The notes beneath the pieces are model-generated. The model was not told where the DNA came from and did not search any database. It saw only the letters and a list, made by a program, of their open reading frames with translations. A stretch of DNA of 64,000 nt from Isoptericola luteus (GTDB lineage: Bacteria > Actinomycetota > Actinomycetes > Actinomycetales > Cellulomonadaceae), in NCBI RefSeq assembly GCF_020297055.1, contig NZ_JAIXCQ010000003.1:188691-252690 (forward strand), in the 5' to 3' direction. The stretch's first letter is position 1. Each line of letters begins with the position of its first letter. Positions 1 to 64,000 of the stretch are shown here, in pieces. Made by a program: the position numbers and the translations under genes.

Positions 1-56
1 GCGGCAGGAAGCTGCTCGTCACGAGCGCGACGCGGACCATGCAGCCCCCCTCCTGA
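1..56 (+). CDS. 3' end of an unidentified upstream gene (partial)
   Basis: The frame beginning at base 3 is open and ends in TGA at 54-56, giving a C-terminus that reads about GRKLLVTSATRTMQPPS. The palindromic promoter of the next gene starts about 50 bases later, which fits a gene end here. Too little is visible to name a function, and the frame could be chance. Confidence 0.3.
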   Translation, partial: GRKLLVTSATRTMQPPS

Positions 57-103
57 CCGGTGCACGGCCCGCAGATCATACGTAGCCCGGCGGCGGACCC
101 GCC

Positions 104-166
104 GGGTGAAGTCCGCCCGGTTCACCCGCCGCTCGCCCTGGCCGTGGCGGGCCGCCGGGTCAGAAT
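104..166 (+). promoter_or_regulatory. EPS-locus promoter A: GGGTGAA/TTCACCC inverted repeat plus -10
   Basis: GGGTGAA (104-110) and TTCACCC (121-127) form an inverted repeat with a 10-bp spacer. Exactly 33 bp after the second half-site is CAGAAT (161-166), a plausible -10. Transcription would start near 173, giving a leader of about 43 nt to the ATG at 216. The same half-sites and spacings recur upstream of the other EPS transcription units, so I read this as an operator or activator site. Confidence 0.6.
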
Positions 167-215
167 GGCCGGACGACCGGGCACCACGGTGGGACCGCAC
201 GACGGACGGAGCAGC

Positions 216-1271
216 ATGGCACGACTGACGCTGGCGACGGTCGCCGTGGGCACGCCGATGGGTCAGCAGGTGTACGAGCGCGAGGTCGCGGCCCGGGCCG
301 CGGGCGCACTGGGCGGCGACGTCGAGGTGACCCGCTCGGTCACGCGGTCGCTGCGCTCACCGCTGCCGGGGACGGCGCGCCTGCCGCACCGGCTGCTGCA
401 CGACGCCCCCACGGGGCTGCGCCGGGTCGTGGGCGCCGCCATGTACCGCGGCGCCGACGTGGTGCACCGGATGGGCCTGTCCCTGCCGCCGGCCCGCGTG
501 CCGGAGATCGTGACCGTGCACGACACGGTGGCGTGGCGGTTCCCGGACGAGTCCCGGCCCGAGACGTTCGCCGCGGCGGAGCTGCGGCGGGCGCGGGCGG
601 TGGTCTCGGTGTCGCAGTTCGCGGCGGACGACGTCGCCGAGCGCCTGGGCCTGGAGCACGTGCACGTCATCCACAACGGTGTGGACGAGCGCCTGCTGGG
701 TGCCCGCCCGGCGACGGCGGAACGGCTGCGCGAGCTGGGGGTCGAGGGCCCGTACGTGCTGCACGCCGGCGGCTCCTCGACGCGGAAGAACCTCGAAGCG
801 CTGGCCGCCGCGTGGCCCAAGGTGCGCTCCCGCTTCCCCGACGTGTCGCTGGTGCTCGCCGGGCCGCCGTCGCCGCGGCGCGACCGGCTCTTCGGCCCCC
901 TCGACGGCGCGGTCCGCGTCGGGCGCGTCCCGGACGAGGACGTCGCGGGCCTGCTCGCCGCGGCGTCCGCCGTCGTGGTGCCGTCCGTGTACGAGGGGTT
1001 CGGCCTCCCAGCCCTGGAGGGCCTCGCCGTCGGGACGCCGGTGGTCGCGGCGGCCCGGTCGTCGCTGCCCGAGGTGTGCGGGGACGCCGCGGTGCTCGTG
1101 GAGCCCGACGGCCCCTCGATCGCGGAGGGCCTCGAGCACGTGCTCACCGGCGGCGCCGAGGTGGACCTCCTCGTCGCGCGCGGCCGCGAACGCGCCGCAC
1201 GCTTCACCTGGGACGCGACGGCCGCCGCGCACGCCCGCCTGTGGCGTGCCGTGCTCGACGGCCGCCAGTGA
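216..1271 (+). CDS. Glycosyltransferase, GT4 family (GT-B fold)
   Basis: A cytoplasmic or membrane-associated glycosyltransferase of 351 aa that would transfer a sugar from a nucleotide donor during EPS repeat-unit assembly. The C-terminal half has the retaining GT4 signature EX7E (E260 and E268, in EGFGLPALE) followed by GTPVVAA. HNGVD near residue 155 and HAGGSSTRKN mark the junction and the start of the second Rossmann domain. The ATG at 216 is chosen because it follows GGACGGAGC and precedes MARLTLATVAVGTPMG, a typical GT4 N-terminus; the longer frame from 60 would start upstream of the promoter. It is the first gene of the EPS locus here. Acceptor and donor cannot be read from sequence. 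Confidence 0.85.
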   Translation: MARLTLATVAVGTPMGQQVYEREVAARAAGALGGDVEVTRSVTRSLRSPLPGTARLPHRLLHDAPTGLRRVVGAAMYRGADVVHRMGLSLPPARVPEIVTVHDTVAWRFPDESRPETFAAAELRRARAVVSVSQFAADDVAERLGLEHVHVIHNGVDERLLGARPATAERLRELGVEGPYVLHAGGSSTRKNLEALAAAWPKVRSRFPDVSLVLAGPPSPRRDRLFGPLDGAVRVGRVPDEDVAGLLAAASAVVVPSVYEGFGLPALEGLAVGTPVVAAARSSLPEVCGDAAVLVEPDGPSIAEGLEHVLTGGAEVDLLVARGRERAARFTWDATAAAHARLWRAVLDGRQ

Positions 1272-1342
1272 ACAGTTCCGGTGACACGACCATCGCCGGG
1301 GGATCGGCGATTTCAGGGCTGGCCCTTGTACCAGCACGGTTC

Positions 1343-1391
1343 TAGATTGTCCAACAAGCGAAAGCCCGTCAGACGGGACGAGAGTTGTTGG
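1343..1391 (+). promoter_or_regulatory. Promoter and nested 41-bp palindrome before the AbiE-like operon
   Basis: TAGATT (1343-1348) is a plausible -10; no convincing -35 is seen. A symmetric element centred on A1371 follows: outer arms CCAACAA (1351-1357) and TTGTTGG (1385-1391), inner arms CCCGTC (1365-1370) and GACGGG (1372-1377), with 7-nt spacers on both sides. The right arm overlaps the ribosome binding site GGAGGG (1390-1395) of the ATG at 1399. AbiEi proteins autorepress by binding inverted repeats, so an operator is likely; an RNA hairpin hiding the ribosome binding site is the alternative. Confidence 0.6.
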
Positions 1392-1398
1392 AGGGCCG

Positions 1399-2388
1399 AT
1401 GGCCGTTGACGTGGTGGATCTCTTGCGGGAGCTCGACTTCACCATCGCCGAAGGAGCCTCACCTGACTCCTGGTTGCTTCGTGCACCCGACGGCGCGTCT
1501 TTCGAGGTCTCGCTGCCATCACCGGTACCGCGCCTCGACGCCCACGCAACACGCCACCTCGTCGCTCACCAACGGGCCGGACGAAGGATCCTCGCCGTCG
1601 GCGAGTCCGTCACCGAGAGGGTGTTGCAGCGCGCGGTGAAAGGACAGATCGACATCCTCACCGCAAGCCCCGCCAGGCTCGTCCACGCCGGTGTCACCTA
1701 TACGGCGGAGGAAGACCCCGACCTGCAGCAAGCCAGACCGGCGACGAAACGACCGGCCTGGACGCGCTGGGCGGTCGAGCGCTATCTTCTGCTTGCTGCG
1801 GAGCCAGCGCGCCAGTCGCTTATCGCGAGCGTCCTCGGCACCAGCCAGCAGTCCGTCTCCAACGCCGCCCGCCATCTCGCGGGTCTGGTCGCCGATCACG
1901 GCGACGGACTCATCGTCACGGATCGGGCCGGCCTGCTGGAGCACTGGCGCGACGAATACGCGGGCCCCGGGGGCCAGGAGTTCGGGTGGTACAGCCTGGA
2001 TCCCGTCACCGATCAGGTCATCAGCGCCGTCCGAGCGGCAACCCTCCTCGACGTCAGGCCGTTGGTGAGCGGAGATGTCGCGGCTGACCTGCTCGCGCCG
2101 TGGAAGCTCCCGACCCAGGGAAGGATCTATGTCGACGGCCCCGTCGACCTCGCCGAGGAGGGATTCGTCCCTGCACCGGTCGACGACGCGACGCTTGTCA
2201 CCTGCGTCCCGCGCGACCCGAGCATCTGGCGACTTGCAGACCCCCCTGCTGTGACACCGTCGACGCACGGGGAGGTGCGACTGGCTGATGCGGCGATCAT
2301 CTACTGGGACGTGGCGGAAAGCACGGATCTCGACAGCGGGCCGGCCGCCGAGCAGCTCGCCCTCCTCGTTGCGCAGGGGAAGCGATGA
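1399..2388 (+). CDS. AbiEi-like antitoxin / transcriptional regulator (type IV toxin-antitoxin)
   Basis: A 329-aa protein that I take to be the antitoxin and autorepressor of a type IV (AbiE-like) toxin-antitoxin pair. A central helix-turn-helix is visible around residues 130-160 (LIASVLGTSQQSVSNAARHL), embedded in a larger domain, with a basic stretch before it. Assignment rests on this layout and on the downstream gene, an AbiEii-like nucleotidyltransferase whose ATG overlaps this stop codon (ATGA, 2385-2388). The ATG at 1399 follows a strong GGAGGG. Base composition is visibly less GC-rich than the flanking EPS genes, which suggests acquisition by transfer. It could also be an unrelated regulator paired with the same toxin family. 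Confidence 0.6.
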   Translation: MAVDVVDLLRELDFTIAEGASPDSWLLRAPDGASFEVSLPSPVPRLDAHATRHLVAHQRAGRRILAVGESVTERVLQRAVKGQIDILTASPARLVHAGVTYTAEEDPDLQQARPATKRPAWTRWAVERYLLLAAEPARQSLIASVLGTSQQSVSNAARHLAGLVADHGDGLIVTDRAGLLEHWRDEYAGPGGQEFGWYSLDPVTDQVISAVRAATLLDVRPLVSGDVAADLLAPWKLPTQGRIYVDGPVDLAEEGFVPAPVDDATLVTCVPRDPSIWRLADPPAVTPSTHGEVRLADAAIIYWDVAESTDLDSGPAAEQLALLVAQGKR

Positions 2389-3187
2389 ACGATGCGACCG
2401 AGATCCATGTCCACGCGCTGAGCAACGCTGATTCCCTGGGCTATCTCGGGCAGCAGGCAGTCGCGAAGGCGACGGGCGATCATGAATACCGGATCGTCGG
2501 CGGCCACATGGTCCGGCTCCTGTTGCAGGTTTACCCGACGCGCAATGCCACGCTGCGCTCCACCCTGGATGCCGACGCAGCCGTCGGCGACGTCGAGGTC
2601 ATCGGACCCATCCGCGACCAGTTGATCGCACAGGACTCCGAGCAGGAGGGCGGCAACGTCTTTTCCAAAGTGCTGGACACCGATCAACGCGTCGAGATCA
2701 ACCTGTTGCTCGCCAGGCACGGGAGTTCGCAGGGCATCCGGCCTCAGGACGTGCCCGGCGTCGGGCAGGTCGACACACTCCCTTCGTTCTGGCTTCACCA
2801 GGCCTTGCCCTGGCCGTGACTGCCGAGCCCAGGGACGGCCGAACCATCGAGTACTCAGCCCGTATCCCCGACGTGGAAGCCGCGGTCGCCCTCAAGGCGC
2901 ACAGCTGGAGGGGACGCTACTTCGAGAACGACCTTGCTGACCTGCATTCGCTGCTGGAGATCCGAGACGCCCATCCGGACACCTCGTGGCGTCTCGAAGA
3001 GCAGAACCTTGCCGGGTTCCGAAAGGACGCCGCGCAGATCCTTCACGAGCTCGCCAAAGGAATCGTCCGGAAGAACTTCCGGGCTCCCGGCAATCTCGAC
3101 CGGCGGAGGATGGCCGCTCTGATCACGCGGCACGTCTCCAGGCCATGGCGTGTCAGCCCACGGGACCCCACGCCCGGATCGCGCTGA
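2385..3187 (+). pseudogene. AbiEii-like nucleotidyltransferase toxin, frameshifted
   Basis: Two consecutive frames together encode one protein. Bases 2385-2819 give residues containing YRIVGGHMVRLLL and STLDADAAVGDVEV, the G-G-x and D-x-D region of the nucleotidyltransferase fold. The reading frame then dies in SFWLHQALPWP-stop at 2819. The continuation is in another frame (to the TGA at 3185-3187): GLALAVTAEPRDGRTIEYSARIPDVEAAVALKAHSWRGR, typical of the second half of this family. A frameshift between about 2780 and 2812 therefore separates them. Sequencing error, a true pseudogene and programmed slippage cannot be distinguished here. The 3' end overlaps the convergent glycoside hydrolase gene. 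If truly broken, the AbiEi-like partner is an orphan antitoxin. Confidence 0.65.
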
Positions 3188-6100
3188 TGGCGACCTGGTA
3201 GTCGCTCGCGGTCTCGAGGTCCATGAAGGACGGGTGCGGCCCGCCCAGGACGCCGGAGTAGTTGAGCGCCAGCACCGGCACGTCGCGCTCGGTGGTCATC
3301 GGCACGGACACCCGCACGGCGGTCGCCGTGACGGGCTCGACGTCGAACAGCACGACCCGGTCGTAGAGCTGGGCGGCCTGCTCGGCGACGACGGACCAGT
3401 CGCCCGCCTCGTCCCGCACCTCCACGGTGTAGTCGCGCAGGCCCGCGGTGCAGCACCGGATGCCTGCCGTGGCCACCGCGATCCTGTCGATCTCCACCGG
3501 CCCGTCCGTCTCGACGGTCAGCGCGGGCGCCTCGTCCGTCGACCCGTCGGCGAGCAGGCCGGAGTGCCAGGGGTCGCGCACGTCGAAGGTCCCGGAGGTC
3601 ACGACGGACGCGTCCGCCGCTCCGTCGGCCTCGTGCGTGGACGTCGCGGTGACCGGCCGACCCTCCAGGAGGTCCGGCCCGAACTCCCGCGTCGCCCGGG
3701 CCGTCAGAGAGGTCCCTGCGGGCGCGACGACGAACGTGGGCGCCCCGCCCACGGGGACCTCGACGCCGCCGGCGGGCACGTCGAGCGCGCGCCGGTCCCC
3801 GTACTGGTCCACCACCTCGACGGTGACGTCGCCGTCCGGGCTCGCCAGCGTCAGCGAGGTGGCGAGGTCGTCCGTCCACAGGGCGAGCAGGGTGCCGTCC
3901 GGTCCGGTGCCGTCGACGGCGTACGTGCCGGGGGCGGGAGGGTCGCGCAGCTCCAGCTCGGTGAACCCGTCGAGGAGCGCGCTGGTGGCCGCGGCCGCCG
4001 CGCCGAGGGGCTTGACGTAGCCGTCGTGCTGCACGGCCGACCACGAGTTGCCGGTCTCGCCCCACCCGCCCTCGGAGAAGAAGTACGTCCACTCGTCGAT
4101 GCCCTCGAGCCGGTACCACAGGAGCTTGCGCGCGACGTCGGAGCCGCCCGACCAGAAGTTCACGACGCCGTCGGACCACCAGCCGGTCTCCGTGTCCCAC
4201 AGCGGCAGGTCCCCGCACGCCGCGAGGGTGTCGCGCAGCGCCTCCAGCTCGTGGCCGGGCAGGGAGAACCCCTCCTCCTCCCACGACCGGTTGAGGCCCG
4301 TGTAGGGGTGGATGCCGACGACGTCCATCGTGTCGCACGCACCCGCCGCGACGGCCTGCTCCCACCAGTCGAGGGCGAACCCCAGGGAGTTGCCGCCGAT
4401 GACGCGCGCGTCCGGGTCGGCGGCGCGGGCCGCGGCGGCGAAGGGCACGGCGACGTCGCGCACGTAGTCGGCGCCGTCGTCGAAGCCGGTGGCGTTCGGC
4501 TCGTTCCACGGCTCCCAGTCGGTGATCTCGGGGGCGGACCGCGCGAACTCGGCGACGATCTCGCGCACCCAGCCCTCCCACGTCCCCGCCTCGACGGCCG
4601 TCTTCTCCGAGCCGCCGGACCCGACCTGCACCACCAGGACCACCCCGAGCTCCCGGGCCAGCTCCCCAGCCTCGCGCAGCTCCGTGAACGGGTCGGCGGG
4701 CGCCGTCCCGTCCTCGGCGAGCACCCCGGCGTGGGGCAGCGAGCTCCAGTCGAGCGCGGCCGCGTCGGGCTCGGCGGCAGGGTCCGGCACGATCTTGGCG
4801 AAGTCGAGCTGCACGCGGTGGCTGCCGAAGCCGAGCGCGGCAGCCAGCTGGACGCCACGCAGCGCGCTCGCGCCGCCCCACCCCGCGCCGTCGGCCATCG
4901 CGTCGAACCCGAGGTCCACGCCCTGGGCCCCGACGGTGTACCGCAGGCAGTCCCCCGACAGCGCCTCGCCCGTGGCCGCGTCCACGAGGTGCGCGTCCAC
5001 CTCGTACACCCCGGGGCGAGCATCGGGCAGCATGAGCGGCACCTGCCCGCCCTGCGACGGCAGCGGCACCTCGCGCCAGTCCGTCACGACGGGCCCGCGC
5101 ACCCGCGGGTCGCCGCGCACCTGGTACCGCACGGCGTACCGGTCCGCCGACGCCGACCACGCGTCGTCGACCGAGAGCGCGACGTGCGGGTCGGTCCCGG
5201 CGGCGAAGTAGCCGAGCTCGACGCCGGTCTCCAGCCCCAGCCCGACGCCCATCCCCGACAGCATCGACTCGGTGCCCGCGTTGTACTTCACCGGGGCACG
5301 GAGCTGGTACGCGAGGCGGTCGTCCGAGATCCGCACCAGGGACGTGCCCGCCTGCGTGCCGGCCAGCACGTACGTGGCGTCGTCGGCCCGGACGACCCCG
5401 GCCTCGACCTCGAACGTGACGTCCTGGTCCAGGTCGCCGCGCGCCGCCGGCCAGATGCCGAGACGCACGCCCGAGGTGTCGAACCACTCGAGCCCGGTCC
5501 CCTTCTCGGCGACAAGCAGCCCGTGGCCCCCGGGGCCGCTGGTCACCGCGGTGACGTCCCCCGGGGCGCGCTGGCCGCCGTGGCCCAGCCCGCCACCGCC
5601 GCTCGTGGCGCCCAGGCCGAACGTGGCGGCCCCGTCCACCGTGCGGCCCACCACGTCGACGGCGTGCCCGTCGGGGCCGTCCTCGTCGTGGACCAGCACG
5701 ACGGATCCGTCGTCGGTCTGCCCCACGATCCCGCCCGGGAACGCGTCGCTCATCGGCTGGACCGTCCCGTCGGCGGCGACCTCGTGGAGTCCCGACGGCC
5801 CCTCGTGGACCCCGATCACCGGCTCGCCGCCCGGCTCCTGCCACAGCACGGTGCCGTACAGGTCCAGCAGCCGGCCCTCGGTCTGGTCCGACTCCGGCAG
5901 CGTCGCCGTCCAGACCTGCTCGCCGTCGCGGTCCAGCCGCACCAGGTCGCGCCGCCCCATGAGGGTGTCCAGCAGGTAGACGTTCCCGTCGTCGTCGACC
6001 TCGAAGTCCCCCACCCCGAACGACTCCGCCCCCTCGACCAGCCGCAGCTCGACGTCGAACCCGCCGTCGTCCGAGCCGTCGGCCAGGTCGTAGCGGTCCA

Positions 6101-6479
6101 CGCGGTAGGTGGACTCCCGGTCGAACGAGAGCACGTACGCCGTGCCGTCCCGGACCACGAAGTCCACGAGCAGGCGGTCGCCGGGCGGGGCGACGTCCGG
6201 CACGACCACCGAGAGCCCACCGAGCTCTTCGGCCTGCCGCCCGTCCGCGCTGATCGGGCCGACGTCCGGGAACCCGCACACCGCCGTCGGCCCCGGGCCC
6301 ACGCCCCCGACGGCGGCGAGCGGCGCGTTGGCGCCGTCCGCTCCCGCGACCTCGCCCGGCACGGCCCCCGAGACCGCGAGCATCGTGGTGACCACCACCG
6401 CGGCGCCGGCGACCGCGGCCACCACAACCGTCCGCACGCTCCGCGCGCGCACCCCACGACCCGTCTGCTGCTCGCTCAT
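3153..6479 (-). CDS. Secreted PslG-like glycoside hydrolase with N-terminal propeller-like region
   Basis: A large exported protein of 1108 aa. Residues 16-38 are a hydrophobic signal or anchor after a basic N-terminus, with no lipobox. Residues about 60-400 are repetitive beta-rich sequence (DDDGNVYLLD, GTVLWQEP) suggesting a beta-propeller. Residues about 530-860 form a clan GH-A TIM barrel: the acid/base motif WEPWNEPN (E660) and the nucleophile motif DTETGWW (E764) lie 104 residues apart. The tail, about 960-1108, looks like a discoidin-type sandwich (DYTVEVRDEAGDW). GH39-type enzymes such as PslG are encoded in EPS loci and cut the polymer they help make, so a role in trimming or releasing this EPS is likely. 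Its promoter carries the locus-wide motif. The family call is by motif only. Confidence 0.75.
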   Translation of the reverse strand: MSEQQTGRGVRARSVRTVVVAAVAGAAVVVTTMLAVSGAVPGEVAGADGANAPLAAVGGVGPGPTAVCGFPDVGPISADGRQAEELGGLSVVVPDVAPPGDRLLVDFVVRDGTAYVLSFDRESTYRVDRYDLADGSDDGGFDVELRLVEGAESFGVGDFEVDDDGNVYLLDTLMGRRDLVRLDRDGEQVWTATLPESDQTEGRLLDLYGTVLWQEPGGEPVIGVHEGPSGLHEVAADGTVQPMSDAFPGGIVGQTDDGSVVLVHDEDGPDGHAVDVVGRTVDGAATFGLGATSGGGGLGHGGQRAPGDVTAVTSGPGGHGLLVAEKGTGLEWFDTSGVRLGIWPAARGDLDQDVTFEVEAGVVRADDATYVLAGTQAGTSLVRISDDRLAYQLRAPVKYNAGTESMLSGMGVGLGLETGVELGYFAAGTDPHVALSVDDAWSASADRYAVRYQVRGDPRVRGPVVTDWREVPLPSQGGQVPLMLPDARPGVYEVDAHLVDAATGEALSGDCLRYTVGAQGVDLGFDAMADGAGWGGASALRGVQLAAALGFGSHRVQLDFAKIVPDPAAEPDAAALDWSSLPHAGVLAEDGTAPADPFTELREAGELARELGVVLVVQVGSGGSEKTAVEAGTWEGWVREIVAEFARSAPEITDWEPWNEPNATGFDDGADYVRDVAVPFAAAARAADPDARVIGGNSLGFALDWWEQAVAAGACDTMDVVGIHPYTGLNRSWEEEGFSLPGHELEALRDTLAACGDLPLWDTETGWWSDGVVNFWSGGSDVARKLLWYRLEGIDEWTYFFSEGGWGETGNSWSAVQHDGYVKPLGAAAAATSALLDGFTELELRDPPAPGTYAVDGTGPDGTLLALWTDDLATSLTLASPDGDVTVEVVDQYGDRRALDVPAGGVEVPVGGAPTFVVAPAGTSLTARATREFGPDLLEGRPVTATSTHEADGAADASVVTSGTFDVRDPWHSGLLADGSTDEAPALTVETDGPVEIDRIAVATAGIRCCTAGLRDYTVEVRDEAGDWSVVAEQAAQLYDRVVLFDVEPVTATAVRVSVPMTTERDVPVLALNYSGVLGGPHPSFMDLETASDYQVAISAIRAWGPVG

Positions 6480-6515
6480 GGGGCACCTCGCGGCTCGACG
6501 ACGGCTGGTCCTCCC

Positions 6516-6587
6516 ATCGTGGCGAGCATCCGCCGGAACGCGGGGGGCCGGCCCGGGTGAACCGGGCCGCCGAGGGGCAATTCACCC
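6516..6587 (-). promoter_or_regulatory. EPS-locus promoter B
   Basis: Read on the minus strand: GGGTGAA (6587-6581), 19 bp, TTCACCC (6561-6555), then exactly 33 bp to CACGAT (6521-6516), a plausible -10 for the hydrolase starting at 6479. The 33-bp distance matches promoter A. The outer half-site lies in a 19-bp sequence (plus strand 6580-6598, ATTCACCCGCTGACGCGCG) that is repeated exactly at 7318-7336. Confidence 0.55.
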
Positions 6588-6613
6588 GCTGACGCGCGGG
6601 CCGCCAGGCGCCG

Positions 6614-7207
6614 TCAGACGAACCGCTTGGCGTAGCCCAGACGGTAGGTGAGGTCCCGGTTGCGCTCGCGGACGAACCTCGCGGGGTTCCCCGCCACCAT
6701 CGCGAACGGCGGCACGTCCTTGGTCACGACGGCCCCCGCCGCCACGACCGCCCCCTCGCCGACGGTCACCCCGGGCAGGACGATCGCGTGGCTCGCGACC
6801 CACGCGTGGTCACCGATCTCGACGGGCGCGCCGACCTCCGCGAAGTCGGGCGAGTCGACGTCGTGCTGCCGGGTGTAGACGCTCACGTGGCTGCCGAGGT
6901 TCACCGCGTCGCCGATCACCAGGCCCGACCGTCCGTCGAGGAACGCCGAGTCGCCGATCGTGCAGTGCTCGCCCACGACGATGCGCTCGGGCGCGTAGAA
7001 CTCGGCGCGCCAGTGGATGCTCGACGTCGGCGGCAGCGTCAGCCCGGCGCGCCGGTAGAAGAACCCGCGGACCGCGTGCGACGGCACGTGGCCGACGTCG
7101 GCGAGCAGCCGCAGGCGCAGGTCCTGCCACATGTCGCGACGCCAGCGCACCGCCCCGACCAGCGCCGGCGGCGCCAGACCCTTGACCCGGTCCCGGACCA
7201 CGACCAC
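6614..7207 (-). CDS. Hexapeptide-repeat acyltransferase (WcaF/maltose acetyltransferase type)
   Basis: A 197-aa left-handed beta-helix O-acyltransferase, probably adding acetyl groups to a sugar of the EPS. Hexapeptide repeats run from about residue 75 to the end (IVVGEHCTIGDSAFLDG, VIGDAVNLGSHVSVYT, EIGDHAWVASHAIVLPGVTVGEGAVVAAGAVVTKDV), ending in the family hallmark MVAGNPARFVRER. The start is a GTG in a run of valine codons (7210, 7207 or 7201) after GAGAGGGA; 7207 gives the best spacing. An in-frame ATG at 7315 is rejected because it lies upstream of the promoter. The gene is divergent from the glycosyltransferase at 7402. Confidence 0.8.
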   Translation of the reverse strand: MVVVRDRVKGLAPPALVGAVRWRRDMWQDLRLRLLADVGHVPSHAVRGFFYRRAGLTLPPTSSIHWRAEFYAPERIVVGEHCTIGDSAFLDGRSGLVIGDAVNLGSHVSVYTRQHDVDSPDFAEVGAPVEIGDHAWVASHAIVLPGVTVGEGAVVAAGAVVTKDVPPFAMVAGNPARFVRERNRDLTYRLGYAKRFV

Positions 7208-7274
7208 CACGTCCCTCTCGCCGATCCCGCACCCGAGGGGCGGTGCTCCGTCATCCCACGGGTTGCTCCTCGCG

Positions 7275-7345
7275 ACGATACGGCGAGGGCGACCGAGCCG
7301 GGGAGCCCAGGGCACCGATTCACCCGCTGACGCGCGATCTCACCC
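7275..7345 (-). promoter_or_regulatory. EPS-locus promoter C, minus direction
   Basis: On the minus strand, GGGTGAG (7345-7339) and GGGTGAA (7325-7319) are direct repeats 20 bp apart. After GGGTGAA come exactly 38 bp and then TATCGT (7280-7275), a good -10. Transcription would begin near 7268 and lead into the acyltransferase start around 7207. The 38-bp distance recurs at the plus promoter at 21,760 and the minus promoter at 30,210. Confidence 0.6.
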
Positions 7346-7395
7346 GTCGACGGAGCGATTTCCTCCTGTCGCGGGCACCGGTGCCCCCAGATACT
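7319..7395 (+). promoter_or_regulatory. EPS-locus promoter C, plus direction (leaderless)
   Basis: The same half-sites read TTCACCC (7319-7325) and CTCACCC (7339-7345) on the plus strand. GATACT (7390-7395) lies 44 bp after the second, one helical turn more than the 33 bp seen at promoters A and B. The first usable GTG is at 7402, seven bases after the -10, so the transcript is probably leaderless. Confidence 0.5.
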
Positions 7396-7401
7396 GGCGT
7401 G

Positions 7402-8298
7402 GTGACCCACCGCACCTACGGGGCCTACGTGCTGCCCGGCGATCCCACCTGGCTCGAGCGGACCCTGCCGCGGTACTACCCCCTGCTCGACGACCTGGTC
7501 GTGCCCGTCCCCCGGGACGGCCGCGGCTGGACCGGGACGCCGATCCAGGTCGCCGAGTGCCTGGAGATCGTGCGCCGGGTGGACACCCGCGGCCTGCTGC
7601 GGGTCGTGGAGGGGTCGTGGACCGACCCGGCCGACCCGCTCGCCGCCGACACCGCCCAGCGCCAGGCCGCGCTCGACGCCCTGTCGGGCTCCGTCGACTG
7701 GATCGTGCAGATCGACAACGACGAGTTCCTCCCGGAGGCGAGCACCCTCGTCGAGGCGATCGACCTGGCCGAGGAGCGCGGGCTCGGAATCGTGGAGCTG
7801 CCGATGCGCGTGCTGTTCCGCCGCACGGGGCGCACGGTCCTCGAGGTGGTCGCGTCCGACGGCGGCCCGCGGTACGAGTACCCGGGCCCCGTCGCCGTGC
7901 GCGCCGGGTCCACGACCGTCAACGCCCGGCGGGCGGTCGGGCCGTTCCTGCGGATGGTCGTCGCCGGCGACGAGCGGTCGCTGCAGGTCAACCGGCCTGC
8001 TGAGCCGGGCGAGACCCGGCTCGCGACGCTGCGGCCCGACCAGGCGATCGTGCACAACTCCTGGGCGCGCACGCCCGCACAGATCCGCGCCAAGGTGAGC
8101 TCGTGGGGGCACGCCGACGCCTCGCTGGGCCGCTACTACTGGACGGTCTGGTGGCCGGCACCGCTCACGTGGTGGCTGCTGCGCGACTTCCACCCGTTCT
8201 CCCGCGGCCTGTGGCCGCGCCTCGCGCGCCGACCGGTGGCGGACACCGAGCCGGCCCCCGCACCCGCGAGCTCCACCGTGGGACCGGCCGATGCCTGA
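7402..8298 (+). CDS. GT2-like glycosyltransferase (GT92-like layout)
   Basis: A 298-aa protein whose centre contains VDWIVQIDNDEFLPE (about residues 97-112), the D-x-D metal/nucleotide site of GT-A enzymes that lack the usual N-terminal VDDGS. IVHNSWAR near residue 215 is the late-conserved HNS element. The start is GTG 7402 (or 7399), set by the -10 seven bases upstream; no ribosome binding site is present, consistent with a leaderless message. Its 3' end overlaps the ATG of the next glycosyltransferase by 8 bp, indicating one operon. It is presumably one of the enzymes building the EPS repeat unit; the sugar is unknown. Confidence 0.65.
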   Translation: MTHRTYGAYVLPGDPTWLERTLPRYYPLLDDLVVPVPRDGRGWTGTPIQVAECLEIVRRVDTRGLLRVVEGSWTDPADPLAADTAQRQAALDALSGSVDWIVQIDNDEFLPEASTLVEAIDLAEERGLGIVELPMRVLFRRTGRTVLEVVASDGGPRYEYPGPVAVRAGSTTVNARRAVGPFLRMVVAGDERSLQVNRPAEPGETRLATLRPDQAIVHNSWARTPAQIRAKVSSWGHADASLGRYYWTVWWPAPLTWWLLRDFHPFSRGLWPRLARRPVADTEPAPAPASSTVGPADA

Positions 8299-9241
8299 GC
8301 ACCCGCGCAGCCTGGTCGTCGTCCTGAACTACCGCGGACGCGCGGACACCCTCGAGTGCGTCGCCTCGCTGGTCGAGGGCTCGCCCGCGCACACCGTGCT
8401 CGTGGTCGACAACGGGTCCCACGACGGCGTCCTGGACGCCGTGCGCGACCGGTGGCCCGCCACGGTGGCGACCCTGCAGAACGGGACGAACCTGGGGTTC
8501 GCCGGCGGTATGAACAGCGGGCTGCGCTGGGCGCGGGAGCACGGCTACGACGTGGTGACGGTGCTCAACAACGACACCGTCGTGCGGCCGGGCACCCTCG
8601 ACCTGCTGGTCGCCCGCGCGCTGGCCGGCCAGGTGGCCGTGAGCCCCGCGGTCCGCTACCGCGACGGCGTGCGCGTGTGGTTCGCCGGGGGCGGCCTGGA
8701 CCCGGAGGACGGGCTCCCCCACCACCTGTCGGACGACGCCGTCGCACGACTGCACGGCACCGACCCCGACGGCCCCTACGCGACCGACCTCCTCGCCGGG
8801 TGCTGCGTCACCGCGAGCGCCGCCACGTGGGCGACGGTCGGGGACTTCGACGAGCGCTTCTTCCTCAACTTCGAGGACTCCGAGTGGAGCGTGCGGGCGC
8901 GGCGGCTCGGCACCCGGCTGGAGGTGGAGCCGCGCGCCACGGTCCTGCACAGCGTGTCGGCCTCGTTCGTCGGGGCGTACTCGTACCTCGGCGCGTTCTA
9001 CTACGCGCGCAACAGCCTGCTGTACACGCGGCTCGTGGGCGGGGGGCGCACCCGCACGCTGCGGCTCCTGCGCCGCCGCGTGCTGCCCTCGCCGGTACGG
9101 ATCGCCCGTGCCGAGGGCTGGCGCGAGGGCGCCCGCAAGGGCGCGATGGTCGTCGCGGGGATCGCGGCCCACTCCACCCGGCGGTACGGGCGCGCCCCCC
9201 GCTGGGTCGAGGCGCGGGCGGGTCGATGGACCCGCGGGTGA
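8291..9241 (+). CDS. Glycosyltransferase family 2 (rhamnosyltransferase-like)
   Basis: A 316-aa inverting GT-A glycosyltransferase. LVVVLNYRGRADTLECVASL opens the fold, VVDNGSHDG binds nucleotide, NLGFAGGMNSGLRWA and VLNNDTVV (DxD equivalent) are typical of WbbL/rhamnosyltransferase-like enzymes, and FDERFFLNFEDSEWSVRA carries the catalytic ED. Expected role: adding a sugar, often rhamnose, to the lipid-linked EPS intermediate. The stop is followed closely by the next promoter (D), whose first half-site overlaps the last codons, so this gene ends the operon that starts at 7402. Confidence 0.85.
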   Translation: MPEHPRSLVVVLNYRGRADTLECVASLVEGSPAHTVLVVDNGSHDGVLDAVRDRWPATVATLQNGTNLGFAGGMNSGLRWAREHGYDVVTVLNNDTVVRPGTLDLLVARALAGQVAVSPAVRYRDGVRVWFAGGGLDPEDGLPHHLSDDAVARLHGTDPDGPYATDLLAGCCVTASAATWATVGDFDERFFLNFEDSEWSVRARRLGTRLEVEPRATVLHSVSASFVGAYSYLGAFYYARNSLLYTRLVGGGRTRTLRLLRRRVLPSPVRIARAEGWREGARKGAMVVAGIAAHSTRRYGRAPRWVEARAGRWTRG

Positions 9242-9309
9242 AGCCCGCCCCCGCGGCGGGTGAATTGCGCTCCGGACCGTCCTGAGGCGCGGTGGCCCCG
9301 GTCTACTGT
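9236..9309 (+). promoter_or_regulatory. EPS-locus promoter D
   Basis: Two direct GGGTGAA copies (9236-9242 and 9258-9264, 22 bp apart; the first overlaps the preceding stop codon) are followed after 39 bp by TACTGT (9304-9309), a good -10. Transcription would begin near 9316, giving a short leader with the ribosome binding site AAAGGGGGGG before the ATG at 9342. Confidence 0.6.
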
Positions 9310-9341
9310 GACGAGGCCTGAACAAAGGGGGGGACGAACGA

Positions 9342-10547
9342 ATGAACGGTGCCATCCGGGTCTCCGGGCTCGGCAAGACGTACCGCATCGCGCGCTCAGG
9401 GCAGCACGTCAACCGGGCGACCGAGGCGGTGCTGCAGCGGTTGCGTCACCCCCTGCAGCGCACCGAGTACGAGGAGTTCGAGGCCCTGCGGGACATCGAC
9501 CTCCAGATCGGCTGGGGCGAGGCCGTCGGCATCGTCGGCCGCAACGGCGCGGGCAAGAGCACGCTGCTCAAGGTGCTCACCCGCATCACCGCGCCGTCCA
9601 CCGGGCGGATCGAGCTCGGCGGCCGCGTCGGCAGCCTGCTCGAGGTCGGCACCGGGTTCCACCCCGAGCTCACCGGGCGGGAGAACGTTTACCTCAACGG
9701 CACGCTCCTGGGGATGCGGCGCAAGGAGATCCAGCGCCGGTTCGACGAGATCGTCGACTTCGCCGGGGTCGATCGCTTCCTCGACACCCCCGTGAAGCGC
9801 TACTCGTCCGGCATGTACGTGCGGCTCGCGTTCTCCGTCGCCGCGCACCTGGAGACGGAGATCCTCGCGATCGACGAGGTGCTCGCCGTCGGCGACGCCG
9901 AGTTCCAGGCGAAGTCCATCGCGAAGATGCGCGAGGCCGCCCGGTCGGGCCGCACCGTGCTGTACGTGAGCCACCAGGCGCAGACGGTGTCCGCGCTCTG
10001 CGACTCGGCCCTGTTCCTCGACCGTGGCACCGTCACGTTCCAGGGGCCGGTGGAGGACGCCCTCGCGGAGTACCGCCGCACGTTCTCGTCGTTCCAGGCG
10101 TCCCAGCAGGACCCGTCCCGGCGGTCGGGCACCGGTGAGCTCCGGTTCACGCGGGCCCAGATCACCGAGGAGACGATGGACCCCACGGCCGACAAGGTCG
10201 TGGAGTTCGACGTCGACGCGAACGACGAGGTCGTGGGCAGCTACTTCGTCTCCTGCCACGTCAACGACGCCGACGGCAACGTCGTCGTGCAGTGCGACTC
10301 GCGGCTGGTCGGCATGTGGCTCGACCCGTCGACGCCGCAGAGCGCCGCGCTGCGGATCAAGGACCTGTGGCTCAAGCCGGGTCGGTACACGTACGACCTG
10401 TACCTCTGCAAGGCCGGGATCCTCGACGCGTGGGAGGGCGCGGGCGCGTTCGAGGTGCTGCCCAAGGCCCCCTACCCGGCGGTGACCTCCGACGAGGCGC
10501 TGACGCACGGCCAGGTGCTGGCCGACTTCGAGTACGAGAGGCGCTGA
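9342..10547 (+). CDS. wzt: ABC transporter ATP-binding subunit for polysaccharide export (Wzt-like)
   Basis: A 401-aa ATPase that powers export of the lipid-linked glycan across the cytoplasmic membrane. Residues 1-245 form the nucleotide-binding domain: Walker A GRNGAGKS, Q-loop region (GFHPELTGRENVYLNG), signature YSSGMYVRLAFS, Walker B ILAIDEVLAVGD, H-loop VSHQ. Residues about 265-400 form an extra C-terminal beta domain (SYFVSCHVNDADGNVVVQCD, LKPGRYTYDLYLCKAGI) like the Wzt domain that recognises the end cap of the exported polymer. The permease gene follows 5 bp downstream. Presence of the C-terminal domain implies a non-reducing-end modification as export signal; the pyruvyltransferase nearby might make it (inference). 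Confidence 0.9.
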   Translation: MNGAIRVSGLGKTYRIARSGQHVNRATEAVLQRLRHPLQRTEYEEFEALRDIDLQIGWGEAVGIVGRNGAGKSTLLKVLTRITAPSTGRIELGGRVGSLLEVGTGFHPELTGRENVYLNGTLLGMRRKEIQRRFDEIVDFAGVDRFLDTPVKRYSSGMYVRLAFSVAAHLETEILAIDEVLAVGDAEFQAKSIAKMREAARSGRTVLYVSHQAQTVSALCDSALFLDRGTVTFQGPVEDALAEYRRTFSSFQASQQDPSRRSGTGELRFTRAQITEETMDPTADKVVEFDVDANDEVVGSYFVSCHVNDADGNVVVQCDSRLVGMWLDPSTPQSAALRIKDLWLKPGRYTYDLYLCKAGILDAWEGAGAFEVLPKAPYPAVTSDEALTHGQVLADFEYERR

Positions 10548-10552
10548 ACCGG

Positions 10553-11371
10553 ATGTCCACGATCGTCATCACCCCGCCCGGACGCCTCAACCTGCCCGCC
10601 TGGCGCGAGCTGTGGGAGTCCCGCGAGGTGCTCTACCGGTTCGGGGTGCGGGACATCGTCCTGCGCTACCGGCAGACCGCCGTCGGCGTCGCCTGGGTGA
10701 TCCTGCAGCCCCTGGCCGCGGCGGGCATCTTCGCCATCGTCTTCGGGCAGGTCGCGAACCTGTCCAGCGGCAACGTGCCGTACTTCGTGTTCAGCCTGGC
10801 CGGCATGCTCGTGTGGAACCTGTTCAACGGCATCGTCGGGCGGTCGTCGTCCTCGCTGGTGGCGAACCAGGCGCTCGTGTCCAAGGTCTTCTTCCCCCGG
10901 ATGCTCGTGCCGCTGTCGTCGGTGCTGTCCGTGCTGGTGGACTTCCTGGTCGCGACCGCGCTGTTCGTCGTGCTGCTCTTCGTGTACGGCATCAACCCGG
11001 GCTGGCAGGTGCTCACGCTGCCCCTGTGGGTGGCCGTGGCGGTGGTGTTCGCCTCCGGCATCGGGCTGGCGGCGTCGGCCGTGATGGTCAAGTACCGCGA
11101 CGTGAACTACGCGCTGCCGTGGGTCATGCAGATCCTCCTGTACGCCACGCCTGTGGCGTACACGCTCGACTCGGTGCCGCGCGACCTGCTGTGGCTGTTC
11201 AACCTCAACCCGCTGACCTGGCTGCTCGAGTGCTTCCGCTGGGCCGCCCTCGGCAGCCCCGCGCCGCCCGCCTGGCAGATGTTCGGCATCGCCGGCGTCG
11301 CCGTGCTCGTGTTCGCCGCCGGGACCCTCGTGTTCCAGAAGATGGAACGTGGCTTCGCGGACGTGATCTGA
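10553..11371 (+). CDS. wzm: ABC-2 permease for polysaccharide export (Wzm-like)
   Basis: A 272-aa integral membrane protein, partner of the preceding ATPase. The N-terminal amphipathic stretch RDIVLRYRQTAVGVAWVILQPL is the ABC-2/Wzm coupling motif, followed by about six membrane segments (LAAAGIFAIVFGQV, YFVFSLAGMLVWNLF, FLVATALFVVLLFVYG, LTLPLWVAVAVVFASGIG, MQILLYATPVAYTL, FGIAGVAVLVFAAGTLVF). KYRDVNYALPWVMQ is a conserved cytoplasmic loop. The ATG at 10553 is chosen because it follows the ATPase stop directly; the longer in-frame extension runs inside the ATPase gene. It ends 1 bp before the next glycosyltransferase. Confidence 0.9.
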   Translation: MSTIVITPPGRLNLPAWRELWESREVLYRFGVRDIVLRYRQTAVGVAWVILQPLAAAGIFAIVFGQVANLSSGNVPYFVFSLAGMLVWNLFNGIVGRSSSSLVANQALVSKVFFPRMLVPLSSVLSVLVDFLVATALFVVLLFVYGINPGWQVLTLPLWVAVAVVFASGIGLAASAVMVKYRDVNYALPWVMQILLYATPVAYTLDSVPRDLLWLFNLNPLTWLLECFRWAALGSPAPPAWQMFGIAGVAVLVFAAGTLVFQKMERGFADVI

Positions 11372-11372
11372 G

Positions 11373-12554
11373 ATGGCGCTGCCCCACGTGCACGTGATCA
11401 CCCCGGGTGACCACTTCTCGCCGCGCACGGGCAGCGCGATCCCGACGGTCGTGCACGGGCTGGCGACGGCCGGTCGCGTCGTCGGCACGCGGACGAGCGT
11501 CGTGGTGGCGCGAGGCACCTACCCCGACCGGTACGACAGCGCCGAGGTGCTCGAGTACGACGAGCGCCCCCCGGGCCGCTTCGACCGGTTCGTCGACGCC
11601 GCGGCGAGCCGGCTCGCGCTGACCCGCCCGCGCGCCCGCGACCGGTACGCCGCGACCGTCGCCGACCAGGGGTCGTGGGAGCCGTCCGTGGTGCTCGCCC
11701 ACAACTCCCCGCAGCTCGTCGGCGCGGTCGACGCGGACCGGCACCTGCCGGTGCTCTACGCCCACAACGAGCTGCTGCGCACCTACTCGCAGCGCGAGGC
11801 CGGCCGGGCGCTGGAGCGCGCGCACCGCGTCGTGTGCGTCAGCGAGTTCCTGGCCGAGCGCACCCGCGACCGGCTGCCGCCGTCCCTACGCGACCGCGTC
11901 GTCGTGGTGCGCAACGGCGTGGACACCGCGTTCTTCCACCCCGCCGACGACGGCCCGCATGACGGCCTGCGCGTGGTCTTCGTGGGCCGCATGATCCCGG
12001 ACAAGGGCGCCGACGTGCTGGTGGACGCGGTGCGTCGCCTCGGCCGCGACGACGTGACCCTCACCCTGATCGGCTCGACCGGGTTCGACCCGCGGGCCGA
12101 GCTCTCGTCCTTCGAGCGCGCCGTGCGGGACGCCACCGCCGCCCTGCCGGGGACCGTGCGGCTGCACCCGTTCCTGCCTCGCGCGCGCGTCGCCGCTGAG
12201 CTGCGGGACGCGGACGTCGTCGTCGTACCGTCCCGCTGGCCGGAGCCGTTCGGCCTGACGATCCTCGAGGGCATGGCGAGCGGTGCGGCCACGGTCGCGT
12301 CGGACGTCGGCGGCATCGCCGAGGCGACCGGAGACGCGGGCGTCCTCGTCCCCCCGGACGACCCGGCCGCCCTGGCCGAGCAGCTCGCCGACCTCGCCCG
12401 CTCGCCCCGCCGTGTCGCCGAGCTCGGCGCCGCGGCGCGCGCACACGCGCTCTCGCGCGACTGGAGCACCGTGCGGCCCCTGCTGGCCCGGGCGCTCGAC
12501 GCGGACGCCCGCTCGGCGGCCGGCAGCGCACCGGGTGAGAAGGGGATGAAATGA
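11373..12554 (+). CDS. Glycosyltransferase, GT4 family
   Basis: A 393-aa GT-B retaining glycosyltransferase. VITPGDHFSPRTGSAIPTVVHGL is the N-terminal acceptor-side Rossmann start, VRNGVDTAFFHP the inter-domain element, FVGRMIPDKGADVLVDA the donor domain start, and EPFGLTILEGMASG carries EX7E. It is translationally close to the permease gene (1 bp gap). The role is one sugar transfer in EPS assembly; the donor is unknown. The gene ends in a purine-rich stretch, and 79 bp with no obvious locus motif separate it from the next gene. Confidence 0.87.
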   Translation: MALPHVHVITPGDHFSPRTGSAIPTVVHGLATAGRVVGTRTSVVVARGTYPDRYDSAEVLEYDERPPGRFDRFVDAAASRLALTRPRARDRYAATVADQGSWEPSVVLAHNSPQLVGAVDADRHLPVLYAHNELLRTYSQREAGRALERAHRVVCVSEFLAERTRDRLPPSLRDRVVVVRNGVDTAFFHPADDGPHDGLRVVFVGRMIPDKGADVLVDAVRRLGRDDVTLTLIGSTGFDPRAELSSFERAVRDATAALPGTVRLHPFLPRARVAAELRDADVVVVPSRWPEPFGLTILEGMASGAATVASDVGGIAEATGDAGVLVPPDDPAALAEQLADLARSPRRVAELGAAARAHALSRDWSTVRPLLARALDADARSAAGSAPGEKGMK

Positions 12555-12633
12555 CCCGCCTCAGGTTGGCCCCCCAGGAGCCGCGCGCCAGCATGGCTGG
12601 TATTCCGACCGAACCGATGGAGGGGCAGTGGGC

Positions 12634-13683
12634 ATGAGTGCAGGCACCGTGGACCGACCGCTCGTGAGCGTGGTCGTCGCCACCAACCGAGGCGGCCCCT
12701 TCCTGGCCGAGGCCCTCGACTCCGTCGAGGCCCAGACCTACCCCCGCATCGAAGTGGTGCTGGTCGACGACGGCTCCGAGGACCCCGAGGCGATCCGGCG
12801 GATCGTCGCCGGCCGCCCGACCACCACCGTCGTCCGGCAGTCCGCCGGCGGAGTCTCCACCGCGCGCAACGTCGGGGTCTCGCACACCCGCGGCGAGCTG
12901 CTCGTGTTCCTCGACGACGACGACCGCTGGCACCCCCAGCGGATCGAGCTGCAGGTCGAGGCCATGGCGGACGGCTCCGTCGTCGCGAGCTACTGCGGCA
13001 TGCGCACCGTGGGCGTCGACGGCGAGGAGCTCGTCGCCGCCGACCAGCACCAGGTCCGCGACGTGCACGACGTGCTGCGGCGCACCATGGGCATCATCCT
13101 GCCGAACCTCATGACGCGTCGGGACACGTTCGTGCGCGTCGGGGGGTTCCACCCGGCGTTCCGGCGCGCGCAGGACCTCGACCTCGTCATCCGCCTCGCC
13201 CTCGCAGGCGACCTGCGCTTCGTGGACCGCACGCTCGTGGACTACCGGCGGCACGGGAACAACAACACCCGCCGATACCGGGAGCTGTGCCGCAGCATCG
13301 ACCACGTCGTGCGCCTGCACGCGTGGGCAGCGTACGAGCGCGGCCGCGAGGACCTCGTGGCGGACTACCGCGCGAGCCTCGCCCGGAACCGTCGCTACGC
13401 GGCGTGGCGGGCCACGGCCTCCGCCCGCGAGCACGCGCGCCGCGGGCGGCCCGGCGCGGCGGTCGGTGACCTCGTGTGGCTCGCGCGGTTCGCCCCGAGG
13501 GCGCCCGTGGACTGGCTCGCCGAGCGGACCCGCCGCCTCCGGGCCGCCTCGGAACGCGGGGTCGCTGCACCCGACGTCCCGGCACCCGGTGCCTCCGCGG
13601 CGGACGTCCCCGCAGCCCAGGTCCGCGCCACCGACGGCACGACACCCGGAGTGACGGCACCCACGCCGGCGGCCCGGCGATGA
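12634..13683 (+). CDS. Glycosyltransferase family 2
   Basis: A 349-aa GT-A enzyme. VSVVVATNRGGPFLAEALDSVEAQTYPRIEVVLVDDGSED and LLVFLDDDDRWHP are the classic GT2 nucleotide and DxD motifs, and GGFHPAFRRAQDLDLVIRLA carries the catalytic acid region. The C-terminal 45 residues are low-complexity Ala/Pro/Thr. The ATG at 12634 is preferred over GTG 12628 because GGAGGGG ends 8 bp before it. The stop overlaps the pyruvyltransferase start (ATGA). The 79-bp gap upstream contains TGGTATTCC, which may be part of an internal promoter, but I am not confident. Confidence 0.85.
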   Translation: MSAGTVDRPLVSVVVATNRGGPFLAEALDSVEAQTYPRIEVVLVDDGSEDPEAIRRIVAGRPTTTVVRQSAGGVSTARNVGVSHTRGELLVFLDDDDRWHPQRIELQVEAMADGSVVASYCGMRTVGVDGEELVAADQHQVRDVHDVLRRTMGIILPNLMTRRDTFVRVGGFHPAFRRAQDLDLVIRLALAGDLRFVDRTLVDYRRHGNNNTRRYRELCRSIDHVVRLHAWAAYERGREDLVADYRASLARNRRYAAWRATASAREHARRGRPGAAVGDLVWLARFAPRAPVDWLAERTRRLRAASERGVAAPDVPAPGASAADVPAAQVRATDGTTPGVTAPTPAARR

Positions 13684-14927
13684 CCCCTGTCGCGCGGGAC
13701 GCCCCCGCCCGTCCCCCGGCCGCCCCCGTGCGCCGGGTCGGGCTGCTCGGCGCGTTCGGCATCGGCAACCGCGGCAACGACGTCACCCTGAGGGCGTTCG
13801 CCGACGCGCTGACGACGGCGGACGTGGGCGACGTGGTGGAGCCGGTCGCCGTGTGCCCTGCCCCCGCGACCGTCGAGGCCACCGGCGTCCGCGCGGCCGC
13901 GTGGACCCGGCCGCGCTCCGGCAGCTCGCTCCTGGCCCGGCTGACGGCCAGGCTGGGCGACCTGGTGTGGACGTGGCGCACGGTGCGCGGCCTCGATGCC
14001 GTCGTCCTGGCCGGAGGCGGTCTGCTCGAGGTGACCCGGCTGCGCGCCTCGACCACGGCGTGGACGGTCGCGGCCTACACCTGGGCGGGGCACCTGCAGC
14101 ACAAGCCGGTGGTGTTCTGGTCGGTCGGTGGCGACGAGCTGCCTCACGGCCCCGCTCGCCTCCTCGTGCGTGCCGCATTGCGCGGAGCGACGACCGTGGC
14201 CGTGCGCGACGACCACTCCCGGCGCGCGGTCGAGGCGCTCGACGGCCGGGCTCCCGCCACGGTGCACGACGTCGTCCTCGCCCTGCCCGTCGAGGACGAG
14301 CCGCGCCCGAGCCCCACGGGACCGCTCGGTACCGGCGCGACGGTCGCCGTCGGCGTCTTCAACGCCCGGGGCGCCACCGCCGCCGACGGCGCGGCGCTCG
14401 ACGCCGACCGCTACGAGTCGGAGCTGTGCCGCACCGTGTGCGGCCTCGTCGACCAGGGCGACGACGTCGTGCTGCTCGGCGGTGCGGCGATCGACGCGGC
14501 GGTCATCGACGACATCGTGGCCCGCTGCGAGCACGACCTCGGGCCCCGCGCCTGCCAGGTGCACCGCGGCGCCTACGACGACTACCCGACGGCGCACCGG
14601 ACCCTGGCCGGCGCCGACCTCGCCGTCGTCGCCCGGTACCACAGCGCCATCGCCGCACTCACGGCGGGGACGCCGACGGTCAGCGTCGGCTACGGCCCCA
14701 AGAACCGCGAGCTCATGGCCCAGTTCGGTCAGGAGGAGTACTGCGCCGACCTCCCCCGGGCGCGCGCCGACGAGGTGCTCGCCCTGGTCGAGCGCCTGCG
14801 CCGACGCGTGCGCTCCGAGGCGACGGCCATCGCCGGCGCGCACCGACGCCTCCAGGCGACCACCCGCGCCGAGCTCGACACCCTCGCCGCACTCCTCGCA
14901 CACTCACCCACCACGATCCGGAGATGA
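13680..14927 (+). CDS. Polysaccharide pyruvyl transferase family protein (WcaK/CsaB type)
   Basis: A 415-aa enzyme expected to transfer pyruvate from phosphoenolpyruvate onto a sugar as a ketal, giving the EPS negative charge. Diagnostic segments are GLLGAFGIGNRGNDVTLRAF at the N-terminus, VVLAGGGLLEVTRLR, KPVVFWSVGGDELPHG, and the late block ADLAVVARYHSAIAALTAGTPTVSVGYGPKNRELM. The last is typical of the family (S/T-x-R-x-H-S, then PKN). The start ATG overlaps the upstream stop and its own stop overlaps the next start (ATGA both times), so the trio 12634-15868 is translationally coupled. Confidence 0.87.
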   Translation: MTPVARDAPARPPAAPVRRVGLLGAFGIGNRGNDVTLRAFADALTTADVGDVVEPVAVCPAPATVEATGVRAAAWTRPRSGSSLLARLTARLGDLVWTWRTVRGLDAVVLAGGGLLEVTRLRASTTAWTVAAYTWAGHLQHKPVVFWSVGGDELPHGPARLLVRAALRGATTVAVRDDHSRRAVEALDGRAPATVHDVVLALPVEDEPRPSPTGPLGTGATVAVGVFNARGATAADGAALDADRYESELCRTVCGLVDQGDDVVLLGGAAIDAAVIDDIVARCEHDLGPRACQVHRGAYDDYPTAHRTLAGADLAVVARYHSAIAALTAGTPTVSVGYGPKNRELMAQFGQEEYCADLPRARADEVLALVERLRRRVRSEATAIAGAHRRLQATTRAELDTLAALLAHSPTTIRR

Positions 14928-15868
14928 CCGTGCCCCAGCAGGACCGGCCCACCGTCACGGTCGGCGTGCCCGTCTACAACGCGCAGCGCTACCTCGAGCG
15001 CACCCTGACCGCCCTGCGCGACCAGGACCTGACGGACATCGAGGTCGTGATCTCCGACAACGGGTCGACCGACGCCACGCGCGACATCGTCCGCCGGTTC
15101 GTCGAGGCCGACGACCGGTTCTCCCTCCTCACGGTGGACCGCAACGTGGGCATGCCCCGCAACTACAACCGCGTCCTCGACGCGGCCCGGGCACCGCTGT
15201 TCATGTGGAACGCCTCGGACGACACGGTGCGCCCCGGCCACCTGCGTGCCTGCGTCGCGGCGCTCGCCGACCACCCGGACGCGGCGCTGGCGTTCTCCCA
15301 GGTCGTCTACGTGGACGAGCACGACCGGATCAGCGGGCGGATGGACGACGACGGCCTCGACTTCCGCACCGTCGGCCCGGCGGAGCGGGTCCGGACGTTC
15401 CTGGACCGCGACGTCTACCAGGCGATCGGCTACGGCGCGGTGATCCGCACGGACTTCCTGCGCCGCGTCGGTGGCATGCCCGTCTACTTCAGCAGCGACA
15501 TGGCGCTCGGGGTGCGCATGGCGCTGCGGTCCACGTGGCTGCAGGTCGACGAGCCGCTCTACCAGGCGCGCCGGCACGAGGCGCAGAGCAACAAGCTCCG
15601 CACCGCCGACATCGCCGACCAGTCGCGCATCATCGACCCGGACCGGCCGCGCCGGTACGGCTTCCCCGAGTGGTACCTGACCTATCGGCTCGTGCGGGAG
15701 GTCGTCACCGCGCCTGTGCCCTGGCCGGAGCGCGGGCGCGCCCTGCAGGCCGTGGCGCAGGGCTGGAGCCTGCCGAACTGGCGGCTGCTGGGCTTCGATG
15801 TCAAGCGCAACCTCGTCCGGCTGACCCGCGGCAGGTACGTGGGCACCCACGAGGTCAGCCCCAGCTGA
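14924..15868 (+). CDS. Glycosyltransferase family 2
   Basis: A 314-aa GT-A glycosyltransferase with VTVGVPVYNAQRYLERTLTALRDQ, VVISDNGSTDATRDI, NVGMPRNYNRVLD and PLFMWNASDDTVRP (the DxD region is N-A-S-D-D). The C-terminal portion (RRHEAQSNKLR, RRYGFPEWYLTYRLVRE) is typical of sulfotransferase-like and rhamnosyl GT2 proteins of actinobacterial EPS loci. The ATG overlaps the pyruvyltransferase stop. It is the last gene of this operon and converges on the MazF-like toxin gene. Confidence 0.85.
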   Translation: MTVPQQDRPTVTVGVPVYNAQRYLERTLTALRDQDLTDIEVVISDNGSTDATRDIVRRFVEADDRFSLLTVDRNVGMPRNYNRVLDAARAPLFMWNASDDTVRPGHLRACVAALADHPDAALAFSQVVYVDEHDRISGRMDDDGLDFRTVGPAERVRTFLDRDVYQAIGYGAVIRTDFLRRVGGMPVYFSSDMALGVRMALRSTWLQVDEPLYQARRHEAQSNKLRTADIADQSRIIDPDRPRRYGFPEWYLTYRLVREVVTAPVPWPERGRALQAVAQGWSLPNWRLLGFDVKRNLVRLTRGRYVGTHEVSPS

Positions 15869-15928
15869 GAGGCCCGGGAGTGCGCCCACCCGACCCGATC
15901 TCGCCGTTGTCGGCTTTCCGGTGCACGA

Positions 15929-16282
15929 TCAGGAAAGTCCGAGGTGGAGCAGCAGTGCCTCGTCGAGAGCGGCGACCTGAGGTGTGGTCAGGGCTCCGCG
16001 CCGGTCCCCGAAGCGATCCACGTCGATGGAGCGAACCCGCTCCGCCTGCGCCTTGGAGTCGACGGTGAGCCCGTTCGCGACGTCGGCAGGGACGAGGACC
16101 TGGAACGGCAGGATTCGAGACGTGTTGCTCGTGAGCGGCACCACGGTCAGGACGCCTCGGCCGCTGCGCTGAGTGATCCGGTTGCGGGCGTCGTTCGACA
16201 CGATCACCACCGGGCGCCGCTTGTCCGCCTCGGAGCCACGTACCGGCACCAGGTCGACGTCCCAGATCTCACCGCGGCGCAA
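15929..16282 (-). CDS. MazF/PemK-family endoribonuclease toxin
   Basis: A 117-aa protein of the usual MazF length. MRRGEIWDVDLVPVRGSEADKRRPVVIVSNDARN is the family N-terminus (G-E-I-W, then KRRPVVIVSND), LTVVPLTSN the second conserved strand, and AQAERVRSIDVDRFG the C-terminal motif. MazF toxins cleave single-stranded mRNA in the cytoplasm. The ATG lies inside the upstream antitoxin gene (14-bp overlap), so the two are coupled. It sits between two oppositely oriented EPS operons. Confidence 0.88.
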   Translation of the reverse strand: MRRGEIWDVDLVPVRGSEADKRRPVVIVSNDARNRITQRSGRGVLTVVPLTSNTSRILPFQVLVPADVANGLTVDSKAQAERVRSIDVDRFGDRRGALTTPQVAALDEALLLHLGLS

Positions 16283-16505
16283 CAGGGGGCTCCATGCCGT
16301 CGCCGGTCACTGCATCCCACGCTTCGGCGTCGCCGGAGCCGTACCACTCGTCGTCAGCGACCTGGTAGGCCGCTTCCAGGTCTCGCTCACGCAGGGCGCG
16401 CACCGCTGCCTGGAGTGCGGCGGAGCGCGACGGGAGGCCGGAGCGGTCCGCGTACTCGTCCAGGAACGACAGATCGGGCTCTGGCAGGCTCACGCTGACC
16501 TTCAT
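16269..16505 (-). CDS. Ribbon-helix-helix antitoxin (MazE/CopG-like)
   Basis: A 78-aa protein. MKVSVSLPEPDLSFLDEYADRSGLPSRSAALQAAVRALRERDLEAAY is a classic ribbon-helix-helix domain (N-terminal strand KVSVSLP, then two helices). The acidic tail (DDEWYGSGDAEAWDAVTGDG) would bind and neutralise the downstream MazF. It precedes and overlaps the toxin. The -10 TACGAT ends exactly 7 nt before the ATG, so the message is probably leaderless. Autoregulation through direct repeats upstream is likely. Confidence 0.85.
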   Translation of the reverse strand: MKVSVSLPEPDLSFLDEYADRSGLPSRSAALQAAVRALRERDLEAAYQVADDEWYGSGDAEAWDAVTGDGMEPPVAPR

Positions 16506-16512
16506 GACTGTG

Positions 16513-16540
16513 ATCGTACGCCTGTTCCTACCGCTGTTCC
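16513..16540 (-). promoter_or_regulatory. mazEF-like promoter with direct-repeat operator
   Basis: On the minus strand, two GGAACAG copies 12 bp apart (16540-16534 and 16528-16522) lie just upstream of TACGAT (16518-16513), the -10. The first base of the ATG at 16505 is the expected transcription start. Ribbon-helix-helix antitoxins bind tandem repeats of this kind, so these are probable operator half-sites covering the -35 region. Confidence 0.5.
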
Positions 16541-16592
16541 CACCCCAGGTGGCAACGTGACGAGCGAGTGTCAGGCCACAACCGGAGCACGG

Positions 16593-17237
16593 TCAGCGGC
16601 CGCCGAGGTCCAGCACCACCTTGCGTGCCACGAAGGCCTCGGCGTACCGGGACCGCGACTCGATCCCCCGCAGCCGCATGAGGCCGAGGAACGTCTCGTG
16701 GTCCCACCAGTCGCGCTCGTGCTGGGACGGGTACGCCTTGTCGAGCAGCTCCACCTTGCGCCGCGCGTTCTCCTCGCTCACGGGCACGTAGTGGGTGACC
16801 CGGTCCAGGTCGCCGTCCCATTTGGGGATTTCGTACTCGAGCACCAGCGCGTCGCGCCACACCTGGGTGGTCATCTCCGCGACCAGGGCGTGGTCCTGGT
16901 GCAGGTCGGTGCGGCGCGGGCAGAGCACCACGTCCGGGGCCACGGCGTCCCGCACGCGGCACAGCCCGTCCTTGAGCTCGGCCCAGCGCGCCGGCAGGCT
17001 CCCGTCGTCGAGCCCGAGGAAGCGGACGTCCGCACCCGGAGCGAAGAGGTCGGCCGCCACCCGCGCCTCGGCCTCGCGGACCGGGCTGCCGGAGGCGACG
17101 ACCACCGTGACCTGCACGTCGGGACGCACCCCGAGCTCGAGCAGCGTGCCGCCGCACCCGATCTCCACGTCGTCCGGGTGCGCTCCGAGCGCCAGCACCG
17201 ACAGCGGGCCGTCGGCCCGGGGACCCAGCGCGATCAT
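16593..17237 (-). CDS. PIG-L family deacetylase
   Basis: A 214-aa zinc-dependent N-deacetylase of the PIG-L/LmbE fold. VLALGAHPDDVEIGCGGTLLEL holds the zinc ligands (AHPDD), and RRTDLHQDHALVAEMT the third ligand (HxDH). The substrate is probably an N-acetylated sugar or nucleotide sugar made in this operon. The ATG at 17237 is chosen because it overlaps the stop of the cytidylyltransferase gene (ATGA) and follows GAGGGG; the longer frame lacks support. It is the last gene of the minus-strand CDP-sugar operon. Confidence 0.85.
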   Translation of the reverse strand: MIALGPRADGPLSVLALGAHPDDVEIGCGGTLLELGVRPDVQVTVVVASGSPVREAEARVAADLFAPGADVRFLGLDDGSLPARWAELKDGLCRVRDAVAPDVVLCPRRTDLHQDHALVAEMTTQVWRDALVLEYEIPKWDGDLDRVTHYVPVSEENARRKVELLDKAYPSQHERDWWDHETFLGLMRLRGIESRSRYAEAFVARKVVLDLGGR

Positions 17238-18028
17238 CGTCGCCCCTCGCCGGTGCGTCGCCAGACCTCCCACGGCGCCTCACCGGAGTGGTGCATCGCC
17301 TCCAGCGTGGCGCGCTCCTTGAGCGTGTCCATCGGCGCCCAGAACCCCTTGTGCTTCCAGGCGAGGAACCTGCCGTCGGCCGCCGCCCGGGGCAGCGCGT
17401 CGCCCACCAGGTCCTCGCCGGCGTCGAGGTAGTCGAAGATCCCCTGGCTGAGCACGAAGTACCCCCCGTTGACACGCAGGTCGAGGTCCGTGGCGGACCG
17501 CACCCCCTCGACCCGGTCGTCGGCGTCGATCGCGACCGTGTGGAACGAGTCCGGCGGGCAGACGGCGAGCAGGGTACCGACGGCGCCGGCGTCGCGGACC
17601 TGGTCGACCATCTGGTCCAGCGGCGCGTCGGAGAGGACGTCGCCGTAGTTCGCGAAGAAGTACTCGTCGCCGTCGAGGTGCTCGCGCACCCGCCGGAGCC
17701 GCTCCCCGATCGGGACGTCCAGGCCCGTGTCGACGAACGTGATGGTCCAGTCGGCGATGTCCGTGCCGAGCAGCTCCACCTCGGCGCCGCCCCGGCGCAG
17801 CACGAAGTCGTTCGTGTGGGTCTCGCGGTAGTCGAGGAAGTAGTCCTTGATCGTCGTCGCGCCGAACCCCAGGCACAGCACGAACTCCGTGTGCCCGTGC
17901 GCCGCGTAGTAGCGCATCATGTGCCACAGCACCGGCCGGTCGCCCACCGTGAACATCGGCTTCGGCACCGGCTGGTCGTAGGCGCGGATGCGCATCCCGA
18001 GCCCACCGCAGAACAGCACGACCTTCAT
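17234..18028 (-). CDS. rfbF: Glucose-1-phosphate cytidylyltransferase
   Basis: A 264-aa nucleotidyltransferase making CDP-glucose from CTP and glucose-1-phosphate. It has the RfbF hallmarks: VVLFCGGLGMRI (the glycine-rich loop, LCGGxGxR class), VPKPMFTVGDRPVLWHMM, FVLCLGF, TFVDTGLDVPIGERLRRV, FFANYGDVLSD and the C-terminal KHKGFWAPMDTLKER. Length equals the family norm. It overlaps both neighbours by 4 bp (ATGA). The usual next enzyme, CDP-glucose 4,6-dehydratase, is not in this window, so the fate of CDP-glucose is unclear. Confidence 0.92.
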   Translation of the reverse strand: MKVVLFCGGLGMRIRAYDQPVPKPMFTVGDRPVLWHMMRYYAAHGHTEFVLCLGFGATTIKDYFLDYRETHTNDFVLRRGGAEVELLGTDIADWTITFVDTGLDVPIGERLRRVREHLDGDEYFFANYGDVLSDAPLDQMVDQVRDAGAVGTLLAVCPPDSFHTVAIDADDRVEGVRSATDLDLRVNGGYFVLSQGIFDYLDAGEDLVGDALPRAAADGRFLAWKHKGFWAPMDTLKERATLEAMHHSGEAPWEVWRRTGEGRR

Positions 18029-19299
18029 CTCGTCCCCCTCGTCGTCCGGCCGACGGCCTCGACCTCGGCCCGTCCCGCTACCACGTCCACCGCCACGTCC
18101 ACGTCCCGTGCCCCGCCGCCCACGGGCGGCACCTCGACCGGGTGCGGGTCGAGCACCACCCAGCGCCCGCCCCGCGCCTCCACGAACGGGCACGCCCGGC
18201 GCACCTCGTCCAGCAGCTCGGGCACGAACAGCACCACCCGGTCGACGCCGAGGCCCTCGAGCGCGCCGGGAGCGACCACCGGCACCCGGCCCACCGGCAG
18301 GCACCGGCCCTGCTTGCCGGGCGACGCGTCGGCGACGGCCACCACGTCGTCGGCCCCGAGGCGCGCGAGCGTGAGGATCACCGGCGTCCGCGACGCCGCG
18401 CCGTACCCGCCGACCCGCAGGCCTCGCGCACGGCACCGGGCCACGTACTCGCGCAGGGCCGCGCCGGCACGGCCGGCGACCGCGTCCAGCGTCGCGACCA
18501 CGCGCGGGTCCTCGACGCCGGCGACCCGCTCGGCCTGGACCAGGGCCTCGAACGAGGGCGCGGCGCCGGCGTCGGCGCCCAGGTCGGCGGCCGTGCCGTC
18601 GACCGGACGCTCGAACGCGAGCACGCCGGTCCCGCCCTGCAGGTCGGACGTCCAGGCCGCGCAGGGCCGCAGGCCCCTGGCCCGGGCCATCGCGACCAGG
18701 ACGGGCGCGCTGAGGTACCCGTAGTGCCCGGGCCGCAGCGTGTGCCACGCCCCCGCGGCCAGGTCGCCGGCGAGCGAGTGGTACTGGACCACCAGCACCG
18801 ACCCGGGGGCGAGCCTCCGGACACGCTCGTCCCAGGCGGTGGCCACGTCCGCGTCGTGCATCAGGCCGAAGATGTCGAGCACCAGGTCCGGGTGGCCGCC
18901 GCCCGAGGTCCACGGCACGGCGCCCGCCGCCTCGAGCAGCCCGCCCCAGTCGCCCCCGTGAGGGCTGGGGAACTGCGCGAACGTGGCGCCAGGGGCCAGC
19001 AGGCCCGCGTCGGCGAGCGCCCGCACCACCGTGCGGCCCTGCGCGACCATGGCCTGCGGCTCGACGCCGGCCTCCTCCCGGGCAGCCGGGCCGTCCTCCT
19101 CGAGCTGGGCGAGACCGCACGACGCGCACAGCACCAGGCGCAACGGGTGGGTGGGGTCGGGCAGGGGGTCGCCGGGCAGCGGGAGCAGCCCCGCGGGAGG
19201 CTGCGCACCGAGGTCGAGGACGACCTCGCCGTCGGCCGACCGGCACCATCGGCAACGCCAGGCCGCGACCGGCGCACGGGACCCGGGCGGGAGCGGCAC
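18025..19299 (-). CDS. Sugar C-methyltransferase-like protein with degenerate SAM site
   Basis: A 424-aa protein built like NDP-sugar C-3 methyltransferases (TylC3/NovU type): N-terminal zinc-type cysteines (CRWCRS, CASCG), a central methyltransferase domain and a C-terminal Rossmann-like domain (GGYGAASRTPVILTLARLG). The SAM motif I, which reads [13 protein letters not shown] in the neighbour, is FAQFPSPHGGDWGGLL here. The catalytic YHEHFSYLS of the neighbour is replaced by LRPGHYGYLS. It therefore looks catalytically impaired and may act as a partner of the next protein. Start is GTG at 19299, one base after the upstream stop. Function is uncertain. Confidence 0.7.
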   Translation of the reverse strand: MPLPPGSRAPVAAWRCRWCRSADGEVVLDLGAQPPAGLLPLPGDPLPDPTHPLRLVLCASCGLAQLEEDGPAAREEAGVEPQAMVAQGRTVVRALADAGLLAPGATFAQFPSPHGGDWGGLLEAAGAVPWTSGGGHPDLVLDIFGLMHDADVATAWDERVRRLAPGSVLVVQYHSLAGDLAAGAWHTLRPGHYGYLSAPVLVAMARARGLRPCAAWTSDLQGGTGVLAFERPVDGTAADLGADAGAAPSFEALVQAERVAGVEDPRVVATLDAVAGRAGAALREYVARCRARGLRVGGYGAASRTPVILTLARLGADDVVAVADASPGKQGRCLPVGRVPVVAPGALEGLGVDRVVLFVPELLDEVRRACPFVEARGGRWVVLDPHPVEVPPVGGGARDVDVAVDVVAGRAEVEAVGRTTRGTR

Positions 19300-19300
19300 G

Positions 19301-20542
19301 TCAGGCCCCCGGCTCGAAGACCTCGAGGTGCGGGAGCGCGACGACGAGCCGGCCGCCCCAGCCGGCGACGTGCGCGAGCTGCGCCGAGATCTCCTTGCGC
19401 AGGTTCCACGGCATGATCACGACGTAGTCCGGGCGAGCCTCGTCCAGTGCCTCGGGGGCGTGCACCGGGATGTGGGTGCCCGGCAGGAACCGCCCGTGCT
19501 TGTAGGGGTTGCGGTCCACGGCGAACTCGAGGAGGTCGGCCCGCACCCCGCAGTGGTTGAGCAGCGTGTTGCCCTTGCCGGGAGCGCCGTAGGCCACCAC
19601 CCGCTTGCCCTGCCGCCGGGCGGTGAGCAGGAACGAGACGAAGTCGTCGCGGACCTGGGCCACCTGCTGCGCAAACCCGTCGTGCCCCTCGAGGGTGTGC
19701 AGCCCGAACTCGGCCTCCAGGGCGAGCACCCGCTCGACCTCCGGGCTCGGGGCGGGTGCGTGCTCGGCCGGCGCGGACCACGTGCGCAGCGAGCCGCCGT
19801 GGCTCGGCAGCTCCTCGACGTCGACGACGGCCAGCCCGGCCGCCGCCAGGACCCGCTGCGTCGTCAGGAGCGAGAGGTAGGAGAAGTGCTCGTGGTAGAT
19901 CGTGTCGTACTCGTTGCCCTCGATGAGCCGCAGCAGGTGCGGGATCTCGATGCTCACCCGGCCGTCGTCCGCGACCAGGGCGCGCAGGCCCTTCGCGAAG
20001 TCGAGGATGTCCGGCACGTGCGCGAAGACGTTGTTGGCGACCACGAGGTCCGCCGGGCCGCGATCGTCGGCCACCTCCTTGCCCGTGGCCTCACCGAGGA
20101 ACTCCACGAGGGTGGGGATACCGCGCTCGACGGCCGCCGCCGCCACGTTCTCCGCCGGCTCGATGCCGAGGCAGCGGATGCCGCGGTCGCGCACGTGCTG
20201 GAGCAGGTAGCCGTCGTTGCTGGCGACCTCCACGACGAACGAGTCGGCCCCGAGGGGCAGGCGCTCGACCGCGCCCTCCACGAACCGCCGGGCGTGCTCC
20301 ACCCACGAGTCGGAGAACGACGAGAAGTACGCGTAGTCCGTGAAGATCTCCTCCGCGGGGATGTACGTGGGCAGCTGCACCAGCAGGCACCGGGTGCACA
20401 CGCGCACGTGCAGCGGGTAGAACGTCTCGCCCTGGTCGATCTCGTCCGCACGCAGGATGCGCTCGCACGGCGGGGACATGCCGAGGTCGACGAACGTACG
20501 CGTCAGCTCGGTGCCGCACAGCCGGCAGGCCGGGGTGCTCAT
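19301..20542 (-). CDS. NDP-sugar C-methyltransferase (class I SAM)
   Basis: A 413-aa methyltransferase. Cysteines at 6, 9, about 49 and 52 (CRLCG, CTRC) form the N-terminal zinc domain. [14 protein letters not shown] is SAM motif [21 protein letters not shown] motif II/III, and [14 protein letters not shown] the catalytic YHEH of the TylC3/TcaB9 family. [19 protein letters not shown] opens the C-terminal substrate domain. It probably methylates a ring carbon of a keto-sugar nucleotide. Its ATG overlaps the epimerase stop. Unlike its downstream paralogue, all catalytic motifs are intact. Confidence 0.87.
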
Positions 20543-21570
20543 GCCGCCTCCCGCATCCGCAGCGTCGCGAGGTCGAGACGCCCCGCGTCGGCGAGCGCCT
20601 GGATCGCCCGCAGCCGCACGTACCGCGGCCCGTCGAAGTCCTGCGCGGTGAACCCGCGCTCCTGTGCGTGCGACCAGATCTCCCGGATGCCGTCCGGCAC
20701 CGTCCAGCGGGGGGCGAACGCCGTGAGCAGCGCGCCGATCTTGCCGAAGTCGACCTGGTAGTTGCGGGTGTCCGGGCCCGCCCCCGCGGCGAACGTCACC
20801 GGCGCGCCGGTGATCTCGCTGACCTGCTCGGCGATGGTGCGGATCTGGACGACGTCCTCGTCCCGACCGACGTTGAACGCCTGGTCGTGCACGACGTCGC
20901 GGGGCGCCTCGAGCGCCGCGAGGAACGCGTGCGAGATGTCGTCGACGTGCACGAGCGGCCGCCACGGGCTGCCGTCGGACTGGAGGCGGACCTCGCCGCG
21001 GGTGAACGCCGTGCCCGTGAGGTTGTTGACCACGATGTCCGCGCGCAGCCGCGGGGACGAACCGTACGCGGTCGCGTTGCGCAGGTACGACGGCGAGAAG
21101 GAGTCGTCGGCCAGCGCCGCGATCCCCCGCTCCGCCAGCACCTTCGACTCGCCGTACGGCGTGACCGGGTGGAACTCGGCGTCCTCCGCCACGGGCGCGT
21201 CGCCCGCCGCCCCGTACAGGGAGCACGACGACGAGAAGAGGAACCGGGAGACGCCGGCAGCCTTCGCCGCCTTCGCGACGTGCACGGCGCCCCGCGCGTT
21301 GACGTCGTACGTCGCCTCGGGGTTCAGGTGGCCGATCGGGTCGTTCGAGATCGCCGCGAGGTGCACCACCGCGTCGAACCCCTCGAGGTCGGCGGGCGTC
21401 ACGTCCCGGACGTCGCCCGTGCGCTGCTCGTAACCCCCGGGCTGCGGGCCGAAGTCGCAGCCGTCGTACCAGCCGACGTCGAGACCGACGATCTCGTGCC
21501 CGGCACGCTGCAGGACGGGGACCAGCACCGCGCCGATGTAGCCACGGTCGCCGTCGACGAGAACTCGCAT
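20539..21570 (-). CDS. NAD-dependent sugar epimerase/dehydratase (extended SDR)
   Basis: A 343-aa extended short-chain dehydrogenase acting on a nucleotide sugar. [16 protein letters not shown] is the NAD loop (GxxGxxG), [18 protein letters not shown] the adenine-side strand, [11 protein letters not shown] and [11 protein letters not shown] carry the catalytic S and YxxxK, and [13 protein letters not shown] and [14 protein letters not shown] the substrate region. It is the first gene of the five-gene minus-strand operon, reading from promoter E. Whether it epimerises, reduces or dehydrates cannot be decided from sequence; it is not a typical CDP-glucose 4,6-dehydratase. Confidence 0.85.
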
Positions 21571-21654
21571 GCTTCCTCACAGGGTCGTCCGGTCGTGTGG
21601 TCCGGCACGTTCGTCCGGTCAGGACGTCCGGAGCTGGATCGTGCCGTCCGCTCG

Positions 21655-21700
21655 AAACTAATGCCCGTGCGCGCGGCACGGCAGGCCGGTAGCGGGTGGA
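21655..21700 (-). promoter_or_regulatory. EPS-locus promoter E, minus direction
   Basis: On the minus strand TCCACCC (21700-21694) is followed by exactly 33 bp and TAGTTT (21660-21655), a plausible -10. The distance equals that at promoters A and B. A leader of about 78 nt leads to the epimerase ATG at 21570. This would drive the whole CDP-sugar operon. Confidence 0.55.
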
Positions 21701-21765
21701 TTCGCCCGGGCGACGGGTGAAAGTCGCCCGGGGCCCTCGGTTTGCCTCGCCGCGCCGTGGAGAAT
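21694..21765 (+). promoter_or_regulatory. EPS-locus promoter E, plus direction (leaderless)
   Basis: GGGTGGA (21694-21700) and GGGTGAA (21715-21721) are direct repeats 21 bp apart. Exactly 38 bp later is GAGAAT (21760-21765), followed by 7 nt and the ATG at 21773. There is no ribosome binding site, so the operon 21,773-27,409 probably begins with a leaderless message. Confidence 0.6.
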
Positions 21766-21772
21766 CGGCCGC

Positions 21773-23794
21773 ATGAGGGTCCTGCGCATCTCCCACAGCG
21801 CGGTCGTGGCGTCGTGGCGCGAGCGCGAGGCCGCCCTGCGGCGCGCCGGCCTCGAGGTCCGCCTCCTGTGCGCGCGGTCGTGGGACGTCGGCGGGTCCGC
21901 CGTCGCCCTGTCGCCCGCGCCGGGCGAGGACGTCACCGGGGTCCGGACCGCCGGGCGGCACCCTGCGCTGTTCCTCTACGACCCGCGCCCGCTGTGGCGA
22001 GCGCTCGGCGAGCGCTGGGACGTGCTGGACCTCCACGAGGAGCCGTTCGCCCTCGCCACCGCCGAGGTGCTGCTGCTGCGCTGGGCGCGCGGCCTGCTGG
22101 ACCGGCGACGCGGTCGCGTCCCGTACGTCCTGTACTCGGCCCAGAACCTCACGAAGCGTTACCCCTGGCCGTTCCGCGCCCTGGAGCGGCGCGCGCTGCG
22201 CGGGGCCGCCGGGGTCTCCGTGTGCAACGAGGGGGCGCGCCACGTGCTCCGGGGCAAGGGCGCGCGCAGCACGGTCGCCACCGTGCCGTTGGGGATCGAC
22301 ACCCGCGTGTTCTTCCCGGCGGACGGCGGGCCGACGACGGGCGACGGTCCGACGGCGGACGGCCCGGTGCTGCCCGACGACGGCCGCCTCGCCGTCGTCT
22401 ATGCCGGCCGGCTCGAGCCGCACAAGGGTGTCGACGTGGCGATCGCCGCCGTCGCGGACGATCCGTCGATGACGCTCACCGTCGCAGGCCGCGGGTCGGC
22501 GGAGGCAGACCTGCGGGCCCGGGCCGCGAGCGCCGGGGGGCGCGTCCGGTTCGCGGGCGCCCTCGACGCCGCTGGGCTCGCCGCCCTCTACCGGTCCGGC
22601 GACGTCCTCGTCGTCCCGTCCCGGGCCACCGCGTCCTGGGTGGAGCAGTTCGGCCGCGTCGCCGTCGAGGCGATGGCGTGCGGCACCCCGGTGGTCGCCG
22701 CCGCCACCGGTGCGCTGCCCGACGTCGTCGGCGGCGCGGGGCTGCTCGTGCCGCCCGACGACCCTGGCGCGCTGCACGCGGCCCTGCGCCGCGTCCGCGA
22801 CGAGCCCGGCCTGGCCGCCCGGCTCCGCGCGGACGGCCTCGTGCGCGCGGCGACGTGCCGCTGGGACGCCGTCGCGCAGCAGTACCTGGACCTGTACGCG
22901 GGCGCCGTGCGGCCCCCCGCGCGCTCGACCGCGACGTGCGGGCACTCCCCCGCCGAGGTGCTCCTGGTGGCGTACGGCGCCCCCGACCTCGTCGCGCAGG
23001 CGCTGGAGCCGCTCGCGGGCAAGCACCCGCTCACCGTCGTGGACAACTCCTCGCTCCCGGCGATCCGGGAGGTCGCCGCGAGGTTCGGCGCGCGCTACCT
23101 CGACCCGGGGCGCAACGGCGGTTTCGCAGCGGGCGTCAACCACGGCCTCGCCCACCGCCAGGACCCCGGCGCCGACGTGCTCCTGCTCAACCCGGACGCC
23201 GTCGTGAGCGCCGACACCGTGACCCTGCTCCAGGACGCGCTGGCCGCAGCCCCCGACCTCGCGACCGTGGGGCCCCGGCAGGTCGACGCCACCGGCACGC
23301 CGGCGCGCGTCGAGTGGCCGTTCCCGTCGCCCGGCCGCTGCTGGCTCGAGGCGGTCGGGCTCGCGCGCCTGGCAGGTCCCGGACGCCGCGGCAGCTTCGT
23401 CATCGGCTCGGTCCTGCTGCTGTCCGGCCGGGCGCTCGGCGAGATGGGGCCGTTCGACGAACGCTTCTTCCTCTACGCGGAGGAGACCGACTGGGCGTAC
23501 CGCGCCAGCCGGGCCGGGTGGCGGCACGCCGTCGTCCCCGGCGCCCACGCCCTGCACCTGGGCGGTGCCACCAGCACCGACGCCACGCGCCGCGAGACCA
23601 CGTTCCACGCGTCGCAGGAGACGTACCTGCGCAAGCACTTCGGCCCTGCGGGCTGGGCCGCGGCCCGCGCCGCGCAGGTCGTCGGCTCCGCCGGCCGCGC
23701 CGTCGTCCTGCGCGGGGACCGTTCCGCCGCCGCCCGCCGGCGGCTCGGCCTGTACCTGCGCGGCCCCGTCGCCGCCGCCCGGGCGACCGCATGA
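21773..23794 (+). CDS. Bifunctional glycosyltransferase: GT4-GT2 fusion
   Basis: A 673-aa fusion of two complete glycosyltransferases. Residues 1 to about 380 are GT4: VLRISHSAVVASWREREAALRRAG, VPLGIDTRVFFPADG, VVYAGRLEPHKGVDV and EQFGRVAVEAMACGTPVVA (EX7E). Residues about 395-673 are GT2 of the rhamnosyltransferase kind: LTVVDNSSLP, NGGFAAGVNHGLAHR, VLLLNPDAVV, and GPFDERFFLYAEETDWAYRASRAGW. Two consecutive sugars are probably added by one polypeptide. The start is fixed by the -10 box 7 nt upstream. Its stop overlaps the polymerase start by 4 bp. Confidence 0.88.
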   Translation: MRVLRISHSAVVASWREREAALRRAGLEVRLLCARSWDVGGSAVALSPAPGEDVTGVRTAGRHPALFLYDPRPLWRALGERWDVLDLHEEPFALATAEVLLLRWARGLLDRRRGRVPYVLYSAQNLTKRYPWPFRALERRALRGAAGVSVCNEGARHVLRGKGARSTVATVPLGIDTRVFFPADGGPTTGDGPTADGPVLPDDGRLAVVYAGRLEPHKGVDVAIAAVADDPSMTLTVAGRGSAEADLRARAASAGGRVRFAGALDAAGLAALYRSGDVLVVPSRATASWVEQFGRVAVEAMACGTPVVAAATGALPDVVGGAGLLVPPDDPGALHAALRRVRDEPGLAARLRADGLVRAATCRWDAVAQQYLDLYAGAVRPPARSTATCGHSPAEVLLVAYGAPDLVAQALEPLAGKHPLTVVDNSSLPAIREVAARFGARYLDPGRNGGFAAGVNHGLAHRQDPGADVLLLNPDAVVSADTVTLLQDALAAAPDLATVGPRQVDATGTPARVEWPFPSPGRCWLEAVGLARLAGPGRRGSFVIGSVLLLSGRALGEMGPFDERFFLYAEETDWAYRASRAGWRHAVVPGAHALHLGGATSTDATRRETTFHASQETYLRKHFGPAGWAAARAAQVVGSAGRAVVLRGDRSAAARRRLGLYLRGPVAAARATA

Positions 23795-25167
23795 GGCGGG
23801 TCGGCCGGTCGACGGCCTTCCTTCTGGTCATGGTCGGGGTCGCGGGGCTCCTGCTCGCCCTCGGCGCCGCGTCCGTCGTGGACTCCAGGTCCGCGACCAT
23901 CGCCGCGCTCGCCCTGTTCGGGGCCGGGCTGCTCATCTACGACCCCATGTCGGTGCCGGTGATCGCGATGCCCGTGAGCATCGTCGTCGAACGCGTCGGG
24001 GCGGGCAGCATCGACCTCACCATCTCCGACGTCGTCCTGTTCGCCGCGTTCTGGGTCGCGCTCCTGTTCGCCCCCCGGCCGTTCTCCCGGCCCATGCGGG
24101 CGATGCTGTGGCTCAACGCGTTCTACCAGGCGGCGACGCTGTTCACGGTCGTCGCGAACCCGTACCAGGCCAACACCGTCGAGTGGTTCCACGCCTGGCT
24201 GCTCGTGGGCGGCGCCCTCGTCGTGGGGTGGGCCGTCGGACGCAGCGGGCGCGCCCGGATCGGCATGAGCCTCTTCCTGGCCGCCTGCGCGGTGCTGGCC
24301 CTGTCGACGTGCCTCGACTGGCTGATGGCCGCGGCCCAGGGGGACTTCGGCCCGGTCTACCCGCAGTTCCCGTTCCCCATGCACAAGAACTTCGTGGGCG
24401 ACGTCGTCGCGTTCGCCGCCGTCGTGGCGTACGCCCGGCCGAGCTGGCTCGGGTGGCACCGCCGCTGGGCGCTGAGCACGTTCTGGCTGTGCTCGCTCGC
24501 CGTCCTCGCGTCACAGTCCCGGCAGGCTCTCATCGGCCTCGCGGGCGCGCTCGTGCTCCTCGCGCTGCGGCCGGAGCCCGGGCGCAAGCGGTCCCTGACC
24601 ATCCTGCTGGCGATCATCCCCGCCGTCGTGTTCGTCGGCACGATGGTGTCCGAGCAGCTCGAGTCGGACAACCGCTTCAACTCCGCGCATCAGCGGCTCA
24701 CCTGGTACGAGCAGGCCCTCACCGTCTGGAACCAGAACCCCGCCGTCGGGGTCGGGCTGCGCTGGTGGACCGCCGGGCGGACCGAGTACGGGTTCCAGCC
24801 CCCGAACGCCGAGCTCGAGATCCTCACCTCGGCCGGCACCGTCGGGCTGATCGGGTTCCTCACCATGGTGGTCGGCATGACGATCGTCCTGTGGCGGATG
24901 GACCGCCGCTACGGCACCCTCGCCGTCGCCCTCCTGGGCTCACGGCTCGCCCAGGGCCAGTTCGACCTGTTCTGGGTGTCGATCCAGGTCTCCGTGCCGT
25001 TCCTGCTCATCGGCGTCTGCCTCGGCGCGCAGGCGTTCCAGGCCTCGCAGGAGGCGGCGGACCCTCCCCCGGACGCCGAGGCCCTGGCTTCCGGCGGCAC
25101 CGCGCCCGGCGGCACCGCGCCCGAGGCGCCGGGGTCGGCGCACAGCTCCGTCGGGGTGCGCGCATGA
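23791..25167 (+). CDS. O-antigen polymerase/ligase-like membrane protein (Wzy type)
   Basis: A 458-aa polytopic membrane protein with about ten to twelve hydrophobic segments. A large periplasmic-type loop before the C-terminal segments contains SDNRFNSAHQRLTWYEQALTVWNQNPAVGVGLRWW. The H-R-L-x-x-W, then N-P-x-x-G-x-G pattern is the hallmark of the Wzy/WaaL superfamily (O-Antigen_lig). It should polymerise lipid-linked repeat units on the outer face of the membrane. The last 45 residues are Pro/Ala/Gly-rich and probably disordered. It overlaps the neighbouring genes by 4 bp on both sides. Confidence 0.85.
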   Translation: MRRVGRSTAFLLVMVGVAGLLLALGAASVVDSRSATIAALALFGAGLLIYDPMSVPVIAMPVSIVVERVGAGSIDLTISDVVLFAAFWVALLFAPRPFSRPMRAMLWLNAFYQAATLFTVVANPYQANTVEWFHAWLLVGGALVVGWAVGRSGRARIGMSLFLAACAVLALSTCLDWLMAAAQGDFGPVYPQFPFPMHKNFVGDVVAFAAVVAYARPSWLGWHRRWALSTFWLCSLAVLASQSRQALIGLAGALVLLALRPEPGRKRSLTILLAIIPAVVFVGTMVSEQLESDNRFNSAHQRLTWYEQALTVWNQNPAVGVGLRWWTAGRTEYGFQPPNAELEILTSAGTVGLIGFLTMVVGMTIVLWRMDRRYGTLAVALLGSRLAQGQFDLFWVSIQVSVPFLLIGVCLGAQAFQASQEAADPPPDAEALASGGTAPGGTAPEAPGSAHSSVGVRA

Positions 25168-26273
25168 GGATCCTGCACGCCGTCGTGGCCGAGCAGCTCG
25201 CCGGCGTCGAGCGGTACGTCGCCCGCCTGGCCGCAGCGCAGGCACGGGCGGGCCACCACGTCCTGGTCGCCGGCGGCCCCGCCGCCGGGATGGTCCCCGA
25301 GCCCGTCCGCGGAACCGCCTTCGCGGACGCCGGCGGCGCGGCGTCCGGGCCCGTCGGCGGCGCCGGCACGCTCGCGCACGTCCCCGCTGCGACCACCCGG
25401 GCGCTCGCCACCGAGCTCCGGCGCCGCGCCGGCCAGGTCGACGTGCTGCACGTCCACATGACGGCCGCCGAGGTGGCCGCCGCCCTCGCCCTCACGGCGC
25501 TGCCGGGGCACCGGCCGCTGGTGGTCAGCACGCGCCACTTCGCCCGGCGGCGGGGGCACGGCGCCACCGGGCTGGTCACGGCAGCCGTCGCACGCCGCGC
25601 CGTCGACGTGCAGATCGCGATCAGCGACCACGTCGCCGCGGCCGTCGACGGCGCCTGCACGGTGGTCCGGACGGGCATCGAGGACCGCCCCGACGCGCCC
25701 GGTGCCGACGGCCGCCACCGCACGGTGCTCCTCGTGCAGCGGCTGCAGCCGGAGAAGCGCGGCGACGTGGCCGTGGAGGCCTTCGCCCGCTCCGGCCTCG
25801 CCCAGGCCGGCTGGCGGCTCGACGTCGTCGGCGACGGCGCCGAGCGCGCCGCCCTCGAGGAGCTGTCCACGGCGCTCGGCCTCGGCGCGGTCACCAGGTT
25901 CCTCGGCACCCGCGACGACGTCGCCGCCCGGATGCGCACCGCCGGCGTCCTGCTGGCGCCGTGCCCCGTCGAAGGCCTGGGGCTCAGCGTCCTGGAGGCG
26001 ATGGCGTCCGGCCTGCCGGTGGTCGCCGCCGCCGCCGGGGGCCACCTCGAGCTTCTCGACGGCGTCGACGACCTCTGCCTCGCGCCCCCGCTCGACGCCG
26101 GCGCCACCGCACGGGCGCTCGCGGCGCTCGCGGCCGACCCGCTGCGCCGGGACGGTGCGGCCTCCCGCGCCCTGGCACGCCAGCGCGAGCGGCTGACGCT
26201 GCGCGCCCAGGTGGACGGCGTCCTCGCCGTCTACGACACGGCGCTGCACGACGCCCGGGCGGTGGCCGCATGA
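25164..26273 (+). CDS. Glycosyltransferase, GT4 family
   Basis: A 369-aa GT-B enzyme. MRILHAVVAEQLAGVERYVARLAAAQARAGHHVLVAGG is the acceptor-side fold start, VDVLHVHMTAAEV and STRHFARRRG are mid-domain motifs, VLLVQRLQPEKRGDVAVEAF opens the donor domain, and EGLGLSVLEAMASGLPVVA carries EX7E. It is expected to transfer one sugar in EPS assembly. It overlaps the Wzy-like gene by 4 bp and the next glycosyltransferase by 4 bp. Confidence 0.86.
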   Translation: MRILHAVVAEQLAGVERYVARLAAAQARAGHHVLVAGGPAAGMVPEPVRGTAFADAGGAASGPVGGAGTLAHVPAATTRALATELRRRAGQVDVLHVHMTAAEVAAALALTALPGHRPLVVSTRHFARRRGHGATGLVTAAVARRAVDVQIAISDHVAAAVDGACTVVRTGIEDRPDAPGADGRHRTVLLVQRLQPEKRGDVAVEAFARSGLAQAGWRLDVVGDGAERAALEELSTALGLGAVTRFLGTRDDVAARMRTAGVLLAPCPVEGLGLSVLEAMASGLPVVAAAAGGHLELLDGVDDLCLAPPLDAGATARALAALAADPLRRDGAASRALARQRERLTLRAQVDGVLAVYDTALHDARAVAA

Positions 26274-27409
26274 GCTCCCACGACCTCGTCGTCATCTCCC
26301 TCGAGCAGTGGGACCAGGTCTGGCGCCGCAACCAGTACCTGGTCGCCGAGCTGCTGCGTGCCGACCCGTCGCTGCGGGTGCTGTTCGTCGAGCCGCCGTC
26401 GGACCCGGTCCACGACGCCCTCCACGGGCGCCTGCCGCGCTGGCGACGCGGCGTCCGGGACGCCCCCCGGATCGACGGGGTCGAGCCCGGCCGGGTGCAC
26501 CTGCTGCGCCCCACGAAGGCGCTGCCCCGCCGGCTCGACCCGGGCGGAGACCGTCGCCGTGCCCTGGGAGTCGCCCGGGCGGCCCGTGACCTCGGGCTCA
26601 CGGAACCGACGCTCTGGCTCAACGACCTCGGCGGGGTCACGCTGCTCGACGTCACCACCTGGCCCGTGCTCTACGACATCACCGACGACTGGCTGGCCGC
26701 CGCGCGGAGCCCGGCCGCCCACGACCGCCTCGCGGCAGCCGAGCGACGGGTCCTGCGGGACGCCGACGTGGTCACCGTCTGCTCGCCGACGCTCGCTCGC
26801 CGCAAGGGCAGGCACCGGCCGGTCGTCCTGGTGACGAACGGCGTCGACGCCGAGCGGTACGCGCGCCCCGCACCCCGACCGGACGACCTGCCCGCGGGCC
26901 GCACCGCCGTCTACGTCGGCACCCTGCACGGCGACCGGCTCGACGTCGACCTGTGCGTGCGCACCGCCCGCCGGCTCGCCGACGACGACGCCACGCTGGT
27001 GCTCGTGGGCCCTTCCGCACTCGGCGCCACCGACCTGGGCCTGCTGCGCGACGCCGGCGTGCTGGTGCTGGGGGCGCGGCCCTGGGACGCCGTCCCCGCC
27101 TACCTGCAGCACGCCGACGCCCTCGTCGTGCCGCACGTCGTCGACGCATTCACCGACAGCCTGGACCCCATCAAGCTGTACGAGTACCGGGCCGCGGGCC
27201 GGCCCGTCGTCTCGACTCCCGTGGCGGGCTTCCGGGAGAGCACGGACCCGCTCGTCCTCGTGACCGAGCCGGCCACGCTGCCCGACGAGGTCGCGGCCGC
27301 CGTCGCCCGCCCGACCGCCCCGCGCCCGACGCCGCGCGACCTGCCTACCTGGTCGAGGCAGGCCGGGCTGCTCGCCGGAGCCCTCGAGGGGCTCCGGAGC
27401 CGCCGGTGA
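26270..27409 (+). CDS. Glycosyltransferase, GT1/GT4-like
   Basis: A 379-aa GT-B type protein. VISLEQWDQVWRRNQYLVAELLR is the usual N-terminus of this actinobacterial subgroup (W-x-R-x-Q). LYDITDDWLA and VTVCSPTLARRKG lie mid-protein, AVYVGTLHGDRLDVDL opens the donor domain, and SLDPIKLYEYRAAGRPVVSTP replaces the EX7E element. It is the last gene of the plus-strand operon from 21773. Its final 65 bp overlap the 3' end of the convergent Wzz/BY-kinase-like gene, an unusual tail-to-tail overlap of two coding regions. Confidence 0.82.
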   Translation: MSSHDLVVISLEQWDQVWRRNQYLVAELLRADPSLRVLFVEPPSDPVHDALHGRLPRWRRGVRDAPRIDGVEPGRVHLLRPTKALPRRLDPGGDRRRALGVARAARDLGLTEPTLWLNDLGGVTLLDVTTWPVLYDITDDWLAAARSPAAHDRLAAAERRVLRDADVVTVCSPTLARRKGRHRPVVLVTNGVDAERYARPAPRPDDLPAGRTAVYVGTLHGDRLDVDLCVRTARRLADDDATLVLVGPSALGATDLGLLRDAGVLVLGARPWDAVPAYLQHADALVVPHVVDAFTDSLDPIKLYEYRAAGRPVVSTPVAGFRESTDPLVLVTEPATLPDEVAAAVARPTAPRPTPRDLPTWSRQAGLLAGALEGLRSRR

Positions 27410-29006
27410 CGGCGGTGTCCGCCGTGCCCGCCGTGCCCGCCGTGCCCGACCCCGGAGCACCGTCCGAGCCCTTGGCGGGCTGACCGGCCGGGTCGGCGGC
27501 GTCCCTGCCGTCCTTGACGTCGCCGACCACCGCGCCGCGCTCGCCGTCGCCGTAGCGCGTCGCGTACTGCGTGCGGCGGTCGCCGCGCACCCCGGACAGG
27601 GCGAGCCCCGCGATGGGCACGTCGTTGATGTGCAGCCGCTGGATCGCCTCCCCGAGCACGTACCGGTCGGTCCTGCCGGCGGTAGCGAGGACGACGACCC
27701 CGTCGGCGTACCCGCCGAGGATGGTCGCGTCGGCGGCGGCGAGCACCGGGGGCGCGTCGATGACGAGCATGTCGGCCCGCTCGCGCAGCCGCCCGACCAT
27801 CTTGCGGACCACCTCGGTGGCGAGGAAGTCCGCCGGGTCCATCATCACGTCGGGGACCGGCTGGAGCTCGAGGTTCGGCACGGTCGTGGGGCGCAGCTCC
27901 GTGCCCACCCCCGACCACCCCTCCGGCGCCGGCAGCCAGGAGTCGAGCTCGGCCTGACGCATGTCGGCCGAGAAGGCAACCGTGCGCAGCCCGCTCAGCG
28001 CCCACGACGCCGCGAGGTTGGCGGCGATGAACGACCGCGGCGCCGCCGGGTCTGCGGACGTCACGACGACGACCCGGTGCGGCTCGTGGCCCAGCGACAC
28101 CCGGGTCGCGGTGCGCAGCTCGCGGATCGACTCGGTGAACGGGGACGCGGCACGGCTCGTGATGGGCAGCCGCCCGCTGGACCCGGCCTTCTTGGCCGCG
28201 GCCTTGACGCCGTAGAGCTCGGCGAGCACGTTCACGCCACCCACCGCCGCGGCCTCCTCCGCGGAGCGGACGTGGAAGTCCAGGCCGCGGCGGGCGAACG
28301 CGGCGCCGACGCCCGCGACGAGGCCGAGCAGCACCGCCATCGCGAGCACGCTCGCCCGGGAGAGCCCCAGCGCCACCGCGGGGTTCGCGGCGGAGAGCAG
28401 GGTGCCGGGCTCGACGATCGACTGCATGGTGCTGCGCAGCGCCGAGACCGCCTGGTACTGGGTGATGATCGTGTCGCGCTCGGCCGCGGCCAGCGGGTCG
28501 TCCTCGTCGCCCTTGAGCTGCTTCTGGACGGTGGCGAGCTGTTTGCGCAGCGCGTCACGACGCTCGTCGAGCTCCGCGATCTGCTGGTCGCGGACGGTCG
28601 GCAGGTGGTCCACGTAGGAGCGCGCGAACGCCCCGGCGATCGCCTGCGCCCCTTGCGGGGAGCCGGCGTCCGCGATCACGGACATCGTCTGCGCGTCGGT
28701 GTCGTACTCCGGCGTCACCCCCAGGGCAAGGACGGCCGGGTTCCCGGCGTAGCCCAGCTCCTCGGCCGCGGCGGCGGCGACCTCCTCCGACGTCACGAAG
28801 TCGGGGTCCACGTCGACCGACGCGGCCTGCGACGTGTCCGCGCCGATGACGGACTGGGCCGAGTTGATCTGGACGACTGCCGTCGACTGGTAGACCGTGT
28901 CCTGCCGGTCGAGGTACAGCCACGCCCCGACCACCACCAGCAGCGTGGTGGCGAGCACGTAGTACTTGCCTGCCCAGACGACCTGCAGGAAATCGCGGAC
29001 GGTCAC
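27345..29006 (-). CDS. Wzz/BY-kinase fusion with degenerate kinase site (chain-length regulator)
   Basis: A 553-aa protein. Residues about 12-33 and 210-235 are the two membrane segments of a Wzz/CpsC adaptor, enclosing an outside domain with a coiled coil (DQQIAELDERRDALRKQLATVQKQL). Residues about 310-500 match the bacterial tyrosine kinase domain, but the Walker A reads TSADPAAPRSFIAANLA: the catalytic lysine of PGEGKS is arginine/serine (R324) and the glycines are lost. Walker A-prime keeps one D (FSADMRQAEL) and Walker B is intact (MLVIDAPPVL, D417). The tail lacks a tyrosine cluster. Probably an inactive kinase that still controls EPS chain length with the Wzy-like protein. GTG 29006 overlaps the upstream stop (GTGA). 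Confidence 0.8.
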   Translation of the reverse strand: MTVRDFLQVVWAGKYYVLATTLLVVVGAWLYLDRQDTVYQSTAVVQINSAQSVIGADTSQAASVDVDPDFVTSEEVAAAAAEELGYAGNPAVLALGVTPEYDTDAQTMSVIADAGSPQGAQAIAGAFARSYVDHLPTVRDQQIAELDERRDALRKQLATVQKQLKGDEDDPLAAAERDTIITQYQAVSALRSTMQSIVEPGTLLSAANPAVALGLSRASVLAMAVLLGLVAGVGAAFARRGLDFHVRSAEEAAAVGGVNVLAELYGVKAAAKKAGSSGRLPITSRAASPFTESIRELRTATRVSLGHEPHRVVVVTSADPAAPRSFIAANLAASWALSGLRTVAFSADMRQAELDSWLPAPEGWSGVGTELRPTTVPNLELQPVPDVMMDPADFLATEVVRKMVGRLRERADMLVIDAPPVLAAADATILGGYADGVVVLATAGRTDRYVLGEAIQRLHINDVPIAGLALSGVRGDRRTQYATRYGDGERGAVVGDVKDGRDAADPAGQPAKGSDGAPGSGTAGTAGTADTAVTGGSGAPRGLRRAARPASTR

Positions 29007-30166
29007 CGGCTCACCTCGTGCTCTTCGGTACGGGCACCACGACCGGGCGTCGCTGCCTCGTCCACCACCGCACGGAGCCGCCGCGCGAACGACTCCTCCG
29101 CGAACGATCTCACGTGCTCGGTGAGCACGCCCTCGTCCCACCGGGTCCCGAGCGCCACGGCGAGCGCCTCGGCGAACGCCGCCGGATCGGGCGCGGGGAC
29201 GTGGACGCCCGTGCGCCCGTCCACGACGGTGTCGAGGTACCCGCCGGCGCCCAGCACCACGGACGGGCGCCCGAAGGCCCCCGCCTCGAGGGGGGACAGC
29301 CCGAAGTCCTCGTACGACGCGGCCACGAGCAGGGCGCTGGAGCGGTAGAGCCAGCGCAGCTCGGCGTCGTCGACCCGCCCCAGGAACGTGACGGGGGCGC
29401 CCTGCGCGAGCCGTGTCAGGCGCGCGCGGTCGGGACCGTCACCCACCACGACGAGGCGAGGCCCGCCGAGCCGGCGTGCGGCCTCGACGAGCACGTCGAC
29501 GTTCTTGTACGGCAGCAGGCGCGCCACGCACAGCAGGAAGCCGGGTTCGAGACCCGCCACGGCCCGCTCCTGGCCGGCCGGCAGCATGGCGGGCGGCGGC
29601 GGCAGGATCTCGGCCTCGATGCCGTAGACCGCGCGCACCGCGTCGCGGGTCACCGTGGAGTTCGCGAGGTAGACGTCGGCGCGCTCGGCGGCGGCCCGGT
29701 CCCAGGTGCGCAGCGGGGAGCCCAGCAGGCCCAGCGCCGCGCGGGCCACCCACGCCCGGCCCCGGTCCGTGGCCGACCGCGCCTCGGCGCCGGAGAGGTA
29801 CCGGTCGCGCTGGTACAGCCAGCGGGCGGGGGCGTGGCAGTAGACGACGGTGCGGCGGGCACCTCGGTACCCGTGCGCCCAGCCCGTCGAGCTCGCGAGC
29901 AGGACGTCCGCCTCGACCGCCTGCGCGTCGACCGCGGCGGCGAGCAGCGGGAGCGCCAGCCGGTGCCGGCGGCGCAGCAGCGCCCAGCGGTCGAGCCGCG
30001 AGGTCCGCAGGTCGACGTCGGCGAACTCCGGGAACGTGCCGGCCGGGTCGTACAGCGTGGTGTACATCGGGGCCTGCGGGAACGCCCGGGCCATGGCGAG
30101 CGCCACCCGCTCCGCACCACCACGCTGGGTGGCGTAGTCGTGCGCGAGAGCCACCGTGGGCGCCAT
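29003..30166 (-). CDS. Glycosyltransferase, GT4 family (WbaZ-like)
   Basis: A 387-aa GT-B glycosyltransferase. TVALAHDYATQRGGAERVALAMARAFPQAPMYTTLYDP, SSTGWAHGYRG, VVYCHAPARWLY and YLANSTVTRDAVRAVYGIEAEILPPP are characteristic of the WbaZ-like mannosyltransferase group. VARLLPYKNVDVLVEAARRLGG opens the donor domain and EDFGLSPLEAGAFGRPSVV has EX7E. The ATG at 30166 follows GAGGAGGA; the in-frame extension upstream would overlap promoter F. It is the first gene of a two-gene minus operon with the Wzz-like protein. Confidence 0.87.
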   Translation of the reverse strand: MAPTVALAHDYATQRGGAERVALAMARAFPQAPMYTTLYDPAGTFPEFADVDLRTSRLDRWALLRRRHRLALPLLAAAVDAQAVEADVLLASSTGWAHGYRGARRTVVYCHAPARWLYQRDRYLSGAEARSATDRGRAWVARAALGLLGSPLRTWDRAAAERADVYLANSTVTRDAVRAVYGIEAEILPPPPAMLPAGQERAVAGLEPGFLLCVARLLPYKNVDVLVEAARRLGGPRLVVVGDGPDRARLTRLAQGAPVTFLGRVDDAELRWLYRSSALLVAASYEDFGLSPLEAGAFGRPSVVLGAGGYLDTVVDGRTGVHVPAPDPAAFAEALAVALGTRWDEGVLTEHVRSFAEESFARRLRAVVDEAATPGRGARTEEHEVSR

Positions 30167-30204
30167 GTCTCCTCCTCGTGCGGACGGTCGTGGACCGCCC
30201 GTCG

Positions 30205-30262
30205 AGCGTACGGAGACGGGGCCCGGAAATCGGGGCTTCCGGGTGTTTTCCACCCGGGTGAA
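30205..30262 (-). promoter_or_regulatory. EPS-locus promoter F
   Basis: On the minus strand TTCACCC (30262-30256) abuts GGGTGGA (30255-30249), a back-to-back palindrome. GGGTGGA is followed by exactly 38 bp and TACGCT (30210-30205), a plausible -10; the leader to the ATG at 30166 is about 31 nt. This is the last copy of the motif and marks the edge of the EPS locus. Confidence 0.6.
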
Positions 30263-30282
30263 AGGACCCCCCGGGCAACTGC

Positions 30283-30885
30283 TCAGACCTTCGCGTGGAA
30301 CCTTCCCTGCGCGGCGAGGAGGCCCTCGACCAGCACCATCTCGACGGCGTCCGCGGCGTCGTCGACGAGGATGGGCAGGTCTTTGCGCTCGGTGGCGGAG
30401 AAGTCCTTGAGCACGTGGTCGGCGGTGTCCGTGCGGCCGGGCGGGCGGCCGACGCCGACGCGCACGCGCGTGTAGTCGCGCGTGCCGAGCGCCTTGCTGA
30501 TGTCGCGCAGGCCGTTGTGCCCGCCCTCGCCGCCACCGGTCTTGAGCTTGATGGTGTCGAACGGGATGTCGACCTCGTCGTGCACCACGAGCACGTGGTC
30601 GGCGTCGATGCCGTAGTACTGCGCGAGCCCGGCGACCGGGCCGCCGGAGACGTTCATGTACGTGCTCGGCTTGGCCAGCACGACGCGCGGTCCGGGGACC
30701 CCGCCGGGCAGGACGCCGAGGCGTGCCTCCGCGACGGCCGCCTGCGCCCGCGGGTGCCGGGTGAACCGTGCTCCGACGCGCTCGGCGAGCAGGTCGAGCA
30801 CCATGTGCCCGACGTTGTGGCGGTTGCCCGCGTACCGGGGGCCGGGGTTACCGAGCCCGACGACGAGCCACGGGGAGTCGGTCAT
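30283..30885 (-). CDS. pth: Peptidyl-tRNA hydrolase
   Basis: A 200-aa cytoplasmic esterase that frees tRNA from dropped-off peptidyl-tRNA. [25 protein letters not shown] contains the catalytic histidine region (N-x-x-H-N-x-G), [12 protein letters not shown] and [30 protein letters not shown] are the other family blocks. Length is normal. It lies downstream of rplY, the usual actinobacterial order, but separated from it by a strong hairpin terminator. A chance GGGTGAA occurs inside the coding region. Confidence 0.96.
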
Positions 30886-30914
30886 GGGTCTCGATTCCTC
30901 TCCTGAGCCGGCCC

Positions 30915-30983
30915 AAAAACGCTGTGAGCGTGATTCTGGCCCACTTCCGCTGTCGAAAGTGGGCCAGGATCACGCTCACAGCG
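30915..30983 (-). terminator. Intrinsic terminator of rplY: 27-bp hairpin plus T tract
   Basis: Arms 30920-30946 and 30957-30983 are complementary over 27 bp with one G-T pair and a 10-nt loop. On the minus strand the hairpin begins 9 nt after the rplY stop and is followed directly by TTTTT (30919-30915). The arm starts CGCTGTGAGCG, also found in the palindrome at 39601-39664, so it belongs to a dispersed repeat family. Confidence 0.8.
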
Positions 30984-30992
30984 GGTGGGGAC

Positions 30993-31610
30993 TCAGCCCT
31001 CGGTGGACTCGGCCTCGGTCGACTCGGCCGGCGCGGCAGCGCCCTCGGCCTCCTCGGCCTCGTCGGCGACCTCGCCGCGCGGCTCGGAGACGGCGACGAC
31101 GGCGGCGTCCGGGTCGGTCAGCAGCGTGGCGCCCTGGGGCAGCTCGACCTGGCCGGCGGTGACGTGCGAGCCGGCCTCGAGACCCTCGATGGAGACGTCG
31201 ACCGACTCGGGCAGGTGCGTGGCCTCGGCCTCGACGGAGAGGGTCTGCGCCTCGACGAAGTGGATGGTGCCGGGGGCCGACTCGCCCACGACGTTCACGT
31301 TGATGTCGACGGCGATCTTCTCGCCGCTCTTCACGAGGAGCAGGTCGATGTGCTCGATGGTGCCGCGGACCGGGTCGCGCTGGACGTCCTTGGCGACGGC
31401 GAGCTCGTTGGTGCCCTCGAGCTCGATGCGGAACAGGGAGTTCGCCTGGCGCAGCGCGAGCATCGTCTGGTGGCCCGGCAGCGTGATGTGCACGGGGTCG
31501 GTGCCGTGGCCGTAGAGGACCGCGGGGATCTTGTTCTCGCGGCGGATACGGCGGGCGGCGCCCTTGCCGAACTCGGAACGGGCCTCGGCGGCAAGCTTGA
31601 TCTCGGACAC
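30993..31610 (-). CDS. rplY: 50S ribosomal protein L25/general stress protein Ctc
   Basis: A 205-aa ribosomal protein binding 5S rRNA; the long Ctc form with a C-terminal TL5-like domain. KLAAEARSEFGKGAARRIRRENKIPAVLYGHG is the L25 N-terminal signature, and HIDLLLVKSGEKIAVDINVNVVGE and HLPESVDVSIEGLEAGSHVTAGQVELP the second domain. The tail is acidic (EVADEAEEAEG). The GTG at 31610 is chosen because AGGAG lies 8 bp upstream; the longer frame with ATG at 31769 runs through a leader with no L25 similarity. Confidence 0.95.
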   Translation of the reverse strand: MSEIKLAAEARSEFGKGAARRIRRENKIPAVLYGHGTDPVHITLPGHQTMLALRQANSLFRIELEGTNELAVAKDVQRDPVRGTIEHIDLLLVKSGEKIAVDINVNVVGESAPGTIHFVEAQTLSVEAEATHLPESVDVSIEGLEAGSHVTAGQVELPQGATLLTDPDAAVVAVSEPRGEVADEAEEAEGAAAPAESTEAESTEG

Positions 31611-31925
31611 GTGGATCACTCCTGGAAGGTCTGTGCGTGCCGACGACCAGAGGGAGCCGTCGGCTGGTCCATGGGGTGGGGGTGCCCCGCAGACCGGCGG
31701 CTGCGTCGGCGTGGGACACATGACGGACGCGATCGAGGACGCGCCGCGCTGCTCACCGCGCACACGCACGGAGGCATCGAGGCCGCCCAGTCGATCACGG
31801 AAATCCGACGGATCCTGCTCTGAGGTGCAGCTCTGGCCCGCAATGTTCCGCGTGGCCGGCGCCCGTCAGACGTCCCTCGCCGAGGCAACCGGACGAGTAT
31901 AGCCTCTCCGGCCCCGATCGGTCAG
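31611..31925 (-). promoter_or_regulatory. rplY promoter and long leader; no gene seen
   Basis: On the minus strand CTGACC (31925-31920), 18 bp, then TATACT (31901-31896) make a strong promoter whose -35 overlaps the end of the upstream glycosyltransferase gene. Transcription would start near 31889, giving a leader of about 280 nt before the GTG at 31610. The leader contains self-complementary stretches but I could not match a known riboswitch. Short frames cross it on both strands and none looks like a gene. Confidence 0.5.
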
Positions 31926-33079
31926 GCCCCGGGCCCCCGCCGTCGGGAGGGATCCGTCACGCTCTGCGGCCCGACGGCCGAGCCCCGCCCGGTGCCGTCG
32001 CCCGCCGGCCGGTAGACCACCTGCGCCTGGAACACGAACCGCACGACGAACGCCACCAGGATGAGCAGCGCCTGCACGATCTCCGGGTGCCACAGGGCGT
32101 TCTCGACGATCCACCACAGCACCACGGTGCGGGCCACCGCCTCGGAGCCGTTGAACGCGAACGACCGCACGAACCGGCCCCAGAAGCCGTGCACGCCGTC
32201 GCGCAGGTCGGGGAACACGTAGTGCTCCTGAAGGAGGAAGTTCGTCACGATCGTCAGGCCGTTCGCCACCACGACGGCCGGCAGGTAGTGCACGCCGAGC
32301 CCCTGCAGCCCGGCGAGGATGGCCAGGTTGAGCACCGCGCCCGCTGCCCCGATGACCGCGAACGGCGACAGCCGCCCGAACCGCAGCAGCGTGAGCTGCT
32401 GCACGTACCGCACGCCGTTCGCGACGGTCGCCTTGGACCGCCCCGCGAACCGCTCGCCGAACACGAACGGCTCCTCGACGACGCTCAGCCGCTGCCGGGC
32501 GAGGATCTCCAGCAGGATCTTGAAGCCGCGCGGCCGCAGGGACCCCAGGTCGACGGCCGTCGGGCGCACCACGAAGAACCCCGTCATCGGGTCGGACACC
32601 TCGCGGAGCTTGACCGGGAACATGGACCGCGCCAGGAGCCCGGACACCTGGGACACGAGCCTGCGCCACCGCCCGTCGAGGCCGCCTGCGTCGCCGCGCC
32701 CGGTGTACCGGGAGGCGACGACCACGTCCGCCCCCGACTCGTGCGCCCGGGTCAGCAGCACGGGGACCATCTCCGGCGGGTGCTGCAGGTCGCCGTCCAT
32801 GACGACCACGTGCTGCCCCGTCGCGGCGCGCAGGCCCTCGACGACGGCGCCCGACAGGCCGCCGTCGGGACGCTCCCGGTGGATCAGCCGGACCGGCAGC
32901 GCCGAGGCGGCCGCGACCGCGGCGATCACGGCAGGGGTGTCGTCGGTCGAGTCGTCGACGAAGAGCACCTCGCCCCCGCCGGGCGCGACGTCGTCGTCGA
33001 GCACGTCGCCCAGCCGGCGGACCAGCTCGGCGACGTTGGGTCCCTCGTTGAACGTGGGGACCACCACCGTGACGTCCAC
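31922..33079 (-). CDS. Polyprenol-phosphate glycosyltransferase with GtrA domain
   Basis: A 385-aa membrane protein. Residues 1-230 form a GT2 domain of the DPM1 type (VVVPTFNEGPNVAELVRRL, VLFVDDSTDDTP, VVVMDGDLQHPPEMVP, DPMTGFFVVRP). Residues about 235-365 form a four-helix GtrA-like domain (FAVIGAAGAVLNLAILAGLQGLG, ANGLTIVTNFLLQEHYVF). It should make polyprenyl-phosphate-linked sugar (mannose or glucose) and help flip or present it for cell-envelope glycosylation. Start is GTG 33079 after GGAGGCAC. It stands between rplY and prs and is not part of the usual gene order there. Confidence 0.85.
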   Translation of the reverse strand: MDVTVVVPTFNEGPNVAELVRRLGDVLDDDVAPGGGEVLFVDDSTDDTPAVIAAVAAASALPVRLIHRERPDGGLSGAVVEGLRAATGQHVVVMDGDLQHPPEMVPVLLTRAHESGADVVVASRYTGRGDAGGLDGRWRRLVSQVSGLLARSMFPVKLREVSDPMTGFFVVRPTAVDLGSLRPRGFKILLEILARQRLSVVEEPFVFGERFAGRSKATVANGVRYVQQLTLLRFGRLSPFAVIGAAGAVLNLAILAGLQGLGVHYLPAVVVANGLTIVTNFLLQEHYVFPDLRDGVHGFWGRFVRSFAFNGSEAVARTVVLWWIVENALWHPEIVQALLILVAFVVRFVFQAQVVYRPAGDGTGRGSAVGPQSVTDPSRRRGPGA

Positions 33080-33181
33080 TCGTGCCTCCTTCGCCCCGAA
33101 AGCCTACGACCCGTGCCGCGTCGCGCGGCACGGGTCGTCATCAGGCGGCTCGACGGCCGCCGTCGGTCGGCTCGGCCCGCC

Positions 33182-34165
33182 TCAGACGTTGCCGTCGAAC
33201 AGGCTCGTGACGGAACCGTCGTCAAACACCTCGCGGATGGCTCGGGCGAGGAGGGGCGCGATGGACAGCACCGTGAGCTTCTCGAACGACTTGTCGGCCG
33301 CGATCGGCAGCGTGTCGGTGACGACCACCTCGGCGGCCTCGCACTCCTGCAGGCGCTGCGCGGCGGGGTCGGAGAGCACGCCGTGCGTGGCCGCCACGGT
33401 GACGGAGCGGGCGCCGCCCTCCATGACCACCTTGACCGCCTCGGCGATGGTGCCGCCCGTGTCGATGAGGTCGTCGACGAGCACGCAGTCGCGCCCCTCG
33501 ACGTCACCGACGACGCGGTTGGCCACGGCCGAGTTCGGGCGCGTGACGTCGCGGGTCTTGTGCACGAACGCCAGCGGGCAGCCCCCGAGCTTGGCGGCCC
33601 ACTGCTCCGCGACGCGGATCCGCCCGGCGTCGGGCGAGACGACCGCGACGTTCGACAGGTCCACGCGCGTGCGCACGTAGTCCACCAGCACCGGCATCGC
33701 CCACAGGTGGTCGACCGGGCCGTCGAAGAAGCCCTGGATCTGCGCCGTGTGCAGGTCGACGCTCATGATGCGGTCGGCGCCGGCCGTCTTGAGCATGTCC
33801 GCGACGAGGCGGGCCGAGATCGGCTCGCGGCCGCGGCTCTTCTTGTCCTGGCGCGCGTAGGCGTAGAACGGCGCGACCACGGTGACGCTGCGCGCCGACG
33901 CCCGCTTGGCGGCGTCGACCATGAGCAGGTGCTCCATGAGCCACTGGTTCACCGGCGCCGTGTGGCTCTGCAGCAGGAAGATGTCGGCACCGCGCACCGA
34001 CTCCCCGAAGCGCACATACGTCTCGCTGTTCGCGAAGTCGTACGCCGAGACGGGCAGCAGCTCGATGCCGAGCTCGTCGGCGACGGCGTCCGCGAGCTCC
34101 TGGTGCGCCCTCCCGGACGCGAGGACCAGCGTGCGCTCACCGGTTCCCGGGATGAAGTTGTTCAT
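33182..34165 (-). CDS. prs: Ribose-phosphate pyrophosphokinase
   Basis: A 327-aa cytoplasmic enzyme making PRPP from ribose-5-phosphate and ATP, for nucleotide, histidine and tryptophan synthesis. LVLASGRAHQELADAVADELG, FANSETYVRFGESVRGAD, PYARQDKKSRGREPISARLVADML (here FYAYARQDKKSRGREP) and the PRPP loop DCVLVDDLIDTGGTI are all present. Length is normal. The ATG overlaps the glmU stop by 4 bp, the common actinobacterial glmU-prs coupling. Confidence 0.97.
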   Translation of the reverse strand: MNNFIPGTGERTLVLASGRAHQELADAVADELGIELLPVSAYDFANSETYVRFGESVRGADIFLLQSHTAPVNQWLMEHLLMVDAAKRASARSVTVVAPFYAYARQDKKSRGREPISARLVADMLKTAGADRIMSVDLHTAQIQGFFDGPVDHLWAMPVLVDYVRTRVDLSNVAVVSPDAGRIRVAEQWAAKLGGCPLAFVHKTRDVTRPNSAVANRVVGDVEGRDCVLVDDLIDTGGTIAEAVKVVMEGGARSVTVAATHGVLSDPAAQRLQECEAAEVVVTDTLPIAADKSFEKLTVLSIAPLLARAIREVFDDGSVTSLFDGNV

Positions 34166-35889
34166 CGCTGCGTGCTTCCTTCGTTCTCGGTGGCGGAGCC
34201 GTCGGCCGTGCTGCCGGTGGTGCTGTCAGGAGCCGGGACCACCGGGATCGTCCCGGTGAGTGCATTGTGGTCGGCGAGCTGGCGCTGCGCCTGCGCGCCG
34301 AGCTGACCGGCCTCGCCCGAGGGTGCCTGGGCGCGCGTGGCGGCGTCCGCCGCGGGCGTGCCGGGCCAGCGCCGGGCGACCCAGCCCTCGACGTTGCGCT
34401 GCTGGCCACGGGCCACGCCGAGCGAGCCGGCGGGGACGTCCTTGACGATCACCGAGCCGGCCGCGGTGTACGCGCCGTCGCCCACCGTCACAGGCGCGAC
34501 GAACATGTTGTCGGCGCCGGTGCGGGCGTGCGACCCGATGACGGTGCGGTGCTTGGCGTGACCGTCGTAGTTGACCGTGACCGACGCCGCGCCGATGTTG
34601 CTGTGCTCGCCGATCGTGGCGTCGCCGACGTACGACAGGTGCGGCACCTTCGAGCCCTCGCCGATCTGCGCGTTCTTCGTCTCGACGAACGTGCCGATCT
34701 TGCCCTTGCGGCCCAGCTCCGTGCCGGGACGCAGGTAGGCGAACGGGCCCACGGAGGCCTTCTCCCCGATGACCGAGAGCGACCCGTGGGTGCGCACGAC
34801 GGTCGCGCCGGCGCCCACCTCGACGTCGGTGAGGGTGGTGTCCGGTCCGATCGTGGCGCCGGTGGCGACGACCGTCGCGCCGTGCAGCTGCGTGCCCGGG
34901 AGCAGGGTGACGTCCGGCGCGAGCTCGACGTCGACGTCGATCCAGGTGGTCGCCGGGTCCACGACCGTGACGCCCGCCCGCATCCACTCGGTGACGATGC
35001 GGCGGTTGAGCTCCGCGCCGAGCGTGGCGAGCGCGAGCCGGTCGTTGACGCCCTCGACCAGCGTCGGGTCGTCGCTGAGCAGGGCGCGCACCGCGCCGCC
35101 CTCGGCCCGCGCCGAGGCGACGACGTCGGTGAGGTAGACCTCGCCCTGCGCGTTGTCCGTGCCCAGGCCGCCGAGCCCGCGGCGCAGCACCGCGGCGTCG
35201 AAGACGTAGACGGAGCTGTTGATCTCGCGGATCTCGCGCTGCCCGGGCGTGGCGTCCTTGTGCTCGACGATGGCGAGCACGTCGCCCGTACCCTCCTCGC
35301 GCACGATGCGGCCGTAACCGGTGGCGTCGGCGACCTCGGTGGTGAGGATCGTGACCGCGTTGCCGTCGGCGTGGTGCGCGGCGAGGAGCTGCGCGAGCGT
35401 GGCGCCGTCGAGCAGCGGGATGTCGCCGGCGAGCACGACCACCGCGCCGTCGAGCCCGTCGCCCAGCGGGTGCGAGTCGCCGTCGTGGATGGTGTCGTCG
35501 ACGGCGTCGTCGTGCACGAGCTGGGTGGCCCGGCCGGCGTGCGCCTTGGCGTCGAGGGCGTCCAGCGCGCACTGCACCGCGCGACCGGTGCCTGGGATCT
35601 CGTCCTGGTCCACGACCAGGGCCCGCGGGTCGAGCTCCAGGGTCGCGGCGGCGACCTGCTCGCGCTCGTGACGGACCACGACGGCGACGTGCTCGGGCTC
35701 CAGCTCGCGCGCGGCGGCGACCGCGTGCCCCAGCATGGTGCGGCCGCCGACGGCGTGCAGCACCTTCGGCACCGCGGACTTCATGCGGGTGCCCTGACCG
35801 GCAGCGAGGACGATGACGGCAGCGGGACTCTCACCGGTCCGTCCTGCGCCGTCGGTCGTTCCTGCCGGGACCACGTCTTCCGAGACCAC
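34162..35889 (-). CDS. glmU: Bifunctional GlmU: N-acetylglucosamine-1-P uridylyltransferase / glucosamine-1-P acetyltransferase
   Basis: A 575-aa cytoplasmic enzyme making UDP-GlcNAc for peptidoglycan. The N-terminal pyrophosphorylase has VIVLAAGQGTRMKSAVPKVLH. VLAGDIPLLDG and YGRIVREEGTGDVLAIVEHKDA follow. The C-terminal left-handed beta helix (VGPFAYLRPGTELG, KNAQIGEGSKVPHLSYVGDA, NIGAASVTVNYDG) binds acetyl-CoA. The N-terminus is extended by about 23 residues and the C-terminus by about 65 Ala/Thr-rich residues. About 25 residues around HAGRATQLVHDDAVDDTIHD look like an insertion. GTG 35889 is chosen because GGAG lies 5 bp upstream; GTG 35874 is an alternative. The tRNA-Gln gene lies just upstream. 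Confidence 0.95.
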   Translation of the reverse strand: MVSEDVVPAGTTDGAGRTGESPAAVIVLAAGQGTRMKSAVPKVLHAVGGRTMLGHAVAAARELEPEHVAVVVRHEREQVAAATLELDPRALVVDQDEIPGTGRAVQCALDALDAKAHAGRATQLVHDDAVDDTIHDGDSHPLGDGLDGAVVVLAGDIPLLDGATLAQLLAAHHADGNAVTILTTEVADATGYGRIVREEGTGDVLAIVEHKDATPGQREIREINSSVYVFDAAVLRRGLGGLGTDNAQGEVYLTDVVASARAEGGAVRALLSDDPTLVEGVNDRLALATLGAELNRRIVTEWMRAGVTVVDPATTWIDVDVELAPDVTLLPGTQLHGATVVATGATIGPDTTLTDVEVGAGATVVRTHGSLSVIGEKASVGPFAYLRPGTELGRKGKIGTFVETKNAQIGEGSKVPHLSYVGDATIGEHSNIGAASVTVNYDGHAKHRTVIGSHARTGADNMFVAPVTVGDGAYTAAGSVIVKDVPAGSLGVARGQQRNVEGWVARRWPGTPAADAATRAQAPSGEAGQLGAQAQRQLADHNALTGTIPVVPAPDSTTGSTADGSATENEGSTQR

Positions 35890-35921
35890 GTCTTCTCCGT
35901 ATCCGTCGGGTGTGAAGCGTG

Positions 35922-35993
35922 CTCCGCCCCCAGGACTCGAACCTGGACCAAGGGCACCAAAAACCCGTGTGCTGCCGATTACACCAAGGCGGA
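35922..35993 (-). tRNA. tRNA-Gln (anticodon UUG)
   Basis: 72 nt on the minus strand. The acceptor pairs TCCGCCT with GGGCGGA, the D arm is GTGT-loop-GCAC, and the anticodon loop TTTTGGT places TTG at 34-36. The T arm is CCAGG-TTCGAGT-CCTGG. No CCA is encoded. The position upstream of glmU is conserved in actinobacteria. The first anticodon-stem pair is a C-T mismatch. Confidence 0.93.
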
Positions 35994-36021
35994 CCGGTGC
36001 CCCGTCAGGCACCCGGTCCTC

Positions 36022-36050
36022 AGTCTGCCAGGTCCCGGGAAGCGCCTTGA
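36022..36050 (-). promoter_or_regulatory. Probable promoter of tRNA-Gln and glmU-prs
   Basis: On the minus strand TCAAGG (36050-36045) and CAGACT (36027-36022) are separated by 17 bp. The start would be near 36015, about 22 bp before the tRNA 5' end. The hexamers are imperfect but the spacing and position fit. Confidence 0.4.
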
Positions 36051-36175
36051 CGCAAGTCCGCCCCACCGTGGCCAGCGCCACAGGCCGCGCCCGTGCCCCT
36101 CGGTGCGGCCCGCCCGGCCCTGCGCGACCCACCGGTCCCGGCCCTCGCGGACCGTCGCGAGGCACAATGGGGCCC

Positions 36176-36826
36176 ATGCCCTCCGACCCGCGCAGCTCCA
36201 AACGCCCTGCCCGCGCCCGGATGACGGCCACCCAGCGCCGGGAGCAGCTCATCGAGGTGAGCCGCGGCCTGTTCGCCGAGAAGGGGTTCGAGGGCACCAG
36301 CGTCGAGGAGGTCGCCGCCCGCGCCGAGGTCTCCAAGCCCGTCGTCTACGAGCACTTCGGCGGCAAGGAGGGCATCTACGCCGTCGTCGTCGACCGCGAG
36401 GTGCGGGCGCTCACCGACGCCCTCACCGGTGCGCTCGCCGAGGGCGGTCACCCCAAGGTGCTGGTCGAGCGCACCGCGCTGGCGCTGCTGGGCTACATCG
36501 AGGCGTCGGAGGACGGGTTCCGCATCCTCGTGCGCGACTCCCCCGTGGCCCAGGCGACCGGCACCTTCTCCAGCCTCATCGGCGACGTCGCCACGCAGGT
36601 GGAGCACATCCTGGGCGACCAGTTCACCGCCCGCGGCCTCGACCCGCGGAGCGCGCCCCTGTACGCGCAGATGCTCGTCGGGATGGTGGCGCTCACCGGT
36701 CAGTACTGGCTCGACGCCCGCAGCCCGAAGAAGGCCGAGGTCGCCGCACACCTGGTCAACCTCGCCTGGAACGGCCTTGCCGGGATGGTCACCAAGCCGA
36801 CGCTGACCAAGCCCCAGCCCCGCTGA
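36176..36826 (+). CDS. TetR-family transcriptional regulator
   Basis: A 216-aa DNA-binding repressor. RMTATQRREQLIEVSRGLFAEKGFEGTSVEEVAARAEVSKPVVYEHFGGKEGIYAVVV (residues about 15-72) is the TetR helix-turn-helix with V-Y-x-H-F. The C-terminal helical ligand domain (GYIEASEDGFRILVRDSP) is of the kind found in actinobacterial regulators next to glmU. The ATG at 36176 follows CACAAT (36163-36168) by 7 nt, so a leaderless transcript is likely; the longer frame crosses the tRNA. Its target is unknown. It is divergent from tRNA-Gln-glmU, which it might control. Confidence 0.88.
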   Translation: MPSDPRSSKRPARARMTATQRREQLIEVSRGLFAEKGFEGTSVEEVAARAEVSKPVVYEHFGGKEGIYAVVVDREVRALTDALTGALAEGGHPKVLVERTALALLGYIEASEDGFRILVRDSPVAQATGTFSSLIGDVATQVEHILGDQFTARGLDPRSAPLYAQMLVGMVALTGQYWLDARSPKKAEVAAHLVNLAWNGLAGMVTKPTLTKPQPR

Positions 36827-36966
36827 CCGGAGCGGGAGCCAGTCCGGCGCGGGCCGCGCTCCGTGGCCGGCGCCGGGTTCCGGCGCCTGGTCGAGCGCTT
36901 GGTCGATGCCCTCCTCCACGGATCCGCACGGATCGGCACGGATCGGCGAGAGGCGGCCGTCAAGAG

Positions 36967-36995
36967 TCTTGATGTCGAGAGAACGGGAGTACTCT
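36967..36995 (+). promoter_or_regulatory. MarR-type operator and leaderless promoter
   Basis: TCTTGATGTCGAGA (36967-36980) is a near-perfect palindrome of MarR type. TCTTGA (36967-36972) also serves as a -35, 17 bp before TACTCT (36990-36995), the -10. The ATG at 37002 lies 7 nt after it. Repressor binding would block the promoter, so the MarR-MFS operon is probably autoregulated. CGAGAG...CTCTCG forms a second small inverted repeat. Confidence 0.55.
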
Positions 36996-37001
36996 CGCGC
37001 C

Positions 37002-37523
37002 ATGGACGCCACCCCACCGGCCGGCCCTTTCGCCGGCACGGACGAGGTCGACCGCATCGTCACCGCGTGGCGCCGCGAGCGGCCCGACCTGGACGTGGAG
37101 CCGCTCACCGTCTTCTCGCGGGTCAGCAGGCTCGCCCGGCACCTCGACCGCGCGCGGCGGGGCGCGTTCGCGCGACACGCTCTCGAGACCTGGGAGTTCG
37201 ACGTCCTGTCCGCGCTGCGCAGGTCCGGCGAGCCCTACCGGCTCTCGCCCGGCGTGCTGGTCGCCCAGACGCTCGTCACCAGCGGCACGATGACGAACCG
37301 CATCGACCGCCTCGAGCAGCGCGGGCTCGTGGAGCGTCACCGCTCCCCCGACGACCGGCGCGGCGTGCTCGTGCAGCTCACCGGCGCCGGCCGCCAGCGC
37401 GTCGACGCGGCGATGAGCGACCTGCTCGACGTCGAGGCCCACGTCCTCGACGCGCTGCCGCCCGCGGTCCGACCCCAGCTCGCCGACCTGCTGCGCACCG
37501 TGGGCGCCCAGTTCGACGAGTGA
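37002..37523 (+). CDS. MarR-family transcriptional regulator
   Basis: A 173-aa winged-helix repressor. WEFDVLSALRRSGEPYRLSPGVLVAQTLVTSGTMTNRIDRLEQRGLVERHRSPDDRRGVLVQLTGAGRQRV contains the recognition helix (SGTMTNRIDRL) and the D-x-R wing. The start at 37002 is set by the -10 box; earlier in-frame ATGs lie upstream of the promoter. The stop overlaps the GTG of the transporter gene (GTGA), so it probably controls that efflux gene in response to a small ligand. Confidence 0.92.
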   Translation: MDATPPAGPFAGTDEVDRIVTAWRRERPDLDVEPLTVFSRVSRLARHLDRARRGAFARHALETWEFDVLSALRRSGEPYRLSPGVLVAQTLVTSGTMTNRIDRLEQRGLVERHRSPDDRRGVLVQLTGAGRQRVDAAMSDLLDVEAHVLDALPPAVRPQLADLLRTVGAQFDE

Positions 37524-38761
37524 CGTCCCGTCCGAGGCCCGCCGACGGGCGCGAGCACGGCGGCGGGCGCGCCGGCTGGCTGCTCGTGGCGCTGATGCTG
37601 GTGGCGCTCAACCTGCGCGCCCCCATCACGTCCGTCCCGCCCGTGGCCGACGAGCTCTCCGCGGGCCTCGGCCTGTCGGCGGCCGGGGTCGGCATGCTGA
37701 CGTCGGTACCCGTCCTGTGCTTCGCCGTGTGCACGCCGTTCGCGTCGATGCTGGTCGCGCGGCTCGGTCCACAGCTCTCGGTGGCCGCCACGCTCGGCGG
37801 CATCCTGGCGGGGACGGTGGTCCGGTCGGCAGGCAGCGTGCCCGCGGCGTTCGCCGGGACGGTCCTCATCGGCGTCGCCATCACCATCGGCAACCTCGCC
37901 GTCCCCGTCATCATCGCCCGGGACTTCCGGCGTCGTGCGGCGGCGGTGACCAGCGGCTACACCGCCATGATGAACGTCGGGTCCACGTTCACGACGATGC
38001 TGACGGTGCCGCTCGCGACGGCGTTCGGCTGGCAGTGGGCGCTGGCGGGCTGGGGCGTGCTCGCCGCGGTCGGGCTCGCCGCCTGGGTGCCGGCGAGCCG
38101 CACGCTGTCGGCGCGTGAGGCCGAGGCGGGCCGGGCGACGTCGGGCCCTCGCAGGTCGGGTGCCCAGGAGCTCGCCGCCCTCGACCCGGCGACCCGCGCG
38201 CGGGCCCGCCGGCTCGCCGTCCTGCTGTCGGTGGCGTTCGCCGGGCAGGCCAGCGGCTACTACGCGGTGACGGCCTGGCTGCCGGAGATCCTGCAGGACC
38301 GGCTCGGCATGGGCGCCGCCGCGGCGGGCGGGGCGGCCGCCCCGTTCCAGCTGTGCGCCGTCGCCGGCTCGTTCCTGGTGCCGATGGCGTTCGCGCGCGG
38401 CCTCTCCGCCCGCACCACCGCCATGGGGATGGCCGCGATGTGGCTGTCGCTCCCCCTAGGGCTGCTGCTGGCGCCCGGGCTGTGGCTGCTGTGGGTGGGG
38501 CTCGCGGGCGCCGCGCAGGGCGGCAACTTCACCGTGATCTTCACGCTCGTGGCCCAGCGCAGCCCGAGTCTCGCCGTCGTGCGCCGCAGCTCGGCCGCCA
38601 TCCAGACGGCCGGCTACGCCTGTGCCGCGCTCGCGCCCACGGCGCTCGGCGCGGTGCAGGGCGCGACCGGCGGCTGGACCGCGCCGCTGCTGCTGATCAC
38701 CGGAGCCCTCGCCGTCATGACCGTGGCGATGTGGGTGGCGTCGGCCCGGCCGCGGCACTGA
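37520..38761 (+). CDS. MFS transporter, CynX/NimT type
   Basis: A 413-aa membrane protein with about twelve helices. LMLVALNLRAPITSVPPVADELSAGLGLSAAGVGMLTSVPVLCFA is the typical CynX/NimT N-terminus (N-L-R-x-x-I-T-S-V-x-P). Mid-protein VIIARDFRRRAAAVTSGYTAMMNVGSTF and the late helix NFTVIFTLVAQRSPS are also family-like. Members move cyanate, 2-nitroimidazole or unknown anions; the substrate here is unknown. GTG 37520 overlaps the MarR stop. The last 47 bp overlap the convergent beta-lactamase-like gene. Confidence 0.87.
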   Translation: MTSRPRPADGREHGGGRAGWLLVALMLVALNLRAPITSVPPVADELSAGLGLSAAGVGMLTSVPVLCFAVCTPFASMLVARLGPQLSVAATLGGILAGTVVRSAGSVPAAFAGTVLIGVAITIGNLAVPVIIARDFRRRAAAVTSGYTAMMNVGSTFTTMLTVPLATAFGWQWALAGWGVLAAVGLAAWVPASRTLSAREAEAGRATSGPRRSGAQELAALDPATRARARRLAVLLSVAFAGQASGYYAVTAWLPEILQDRLGMGAAAAGGAAAPFQLCAVAGSFLVPMAFARGLSARTTAMGMAAMWLSLPLGLLLAPGLWLLWVGLAGAAQGGNFTVIFTLVAQRSPSLAVVRRSSAAIQTAGYACAALAPTALGAVQGATGGWTAPLLLITGALAVMTVAMWVASARPRH

Positions 38762-39584
38762 CCGCGGGGACGGGGGCCGCCGCCCCGGTCACGTCCGGCG
38801 CCAGCGTCAGTGCCAGCTCCCCCAGCGCGCGCAGGGTCTCCTCGGCGTCCTGCACCGCGTAGCCGCGCGTGCAGACCGCCACCACCAGGGTGTCGGCGCC
38901 CGGCTCCCCGACGAACGCGACATCGTGCCGGATGCCGTCCACCCAGCCCGACTTCGAGCCGTGCGGCACCCCGGCCGGCACCGCGGCGGTGAGCTGGCGG
39001 TCGCTCTGGAGGCCGAGCAGCTCGAGCGCCCACCTCGTCCACACCGGGCCCGCCAGCCGGCCCGTGACCAGCGCCGCCATGAGCGCGGCCAGGTCGGCCG
39101 CCGTCGTCCGGTGGCTGGCGCCGAGCTCCTCGGCCGCGAGGTCGCTGTACTTGCGCCCCACCGTGCTCGACGACGCCCCCGCGTCCGCCAGCACGCGGTT
39201 GCTCGCCTCCAGGCCGACGAGGTCGATGGCCATGTTGGTGGCCTCGTTGGACGACACGACGACCATCCTCGTCAGCACGTCGCGCACCGGCATCGGCGTA
39301 CCTGGTGCGGGCATGCCGCCGTCCAGGTCGTCCGGCTCGATGCGGTAGTCCGGCGCGCCGGGCACCTGCGAGGCGAACGTGTCCGTGCTGACCACCTCGT
39401 CGTCGAGGGTCAGCGCGCCGGCCTCCAGCGCCCTCGCGGCGGCCACGAGCACCGCCAGCTTCACCGTCGAAGCGGCGTAGAAGGACTCGTCCGCCGCCCG
39501 CGCCGCGAGCACCCCGCCGCCCGCACGCCGCACCTGGTACGCGACGAGGGGCACGCCGTCCGAGTGCGTGCCGACCGCCGGCAT
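38715..39584 (-). CDS. Serine hydrolase, class A beta-lactamase-like
   Basis: A 289-aa penicillin-interacting fold protein. The three catalytic motifs are S39-T-V-K42, S111-S-N113 (SDN equivalent) and K211-S-G213. The overall layout follows class A enzymes, but no signal peptide is visible, so it may act in the cytoplasm or be exported some other way. The ATG at 39584 shares its A with the stop of the amidotransferase (TGATG), so it is coupled to it; ATG 39590 is an alternative. Whether it destroys beta-lactams or is a carboxypeptidase/esterase relative is unknown. Confidence 0.8.
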   Translation of the reverse strand: MPAVGTHSDGVPLVAYQVRRAGGGVLAARAADESFYAASTVKLAVLVAAARALEAGALTLDDEVVSTDTFASQVPGAPDYRIEPDDLDGGMPAPGTPMPVRDVLTRMVVVSSNEATNMAIDLVGLEASNRVLADAGASSSTVGRKYSDLAAEELGASHRTTAADLAALMAALVTGRLAGPVWTRWALELLGLQSDRQLTAAVPAGVPHGSKSGWVDGIRHDVAFVGEPGADTLVVAVCTRGYAVQDAEETLRALGELALTLAPDVTGAAAPVPAVSAAAGPTPPTSPRS

Positions 39585-40408
39585 CAGCACCCACCCCCAC
39601 CGCTGTGAGCGGGCGTTTGGCCCCCCTCGGCGGCGCCGACCTGGCCATCTGCCCGCTCACAGCGTTCGTGGACGACGGCGGCGAAGGCTCGGGCGAGCGC
39701 GCGGGACTGCCGCTCGTTCACCGGCGCCAGCTCCAGCGCGGCCGCCAGCAGCTCGTCGCGGTCGTAGCCCAGACCCGCCAGCTCGTCGACGTCCCACGTG
39801 CCGATCCGCTCCGGCGCCGCCTCCGGGTGGAACTGCAGGCCCCAGGCCACCTGCCCCACCCGGAACGCCTGCACCCGGCACGCGTCGCTCGTCGCCAGGT
39901 GCACCGCCGACGGCGGCAGCCCCGTGATGGAGTCCACGTGGCTCTCCACCATGCGCAGCACACCGTCCTGACCCGGCTCGCCCAGCGCCCCCAGCGCGCC
40001 CAGGAGCGCGTCGTGGGACGCGTCCGGGAGCAGCCGCACCGGGCACACGCCCTTCTCCGTCTCGCCCGACGTCGCGGTGACCTCGCCGCCCGTCACGTGC
40101 GCGAGCAGCTGGCCGCCCAGGCAGATGCCGAGCACCGGCACGCCGGCGTCCAGCGCCTCGACGACGATCCGGCGCTCGCGGGCCAGGAACGGCGCCCGCT
40201 CGTCGTCGTCCGGCAGCAGCCCTCCGCCCAGCAGGACCAGCCCCGCGACCGGGCCGGTGGCCGGGGCGGGCCAGCCGGCGAGGTGCTCGGGCAGGTCGGC
40301 GCCCGGCACGACGTGGGCGTCCAGACCGTCGGCGGACAGCCAGTCGGGGAACCGGCCGGGTCCGCTGCCCGGCGAGTTCTGGACCAGGATCACCTGGGGT
40401 CGGGGCAC
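39584..40408 (-). CDS. Class I glutamine amidotransferase (GATase1-like)
   Basis: A 274-aa protein of the GMP-synthase-type amidotransferase superfamily. The nucleophile is C96 in VLGICLGGQLLAHVTGG, and H194/E196 in LQFHPEAA complete the triad. Stand-alone enzymes of this kind act on unknown amide or gamma-glutamyl substrates. GTG 40408 starts 4 bp after the OppF stop and follows GGAG. The last 22 residues (from about CERADGQVG) are encoded by a 64-bp palindromic repeat, so the repeat has replaced or extended the natural C-terminus. Confidence 0.85.
   Translation of the reverse strand: MPRPQVILVQNSPGSGPGRFPDWLSADGLDAHVVPGADLPEHLAGWPAPATGPVAGLVLLGGGLLPDDDERAPFLARERRIVVEALDAGVPVLGICLGGQLLAHVTGGEVTATSGETEKGVCPVRLLPDASHDALLGALGALGEPGQDGVLRMVESHVDSITGLPPSAVHLATSDACRVQAFRVGQVAWGLQFHPEAAPERIGTWDVDELAGLGYDRDELLAAALELAPVNERQSRALARAFAAVVHERCERADGQVGAAEGGQTPAHSGGGGC
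39601..39664. repeat. 64-bp palindromic repeat (CGCTGTGAGCG family) inside a coding end
   Basis: Perfect 14-bp ends CGCTGTGAGCGGGC (39601-39614) and GCCCGCTCACAGCG (39651-39664), with further inner pairing (TGGCC/GGCCA). The same CGCTGTGAGCG plus TGGCCC layout forms the rplY terminator at 30920-30983. Here it lies in the 3' end of the amidotransferase gene. Confidence 0.75.
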
Positions 40409-40412
40409 GAGA

Positions 40413-41699
40413 TCAGCTCCTCACGCTCTCGTCGGCGGGGTCCTGCCGGTCGGCGGGGTCTTGCCGGTCGGCGGGGTCTTGCCGGTCGGCGGGGTCTTGC
40501 CGGTCGGCGGGCTCCTGCCGGTCCGCGGGCGCCGACCGGTCCACGGGCTCCCGCAGGTCCGGTGGCTCCTGGGGCACGACCGGCACGGTCGCGAAGTGGC
40601 ACGCGACCGTGTGCGGCACGTCAGGGCCGCCCGCGGCACCCACGAGCGCGGGCGCGCCGAGGCGCACCAGCACCGGGTCCTGCGTGCGGCACCGCTCCGG
40701 GACGACGGGGCCGTCGCCCTCGGCGGCACCCCCGGCCTCGGTTCCGGCCCCCGGCCCGGCCAAGGACTGCTGAGCGATCTGCCGCGCCAGCCAGCACCGG
40801 GTGTGGAAGCGGCAGCCGGACGGCGGGTCCGCGGGCGACGGCGGGTCGCCCTCGAGCACGATCTCGCCCGGCAGGTCGCGGGCGGTCGGGTCGGGCACGG
40901 GCACGGCGGACAGCAGCGCGCGCGTGTACGGGTGGCGGGCGTCGTCGTAGACGGCGGCGTCGTCGCCCTGCTCCACGACCCGGCCCAGGTACATCACCGC
41001 GACCTCGTCCGCGATGTGCTGCACCACCGCGAGGTCGTGCGCGATGAACAGGTAGGACAGGCCGAGCTCGTCCTGCAGGTCCTCCAGCAGGTTGATCACC
41101 TGCCCCTGGACGGACACGTCGAGCGCGGAGACCGGCTCGTCGCACACCAGGACGTCAGGCTTCACCGCGAGCGCCCGGGCCACCCCGATGCGCTGGCGCT
41201 GACCGCCGGAGAACTGGTGGGGGTAGCGGTTCGCGTGGTCGGGGTCGAGCCCGACCAGCTCCAGCAGCTCGGCGACCGCCGCGCGCCTGCCCCGCGCGGG
41301 CACCGCGTCGGGGTGGATCCGGAACGGCTCGCCCACGATCTCGCCCACCGACATCCGGGGGTTGAGCGACGTGTACGGGTCCTGGAACACCATCTGCACG
41401 GTGCGCCGCAGGTGCCTGCGCTCCGCGCGCGACATCGTCGAGACGTCCTGCCCGCCGACCAGCACCTGGCCGCGCGTCGGCTTCTCGATGCCGACCAGCA
41501 CGCGGGCGAGCGTCGACTTGCCCGACCCGGACTCCCCCACCAGGCCGAGCGTGCGGCCGCGGCGCAGCGTCAGGGACACGCCGTCCACGGCCTGCACCTC
41601 TCCGACGGTGCGCTTGAGCAGCACGCCCCGGCGCACGGGGTACGACTTCGCCAGGTCGCGCACCTCGAGCACGACGTCGTCACCGCCGGTCCTCGTCAC
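40413..41699 (-). CDS. Oligopeptide ABC transporter ATP-binding protein (OppF-like) with hexapeptide-repeat tail
   Basis: A 428-aa ATPase of a peptide importer. Walker [11 protein letters not shown]-loop [13 protein letters not shown], signature [16 protein letters not shown], Walker [14 protein letters not shown]-loop IAHDL, and the OppF/DppF C-terminal block [16 protein letters not shown] with SGCRFHTRC (iron-sulfur or zinc cysteines). After the normal end the protein continues about 35 residues in near-perfect DPADRQ hexapeptides encoded by an 18-bp tandem repeat. GTG 41699 is preferred because GAGAGGG lies 5 bp upstream; GTG 41723 is an alternative that would overlap oppD. Confidence 0.92.
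40433..40540. repeat. 18-bp tandem repeat, about six copies, in the oppF 3' end
   Basis: The unit CGGCGGGGTCTTGCCGGT starts at 40433 and repeats every 18 bp; copies 2 to 4 are identical and the last ones diverge. It encodes DPADRQ on the minus strand. Copy number is likely to vary between strains by slippage. Confidence 0.9.
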
Positions 41700-41709
41700 G
41701 ACGGCCCTC

Positions 41710-42810
41710 TCAGCCACGGGCACCTCCCAGCACGTCGAGCGCGAAGTGGCACGCGGCAGCCCGCGGCGCGGCGGTCGTCAGGGCCTCGGCGGGAATCGCC
41801 GCGAGCGGCGGCGGGTCCGTGCGGCAGACGTCCTGCGCCACCTCGCAGCGCGGGTGGAACGGGCAGCCCGACGGCACCTGCCCCGGGCTGGGTGGCCGGC
41901 CGGGGATCACGTCGAGCCGGCCCCCTGCGGCTTTCGCGTCGGCCCGCGCTCCGGCGCCCGCGGCGGCGCCGCGGGTCGCGAGGCTCGGCACCGAGCGGAG
42001 CAGTGCCCGCGTGTACGGGTGGGCGGGCGCGGCGAAGATCTCGCGCACGGGCGCCTGCTCCACCGCCCGCCCGGCGTACATCACCGTGACGTCGTCGGCG
42101 ACGCCCGCGACCACGCCCATGTCGTGCGTGATGAGCACCAGGGCCATCGTGCGCTCCGCCTGGATCTCGGCGAGCAGCCGCAGCACCTGCGCCTGCACGG
42201 TGACGTCGAGGGCCGTCGTCGGCTCGTCCGCGATGAGCACCTCCGGGTCCATGGCGAGCGCCGAGGCGATCATCACGCGCTGCCGCATGCCGCCCGAGAA
42301 CTGGTGCGGGTACTCGTCCACCCGCTGGCGCGCGTTCGGCACCTTGACCAGGTCGAGCAGCTCGACCGCCCGACGGCGCGCCTCGCCCCGCGAGACGCCG
42401 TGCCGGGCTCGCAGCGCCTCACCGAGCTGGTAGCCCACCGTGTGCACGGGGTTGAGCGCCGCGAGCGCGTCCTGGAACACCATCGCCACGTGCTCGCCGC
42501 AGTACCGGCGGTGCTCCTTGGGTCGTAGGGCGAGCAGGTCGGTGCCCCGGAACCGCGCGGCGCCCTTCGTGATCCGTGCGGTGGGCGCCAGCAGCCCCAT
42601 GACCGCCAGCGAGCTCACCGACTTGCCGCAGCCCGACTCGCCCACGATCGCGAGCGTCTCGCCGGCCCGCACGGAGTAGCTCAGGCCGTCGACGGCGCGC
42701 ACGGTGCCGTCCGGCGTACGGAACTCCACCGCGAGGTCCTCGACCTCCAGCAGGGTCTCGCCCGCCGCCGCGCGCAGGGCCGTGCCGCCGGTCGGAGCGC
42801 TCGTCGTCAT
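41710..42810 (-). CDS. Oligopeptide ABC transporter ATP-binding protein (OppD-like)
   Basis: A 366-aa ATPase. [48 protein letters not shown] gives the Walker [18 protein letters not shown] the Q-loop, [16 protein letters not shown] the signature, [12 protein letters not shown] the Walker B and [10 protein letters not shown] the H-loop. [14 protein letters not shown] and [16 protein letters not shown] form the Opp-type C-terminus. It pairs with the OppF-like ATPase to energise peptide uptake. ATG 42810 is the chosen start; an in-frame GTG a few codons earlier is possible. Confidence 0.93.
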
Positions 42811-42824
42811 CTGTCCCACCGCCG

Positions 42825-43763
42825 TCACCGGAGCCTCGGGTCGAGCGCGTCGCGCAGGGCGTCGCCGAGGGCGACCAGCGCGAGCACGGTCAGGACGAGG
42901 CAGCCGAGGGGGAACAGCAACAGGTACGCGTACCCGCCGGTCACCCACTCCGAACCGTTGCTGATCATGATCCCCCAGGAGATGGCGGGCGGGCGGACGC
43001 CGATCCCGAGGAACGCCAGCACCGCCTCGGCGCTGATGACGCCCGCGATCGCCGTCGGCACGAGCGCCGTCACCGGGCCGATGGCGTTCGGCAGCACGTG
43101 CCGGGTCATCACCCGCAGGTCCGACGCGCCCAGGGCCTTCGCCGCCGTCACGTAGTCGAGGTTCTTCGCCTCCAGGACGCTCGCCCGCACGTACCGCGCG
43201 TACCCCATCCACCCGAACATCGTCAGCACCAGCGCGGGCAGCAGGATGACGTCGAGCGAGCCCGACCCCACGTGCACGTTGCGGAACAGCGACAGCAGCA
43301 GCAGTGCCGCCAGCAGCAGCGGCACCACGAGGAACACCTCGACCGTGCGCGACACCACGGCGTCGACCCAGCGCAGGTAGTACCCCGCGAGAAGGCCCAG
43401 CGTCACACCGATGACCACCGACGCCGCGACCACGAGGAACGCCAGCATCAGCGACGGCCGCGACCCGTGCACCAGCTGGGCCAGCACGTCGCAGCCGTGC
43501 GGGTCCGTACCGAACGGGTGCGGGGCGCCGAACCCCTGCGGGCGGATCTTCGAGTCGCCGATGATGCAGCTCTGCGGGTCGGTCGACGTGAACACCCCGG
43601 GGAACGCCGCCATGAACGCGAAGAACGCGATCACGAGCGCCGCGACCACGACGTCGGGCCGACGGCGCAGCGTGCGCCAGGCGTCCGAGACGACGGTGCG
43701 GGACGCCGCGACGTCGGGCACCACCCCGGCGGTCGCCTCCTTGGCCGCGGTCGCGTCACTCAT
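42825..43763 (-). CDS. Oligopeptide ABC transporter permease (OppC/DppC-like)
   Basis: A 312-aa permease. A cytoplasmic N-terminus (SDAWRTLRRRPDVVVAALVIAFFAFMA) is followed by six membrane segments. HPFGTDPHGCDVLAQLVHGSRPSL is the OppC-family signature after the first external loop. The EAA loop ALGASDLRVMTRHVLPNAIGPV contacts the ATPases. It overlaps the OppB-like gene by 8 bp. Confidence 0.94.
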   Translation of the reverse strand: MSDATAAKEATAGVVPDVAASRTVVSDAWRTLRRRPDVVVAALVIAFFAFMAAFPGVFTSTDPQSCIIGDSKIRPQGFGAPHPFGTDPHGCDVLAQLVHGSRPSLMLAFLVVAASVVIGVTLGLLAGYYLRWVDAVVSRTVEVFLVVPLLLAALLLLSLFRNVHVGSGSLDVILLPALVLTMFGWMGYARYVRASVLEAKNLDYVTAAKALGASDLRVMTRHVLPNAIGPVTALVPTAIAGVISAEAVLAFLGIGVRPPAISWGIMISNGSEWVTGGYAYLLLFPLGCLVLTVLALVALGDALRDALDPRLR

Positions 43764-44760
43764 AGCGGATCCTCGGGTCCAGGGCCGCGTAGGCGACGTC
43801 GACGACGATCATCACGACCACCGTGACGATCGCCAGGATGGTGACGACACCGATCACCAGGCCGATGTCGCTGCCCCGCACGGCCTCCCACAGGACGCCG
43901 CCCATGCCGTAGATGTTCATCATCCCCTCGGTGATCACCGCGCCCGCGAGCGCCTCCGTGAACGTCAGGCCGACCGCCGTGACCACCGGCACCGACGAGT
44001 TGCGGACCACGTGGTGCAGCAGCACGTGCCGCTCGTGCAGCCCTTTGGACCGGGCCGTGCGCACGTGCTCGCCGGCGTAGCTCTCGAGCTGGCTGGCCCG
44101 CACCAGGCGGATGAACGCGGCCGACCCCGCCAGGCCCAGCAGCAGGCCCGGCACCAGGACGCTCGCCCACGCGTGGTCGGCGTCGAACGACGGCCGGAAC
44201 AGCTGCGCCGGCAGGCTGTCGGAGCCGAACGTGGAACGCGCCCATTCGCTCAGCGGCACGGAGAACACGTACCGGTAGACCAGCAGCAGCACGAAGATCG
44301 GGAACGCGTCGATGAGCACCGACGTCATCCGGATGCCGTGGTCCGCCGGGCGGCCGCGCCACCGTGCCGCCATCGACCCGAGGAACATGCCCATCACCAG
44401 CCAGGTGACGGTCACGACGGCGAACAGCTTGAGCGTGTTCGGCGCCGCCGTCGCGACGATGTCCGTGACCTCGCGGCCGCGCAGGTTCGTGCCGAAGTCG
44501 CCCTGGGCGTAGCCCGCGAGGCGCTCGGCGAACGGTCCCAGGCACGGGTTGCCGACCTGGTCGAAGCACGGGTCGTCGAGGCCGAAGCGTGCCTCGACGG
44601 CCGCGACCTGGCTCGCGCTCGGCACCCGGTCGCCGAAGAACGCGAGCGCCGGGTTGCCGTTGAGCTGGATGGCGAACGTGGTGAGCAGGTGCAGCACGAA
44701 CACCACGAGGAACAAGGTGCCGACCGCCTGGAGCGACCTGCGGAGGATGTAGCGACCCAT
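43756..44760 (-). CDS. Oligopeptide ABC transporter permease (OppB/DppB-like)
   Basis: A 334-aa permease. MGRYILRRSLQAVGTLFLVVFVLHLLTTFA is the typical OppB N-terminal helix, AERLAGYAQGDFGTNLRGREV precedes the transport core, and KGLHERHVLLHHVVRNSSVPVV is the EAA loop. Two cysteines in DDPCFDQVGNPCLGP sit in the first external loop. It forms the channel with the OppC-like partner downstream. A hairpin separates it from oppA. Confidence 0.93.
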   Translation of the reverse strand: MGRYILRRSLQAVGTLFLVVFVLHLLTTFAIQLNGNPALAFFGDRVPSASQVAAVEARFGLDDPCFDQVGNPCLGPFAERLAGYAQGDFGTNLRGREVTDIVATAAPNTLKLFAVVTVTWLVMGMFLGSMAARWRGRPADHGIRMTSVLIDAFPIFVLLLVYRYVFSVPLSEWARSTFGSDSLPAQLFRPSFDADHAWASVLVPGLLLGLAGSAAFIRLVRASQLESYAGEHVRTARSKGLHERHVLLHHVVRNSSVPVVTAVGLTFTEALAGAVITEGMMNIYGMGGVLWEAVRGSDIGLVIGVVTILAIVTVVVMIVVDVAYAALDPRIRYE

Positions 44761-44798
44761 TCACGGACTCTCTGGTGGTGCGGATCGACGACGCCGGC

Positions 44799-44837
44799 CG
44801 GGCTCGCCGAGACCACTCCTGGGTCTCGACGAGCCCG
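44799..44837 (-). terminator. Hairpin between oppA and oppB (attenuator or mRNA stabiliser)
   Basis: Arms 44799-44814 and 44822-44837 pair over 15 bp with one C-A mismatch and a 7-nt loop; no T tract follows. In binding-protein operons such hairpins protect the highly expressed oppA message and lower expression of the downstream genes. The GGGTCTCGACGAGCCCG side resembles dispersed palindromes common in Micrococcales. Confidence 0.5.
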
Positions 44838-44848
44838 ACCGCGGTGAG

Positions 44849-46507
44849 TCACATGGCGTCGCTGACCTCCAGGATGCGCAGCTTGGGCTCACCGCTGAAC
44901 GGGTCGAGGACGACGTTCGACAGCCGCTCGCTGTAGTAGTACGAGTTCACGGAGAACACGAGCGGTACGGTCGGGAAGTCGGTGGCCAGCGCGGCCTCGG
45001 CCTCCTGGTAGCGGGTCACCGCCTCCTCGAGCGTGGGCGCCTCGTCGCCGGCCTTGATCGCGGCCTCGAACTCCTCGCCGTAGTAGCCGAAGTTCGTGTT
45101 GCCGTTCTCCGCGTCCCCGCTGGCGTAGACCGGTGCGAGATAGTTCTCGTTCAGCGGGTAGTCCGGGAACCAGTTGGACCGGAAGGCCCCGGTGAACGCC
45201 CGGTCGCTGCGGTTCGCGAAGAAGTCCGGCGTCGGGTCGAGGGTGTACGGGATGCCCAGGACCTGCTGGATGGAGTCGCCGACCGCCTTGAACAGCTGCT
45301 CCTCCGTCTCGTCCTGGCCGAGGTGGATGGTCAGCGTCTCGCCCTCGGGCCAGCCGCCGGCCTTCTCGAGGGCCGCCTTCGCCGCGTCGGCGTCGAACGT
45401 GCACCACTCGCAGGTGCCGGCCTCGCCGCCAGGGACGCCGTCCGGCACGACCCAGCTGTCGGCGGGCACGCGCTGGCCGGGGAGGAGGGCGTCGATGATG
45501 CCCTGCCGGTCGATCGCCATCGAGATCGCCTTGCGGAACTCGATGTCCGTCCAGGGGCCGTCCTTGTAGAGCGGGAAGGCCAGGTAGGTGAGCGCCGCGC
45601 CCGGGCCCTCCAGGTAGCGCTCCTGCAGGTCGGGGTCGGACTCGGCCGCGGCCTGCTCGGCCGGCGGCGGGCTGCCGAGGTCGAGCACGCCGGCCTGGAA
45701 GTCGGGCCAGCTCGACTCGCCCGCGTACTCGGTCCACTCGATGGTGTCGTAGGTGGTGGGCGCCTCGTCGAGCGTGTAGCCCTCCCACAGGCTGGCCGTG
45801 AGGTTCTGCCCCTGGTTCCACTCGGAGACCTGGAACGGGCCGTTGCCGATGGGCTTGACGGAGCACGCCTCGATGTCGTCGAGGCACTCCTGCGCGATCG
45901 GGAAGAAGCCCGTGTAGCCGAGCATGGTCGCGAAGCCCGCGAACGGGCCGATGAGCGTGACCTCGAGGGTGAGGTCGTCGACGACCTTCAGGCCGCTGAG
46001 CTCCTGGGCGGCCGGCTCCTCGACGACGTTGCCGTCGTCGTCCGTCTCGCCCTGCATCTCGTCGTAGCCGGCGACGCGCTCGAAGAAGTAGTTGTTCGCC
46101 ATCGCGTTGGGGCCGTAGGCCGCGTAGTTCCAGGCGCGGGCGAACGCGTTCGCGTCGACCGGCTCGCCGTTCTGGAACGTCAGGTCCGGCTTGATCTTGA
46201 TGGTCCAGACCGTGTTGTCGCTCGACTCGACGCTCTCGGCCACGTAGTTGTACGGCTCCGTGGTCTCCGGGTCGTACCGCACCAGGCCGTCGTAGACGAC
46301 GTCGAGCACGGAGATGTTGTCCCCGACGTTGGAGTCCATCGGCAGCAGCGTCTCGACGTCCTGCCCGAGCGACAGGTTGACCGTGGCACCCTCGCCACCG
46401 CCACCGCCGCCGTCGTCCTCGTCGCCGCCCCCACCGGAACAGCCAGCCAGGACCAGCGTCATCGTCGCCGTCGTCGCAGTCACGACGGTCCATCGCCCCA
46501 TCTTCAC
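44849..46507 (-). CDS. Oligopeptide-binding lipoprotein (OppA/SBP family 5)
   Basis: A lipid-anchored extracellular solute-binding protein of 552 aa. After a short basic start comes VVTATTATMTLVLAGC, a lipobox with the modified cysteine at about residue 23, followed by a Gly/Asp-rich linker. NLSLGQDVETLLPMDSNVGDNISVLDVVYDGLVRYD, WTIKIKPDLTFQNGEPVDANAFARAWNYA and FRKAISMAIDRQGIIDALLPG are SBP5 signatures. GTG 46507 is preferred because GGGAGA lies 6 bp upstream; GTG 46528 is an alternative. It captures peptides for the OppBCDF-like importer encoded directly downstream. Confidence 0.93.
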   Translation of the reverse strand: MKMGRWTVVTATTATMTLVLAGCSGGGGDEDDGGGGGGEGATVNLSLGQDVETLLPMDSNVGDNISVLDVVYDGLVRYDPETTEPYNYVAESVESSDNTVWTIKIKPDLTFQNGEPVDANAFARAWNYAAYGPNAMANNYFFERVAGYDEMQGETDDDGNVVEEPAAQELSGLKVVDDLTLEVTLIGPFAGFATMLGYTGFFPIAQECLDDIEACSVKPIGNGPFQVSEWNQGQNLTASLWEGYTLDEAPTTYDTIEWTEYAGESSWPDFQAGVLDLGSPPPAEQAAAESDPDLQERYLEGPGAALTYLAFPLYKDGPWTDIEFRKAISMAIDRQGIIDALLPGQRVPADSWVVPDGVPGGEAGTCEWCTFDADAAKAALEKAGGWPEGETLTIHLGQDETEEQLFKAVGDSIQQVLGIPYTLDPTPDFFANRSDRAFTGAFRSNWFPDYPLNENYLAPVYASGDAENGNTNFGYYGEEFEAAIKAGDEAPTLEEAVTRYQEAEAALATDFPTVPLVFSVNSYYYSERLSNVVLDPFSGEPKLRILEVSDAM

Positions 46508-46591
46508 CGGCGTCTCCCCACTCGTCACCGCTCCACGGCGGCATTGCCGTGGAACATATCGCCATCATGATGCCTCGTGGTGAAAATCACT

Positions 46592-46608
46592 GTTAAGGAT
46601 GTGTAACG
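46592..46608 (-). promoter_or_regulatory. Possible MtrA-like box and -35 upstream of oppA
   Basis: GTTAAGGATGTGTAACG (plus strand 46592-46608) is a direct repeat GTTAAG/GTAACG with 11-bp period, similar to the boxes before the three cell-wall hydrolases at 58361, 59909 and 61240. On the minus strand it contains TTAACA, which could be a -35. The region is AT-rich for this window. Confidence 0.35.
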
Positions 46609-46650
46609 ATCGCCCGTGTCGCCGTGCGCCGCGGCTTCCCGGCGATCACG

Positions 46651-46718
46651 GCGGCAGTTCGTGATCGGTGCGGCAGTTCGAGCTGCCGCCCTGATCACGA
46701 AGTGCCGCACTGATCAGC
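46651..46718. repeat. 68-bp nested palindrome, left copy
   Basis: A 68-bp element that differs at only four positions from the copy at 47766-47833, in the same orientation. It contains GCGGCAGTTCG twice plus its inverted form, so that an inner palindrome sits inside an outer one. It lies in the divergent region between oppA and the AbiEi/DUF559-type gene. Confidence 0.85.
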
Positions 46719-46804
46719 CTTCGACGCCGTCCACAGCGCTGGGCCGTCCACAGACGTGCCCGACCAGGGCCCGAGCCCGGCCGGCCCCGGGCACGCTGCA
46801 GCCC

Positions 46805-47755
46805 ATGAACGACGCCGCACGCCTCCTCATCTCCCGCGAGCACGACCGCGCCGCACTGCGCCGGGCCATGGCCGACGGCGCGCTCGAGCGGGTGCGGCGC
46901 GGCGCCTACCGCCCCTCGGACGGCGACCCGCCGCGCGGCCGGGCGCATCGGCTGGCCCTCGACCACGTCCGCGCGACCCACCAGCAGCTCGGCGCGCGGC
47001 ACGTGTTCAGCCACGTCAGCGCCGCCCTGGTCCGGGGGGTGCCGCTCTGGTCCGCGCCGACGACGACGCACCTGCTGCAGCGCTCGAGCGCGAGTTCCCG
47101 CTCGGCCCGGGACATCGTGCGGCACCGCGGGCTGCCCGACCGGTGGGTGGAGGTGGACGGCCTGCCGGTCACCGACCTCGTCCGGACGGTCGTCGACTGC
47201 GTCACCACCCTGCACCCCCTCGAAGGCCTCGTCGTCGCGGACTGGGCGCTGGCACACGGGCTCGACCGGGACGAGGCCGTCGCCGCCGTGCTCGCGCGGC
47301 GACGCCGCAACGGTCGGGCCCGCGGGCTGCTGGTCCTGAGGTCCGCCGACGGCGGCGCCATGCCACCGTGGGAGACGTGGCTGCGCTACCTGGTGCTGCG
47401 TCTCGGGCTGCCGCGGCCGGAGACCCAGTTCGAGGTGCGCACCCCGGTCGGGAAGTACTTCGTCGACCTCGCATGGGTGGAGCACCGGGTTCTCGCCGAG
47501 TTCGACGGGCGGATCAAGTACCGCGACGGGGAGTTCGGGCCGGGCTACGACGCCGAGCGCGCCCTGTTCGATGAGAAGGTGCGCGAGGACGCGATCACGG
47601 AGCACCTCGGTGTGCGACCGCGGCGGTTCGTGGCGCGCGACGCCGTCGACCCCCGACGTTCCGCCGAACGCCTCCTGGCCCTGTTCCCGCCGGACGTCCG
47701 CCGCGCGGCACGCGTCAACCCGCTGCTGCCCCTTCCGCCGGCCCGCCGCTCCTGA
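46805..47755 (+). CDS. AbiEi N-terminal / DUF559 (Vsr-like) endonuclease-fold protein
   Basis: A 316-aa protein of a type common in actinobacteria. Residues 1-180 resemble AbiEi-type antitoxin domains (HDRAALRRAMADGALERVRRGAYRPSDG, TDLVRTVVDCVTTLHPLEGLVVADWALAHG). Residues about 205-290 match DUF559, a Vsr-like nuclease fold: PWETWLRYLVLRLGLPRPETQFEV, then FVDLAWVEHRVLAEFDGRIKY, with the E, D, E and D-x-K positions present. No nucleotidyltransferase partner is adjacent, so it is an orphan. The ATG at 46805 has only a weak ribosome binding site. Exact 68-bp palindromic repeats flank the gene on both sides. Confidence 0.75.
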   Translation: MNDAARLLISREHDRAALRRAMADGALERVRRGAYRPSDGDPPRGRAHRLALDHVRATHQQLGARHVFSHVSAALVRGVPLWSAPTTTHLLQRSSASSRSARDIVRHRGLPDRWVEVDGLPVTDLVRTVVDCVTTLHPLEGLVVADWALAHGLDRDEAVAAVLARRRRNGRARGLLVLRSADGGAMPPWETWLRYLVLRLGLPRPETQFEVRTPVGKYFVDLAWVEHRVLAEFDGRIKYRDGEFGPGYDAERALFDEKVREDAITEHLGVRPRRFVARDAVDPRRSAERLLALFPPDVRRAARVNPLLPLPPARRS

Positions 47756-47765
47756 CCCGGTCAGG

Positions 47766-47833
47766 GCGGCAGTTCGTGATCAGTGCGGCAGTTCGAACTG
47801 CCGCCGTGATCACGAACTGCCGCACTGATCAGC
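47766..47833. repeat. 68-bp nested palindrome, right copy
   Basis: GCGGCAGTTCGTGATCA (47766-47782) pairs with TGATCACGAACTGCCGC (47807-47823), enclosing the perfect palindrome GCGGCAGTTCGAACTGCCGC (47785-47804). It sits between the convergent ends of the AbiEi/DUF559-type gene and lat and can serve as a bidirectional terminator. Confidence 0.88.
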
Positions 47834-47838
47834 CGGTG

Positions 47839-49191
47839 TCAGCCGACGACGCGGTCGAGGGCGGCGACGGCGGCGTCCAGCACGGACTCCTCGACCGTCA
47901 GCGCGGGCCGGAACCGCACCGACCGCTCGCCGCACCCCAGGATGAGGAACCCGGCGTCGTGCAGTCCGGCGAGCGCCGCGTCGCGTGCCTCGCGCGACGG
48001 CAGGGACACCGCGCACATGAGCCCGCGCCCGCGCGGGTCGGTGACGACGCCGGGGTGCTCGGCCGCCAGGCCCTCGAGCCGGGCGAGCAGGCCCGCTCCG
48101 ACACGGGCGGCCCGTTCGATCAGGCCCTCCGCCTCGACGACCTCCAGGATGCGGCGCGAGCGCACCATGTCGGCGAGGTTGCCGCCCCAGGTGGAGTTGA
48201 TGCGCGACGAGGTGTGGAACACGTTGTCCGGCACCTCGTCCACGCGCCCGCCGGCCATGACGCCGCACACCTGCGCCTTCTTGCCGAAGGCGACGACGTC
48301 GGGCTGCACGCCGAGCTGCTGGTAGGCCCACGCGGTGCCGGTCATGCCGACGCCGGTCTGCACCTCGTCGAGCACGAACAGCGCGTCGTACGAGTGGCAC
48401 AGCGCCTGCATCGCCTGCAGGAACTCGGGGCGCAGGTGGTGGTCGCCACCCTCGCCCTGGATCGGCTCGGCGACGAAGCACGCGATGTCGTGCGGGTGCG
48501 CCTCGAACGCGGCCCGGGCCTCGGCGAGCGCGCGGGCCTCCAGGGCCTCGACGTCGCGGGGCGTGCCGTCGGCGTCGTGCCCGGGGTAGGGCGAGCTGAT
48601 GCGCGGCCAGTCGAACTTGGGGAACCGGGCGACCTTGCCAGGCTCGGTGTTGGTCAGCGACATCGTGTAGCCGGAGCGACCGTGGAACGCGTGTTGCAGG
48701 TGCAGCACGCGCGTGCCGAGCTCGGGCGAACGGCCGTGGGCCTCGTTCCACCGCGACTTCCAGTCGAACGCGACCTTGAGCGCGTTCTCGACGGCGAGCG
48801 CTCCGCCGTCGACGAAGAACAGGTACGGCAGGGCGGGGTCGCCGAGGACGCGCGCGAACGTGTCGACGAAGCGGGCGAGCTCGACGGTGTAGACGTCGGA
48901 GTTGGACGGCTTGTTGATCGCGGCGCGGGTGAGCTCCTCGCGGAACATCGGGTCGCGGAACAGTGCCGGATGGTTCATGCCCAGGGGGTTGGAGGCGAAG
49001 AAGGTGAACAGGTCGGTCCACTCGCGGCCGTCGCGGGCGTCGACGATGGTCGAGCCGTGCGAGTGCTCGAGGTCGAGCACCAGGTCGAACCCGTCGACGA
49101 GCAGGTGCTCGCGCAGCGACTCGAGGACGGCGGTGGCCTCGATCGGGCCACCGACGCTGGAGGCAGGGCGCTGAGAGATTGTCTCGGTCAT
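47839..49191 (-). CDS. lat: L-lysine 6-transaminase
   Basis: A 450-aa PLP-dependent class III aminotransferase converting L-lysine and 2-oxoglutarate to aminoadipate semialdehyde and glutamate. LTRAAINKPSNSDVYT, FVDGGALAVENALKVAFDWKSRWN, LHLQHAFHGRSGYTMSLTNT, FVLDEVQTGVGMTG, the PLP-lysine region VAFGKKAQVCGVMAGGR and SSRINSTWGGNLADMVRSRR are the lysine epsilon-aminotransferase hallmarks. Length is typical. The AsnC/Lrp gene lies immediately upstream, as in Mycobacterium tuberculosis (lrpA-lat), which suggests control by that regulator. Confidence 0.93.
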   Translation of the reverse strand: MTETISQRPASSVGGPIEATAVLESLREHLLVDGFDLVLDLEHSHGSTIVDARDGREWTDLFTFFASNPLGMNHPALFRDPMFREELTRAAINKPSNSDVYTVELARFVDTFARVLGDPALPYLFFVDGGALAVENALKVAFDWKSRWNEAHGRSPELGTRVLHLQHAFHGRSGYTMSLTNTEPGKVARFPKFDWPRISSPYPGHDADGTPRDVEALEARALAEARAAFEAHPHDIACFVAEPIQGEGGDHHLRPEFLQAMQALCHSYDALFVLDEVQTGVGMTGTAWAYQQLGVQPDVVAFGKKAQVCGVMAGGRVDEVPDNVFHTSSRINSTWGGNLADMVRSRRILEVVEAEGLIERAARVGAGLLARLEGLAAEHPGVVTDPRGRGLMCAVSLPSREARDAALAGLHDAGFLILGCGERSVRFRPALTVEESVLDAAVAALDRVVG

Positions 49192-49205
49192 AGAGCGACC
49201 GTAAA

Positions 49206-49216
49206 GGAAATTCTCC
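49206..49216 (-). promoter_or_regulatory. Candidate AsnC/Lrp operator before lat
   Basis: GGAAATTCTCC (49206-49216) is a near-perfect palindrome in the 57-bp gap between lat and its regulator gene, 15 bp upstream of the lat ATG. It is AT-rich for this genome and overlaps where the -10 or start site should be. Assignment is inference from position and symmetry. Confidence 0.4.
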
Positions 49217-49248
49217 GGTAGAACCAGGGTTGCACCGCAAACGTTCCG

Positions 49249-49695
49249 CTACTTGAGGGTTGCGTGTCCCTCGAAGTACGTCCGCAGCACGATCGTGGAG
49301 CGCGTGGACACCCGCGCCTCGCGGCGGATGACGCCGAGCAGGTCCTCCAGCGCGCTGGGCGACGGCACGCGCACGAGCAGCAGGTAGTTGGCGTTCCCGG
49401 CCACCGACCAGCACGCCTCGATGCCGGCGACGCCCCGCAGCCGCTCGGGCGCGTCGTCCTCCTGGGACTGGTCGAGCGGCGCGATCTCGACGTACGCGGT
49501 GATGGGCAGCCCCACCGACTCCGGGTCGACGACGGCGCGGTACCCGGTGATCACGCCGCGCGCCTCGAGCTTGCGCACCCGCGCCTGCACGGCGGACTGG
49601 GAGAGCCCGGACGCCGACGCGAGCGCGGAGAGCGTCGCACGGCCGTCCGTCTGCAGGGCGCGCACGAGCACCCGGTCGACGTCGTCCTGGAGCAT
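49249..49695 (-). CDS. AsnC/Lrp-family transcriptional regulator
   Basis: A 148-aa regulator. DDVDRVLVRALQTDGRATLSALASASGLSQSAVQARVRKLEARGVITGYRAVVDPESVG is the N-terminal helix-turn-helix of the AsnC/Lrp family. ITAYVEIAPLD and VAGNANYLLLVRVPSPSALEDLL form the RAM/ACT-like ligand domain. ATG 49695 is preferred because AAAGGT lies 6 bp before it; ATG 49710 is an alternative. It probably senses lysine or a related amino acid and controls lat downstream (inference from the mycobacterial pair). Confidence 0.92.
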   Translation of the reverse strand: MLQDDVDRVLVRALQTDGRATLSALASASGLSQSAVQARVRKLEARGVITGYRAVVDPESVGLPITAYVEIAPLDQSQEDDAPERLRGVAGIEACWSVAGNANYLLLVRVPSPSALEDLLGVIRREARVSTRSTIVLRTYFEGHATLK

Positions 49696-49809
49696 CGCAC
49701 GACCTTTCATCCCCGGTTCACCCGACCGTCGGGTCCGGAAGCCGCCTGGCGCACGTCTCTCCCAGTGGCGGCATCCTGCCGCCCCGAGCGCGAGGCTTGG
49801 AGGAACACC

Positions 49810-50763
49810 ATGCTCACACACGCGATGTGGGTCCACGGTCACCAGGTGCGGATCGAGAACCCGGAGCGCATGGCACAGGTGTGGCGTGCGGGGTTCTTCT
49901 CCCGCCTCGTGGGGAGGCCGGGCACCACCAACTGGCTGCACCTGCCGGTGCCCACCCCGGTGATCGTCGACGACAAGAGGCAGATGGTGCACTCCGCACT
50001 CGTGCGGCTCCGGTGCGGCTCGCGACGTGCGACGGTGACCAACGTGCACGTGTTCGACGGTGCGCGACGCATCGCCGCCCACGACGGGCTGTCGCTGTCC
50101 CCGTCCGCCTTCGGCATGGAGCGCTTCGACGTCCCGGAGCACCCCGACGTGGTCGAAGGGCTGGGGATCACGCTGGGCGTGCGCTTCGCGGGCCACTCGG
50201 ACGCGGAGAACACGATCGAGATCGCGTCGGCGGGCTGCGACCTGACCCTCATGGAGACGGTGCGGCTGCACGTCAAGACGCTCACCGCCCCGACCCGGTT
50301 CACGATCGACCAGATGGTCGCGGGCATGCAGCAGGTGTACGCGGACGCGGGGATCCGCGTCGTCCGGGCGTCGGACGAGACGCTGAACCTGCCGGACCTC
50401 GACGTCGTCGATACCGGCGAGTGCCGGCGCGGCCAGTCCACGGCGGAGCAGTCGACGCTCTTCGGGAACCGCAACGGCGCGGGCGGCAACGACGTCGTCG
50501 TCTATTTCGTCCGGGCCACCAACCCGCCGCTCAACGGCTGCGCGGCTCATCCGTCGGGCCGGCCCGGGGCGGTCGTCGCGTCGGGCGCCAGCCGGTGGAC
50601 GCTCGCGCACGAGGTCGGGCACGTGCTCGGCCTGAACCACGTGAGCCCGGCCGACCGCCTGATGATGGGCGGCGGCACCGACAACATCACGAACCCACCG
50701 CCGGACCTGGTCGCCTCCGAGGCGTCGACCATGGTGGCGAGCGGGCTCACCCAGGCACCGTGA
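49810..50763 (+). CDS. Metzincin-type zinc protease with N-terminal MW-HG beta domain
   Basis: A 317-aa two-domain protein with no signal peptide. Residues 1-150 form a beta-rich domain starting HAMWVHGHQVRIENPERM and containing NWLHLPVPTPVIVDD, HVHVFDGARRIAAHDGL and GHSDAENTIEIASAG; it closely matches the separate protein encoded at 51251 and recalls DUF6623. Residues about 160-317 are a metalloprotease: H267-E-x-x-H271-x-x-G-L-N-H277 with a following methionine (RLMMGGG), the metzincin zinc site and Met-turn. The ATG at 49810 follows GGAGGA. It heads a three-gene operon with a HEAT-like gene and the stand-alone domain. The target is unknown; cytoplasmic action or non-classical export are both open. 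Confidence 0.8.
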   Translation: MLTHAMWVHGHQVRIENPERMAQVWRAGFFSRLVGRPGTTNWLHLPVPTPVIVDDKRQMVHSALVRLRCGSRRATVTNVHVFDGARRIAAHDGLSLSPSAFGMERFDVPEHPDVVEGLGITLGVRFAGHSDAENTIEIASAGCDLTLMETVRLHVKTLTAPTRFTIDQMVAGMQQVYADAGIRVVRASDETLNLPDLDVVDTGECRRGQSTAEQSTLFGNRNGAGGNDVVVYFVRATNPPLNGCAAHPSGRPGAVVASGASRWTLAHEVGHVLGLNHVSPADRLMMGGGTDNITNPPPDLVASEASTMVASGLTQAP

Positions 50764-50780
50764 GCGAGGAAGGACCAGCC

Positions 50781-51221
50781 ATGACCCTCGACGAGCTCCG
50801 CCGACTCCTGGACGCCGACGAGACGCAGTACGACGCAATCGCCGCACGGCTCACGCCGGACGACCTGCCGACGGTGCGCGAGCTGGCGCACGACGAGAAC
50901 CCCCTGCGGGCCAGCAAGGCCGTCTACCTGGCGAGCCTGCTGGGCGGCGCGGACGTCGTGGTGGAGGCCGCGACGGCCGACGACCCGATCCTGCGGGCCG
51001 CCTCGGCGTCGGCGCTGACGAACCTGCCGCCCCGTGAACGGGCGGGCATCGCGGAGAAGCTGGTGGGCCGCGGCGACGTCGCCGTCGACAAGCTCGTGAT
51101 CCGCTCCCTGGAGGGCGCCGTGCCCTCCGCGCTGGCCGACCGGCTGCGCAGGCTGTCCACCGCGAGCCCGTCCGAGCTCGTGCGGTCCCTGTCGGCCGAC
51201 ACGCTCCGCCGCCTCGGGTGA
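50781..51221 (+). CDS. HEAT-repeat-like helical protein
   Basis: A 146-aa all-helical protein. LTPDDLPTVRELAHDENPLRASKAVYLASLLGGADVVVEAATADDPILRAASASALTNLP reads as two to three HEAT/PBS-type repeats (about residues 25-90), and the rest (DKLVIRSLEGAVPSALADRLRRL) continues the pattern. Such proteins are adaptors or inhibitors. It starts 17 bp after the protease stop with AGGAAGGA before the ATG, and the stand-alone MW-HG domain follows 29 bp later, so it is most likely a partner of those two. No enzymatic motif is visible. Confidence 0.7.
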   Translation: MTLDELRRLLDADETQYDAIAARLTPDDLPTVRELAHDENPLRASKAVYLASLLGGADVVVEAATADDPILRAASASALTNLPPRERAGIAEKLVGRGDVAVDKLVIRSLEGAVPSALADRLRRLSTASPSELVRSLSADTLRRLG

Positions 51222-51250
51222 CCGGGCGCTCTGAAGAAAGGACGACGACC

Positions 51251-51697
51251 ATGCCTATCAACCACGCGATGTGGGCACACGGCCACTCGATGGCGGTCGA
51301 GAACCCGTCGGCTCTGGTGAGCGAGTGGCGCGCCGGCTTCTTCATCCGCACGATCGGCCGCGCCGGGAGCACGAACTGGTTCCACTTCGGCATCCCCACG
51401 CCGGTGATCGTGGACGACGACCGCCTCACGATCGACTCGGCCCTCGTGCGGCTGAAGTCCGCCGGGCGGGGGGCGAGGGTCACCCACGTGCACGTGTTCG
51501 ACGGCGAACGCCGGGTCGCGGCGCACGACGGGCTGTCCGTCGCCCCGACGGGCTGGGAGATGCTGCGGTGGCCGGTCCCGGGCCGACCCGAGGTGCTCTG
51601 GGGCGTGGGCGTCACGCTGGGTGTGGCGTTCAGCGGGGCGTCGGACGCCGAGAACACGCTGGAGCTCGCCTCCGCGGGGGTCGACTTCTTCGGGTGA
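51251..51697 (+). CDS. Stand-alone MW-HG (DUF6623-like) domain protein
   Basis: A 148-aa protein that aligns over its whole length with the N-terminal domain of the protease at 49810: HAMWAHGHSMAVENPSALVSEWRAGFF, STNWFHFGIPTPVIVDDDRL, HVHVFDGERRVAAHDGLSV and ASDAENTLELASAG. More than half the residues are identical by eye. No signal peptide or catalytic motif is seen. It follows GAAAGGACGACGACC and closes the three-gene operon. It may be an assembly partner, decoy substrate or binding module for the protease; the DUF6623 name is from memory of the MW-HG motif. Confidence 0.75.
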   Translation: MPINHAMWAHGHSMAVENPSALVSEWRAGFFIRTIGRAGSTNWFHFGIPTPVIVDDDRLTIDSALVRLKSAGRGARVTHVHVFDGERRVAAHDGLSVAPTGWEMLRWPVPGRPEVLWGVGVTLGVAFSGASDAENTLELASAGVDFFG

Positions 51698-51706
51698 TCC
51701 GGGTGG

Positions 51707-53569
51707 TCAGCCGGCGACCTCGGCGGCCTCGAGCCACGCCATCTCCAGCTCCTCCTTCTCCGCGGCGAGCTCGCGCAGCCGCGCGTCGAGGGTCGCGACG
51801 CCCTCGTAGTCCGTGGGGTCGGCCGCCATCTTCTCGTGCAGCCGCTTCTCCTCGTCGGCCACCTTGGCCAGCCGCCGCTCGACGCGCGCGATCTCCTTGC
51901 GCGCCGCCCGCACCTCCGCTGCGGAAGCCGCCGGCTCCTGAGCCGGGCCGGACGAGGAGGCGTCCTCCGTGGCGGTCACGGACGGGCCCCGCGACGCGAC
52001 GTCACCGCCCCGCGAGGAGGCGGCCTGGTCCGCACGACGCAACGACAGGTACTGCTCGACGCCGCCGGGCAGGTCACGCAGCGCGCCGTCTCCCAGCAAC
52101 GCCCACTGCCGGTCGCACACCCGTTCCAGCAGGTAACGGTCGTGGGAGACGACGATCAGCGTGCCCGGCCACCCGTCGAGCAGGTCCTCGACCGCCGCGA
52201 GCGTGTCGGTGTCGAGGTCGTTGGTGGGCTCGTCGAGGAGCAGCACGTTGGGCTCGGAGACGAGCAGCCGCAGGAGCTGGAGCCGACGCCGCTCCCCTCC
52301 CGACAGGTCGCGCACGATGGTGTGCGCGCGCTCGCGGGTGAACCCGAGGCGCTCGGTGAGCTGGCCGGCGGTGAGCTCCTTGCCGTCGATGACGACGGTG
52401 CGCTTCTCGCGGTCGACCACCTGGACGGCGGTGAGGTGCGCGACGTCGTCCAGCTCGCCGACGTCCTGGGTGAGCTCGGCGACGTGCACCGTCTTGCCCC
52501 GCCGCACGCGGCCGGAGTCCGGCTGGCGACGGCCGGCGAGGAGGGCCAGGAGCGTCGTCTTGCCGGAGCCGTTGACGCCGACGACGCCGTACCGGTCGCC
52601 GGGGCCGAGCCGCCAGGTGACGTCGTCGAGGAGCACGCGGCGTGCGCCGGCGTCGTCACGGGCCGGGACGGTGACGGTGACGTCCTCGAGATCGAGCACG
52701 TCCTTGCCGAGCCGGCGCGTGGCCATCTGCGTGAGCTCGAGCGTGTCGCGCGGCGGCGGCTCGTCGTCGATGAGCGCGGCGGCGGCGTCGAGCCGGAACT
52801 TCGGCTTGGAGGTGCGCGCCGGGGCGCCGCGCTTGAGCCACGCGAGCTCCTTGCGCAGCAGGTTGTTGCGCTTCTCTGCGGCGGTGGCGGCCTGCCGGGA
52901 CCGCTCGGCACGCGCCAGGATGTAGGCCGCGTACCCGCCGTCGTACCCGTCGACGGCGCCGGTGCCGTCGCCACGCACCTCCCAGGTGCGGGAGCAGACG
53001 GCGTCGAGGAACCAGCGGTCGTGCGTGACGACGACGAGCGCGCCGCTCGCACCGGGGCGTCCGTAGCGCGCCTGCAGGTGCTCGGCGAGCCAGGCGACGC
53101 CCTCGACGTCCAGGTGGTTGGTGGGCTCGTCGAGGAGCAGCACGTCGGGGTCCTCGACGAGCAGCGCGGCGAGCGCGACGCGGCGGCGCTGGCCGCCGGA
53201 GAGGGTGGTGGCGGGCTGGTCCAGGTCGAGGTCGGACAGCAGCCCGGCGTGCACGGTGCGGATCCGTGCGTCGGAGGCCCAGGCGTGGGTGGCGTCGTCG
53301 CCGTGGACGAGGTCGCGGATCGTCGCCGCGTCGTCGGCGTCGTCCCGCTGGACGAGCATGCCGAGCCGCGACCCGCCCACCCGCGTGACGCGGCCCGCGT
53401 CGGGCGCCTGGGTGCCGGCCAGCAGGCGCAGCAGGGTGGACTTGCCGGCCCCGTTGGGGCCGACGACGCCGATACGGTCGCCGTCGTCCAGGCCGAGGGA
53501 GACGTCGGACAGGAGGGTGCGGGTGCCGATCGTCAGTGCGATGCCGTCAGCCCCGAGAAGATGTGCCAC
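51707..53569 (-). CDS. ABC-F family ATPase (Uup/EttA-like translation factor)
   Basis: A 620-aa soluble protein with two nucleotide-binding domains and no membrane part. Walker A motifs are GPNGAGKST and GVNGSGKTT, signatures TLSGGQRRRVALA and LSGGERRRLQL, Walker B LLLDEPTNHLD and LLLDEPTNDLD. The linker between them (AEKRNNLLRKELAWLKRGAPARTSKPKFRLD) is the ABC-F arm. The C-terminal 90 residues form a coiled coil (RAARKEIARVERRLAKVADEEKRL), the Uup-type DNA- or ribosome-binding tail. It acts on stalled or branched nucleic-acid complexes or on the ribosome. It is convergent with the three-gene operon, with 9 bp between the stop codons. Confidence 0.93.
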   Translation of the reverse strand: MAHLLGADGIALTIGTRTLLSDVSLGLDDGDRIGVVGPNGAGKSTLLRLLAGTQAPDAGRVTRVGGSRLGMLVQRDDADDAATIRDLVHGDDATHAWASDARIRTVHAGLLSDLDLDQPATTLSGGQRRRVALAALLVEDPDVLLLDEPTNHLDVEGVAWLAEHLQARYGRPGASGALVVVTHDRWFLDAVCSRTWEVRGDGTGAVDGYDGGYAAYILARAERSRQAATAAEKRNNLLRKELAWLKRGAPARTSKPKFRLDAAAALIDDEPPPRDTLELTQMATRRLGKDVLDLEDVTVTVPARDDAGARRVLLDDVTWRLGPGDRYGVVGVNGSGKTTLLALLAGRRQPDSGRVRRGKTVHVAELTQDVGELDDVAHLTAVQVVDREKRTVVIDGKELTAGQLTERLGFTRERAHTIVRDLSGGERRRLQLLRLLVSEPNVLLLDEPTNDLDTDTLAAVEDLLDGWPGTLIVVSHDRYLLERVCDRQWALLGDGALRDLPGGVEQYLSLRRADQAASSRGGDVASRGPSVTATEDASSSGPAQEPAASAAEVRAARKEIARVERRLAKVADEEKRLHEKMAADPTDYEGVATLDARLRELAAEKEELEMAWLEAAEVAG

Positions 53570-53882
53570 TCCCCGAGGGTAGACAACGCGCGGAGGTGGC
53601 GGTCACCGCAGCGCTCGCAACGGCCGAGGGCTCGCAACGGCCGAGCGCACGAGCGGGACGGCTTCTCCAGGGCCGGCGGCAGCCCCGACGTTGTCGTCCC
53701 GACACCTGTCGCCCGAGCAGGACTGGCAACCTCTCAGCGGTCGACGGTCCGCCCGTCCGGGACCCTCCCGCTGACCGGGAAGAACCCGCTGAGCGGGAAC
53801 AGCCCGGACCGCCCCCGACGCACCGCAGGCCGGTCCCGCGCCGCTAGAGTTCCGTCGGAGCGACCGACGACCCGGAGGACCG
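53570..53882 (+). promoter_or_regulatory. 313-bp intergenic region: repeats and CE7 promoter
   Basis: No gene is seen. It holds a direct repeat GCTCGCAACGGCCGAG (53613-53628 and 53630-53645) and two half-palindromic copies of CCCGCTGASCGGGA 18 bp apart (53767-53780 and 53785-53798). TAGAGT (53845-53850) is a -10 for the esterase at 53883. The 18-bp-spaced repeats are placed like operators of a sugar-responsive repressor (inference). Confidence 0.45.
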
Positions 53883-54863
53883 ATGGCCCAGTTCGACCTG
53901 TCCCGCGCCGAGCTCGAGGCGTACCAGCCCTCGATCGACGAGCCCACCGACTTCGACACGTTCTGGTCGGAGACGCTCGCCGAGGCGCGCGGCTACGGCG
54001 GTGCGCCGGTGCTGGAGCGGGTGGACGCCGGCCTGACCGAGCTCGTGGTGGACGACGTGACCTTCCCCGGCTTCGGCGGCCACCCGATCAAGGGCTGGCT
54101 GGTGCGCCCCGCCCGCGCGCAGGGACCGCTGCCCGTCGCCGTCGAGTACGTGGGCTACGGCGGCGGCCGCGGGCTGCCGCACGAGCAGCTCGGCCTCGCC
54201 GCCGCCGGGTACGCGCACCTCGTCATGGACACGCGCGGCCAGGGCGCGGGCTGGGGCTCCGGCGGCCACACCCCCGACCCGGTGGGCAGCGGCCCCGCGA
54301 CGCCGGGGTTCATGACGCGCGGCATCGCGGACCCGCACGACCACTACTACCGCCGTGTCATCACCGACGGCGTGCGCGCCGTGGACGCCGTGCGGCAGGT
54401 CGACGGCATCGACCCCGGGCGGGTCGCCGTCATGGGCACCAGCCAGGGTGGCGGCATCGCCGTCGCCGTCTCGGGCCTCGTGCCCGACGTCGTGGCGTCC
54501 GTGCCGAACGTCCCGTTCCTGTGCCACTACCGCCGGGCCGTGGAGATCACGGACGCCTTCCCCTACGGGGAGATCACCCAGTACCTCTCGGTGCACCGCG
54601 GCCAGGAGGACGTCGTGTGGCGCACGCTGTCGTACCTGGACGGCGTCTCGTTCGCGCGGCGTGCCCGCGCGGCCGGGCTGTTCTCGGTCGCGCTCATGGA
54701 CGGCGTCTGCCCGCCGTCGACCGTCTACGCCGCGTACAACGCCTGGGGTTCCCTGGCGGGCGGCGCCGAGCGGACGATCGACGTGTACCCGTACAACCAG
54801 CACGAGGGCGGTCAGGCCTACCGGTTCGCGCCCACGCTCGCCTGGCTGGCCAAGCACCTGTAG
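53883..54863 (+). CDS. Acetylxylan esterase / cephalosporin deacetylase (CE7)
   Basis: A 326-aa alpha/beta hydrolase removing acetyl groups from xylo-oligosaccharides or other small acetylated sugars. The CE7 triad is visible: S187 in MGTSQGGG, D273 in LMDGVCPP and H307 in YNQHEGG. The family RGQG motif (MDTRGQGAGW, also oxyanion-related) is present. No signal peptide, as usual for CE7 enzymes that work inside the cell after uptake of acetylated oligosaccharides. Length matches the family. The ATG follows GGAGG. It is a single-gene unit with operator-like repeats upstream, probably induced by plant-polymer sugars. Confidence 0.93.
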   Translation: MAQFDLSRAELEAYQPSIDEPTDFDTFWSETLAEARGYGGAPVLERVDAGLTELVVDDVTFPGFGGHPIKGWLVRPARAQGPLPVAVEYVGYGGGRGLPHEQLGLAAAGYAHLVMDTRGQGAGWGSGGHTPDPVGSGPATPGFMTRGIADPHDHYYRRVITDGVRAVDAVRQVDGIDPGRVAVMGTSQGGGIAVAVSGLVPDVVASVPNVPFLCHYRRAVEITDAFPYGEITQYLSVHRGQEDVVWRTLSYLDGVSFARRARAAGLFSVALMDGVCPPSTVYAAYNAWGSLAGGAERTIDVYPYNQHEGGQAYRFAPTLAWLAKHL

Positions 54864-54903
54864 CCCAGGCTCTCGCAACGTGCGTGAGCAGGGCGCGGCG
54901 GGC

Positions 54904-55839
54904 TCAGGGCAGGAGGCGGGCTCCGTGAGCGGGCCCCGAGGTGCACCACACCGAGTCGGCGGCGCCCTCCGCCGTCCACGACGCCGCGACGGCCAGCGCG
55001 TGCTGTCGCGAGCGCGCCAGCGCGGCGACGGTCGGGCCGGAGCCCGAGACCAGCACGCCCAGCGCGCCCGCGTCGCGGGCCACGTCCTGGGTCCGCTCGA
55101 GGTCGGGCCGCAGGGACAGGGCCGCCGGCTCCAGGTCGTTGTGCAGCGCCGCGCCGAGCGCGTGCGCGTCGCCCGCGCGCAGGGCCTGCATGAGGCCCGT
55201 GTCCTCCGCGAGCTCGACGTCGTGGCCCGACCCGGCGGTGAGCTCGTCGAACCGGCGATAGACCGCAGGCGTGGACAGGCCCTCGTCGCGCACCGCGAAC
55301 GCCCAGTGGAACTCGCCGCGCGTCATCGCCGGAGTGAGCAGGTGCCCACGCCCCGTACCGACGGCGGTGTGCCCGAGCAGGGCGAACGCGACGTCGGCGC
55401 CGAGCTCTGCGGCGAGACCGCTCAGCTCCTCGCGCGACAGCCCGGTGTCCCACAGCGCGTCGCAGGCCACGAGCGTCGCGGCGGCGTCGGCCGACCCGCC
55501 GGCCATCCCGCCCGCGACCGGCACGCCCTTGACCAGGTGCAGTGCCACGTCCGGCTCGACGCCGACGAGCCGGGCGAGCGACTCGGCGGCGCGCCAGGCG
55601 AGGTTCGTCTCGTCGCACGGCACGAGCTCCGCGTGCGGGCCGTCCACCGTGACGGACACGCCCGAGCCCGCCGCGACCTGCCGAGCGGTGACCTCCTCGT
55701 ACAGGGCCACGGCCTGGAAGATCGTGACGAGCGGGTGGTACCCGTCCTCCTGCACCGGCCCGACCCGCAACGACAGGTTGACCTTGCCCGGGGCCCGCAC
55801 CCGCACGGACGGCAAGGGCGCGGCGGCGAGGTGCGTCAT
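54904..55839 (-). CDS. ispE: 4-diphosphocytidyl-2-C-methyl-D-erythritol kinase
   Basis: A 311-aa GHMP kinase of the non-mevalonate isoprenoid pathway. [31 protein letters not shown] is the substrate end, [23 protein letters not shown] the ATP-binding glycine-rich loop, and [13 protein letters not shown] the third GHMP motif. It overlaps rsmA by 4 bp, as is usual in actinobacteria (rpfB-rsmA-ispE). Confidence 0.96.
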
Positions 55840-56762
55840 GCGTCCACCGTCCCGTCCACGCTGCCCGCCGTGGCCCCACCCCCGGAGCCGGCAGCCGGCA
55901 CGTGACCGGGCGCGCGGTGGAGCTGCTCGGCGATGCGCGCGAAGTCCGCGACGCCCAGCCGCTCGCCCCGCAGCGACGGGTCGACGCCCGCCGCGCGCAG
56001 GGCCTCCTCCGCGACGACGCCTGACCCGAACAGGCCCGACAGCGCGGCACGCAGCGTCTTGCGGCGCTGCGCGAACGCGGTGTCGACCACGGTGAACACC
56101 TCGCGGCGCGTGGCCGTCGTCGGCGGCGGATCACGACGCTCCAGGGCGACGAGGGCCGAGTCCACGTTCGGCACGGGCCAGAAGACGTTGCGGCTGACGT
56201 TGAGCGACCGGCGCGTGTCGGCGTACCAGGCCGCCTTCACCGACGGGATGCCGTACGTGCGCGAGCCCGGCTCCGCGGCGAGCCGGTCCGCCACCTCGGC
56301 CTGCACCATGACGAGGACCGTGGCGAGCGAGTCGAACCGCTCCAGGAACGTCAGCAGCACGGGCACGGCCACGTTGTAGGGCAGGTTCGCCACGAGCGCC
56401 GTGGGCGGCTCGCCGGGCAGCTCCGTCACGTCGAGCGCGTCGGAGAGCACCACCTCGAAGTCCGCCTGCGGGGCGTGCCGCCGCACGGTCTCGGTGATCT
56501 CCCCGGCGAGCACCGGGTCGATCTCGACGGCGACGACGGAGCAGCCCGCCTCGAGCAGGCCGAGCGTGAGCGACCCGAGGCCCGGCCCGATCTCGACGAC
56601 GCGCTGCCCCGGCTCGACGCCGGCGGCGCGCACGATCTTGCGCACCGTGCCGCCGTCGTGCACGAAGTTCTGGCCGAGCGTCTTGGTGGGCCGGACGCCG
56701 AGACGCCCTGCCAGCTCGCGGATCTCCGCAGGGCCGAGCAGGGCGCCAGGGGTGGGATTCAT
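55836..56762 (-). CDS. rsmA: 16S rRNA (adenine 1518/1519-N6) dimethyltransferase
   Basis: A 308-aa rRNA methyltransferase (KsgA). [24 protein letters not shown] is the N-terminus, [19 protein letters not shown] the SAM motif I, and [15 protein letters not shown] the catalytic NLPY. The C-terminal helical domain ([19 protein letters not shown]) is normal. It lies directly downstream of an rpf-like gene, the conserved actinobacterial order. Confidence 0.96.
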
Positions 56763-56804
56763 ACCCAGGATGCTACTTCCCGTGGTGCCGGGGCGATCGA
56801 CGAC

Positions 56805-58139
56805 TCAGTACCAGCCGACGGACTGCGAGTGGCCCCACGCGGCGCACGGCGTGCCGTAGCGCCCGGAGATGTAGCCGAGGCCCCACTCGATCTGCGTGGC
56901 GGGGTTCGTCTGCCAGTCGGCGCCGGCTGTCGCCATCTTCGAGCCCGGCAGCGACTGCGGGATGCCGTAGGCGCCGGACGAGGGGTTCTGCGCCGAGGCG
57001 TCCCAGCCGGACTCCTTGGTCCACAGGGACTCGAGGCACGACCACTGCGAGCCGGACCAGCCGCGGGCGGCCGCCATCTGGCGACCGATGTCTCGCGTGG
57101 AGCCCGAAGAGGTCGGCGTGGACGGCCGCTTCTTGGTGCCCTTGACGCGCACCTCTGTGACGGGCTTCTTCGTGACCTCGTCGGAGACCTTCGACTTCTT
57201 GACGACCTTGCCGTCGACCGTGGTCACCTCGTGCACCACGGTCCGCACGCCGTCGGAGCCCTTGCGGGTCACCTTCGCGTCCAGGTCGGCGTAGCGGCCC
57301 GAGTCCTTCTTCGTCGTCGTCTTGTGCTCGACGTCGACCTTCCGGGTGACGTCCTTCGTCTCCACGCGCTGCACGACGACGGCGACCTCGGGAGCCTCGG
57401 TCTGCGCGGCGGCCTGGGTCGCGGCCCCGTCGGCCTTGTCGGCCTCGTCGGCCTCGTCGGCCTCGTCGGCCTTCTTCTGCGCGGCGGCGACGTCCTTCGC
57501 GACGTCCTTCGCGGCGGCGTCGGCCACGTGCACGCGGTCGTCCCGGTCGAGCTCGACGTCGGCCGCGTCCAGCGCGGTGGCGACGTCGGCGACGTCGGTA
57601 CCGTCGCCGACGACGTGCGCGGTGCCGTCGTGCACGACGGCGACGGGGCCGTCGACGTCCAGGTCCACCGGGAGGCTGGCACGGTCGCCCGAGCGGGACG
57701 CGACGATGCGCACGTCGCTGCCGCGGGCGGAGAGCACGTCGAGGGCCTCGTCGGCGTCGAGGGCGGTCACCCAGGTGTCGGTCCGCTCGCCGTCGACCTG
57801 CAGCGCGAGCTGCTTGCCGGAGCGCACGACGACGTCGGAGCCGTCCCGGAGCGCGCTGTCCGCTCCGGGGGTCACCTCGTCGCGGGTGTCCACGACGACG
57901 CCCTGCGCCTCGAGGAGACCGTCGACGGAGCCGGCGGTGGTGGTCACGGTGCGCAGCTCGCCGTCGACGTCGAGCGTCACGGACTTGAGGGAGCCTGCGT
58001 AGGCGGCCGCGCCGCCGCCTGCGACGACGGCTGCCGCGGTGATCCCCGCGACGAGGAGGCGGCGCGGGCGGCGGGCGGGGGTCTCGGGCCGGGCCTGGTC
58101 GGTCGGCGTGGGCTCGAAGAGGTCAGGGCTTGTGGTCAC
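56805..58139 (-). CDS. DUF348/G5 cell-wall protein with SLT-like C-terminus (Rpf-like paralogue 1)
   Basis: A 444-aa exported peptidoglycan-active protein. A basic stretch and a signal/anchor (RRPRRLLVAGITAAAVVAGGGAAAYA, about residues 23-48) are followed by three DUF348 repeats (SVTLDVDGELRTVTTTAGSVDGLL and similar). A Lys/Glu/Ala linker contains ADEADEADEADKAD. Next are a G5 domain (VTTVDGKVVKKSKVSDEVTKKPVTEVRVKGTK) and a C-terminal lysozyme-like domain (CLESLWTKESGWDASAQNPSSGAYGIPQSLPGSKM). The last differs from the classical Rpf domain. GTG 58139 is inferred from GAGACGGA upstream; GTG 58283 would add an unlikely N-terminus. It is one of three tandem paralogues. Confidence 0.88.
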   Translation of the reverse strand: MTTSPDLFEPTPTDQARPETPARRPRRLLVAGITAAAVVAGGGAAAYAGSLKSVTLDVDGELRTVTTTAGSVDGLLEAQGVVVDTRDEVTPGADSALRDGSDVVVRSGKQLALQVDGERTDTWVTALDADEALDVLSARGSDVRIVASRSGDRASLPVDLDVDGPVAVVHDGTAHVVGDGTDVADVATALDAADVELDRDDRVHVADAAAKDVAKDVAAAQKKADEADEADEADKADGAATQAAAQTEAPEVAVVVQRVETKDVTRKVDVEHKTTTKKDSGRYADLDAKVTRKGSDGVRTVVHEVTTVDGKVVKKSKVSDEVTKKPVTEVRVKGTKKRPSTPTSSGSTRDIGRQMAAARGWSGSQWSCLESLWTKESGWDASAQNPSSGAYGIPQSLPGSKMATAGADWQTNPATQIEWGLGYISGRYGTPCAAWGHSQSVGWY

Positions 58140-58379
58140 GAAGGTCCGTCTCGTCGTGGTCTCCGGGCACGACGATCGAGCGTGGGCTCCTGGCCACCGT
58201 GCGGCACCGGTCCGACGACTCGGGTGCTCGACCCCCGAGCCGCGACGTCTCGTGGACGACGCGGGGCTCCGGGGTCCCGTCACGGTCTCGACCGTCCGAT
58301 CCGGCGGTCAGACTCCGCGCGCATACACCTGATCGGCACCTGCCGCTCGCGGGACACTCCACCGTAACTGATTCGTTAT
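58140..58379 (-). promoter_or_regulatory. MtrA-like box, promoter and ~215-nt leader of paralogue 1
   Basis: On the minus strand ATAACGAATCAGTTACGGT (58379-58361) holds a direct repeat and the -10 TACGGT (58366-58361). Transcription would start near 58354, leaving about 215 nt before the GTG at 58139. The leader is rich in self-complementary stretches. I looked for the c-di-AMP (ydaO) riboswitch known before many rpf genes and did not see its conserved core. Confidence 0.5.
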
Positions 58380-58480
58380 TCAACTTCCTGCCTCAGGGCG
58401 CGATCGTGAGGAACGCCACCACACCTTCACGGACCGCTTCCACCCGGGCGCGCGACCTGCGAAGCCCTCTCAGGACGCAC

Positions 58481-58518
58481 GGACGCCCGGGCCCGACCAA
58501 GGTCGGACCCGGGCGTCC
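58481..58518 (-). terminator. rpfB terminator hairpin
   Basis: Arms 58481-58498 and 58501-58518 pair over 18 bp with a single mismatch and a 2-nt gap as loop. It begins 20 bp after the rpfB stop on the minus strand. There is no T tract, as is common for actinobacterial I-shaped terminators. Confidence 0.75.
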
Positions 58519-58537
58519 GGGTGCTGTGCGGGACCGC

Positions 58538-59851
58538 TCAGAGGAGGCCGAGCTTGGCCGCGCAGGCCGGCCACTGACCCCAGCCGGACTGCGCCTGCAG
58601 CTTCTGCGCGAGGCGCGTCTGCTCGGCGGCCGACGCCTCGGACGGGAGGCCGGAGCCGCCCATCGCCTGCCAGGTCGGCAGCGAGAACTGGTACAGGCCG
58701 TAGTAGCCGTTGCCCGTGTTCGTCGCGGGGTTGCCGCCGGACTCGCACTGCGCGAGCTGTGCCCACACGCCGGCCGGCGCGGAGCCGCCGGACGAGGAGT
58801 CGGAGGAACCGCTGGACGAGCTCGACGAGCTCGAGGAGGACGACGAGCTGGACGAGGTGTCCGCCGCGGGCTCCGGCTCGGGCTCGGGGCGCTCCTTGGT
58901 GCCCTTCACCACGACCTCGGTGACCGGCTTCGTGGTCACCTTGTCCGAGAGCTTCTTCTTGGTGACGACCTCGCCGTCGACCGTCGTGACGCGGTAGACG
59001 ACCGTACGCTTGCCGTCCTTGCCCTTCGTGGCCACGTAGCTGCCCTCGTCGGCGTACCGGTCGTCGTCGGTCTTCGTCTTCGACTTGTGCTCGACGTCGA
59101 CCTTCTTGGTGACCTTCTTGGTGTCGACGCGCTCCACGACGACCCGCACCGCGGGCTCGCCTGCGGCAGCGGGCTGCCGCTCGACGAGGACGCGGTCGTC
59201 GCCGTCGACGGTGATGTCGAGCCCGGCGAGGATCGCCTCGAGCCCGACGCTGCCGTCGTCGATCACCGTGGTGGTGCCGTCCGCCACGAGGGCGACCGGC
59301 TCGTCGGCGTCGAGCCGCAGCGGGAGCGAGGCGCGGTCGCCGGAGCGGGAGGCGACGAGCGCGACGTCGGATCCGCGGGCGGCGAGCCCGCTCAGCGCCT
59401 CGTCGGCGTCGAGGGCGGTCACCCAGACGTCGTCCCGCTCGCCGTCCACGTCCACGGTGAGCTCGCGCCCGTAGCGGACCACGATCTCGGAGCCGTCGCG
59501 CAGCGCGGAGTCGGCCCCCGGGGTCACGGCGTCGCGGCCGCTCACACGCACGCCCTCGGCCTCCAGGAGGCCGGCGACCGAGCCGGAGTAGGTGTCGACG
59601 GTGCTGATCGCGCCGTCGATGTCGAGCGTCACGGTCTTGTGCGCCTGACCGTAGGCGGCCGCGGCACCTCCGGCGAGGACGACCGCGCCTGCCGTGAGGC
59701 CGGCGATCAGGGGCCACCGGCGACGGGCCGGCGCCTCGGCCACGGCGGTGCCGGACTGGGTGGCGGGCTCGTCCGGCACAGGTGCGGTCGGCGGGGTCGG
59801 GTTCTCGTTCGAGGGGTTCACTCGGGTCCAGTCGTCGTGCGTCCCGGTCAC
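58538..59851 (-). CDS. rpfB: Resuscitation-promoting factor RpfB
   Basis: A 437-aa exported lytic transglycosylase that cuts glycan strands to wake dormant cells. A membrane anchor (WPLIAGLTAGAVVLAGGAAAAYG, about residues 46-68) is followed by three DUF348 domains and a G5 domain (VTTVDGEVVTKKKLSDKVTTKPVTEVVVKGTK). A linker with a run of fifteen serines leads to the canonical Rpf domain: VWAQLAQCESGGNPATNTGNGYYGLYQFSLPTW, with the catalytic glutamate of QCESGGN and its paired cysteine in WGQWPACA. GTG 59851 is used; a GTG ten codons later is possible. It is the middle gene of three tandem paralogues in the conserved tatD-rpfB-rsmA order. Confidence 0.95.
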   Translation of the reverse strand: MTGTHDDWTRVNPSNENPTPPTAPVPDEPATQSGTAVAEAPARRRWPLIAGLTAGAVVLAGGAAAAYGQAHKTVTLDIDGAISTVDTYSGSVAGLLEAEGVRVSGRDAVTPGADSALRDGSEIVVRYGRELTVDVDGERDDVWVTALDADEALSGLAARGSDVALVASRSGDRASLPLRLDADEPVALVADGTTTVIDDGSVGLEAILAGLDITVDGDDRVLVERQPAAAGEPAVRVVVERVDTKKVTKKVDVEHKSKTKTDDDRYADEGSYVATKGKDGKRTVVYRVTTVDGEVVTKKKLSDKVTTKPVTEVVVKGTKERPEPEPEPAADTSSSSSSSSSSSSSSSGSSDSSSGGSAPAGVWAQLAQCESGGNPATNTGNGYYGLYQFSLPTWQAMGGSGLPSEASAAEQTRLAQKLQAQSGWGQWPACAAKLGLL

Positions 59852-59908
59852 GACGAACGGAGGTCCCGGCTGGCTGTCAGGTCCCGCGTCGATCCGGCGG
59901 CTCCCAAG

Positions 59909-59927
59909 ACCGTAACCGCATCGTTAC
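59909..59927 (-). promoter_or_regulatory. MtrA-like box and -10 of rpfB
   Basis: GTAACGATGCGGTTACGGT on the minus strand (59927-59909): direct repeat GTAACG/GTTACG with 11-bp period, ending in the -10 TACGGT. The start would be near 59902, about 50 nt before the GTG. The arrangement is identical to the boxes of the two paralogues. Confidence 0.55.
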
Positions 59928-60027
59928 CTGCAACCAACCCCCGCTGTGGTAAGTATGCCCGGCTCTGTCACCGCATGTCCCGAAAGTCACAGCAGTGACC
60001 TTGCTCGCCCCGGTGGTGTGACGCCGG

Positions 60028-61230
60028 TCAGTAGAAGCCCTTCGCCACCGAGTGCGCCCACGCGTCGCACGGCGTGCCGTATCGGCCCGAGATGTACCCC
60101 AGCCCCCACGTGATCTGCGTCGACGGGTTGGTCTCCCAGTCCGCACCGGCCGACGACATCTTCGAACCCGGCAGCGCCTGCGGGATGCCATAGGCGGTGC
60201 TGTTTGGGTTGTCCGCGTTCCAGCGCCAGCCGGACTCCTTGGTCCACAGCTTGTCGAGACACACGAACTGGTCGTCGCCCCAGCCCCGCTCCGCCGCCAA
60301 CGCCTTGCCGATCGCCCTGGCCGACCCCGGGTCGACGCTGACGGTCGAGACATCGAGCGTGCCGACGACGACCACCTCGGTGACCGGCTCGCGCGTCACC
60401 TCTTCCGACTTCACCGACCGTTCCACCTCGACGCCGTCGAGGGTGCGGATCTTGTACGTCGTGACGCGCTCCCCCGGCACGCCCGCCGTGCGGACCTTCT
60501 CGTAACCCTGCGGCAGGTCGGCCGACTCGACGGTCTCGGTCTCGAACGGGATGACCTCCGTGACCGTGTCGGACGCCGCCTTGCCGCGGCTGATCAGCAC
60601 GACCATGCCGTCGACCGCCGCCGCCCCGGGCGGCACGGACGTCTTGTCGTGCTTGCCGAGCCTGATGCCCGCCGTCGCGAGGACGTCGCCCACCGTCGAG
60701 GCCGACGTGCGGATGGGCAGCACCGACCCGTCGACCGCCACCTGCACCGTCTTGAGGGTGGACACCCGCAGCGGGGCACGGTCGAGCAGGGTGGACCGCG
60801 ACGCGGACGTGACCGCCTCGGTACCGCGCGGGCCGAGGGCGGCCAGGAGCTCGCCGACGGTGTGCGCCGTCGTCGCGAACGTGGTCGTCTCGCCGTCGAT
60901 CTCGACCGTGACGTCGCGGCTGGTGCGGACCACGACCTCGCCGCCGTCGCGCGCCGTCGCCGACGCCGCCGGCTGCACCAGGTCGTCGGGCCCGACGGCG
61001 ATGTGGTGGTACGCCAGCAGGTCGCCGACGGAACGGCCGTACGCGTCGACCGTGCGCACCTGGCCGTCGAAGTCGATCGTGACCGACTTGTGCGTCTGGA
61101 CCACGCCCACGGCACCACCCGCCAGGGCGAGCAGCACGACGCCGTGCACGGCGTTCCGGGCTCCGGCGGACAACGGCTGACGACGCCGCCGCGCCGTCTC
61201 ACGCTGCGCTGACCTGCTCACACTCCGCAC
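60028..61230 (-). CDS. DUF348/G5 cell-wall protein with SLT-like C-terminus (Rpf-like paralogue 2)
   Basis: A 400-aa exported protein. RRRQPLSAGARNAVHGVVLLALAGGAVGVV is the signal/anchor. Three DUF348 repeats follow (SVTIDFDGQVRTVDAYGRSVGDLLAYHHI and similar). Then come a G5 domain (IRTLDGVEVERSVKSEEVTREPVTEVVVVGT) and a lysozyme-like domain (CLDKLWTKESGWRWNADNPNSTAYGIPQALPGSKM). The catalytic domain matches paralogue 1, not RpfB. The -10 TACGGT ends at 61240, so GTG 61230 is the likely, nearly leaderless start; GTG 61236 is too close to the -10. Confidence 0.87.
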   Translation of the reverse strand: MRSVSRSAQRETARRRRQPLSAGARNAVHGVVLLALAGGAVGVVQTHKSVTIDFDGQVRTVDAYGRSVGDLLAYHHIAVGPDDLVQPAASATARDGGEVVVRTSRDVTVEIDGETTTFATTAHTVGELLAALGPRGTEAVTSASRSTLLDRAPLRVSTLKTVQVAVDGSVLPIRTSASTVGDVLATAGIRLGKHDKTSVPPGAAAVDGMVVLISRGKAASDTVTEVIPFETETVESADLPQGYEKVRTAGVPGERVTTYKIRTLDGVEVERSVKSEEVTREPVTEVVVVGTLDVSTVSVDPGSARAIGKALAAERGWGDDQFVCLDKLWTKESGWRWNADNPNSTAYGIPQALPGSKMSSAGADWETNPSTQITWGLGYISGRYGTPCDAWAHSVAKGFY

Positions 61231-61239
61231 GAGCACCAG

Positions 61240-61258
61240 ACCGTAGCCGAATCGTGAC
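61240..61258 (-). promoter_or_regulatory. MtrA-like box and -10 of paralogue 2
   Basis: GTCACGATTCGGCTACGGT on the minus strand (61258-61240): direct repeat GTCACG/GCTACG with 11-bp period and the -10 TACGGT, as at 59909 and 58361. Confidence 0.5.
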
Positions 61259-61282
61259 GGGCGAGGAAGGGACGCCCAGGGA

Positions 61283-62203
61283 TCACCACGGCCCGTAGAC
61301 CTGCTCCGACGTCGCCGACACCGTCGCGCACACCTCGTCCAGCGGCCGGGACAGCACCTCCGCCATCGCCCGCACCGTGTGCGCGACGACGTACGGCGCG
61401 TTCGGGCGGCCCCGGTACGGGTGCGGCGGCAAGTACGGCGCGTCCGTCTCGACCAGCACCAGGCCGAGCGGCACCGCGCGCAGCGCCGCCCGCAGGTGGT
61501 CGTTCTTCGGGTACGTCACCGGGCCGGCGAACGACAGGTACCAGCCGTGCTCCGCGGCGAGCGCCGCCATCTCCTCGTCGCCCGAGTAGCAGTGGAAGAC
61601 GGTGCGCTCCGGGGCGCCGTCCGCCAGCAGCACGTCGATCACCTCCGCGTGCGCGTCCCGGTCGTGGATCTGCAGCGCGAGGCCGAGCTCCTTGGCCAGG
61701 GCGACGTGCGCGCGGAAGGCGGCGCGCTGCGCCTGCGCGCCCCGAGGGCCGGTGCGGAACAGGTCCATGCCCGTCTCCCCGACGGCCCGCACGCGCGGGT
61801 TCCTCCGGGCCACCTCCGCCACACGGGCGATCGCGTCGTCGAGCCCGACGGCGTGGTGCGACGCCGGGTCGGGCTCCAGCCCGTCCGGCCCCACCTCGCG
61901 CACGCCCGCGTGGAGCACCGCCTCGTTCGGATGGATCGCCACCGCCCCGAGCACGCCCGCCGGCCCGCCGACGTCGCTCAGGAGCCGGTCGGTCCAGTCG
62001 ATCGCGGGCAGGTCGCAGCCCACCTGGACGACGCGATCGACGCCGGAAGCCGCCGCGCGCGCCAGGTGCTCCGCCACGCCCGGCACCGGGACGTCGTCGG
62101 GCAGGATCCCGGCGATCGCGTCCAGGTGCGTGTGGTTGTCCACGACCGGGACGGGCAGCGGCTCCGGGTCCGGCGGGAACCCGCGGTCGCGCTGGCGTGC
62201 CAC
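61283..62203 (-). CDS. tatD: TatD-family metal-dependent hydrolase (DNase)
   Basis: A 306-aa TIM-barrel hydrolase. VVDNHTHLDAI gives the HxH metal site, VGETGMDLFRTG the catalytic glutamate strand, LQIHDRDAHAEV and VFHCYSGDEEMAALA further histidine ligands, and VLVETDAPYLPPHPYRGRPNAPYVV the final aspartate. TatD proteins have 3'-5' exonuclease activity in DNA repair. Start is GTG 62203, 5 bp after the metG stop. The conserved order metG-tatD-rpf-rsmA-ispE supports the call. Confidence 0.95.
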   Translation of the reverse strand: MARQRDRGFPPDPEPLPVPVVDNHTHLDAIAGILPDDVPVPGVAEHLARAAASGVDRVVQVGCDLPAIDWTDRLLSDVGGPAGVLGAVAIHPNEAVLHAGVREVGPDGLEPDPASHHAVGLDDAIARVAEVARRNPRVRAVGETGMDLFRTGPRGAQAQRAAFRAHVALAKELGLALQIHDRDAHAEVIDVLLADGAPERTVFHCYSGDEEMAALAAEHGWYLSFAGPVTYPKNDHLRAALRAVPLGLVLVETDAPYLPPHPYRGRPNAPYVVAHTVRAMAEVLSRPLDEVCATVSATSEQVYGPW

Positions 62204-62208
62204 GCGGG

Positions 62209-63831
62209 TCAGGCGTCGTCGGGCAGGCGGGGGAACAGCACGGCGCCCTTGGTCACGACCGTGCCCGCCGGGAGGACGCCGAACGTGCCGGCACCCGCCA
62301 TCGGCTGCGCGTCGAGCGTACCGAGGGCCTGCTCGCCACCCAGCGACTCCCACAGCGCCGCCGTCGCCTTCGGCATCACCGGGTGCAGCAGCACCGCGAG
62401 CGAACGCAGCGCCTCCGCGGCGGTGACGAGCGACGTCGCGAGCCGGCCGCCGTCCACCCCGTGCCCCTCGGCGTCCGTCTCCCCCGGCTGCTTGGCGACC
62501 TTCCACGGCTGGGTCTCGGTGATGTAGACGTTCGTCGCGTCGACGAGCGTCCACGCCGCCGCGATCGCGTCGTGGATCGCGAGCCGGTCCATCGCCGCCT
62601 CGGCCTCCGCGACCGCCCGCGCCGCGACGTCGGCCAGCCCCGTCTCGAGCGACGTGAGCTCGCCGGCGCGCGGCAGCGAGCCGCCGAAGTACTTGCCGAT
62701 CATCGCGGCCGTGCGCGAGGCGAGGTTCCCGAACCCGTTCGCAAGCTCACCGTGGTAGCGCGCCGCCATGTCCTCCCAGGAGAACGAGCCGTCGCCGCCG
62801 AACGCGATGGTGCGCAGGAAGTAGTACCGGAACGCGTCCGAGCCGAACGTGTCGATGATGTCCGACGGCGCGATGCCCGTGAGCTTGGACTTGCTCATCT
62901 TCTCGCCGCCCACCAGCAGCCAGCCGTGCGCGAACACCGTCTTCGGCAGCGGCAGGCCCGCGGCCATGAGCATGGCCGGCCAGATCACCGCGTGGAACCG
63001 CAGGATGTCCTTGCCGATGAGGTGGACGTCCGCGGGCCAGGTGCGCTCGAACTTCTCCCGGTCCGCCGCGTCGTCGCTGCCGTACCCGATGGCCGTCGCG
63101 TAGTTGAGCAGCGCGTCGAACCACACGTACAGCACGTGCTTGGAGTCCCACGGGATTGGGATGCCCCAGTCGAACGTGGAACGGGAGATCGACAGGTCCT
63201 GCAGGCCCTGCTTGACGAAGCCGATGACCTCGTTGCGGGCGCTCGCCGGCTGCACGAACTCCGGGTGCTCCTCGTACAGGGCCAGGAGACGGTCCGCATA
63301 AGCGCTCATCCGGAAGAAGTAGTTCTCCTCCGAGAGCATCTCGACCGGCTTGCCGTGGATCGGGCACACCTTCTGGCCCTCGTGCTCCCCCATGCCGTCG
63401 AGCAGGTCGCCCGGGAGCTTGTACTCCTCGCAGCCCACGCAGTACGGGCCCTCGTACGCCCCGGCGTAGATCTCGCCGTCGTCGTAGAGCCCCTGCAGGA
63501 ACCTCTGCGCCCGCTGCGTGTGCCGGTCCTGCGTGGTGCGGATGAAGTCGTCGTTGCGCGCGTCGATCGTCTTCAGCACCGGCTCCCAGGAGTCCGCGAC
63601 CAGACGGTCGGCCCACTCCTGCGGCGTGACGCCGTTCGCCTCGGCGGTGCGCAGCACCTTCTGCCCGTGCTCGTCGGTGCCGGTGAGGAACCAGACGTCC
63701 TCCTGCCGCTGCCGGTGCCACCGGGTGATGACGTCCGCCGCGACCGTCGTGTACGCGTGCCCGATGTGCGGTGCGTCGTTCACGTAGTAGATCGGCGTGG
63801 TCAGGTAGAAGGACTGAGCAGGCTCGGGCAT
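62209..63831 (-). CDS. metG: Methionyl-tRNA synthetase
   Basis: A 540-aa class I aminoacyl-tRNA synthetase. TTPIYYVNDAPHIGHAYTTVAADV contains the HIGH motif (PHIGH), CVGCEEYKLPGDL begins the connective-peptide zinc knuckle, YVWFDALLNYATAIGY the methionine site, and GGEKMSKSKL the KMSKS loop. The C-terminal helical anticodon domain is complete, with no EMAP/Trbp tail. The ATG at 63831 is set by the -10 TACGAT ending exactly 7 nt upstream, which implies a leaderless message. Confidence 0.97.
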   Translation of the reverse strand: MPEPAQSFYLTTPIYYVNDAPHIGHAYTTVAADVITRWHRQRQEDVWFLTGTDEHGQKVLRTAEANGVTPQEWADRLVADSWEPVLKTIDARNDDFIRTTQDRHTQRAQRFLQGLYDDGEIYAGAYEGPYCVGCEEYKLPGDLLDGMGEHEGQKVCPIHGKPVEMLSEENYFFRMSAYADRLLALYEEHPEFVQPASARNEVIGFVKQGLQDLSISRSTFDWGIPIPWDSKHVLYVWFDALLNYATAIGYGSDDAADREKFERTWPADVHLIGKDILRFHAVIWPAMLMAAGLPLPKTVFAHGWLLVGGEKMSKSKLTGIAPSDIIDTFGSDAFRYYFLRTIAFGGDGSFSWEDMAARYHGELANGFGNLASRTAAMIGKYFGGSLPRAGELTSLETGLADVAARAVAEAEAAMDRLAIHDAIAAAWTLVDATNVYITETQPWKVAKQPGETDAEGHGVDGGRLATSLVTAAEALRSLAVLLHPVMPKATAALWESLGGEQALGTLDAQPMAGAGTFGVLPAGTVVTKGAVLFPRLPDDA

Positions 63832-63837
63832 GGGGAC

Positions 63838-63843
63838 ATCGTA
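63838..63843 (-). promoter_or_regulatory. -10 box of the leaderless metG promoter
   Basis: TACGAT on the minus strand (63843-63838) lies 6 nt before the A of the metG ATG, the right distance for transcription to begin at the start codon. No ribosome binding site is present between them. Confidence 0.6.
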
Positions 63844-63890
63844 GTTGTGCCGTGCCCGGCACCACACGCGCATTCCGTCAGCCGGCCACC

Positions 63891-63924
63891 GGTGGCCGCC
63901 GGTGGCCGCCGGTGGCCGCCGGTC
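63891..63924. repeat. 10-bp tandem repeat upstream of metG
   Basis: GGTGGCCGCC occurs three times in a row (63891-63920) with partial flanking copies. It lies between metG and the end of the next gene. Units are self-complementary in part and may act as a terminator for the gene at the window edge. Confidence 0.7.
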
Positions 63925-63931
63925 GGTCCGC

Positions 63932-64000
63932 TCACCCCACCGGTGCCAGGGACACGTGCACCAGCCGGTCGTCGCCGGCGCGCGGTGACCCGCGGCCGTC
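63932..64000 (-). CDS. 3' end of an unidentified gene (partial)
   Basis: The minus-strand frame is open from the window edge for 22 codons to a TGA at 63934-63932, with a C-terminus reading about PRAGDDRLVHVSLAPVG. Position upstream of metG and good codon use make a real gene end plausible. No function can be given. Confidence 0.35.
   Translation of the reverse strand, partial: DGRGSPRAGDDRLVHVSLAPVG

Follow-up and report, generated by a model that had tools for sequence, protein, structure and literature searches.

A GGGTGA[A/T] half-site at fixed distances from -10 boxes in an Isoptericola luteus EPS locus, with a stand-alone GerE-type protein as its candidate binder

The EPS locus of Isoptericola luteus lies in a 64,000-nucleotide stretch of DNA (the window, analysed over its full length), and its promoters share a short word, GGGTGRA. 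The question raised by this locus is whether the word is a binding site and, if so, for which protein. The cis-code, comprising the half-sites, their spacing, phasing, conservation and neighbouring genes, can be regarded as firm at the level of sequence. We propose that GGGTGA[A/T] is the half-site of an activator, which is most likely a stand-alone (solo) helix-turn-helix (HTH) protein of the GerE/LuxR type, about 80 aa in length; we assign to this reading a probability of roughly 0.55. From the evidence described below we infer both activation, rather than repression, and the identity of the solo protein as the binder.

Half-sites and -10 distances in the EPS locus

The window contains 40 copies of GGGTGRA, compared with 16.8 expected (sd 4.2; maximum of 27 among 100 shuffles). 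The half-sites listed in an earlier note on this DNA were recomputed, and all of them lie where they had been placed (104+, 121-, 6555+, 6581-, 7319-, 9236+, 9258+, 21694+, 21715+, 30249- and 30256+). The pairs had been described as direct repeats 20-22 bp apart or as inverted repeats, which agrees with our results: direct periods of 20, 22 and 21 bp were found and the rest are inverted (Table 1). The pair at 21694..21721 serves both sides of a divergent region, i.e. the promoters at 21660 (-) and 21760 (+).

Table 1. Sites, -10-like hexamers and genes of the EPS locus (window coordinates), and the solo gene
Feature	Position	Strand	Remarks
Inverted pair GGGTGAA-N10-TTCACCC	104..127	.	divergent region, upstream of the glycosyltransferase-like gene
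-10-like CAGAAT	161..166	+	33 bp after the end of TTCACCC (121-127)
Glycosyltransferase-like gene	about 216-1271		name by inspection
Secreted 1108-aa protein	3153..6479	-	C-terminal galactose-binding domain
-10-like CACGAT	6521	-	33 bp from half-site; secreted-protein gene
Inverted pair GGGTGAA-N19-TTCACCC	6555..6587	.	upstream of secreted-protein gene (-)
Hexapeptide acyltransferase	6614-7210	-	
-10-like TATCGT	7275..7280	-	38 bp from half-site; hexapeptide acyltransferase
Direct pair, period 20: TTCACCC (7319-7325) + CTCACCC (7339-7345)	7319..7345	.	hexapeptide acyltransferase
-10-like GATACT	7390		weaker hexamer; 44 bp from CTCACCC
Direct pair GGGTGAA-N15-GGGTGAA, period 22	9236..9264	+	upstream of Wzt-like ABC ATPase
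-10-like TACTGT	9304..9309	+	39 bp from half-site
Wzt-like ATPase	9342-10547	+	match below family cut-offs
Wzm-like permease	10553-11371	+	match below family cut-offs
NAD-dependent epimerase/dehydratase	20539..21570	-	name by inspection
-10-like TAGTTT	21655..21660	-	33 bp; TAnnnT at 32-34 bp in 18/19 relatives
Direct pair GGGTGGA-N14-GGGTGAA, period 21	21694..21721	+	divergent epimerase/GT region; kept in relatives
-10-like GAGAAT	21760..21765	+	38 bp; near GT start codon (21773)
Glycosyltransferase (PF00534, PF13439)	29003..30166	-	
-10-like TACGCT	30205..30210	-	38 bp from half-site
Abutting inverted pair TCCACCC-GGGTGAA	30249..30262	.	upstream of glycosyltransferase 29003-30166 (-)
Solo gene	G000:C25:14540-14779	-	beside gcvH-like gene

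Both proposed distances between half-site and -10 box were reproduced: 33 bp in one orientation (promoters 161, 6521- and 21660-) and, in the other, 38 bp (7280-, 21760 and 30210-) or 39 bp (9304). The quality of the hexamers is uneven, with TAnnnT at 9304, 21660-, 7280- and 30210-, and weaker matches at 161, 21760, 6521- and 7390. For promoter 7390 the distance of 44 bp was confirmed and a copy is present at 7339-7345, but this copy is a one-base variant (CTCACCC) and not TYCACCC, and the 44-bp class lacks independent support: in the relatives TAnnnT occurs once at 42 bp and never at 43-45 bp. The short distance between GAGAAT and the start codon at 21773 suggests that the GT encoded there is perhaps leaderless. 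The last copy of the word, taken in the earlier note to mark the edge of the locus, marks a promoter and not a boundary as such; the upstream regions of orthologues of the adjacent glycosyltransferase gene (29003-30166) carry abutting or single sites in L037, L045, L046 and L051.

Chance was assessed on contig C20 (10.7% of the genome; the genome-wide searches used exact patterns). Clusters of at least two sites within 60 bp occur in 9 of 15 EPS promoter regions versus 1 of 178 others (Fisher p 6e-11), the EPS boundary (177.6-219 kb plus the PGT gene) having been drawn with the sites already known. Among 123 coding copies, considered in both directions, no TAnnnT is found at 32-34 bp (TYCACCC sense) or at 38-39 bp (GGGTGRA sense). 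The 49 non-coding copies were searched for TAnnnT over 75 bp: the GGGTGRA sense gave eight, of which four are placed at 38-39 bp, and the TYCACCC sense gave nine, of which just one is at 33 bp. Within C20 alone, therefore, only the 38-39 bp class stands out, and the comparison with -10-like hexamers at large, which the earlier note had called for genome-wide, bears out that class and not the 33-bp one in this part of the genome.

Conservation, phasing and targets in related genomes

That the EPS promoters are united by a common element at fixed positions is supported by the sequence on its own and also by the relatives. The nearest named relatives belong to Isoptericola, Cellulosimicrobium and Oerskovia, and the epimerase protein (20539-21570) shows 81-86% identity in the ten best loci. 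Promoters of the relatives repeat both distances, the end of TTCACCC being 32-34 bp and GGGTGAA 38-39 bp upstream of a TAnnnT -10 box. For the epimerase promoter, 20 sequences (the window and 19 relatives) were compared with the proximal TYCACCC as anchor, chosen by hand in L039; TAnnnT follows 32-34 bp downstream in 19 of them and is missing in L044. After collapse into target families with a TAnnnT, 9 of 30 in the TTCACCC class have it at 32-34 bp, whereas no other 3-bp window holds more than 3; in the GGGTGAA class 10 of 32 have it at 38-39 bp, and no other 2-bp window holds more than 1. The uncollapsed counts are of single TAnnnT hexamers, among them those of arrays and of orthologous promoters.

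The pairs are phased with the DNA helix. In 24 genomes of the family, 103 of 118 same-strand pairs have a period of 11-12 or 20-22 bp (chi-square p 5e-26 versus even spacing), with 16 pairs at 11, 32 at 12, 25 at 21 and 25 at 22 bp. Collapse to 51 target families leaves 51 of 61 (p 2e-11), and 9 of 15 pairs are on phase in 14 genomes of other families. In the fetched stretches 111 of 119 pairs are intergenic, as counted per stretch, so that a few pairs in overlapping stretches are doubled and some intergenic pairs have no adjoining gene start. Genes were called with a simple, uncurated codon-position caller; more than 6 kb of the lower-GC locus L058 was left uncalled and entered the inverted-spacing survey as intergenic.

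The regulon, which the earlier note had suggested to be one of EPS, is not confined to it; the element recurs outside the locus (at the PGT gene, an rfbA-like gene and secreted proteins of relatives). The targets of paired sites include an EPS polyprenyl phosphosugar transferase, a sugar dehydratase, PAP2, lasso-type genes and secreted enzymes. Polysaccharide genes among the targets are those of PGT (TIGR03025 over cut-off) and the GDP-mannose dehydratase, and many targets are of other kinds; PS_pyruv_trans is present in the window locus itself. Homologues of the secreted 1108-aa protein in relatives (three sequences, cluster 7, likeness by inspection) have a paired site too. One inverted pair, at C22:145929, is located inside a pyruvate-kinase-like gene and was taken as chance.

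The solo protein and rival binders

The solo protein matches PF00196 with 53.3 bits (cut-off 23.5; E 2e-14), and the Pfam scan of its 72-aa form from the host revealed GerE, with Sigma70_r4 below cut-off and no receiver or ligand domain. Its predicted length in other genera has a median of 78 aa (69-97; 70 parsed copies, starts guessed); further copies are of 73-106 aa in 20 of 21 parsed cases and of 153 aa in one, some open frames being longer, again with guessed starts. The best match among solved structures is GerE 1fse (E 7e-9).

Presence in relatives was checked for this protein, one pick of the 36 GerE matches of the host, and it occurs in 23 of 24 family genomes versus 0 of 14 from other families. 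A wider search, with a relative's solo protein carrying one changed residue as the query (99% match in the source genome), detected it in 113 of 121 family genomes, and the eight without it have 0-1 pairs each. The 113 genomes contain 369 exact pairs in 462 Mb, compared with 3 in 18.8 Mb for the eight (p 0.0015, uncorrected for kinship); 16 of the 113 have no exact pair. Four of the eight belong to genus g5 and four, of small size, to g24, and 4 of the 8 are only 72-81% complete. Because the absences follow kinship and half of these genomes are incomplete, few independent events underlie the correlation, and in some genomes the gene may only seem absent, owing to gaps.

The site is also found at the solo gene itself. 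In other genera, GGGTGA[AT] is present upstream in 55 of 70 regions from 69 genomes (10 of the 80 fetched were dropped, their frame having been missed by the HTH pattern); 44 of the 70, in 13 of 21 genera, have it in this orientation at -160 to -70, versus 4 in the other. GGGTGAA ranks first of 210 letter-permuted strand-words in these regions (49 regions; 27 for the next word, median 1), and five g23 genomes have an exact pair at the solo promoter. Two results speak against the solo protein. In the window's own genus, where 4 of 25 regions were dropped likewise, the site occurs in only 3 of 17 parsed regions, the host genome having only GGGTGAC at -211. No TAnnnT was found at 38-39 bp after the site in solo promoters. 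Another word, GCGTCAT, is conserved beside the solo gene, in 63 of 70 upstream regions; it is only mildly enriched at other paired promoters (8/76 versus 1/121).

The regulon might equally exist but answer to a different GerE/NarL-type regulator whose specificity is BldM-like, and the solo protein would then be just one target; we consider this unlikely, though plausible enough to be taken seriously. The half-site of Streptomyces BldM is CGGGTGA (PMC4125116), a resemblance, in another arrangement, that qualifies the earlier note, whose author knew of no described regulator with this site. The host genome has 36 GerE-domain matches (35 over cut-off), and promoter carriage alone cannot separate a regulator from its target. 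On the other hand, a phased pair in adjoining non-coding DNA was found at none of 41 host regulator loci (30 of 36 GerE, all 11 OmpR-type), which is equally true of the solo locus, and no regulator is kept in the EPS loci of 20 relatives: clustering of proteins below 330 aa from these and the host locus yielded only single TetR- and LysR-like genes (L050, L056). In L256, genes for a response regulator and a pectate lyase diverge, with a 12-bp pair; the regulator looked a promising candidate but was rejected, this neighbour not being kept in L238 and L245. MtrA, a protein of the OmpR type, seems an improbable binder. Its gene carries GGGTGA[AT] or [AT]TCACCC in 13 of 27 usable promoter regions (30 loci), including the host genome at -136, so that site carriage does not single out the solo protein; OmpR-type proteins moreover prefer 11-bp direct repeats. 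However, mtrA is also present in the motif-poor genomes G021, G059 and G075, the described MtrA sites are GTAAC-like, and periods of 12 and 21 bp are ill-suited to strict 11-bp tandem binding.

The sites might also be PhoP/RegX3 pho boxes, in which GTTCACC is directly repeated in units of 11 bp; EPS would then be phosphate-responsive. The TTCACC core is indeed common to the S. coelicolor box (PMC4415409), GTTCACCC has been named as a pho-like motif in Actinosynnema (PMC9019756), and a link to phosphate exists for some of the paired targets, namely a phytase/GDPD protein and, by inspection, a PstS-like lipoprotein. This explanation is nevertheless very improbable, being contradicted by the base before TTCACCC, which is G in just 8-25% of first and 16-28% of second copies (11-, 12-, 21- and 22-bp classes), and by a seemingly separate box, GTTCACT-N4-GTTCACC, at the host pstS promoter (gene identified by inspection); periods of 12 and 21 bp are also frequent. 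Among the open-licence papers found, judged largely by title, none describes the GGGTGAA/TTCACCC site outside the PhoP context (one occurrence of GGGTGAA represents primers) and none describes a GerE site, although earlier description elsewhere is possible. A LytTR-type regulator, proposed from the 21-22 bp period, would suit the direct repeats about 21 bp apart that such proteins bind, and the host genome has one LytTR gene. It has hardly any chance of being the binder, since G003, G004, G005 and G010 (99-100% complete), with 4-6 exact pairs each, gave no match, a phyletic pattern that contradicts the proposal barring a missed diverged copy. Least credible of all is a chance or structural origin (terminator, repeat): hairpins are possible for some inverted pairs (by inspection), whereas the -10 distances fixed on unrelated genes, the helical phasing and the presence of a cluster in only 1 of 40 convergent regions on C20 contradict it.

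Proposed mechanism and known systems

The solo protein, as the preferred activator, would occupy one or two GGGTGA[A/T] half-sites on one DNA face, immediately in front of the -35 region. Two half-sites would form either an inverted pair or a direct repeat with a period of one turn (11-12 bp) or two turns (21-22 bp). Both orientations would work, each at its own fixed offset. Assuming a transcription start 7 bp after the -10 box, TTCACCC toward the gene would be located at about -52 to -46, and GGGTGAA toward the gene at about -57 to -51. The protein may in this way jointly switch on the genes for exporting and assembling EPS, for the initiating phosphosugar transferase, and for proteins that are secreted or belong to the envelope. 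Since it has no sensor domain, its dose could be the signal, with a site at its own promoter in other genera. A broader proposal, which we advance tentatively and against somewhat unfavourable odds, is that the EPS, secreted and envelope genes of the whole family may be under one sensorless HTH of about 80 aa, whose monomers would each read the same heptamer. The monomers would lie on one DNA face at intervals of one or two turns and could have either orientation, each with a fixed -10 distance of its own, and the output would be set by the amount of protein (a dose-driven switch), not by ligand or phosphate. If true, the regulator of EPS control in these actinobacteria would become known together with its readable site and its targets. 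The orientation-dependent offset (33 versus 38-39 bp) and the one- or two-turn spacing would then form a natural data set on a GerE-type activator meeting RNA polymerase.

Among known systems, GerE of Bacillus subtilis, a stand-alone HTH of 74 aa which acts with sigma-K on surface-layer genes (spore coat), is the closest in structure and likewise has no sensor domain; it differs in phylum, motif and targets. VpsT (3kln, the second structure match) and CsgD (whose model matches far below cut-off) control matrix polysaccharide, but both have an N-terminal receiver-like domain that the solo protein lacks. The model of MalT, a LuxR-type, ATP- and sugar-sensing protein of 900 aa with GGAKGA boxes that are also directly repeated, matches the solo HTH far below cut-off. 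ComA of B. subtilis shares the HTH family and, unlike the solo protein, has a receiver domain, while BldM has a GerE-type output domain, as in the solo protein.

With respect to the sites, ComA offers a precedent within the HTH family: besides inverted repeats it recognises hexamers repeated directly across a 5-nt gap (period 11), and 11-12 bp is one of the two period classes found here. Its motif is TTGCGG, and it failed to bind when the gap of the direct repeat was 15 nt (PMC4797271), which counts against the solo protein on the 21-22 bp class. The pho box of PhoP/RegX3 is alike in the TTCACC core and direct repeats, and differs in the G preference and the seemingly separate box at pstS; of the periods, 11 and 22 bp would suit its 11-bp unit, whereas the frequent 12 and 21 bp would not. 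The likeness to BldM extends to the base after TTCACCC, which is G in 52-70% of the 21- and 22-bp classes and less often in the 11- and 12-bp ones. BldM and BldM-WhiI recognise palindromes or half-palindromes of 16 bp whose halves are 4 bp apart (PMC4125116), whereas the intergenic inverted spacings seen here are not of this type, and the prevailing arrangement is the direct repeat with a period of 11-12 or 20-22 bp.

Half-site pairs and their distance from the -10 box

All the half-sites (GGGTGRA or TYCACCC) reported in the earlier note were found in the window, and recomputation returned the same distances of 33, 38 and 39 bp to the -10 hexamer. TAnnnT was fitted by four of its eight hexamers, the remaining four being weaker, and the 44-bp distance assigned to promoter 7390, whose half-site is a variant, found no support among relatives. 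On C20, the contig carrying the window, the 38-39 bp class was visible (4 of 8 TAnnnT occurrences); the 33 bp class had a single TAnnnT out of 9.

The exact pattern TTCACCC-N4-15-TTCACCC was searched in 38 genomes, which yielded 118 pairs in 24 family genomes (same bacterial family as the source) and 15 in 14 others. The periods of the family pairs were 11 (n = 16), 12 (32), 13 (6), 14-19 (9), 20 (5), 21 (25) and 22 bp (25); after collapsing by target family, 51/61 family-spacing combinations were in helical phase (p 2e-11). Pairs were intergenic in 111/119 cases (98 fetched stretches). TAnnnT peaked 32-34 bp after TTCACCC (11 of the 20 occurrences within 10-90 bp; 57 promoter readings) and 38-39 bp after GGGTGAA (23/39 in the same range; 62 readings). 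Since these peaks persisted when collapsed by family (9/30, other windows of equal width giving at most 3, and 10/32, others at most 1, respectively), the two distances, originally noticed in eight promoters, recur beyond them, on unrelated genes in other genomes.

The epimerase (best named loci in Isoptericola, Cellulosimicrobium and Oerskovia; 85-86% protein identity) is preceded by a direct pair, [A/T]TCACCC-N14/15-T[T/C]CACCC, which is retained in many relatives, in some at another spacing (e.g. 11 bp), while the flanking DNA differs. When these promoters were anchored on the proximal copy, TAnnnT lay 32-34 bp beyond it in 19/20 (the window and 19 relatives). No intergenic pairs within 70 bp occurred in 22 control loci, which carry an epimerase homologue but belong to less closely related actinobacteria. 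Site density in the exopolysaccharide (EPS) loci of 20 relatives was 3.1/kb in intergenic vs 0.69/kb in coding DNA (1.05 vs 0.81 in control loci). We consider the cis-element genuine, with a probability of about 0.95.

Two further repeats were observed. A 21-bp tandem repeat of GGGTGGACAGGGCGGCGGGCA mimics a direct repeat and looks like an ordinary tandem array. Two EPS-locus promoters share the identical 19-mer ATTCACCCGCTGACGCGCG, which exceeds what the half-site alone would require.

Genes preceded by the sites

The source genome is GC-rich and comprises 3.97 Mb (GC 73.6% within the window, which spans bases 188691-252690 of C20). Its EPS locus encodes glycosyltransferases, a Wzt/Wzm-like exporter, sugar-nucleotide and methyltransferase genes, a pyruvyl transferase and a Wzz-like protein, several being named by inspection or from matches below family cut-offs. 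Inside it lie a gene for a Crp-like HTH protein (match below cut-off), its 144-aa partner without a Pfam match, and a MazF-like gene named by inspection, possibly toxin-antitoxin or defence genes that were inserted there.

Site clusters on C20 occurred in 9/15 EPS promoter regions vs 1/178 other regions. Left of the window they accompany a glycosyltransferase and a lasso-peptide-like cluster, which includes a B2 protein (over cut-off), a weak HprK-like kinase match and an ABC transporter named by inspection; a short ORF there, preceded by two TTCACCC, could encode the precursor. An EPS polyprenyl glycosylphosphotransferase (TIGR03025, above cut-off), separated from the locus's right end by 127 kb, has three promoter half-sites with an 11-bp period (the middle one CTCACCC), and an rfbA-looking nucleotidyltransferase gene is preceded by a pair.

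In relatives, this glycosylphosphotransferase adjoins sites in 15 genomes. Other recurrent neighbours are PAP2, AsnB-like and PqqD genes, GDP-mannose dehydratase, a phytase/GDPD protein, a secreted homologue of a window gene, pectate lyase and other secreted proteins; many neighbours were met once only. The proposed EPS regulon thus holds for EPS promoters but is not confined to them, the recurrent neighbours indicating an envelope and EPS regulon.

Coordinates of features discussed in the text (G000, source genome; C, contig)
Feature	Position	Content
Lasso-peptide-like cluster	G000:C20:180375-185490, left of window	PqqD-type chaperone, AsnB-like, B2 protein, HprK-like kinase, ABC transporter
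Short ORF	near 180.8 kb	begins MYESPRITEVGTV
Crp-like HTH, partner and MazF-like genes	window 1399-2819 + 15929-16282	
Gene with secreted homologue in relatives	window 3153-6479	
Shared 19-mer	window 6580-6598 and 7318-7336	
Epimerase	window 20539..21570 (-)	
Twin response regulators	G000:C1:44180-44818 and C3:71563-72201	
Tandem array	G000:C24:60454-60565	

The candidate regulator

Among the 36 GerE and 11 OmpR-type matches in the source genome, we chose from the GerE proteins a solo protein, for its size and absence of other domains; it passed no NCBIfam cut-off. It was present in 23/24 family genomes and 0/14 others, and in 113/121 genomes of a wider sample, where three pairs were found in 18.8 Mb from the eight genomes lacking it (four only 72-81% complete) vs 369 in 462 Mb from those with it. 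Because the protein is one pick among many, this phyletic match would be weak by itself; its own promoter carries more weight. GGGTGA[AT] lay within 350 bp upstream of the gene in 55/70 parsed regions (69 genomes, 21 genera), in that orientation at -160 to -70 in 44/70, and GGGTGAA ranked first among all 210 permuted strand-words; five genomes of genus g23 carry an exact 21-bp pair there. GCGTCAT, present in 63/70 of these regions and more conserved there than GGGTGAA, may be the site of a second factor.

Sites also occur at 13/27 mtrA promoters, and mtrA is therefore a target or, less likely, encodes the regulator itself; it is, however, retained in three motif-poor genomes. PhoP is an unlikely reader of the sites, and LytTR is contradicted. 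A pair of response regulators scored the same and had matching ends where compared, which points to either a duplicated stretch or an assembly overlap. In the window's own genus only 3/17 parsed solo promoters have a site, that of the source genome has none of exact form, and TAnnnT at 38-39 bp after the site is absent from solo promoters. For these reasons, together with the mtrA sites, our confidence in the solo protein as reader is well below that in the element, and we favour it only slightly.

Comparison with known systems

With 33 or 38-39 bp between their ends and the -10, the half-sites lie immediately upstream of where the -35 would be, a position expected of an activator, and the regulator probably acts as one. 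The closest solved structure to the solo protein is GerE, followed by VpsT. ComA, of the same family, is described (PMC4797271) as binding period-11 direct repeats and inverted ones, with different RNA polymerase subunits as its targets, and as failing to bind at a 15-nt gap. The former agrees with the 11-12 bp class; the latter differs from the 21-22 bp class, which would therefore need two separate, cooperating proteins. The half-site of BldM, as given in PMC4125116, is similar to the GGGTGAA element, but the arrangement found here is different.
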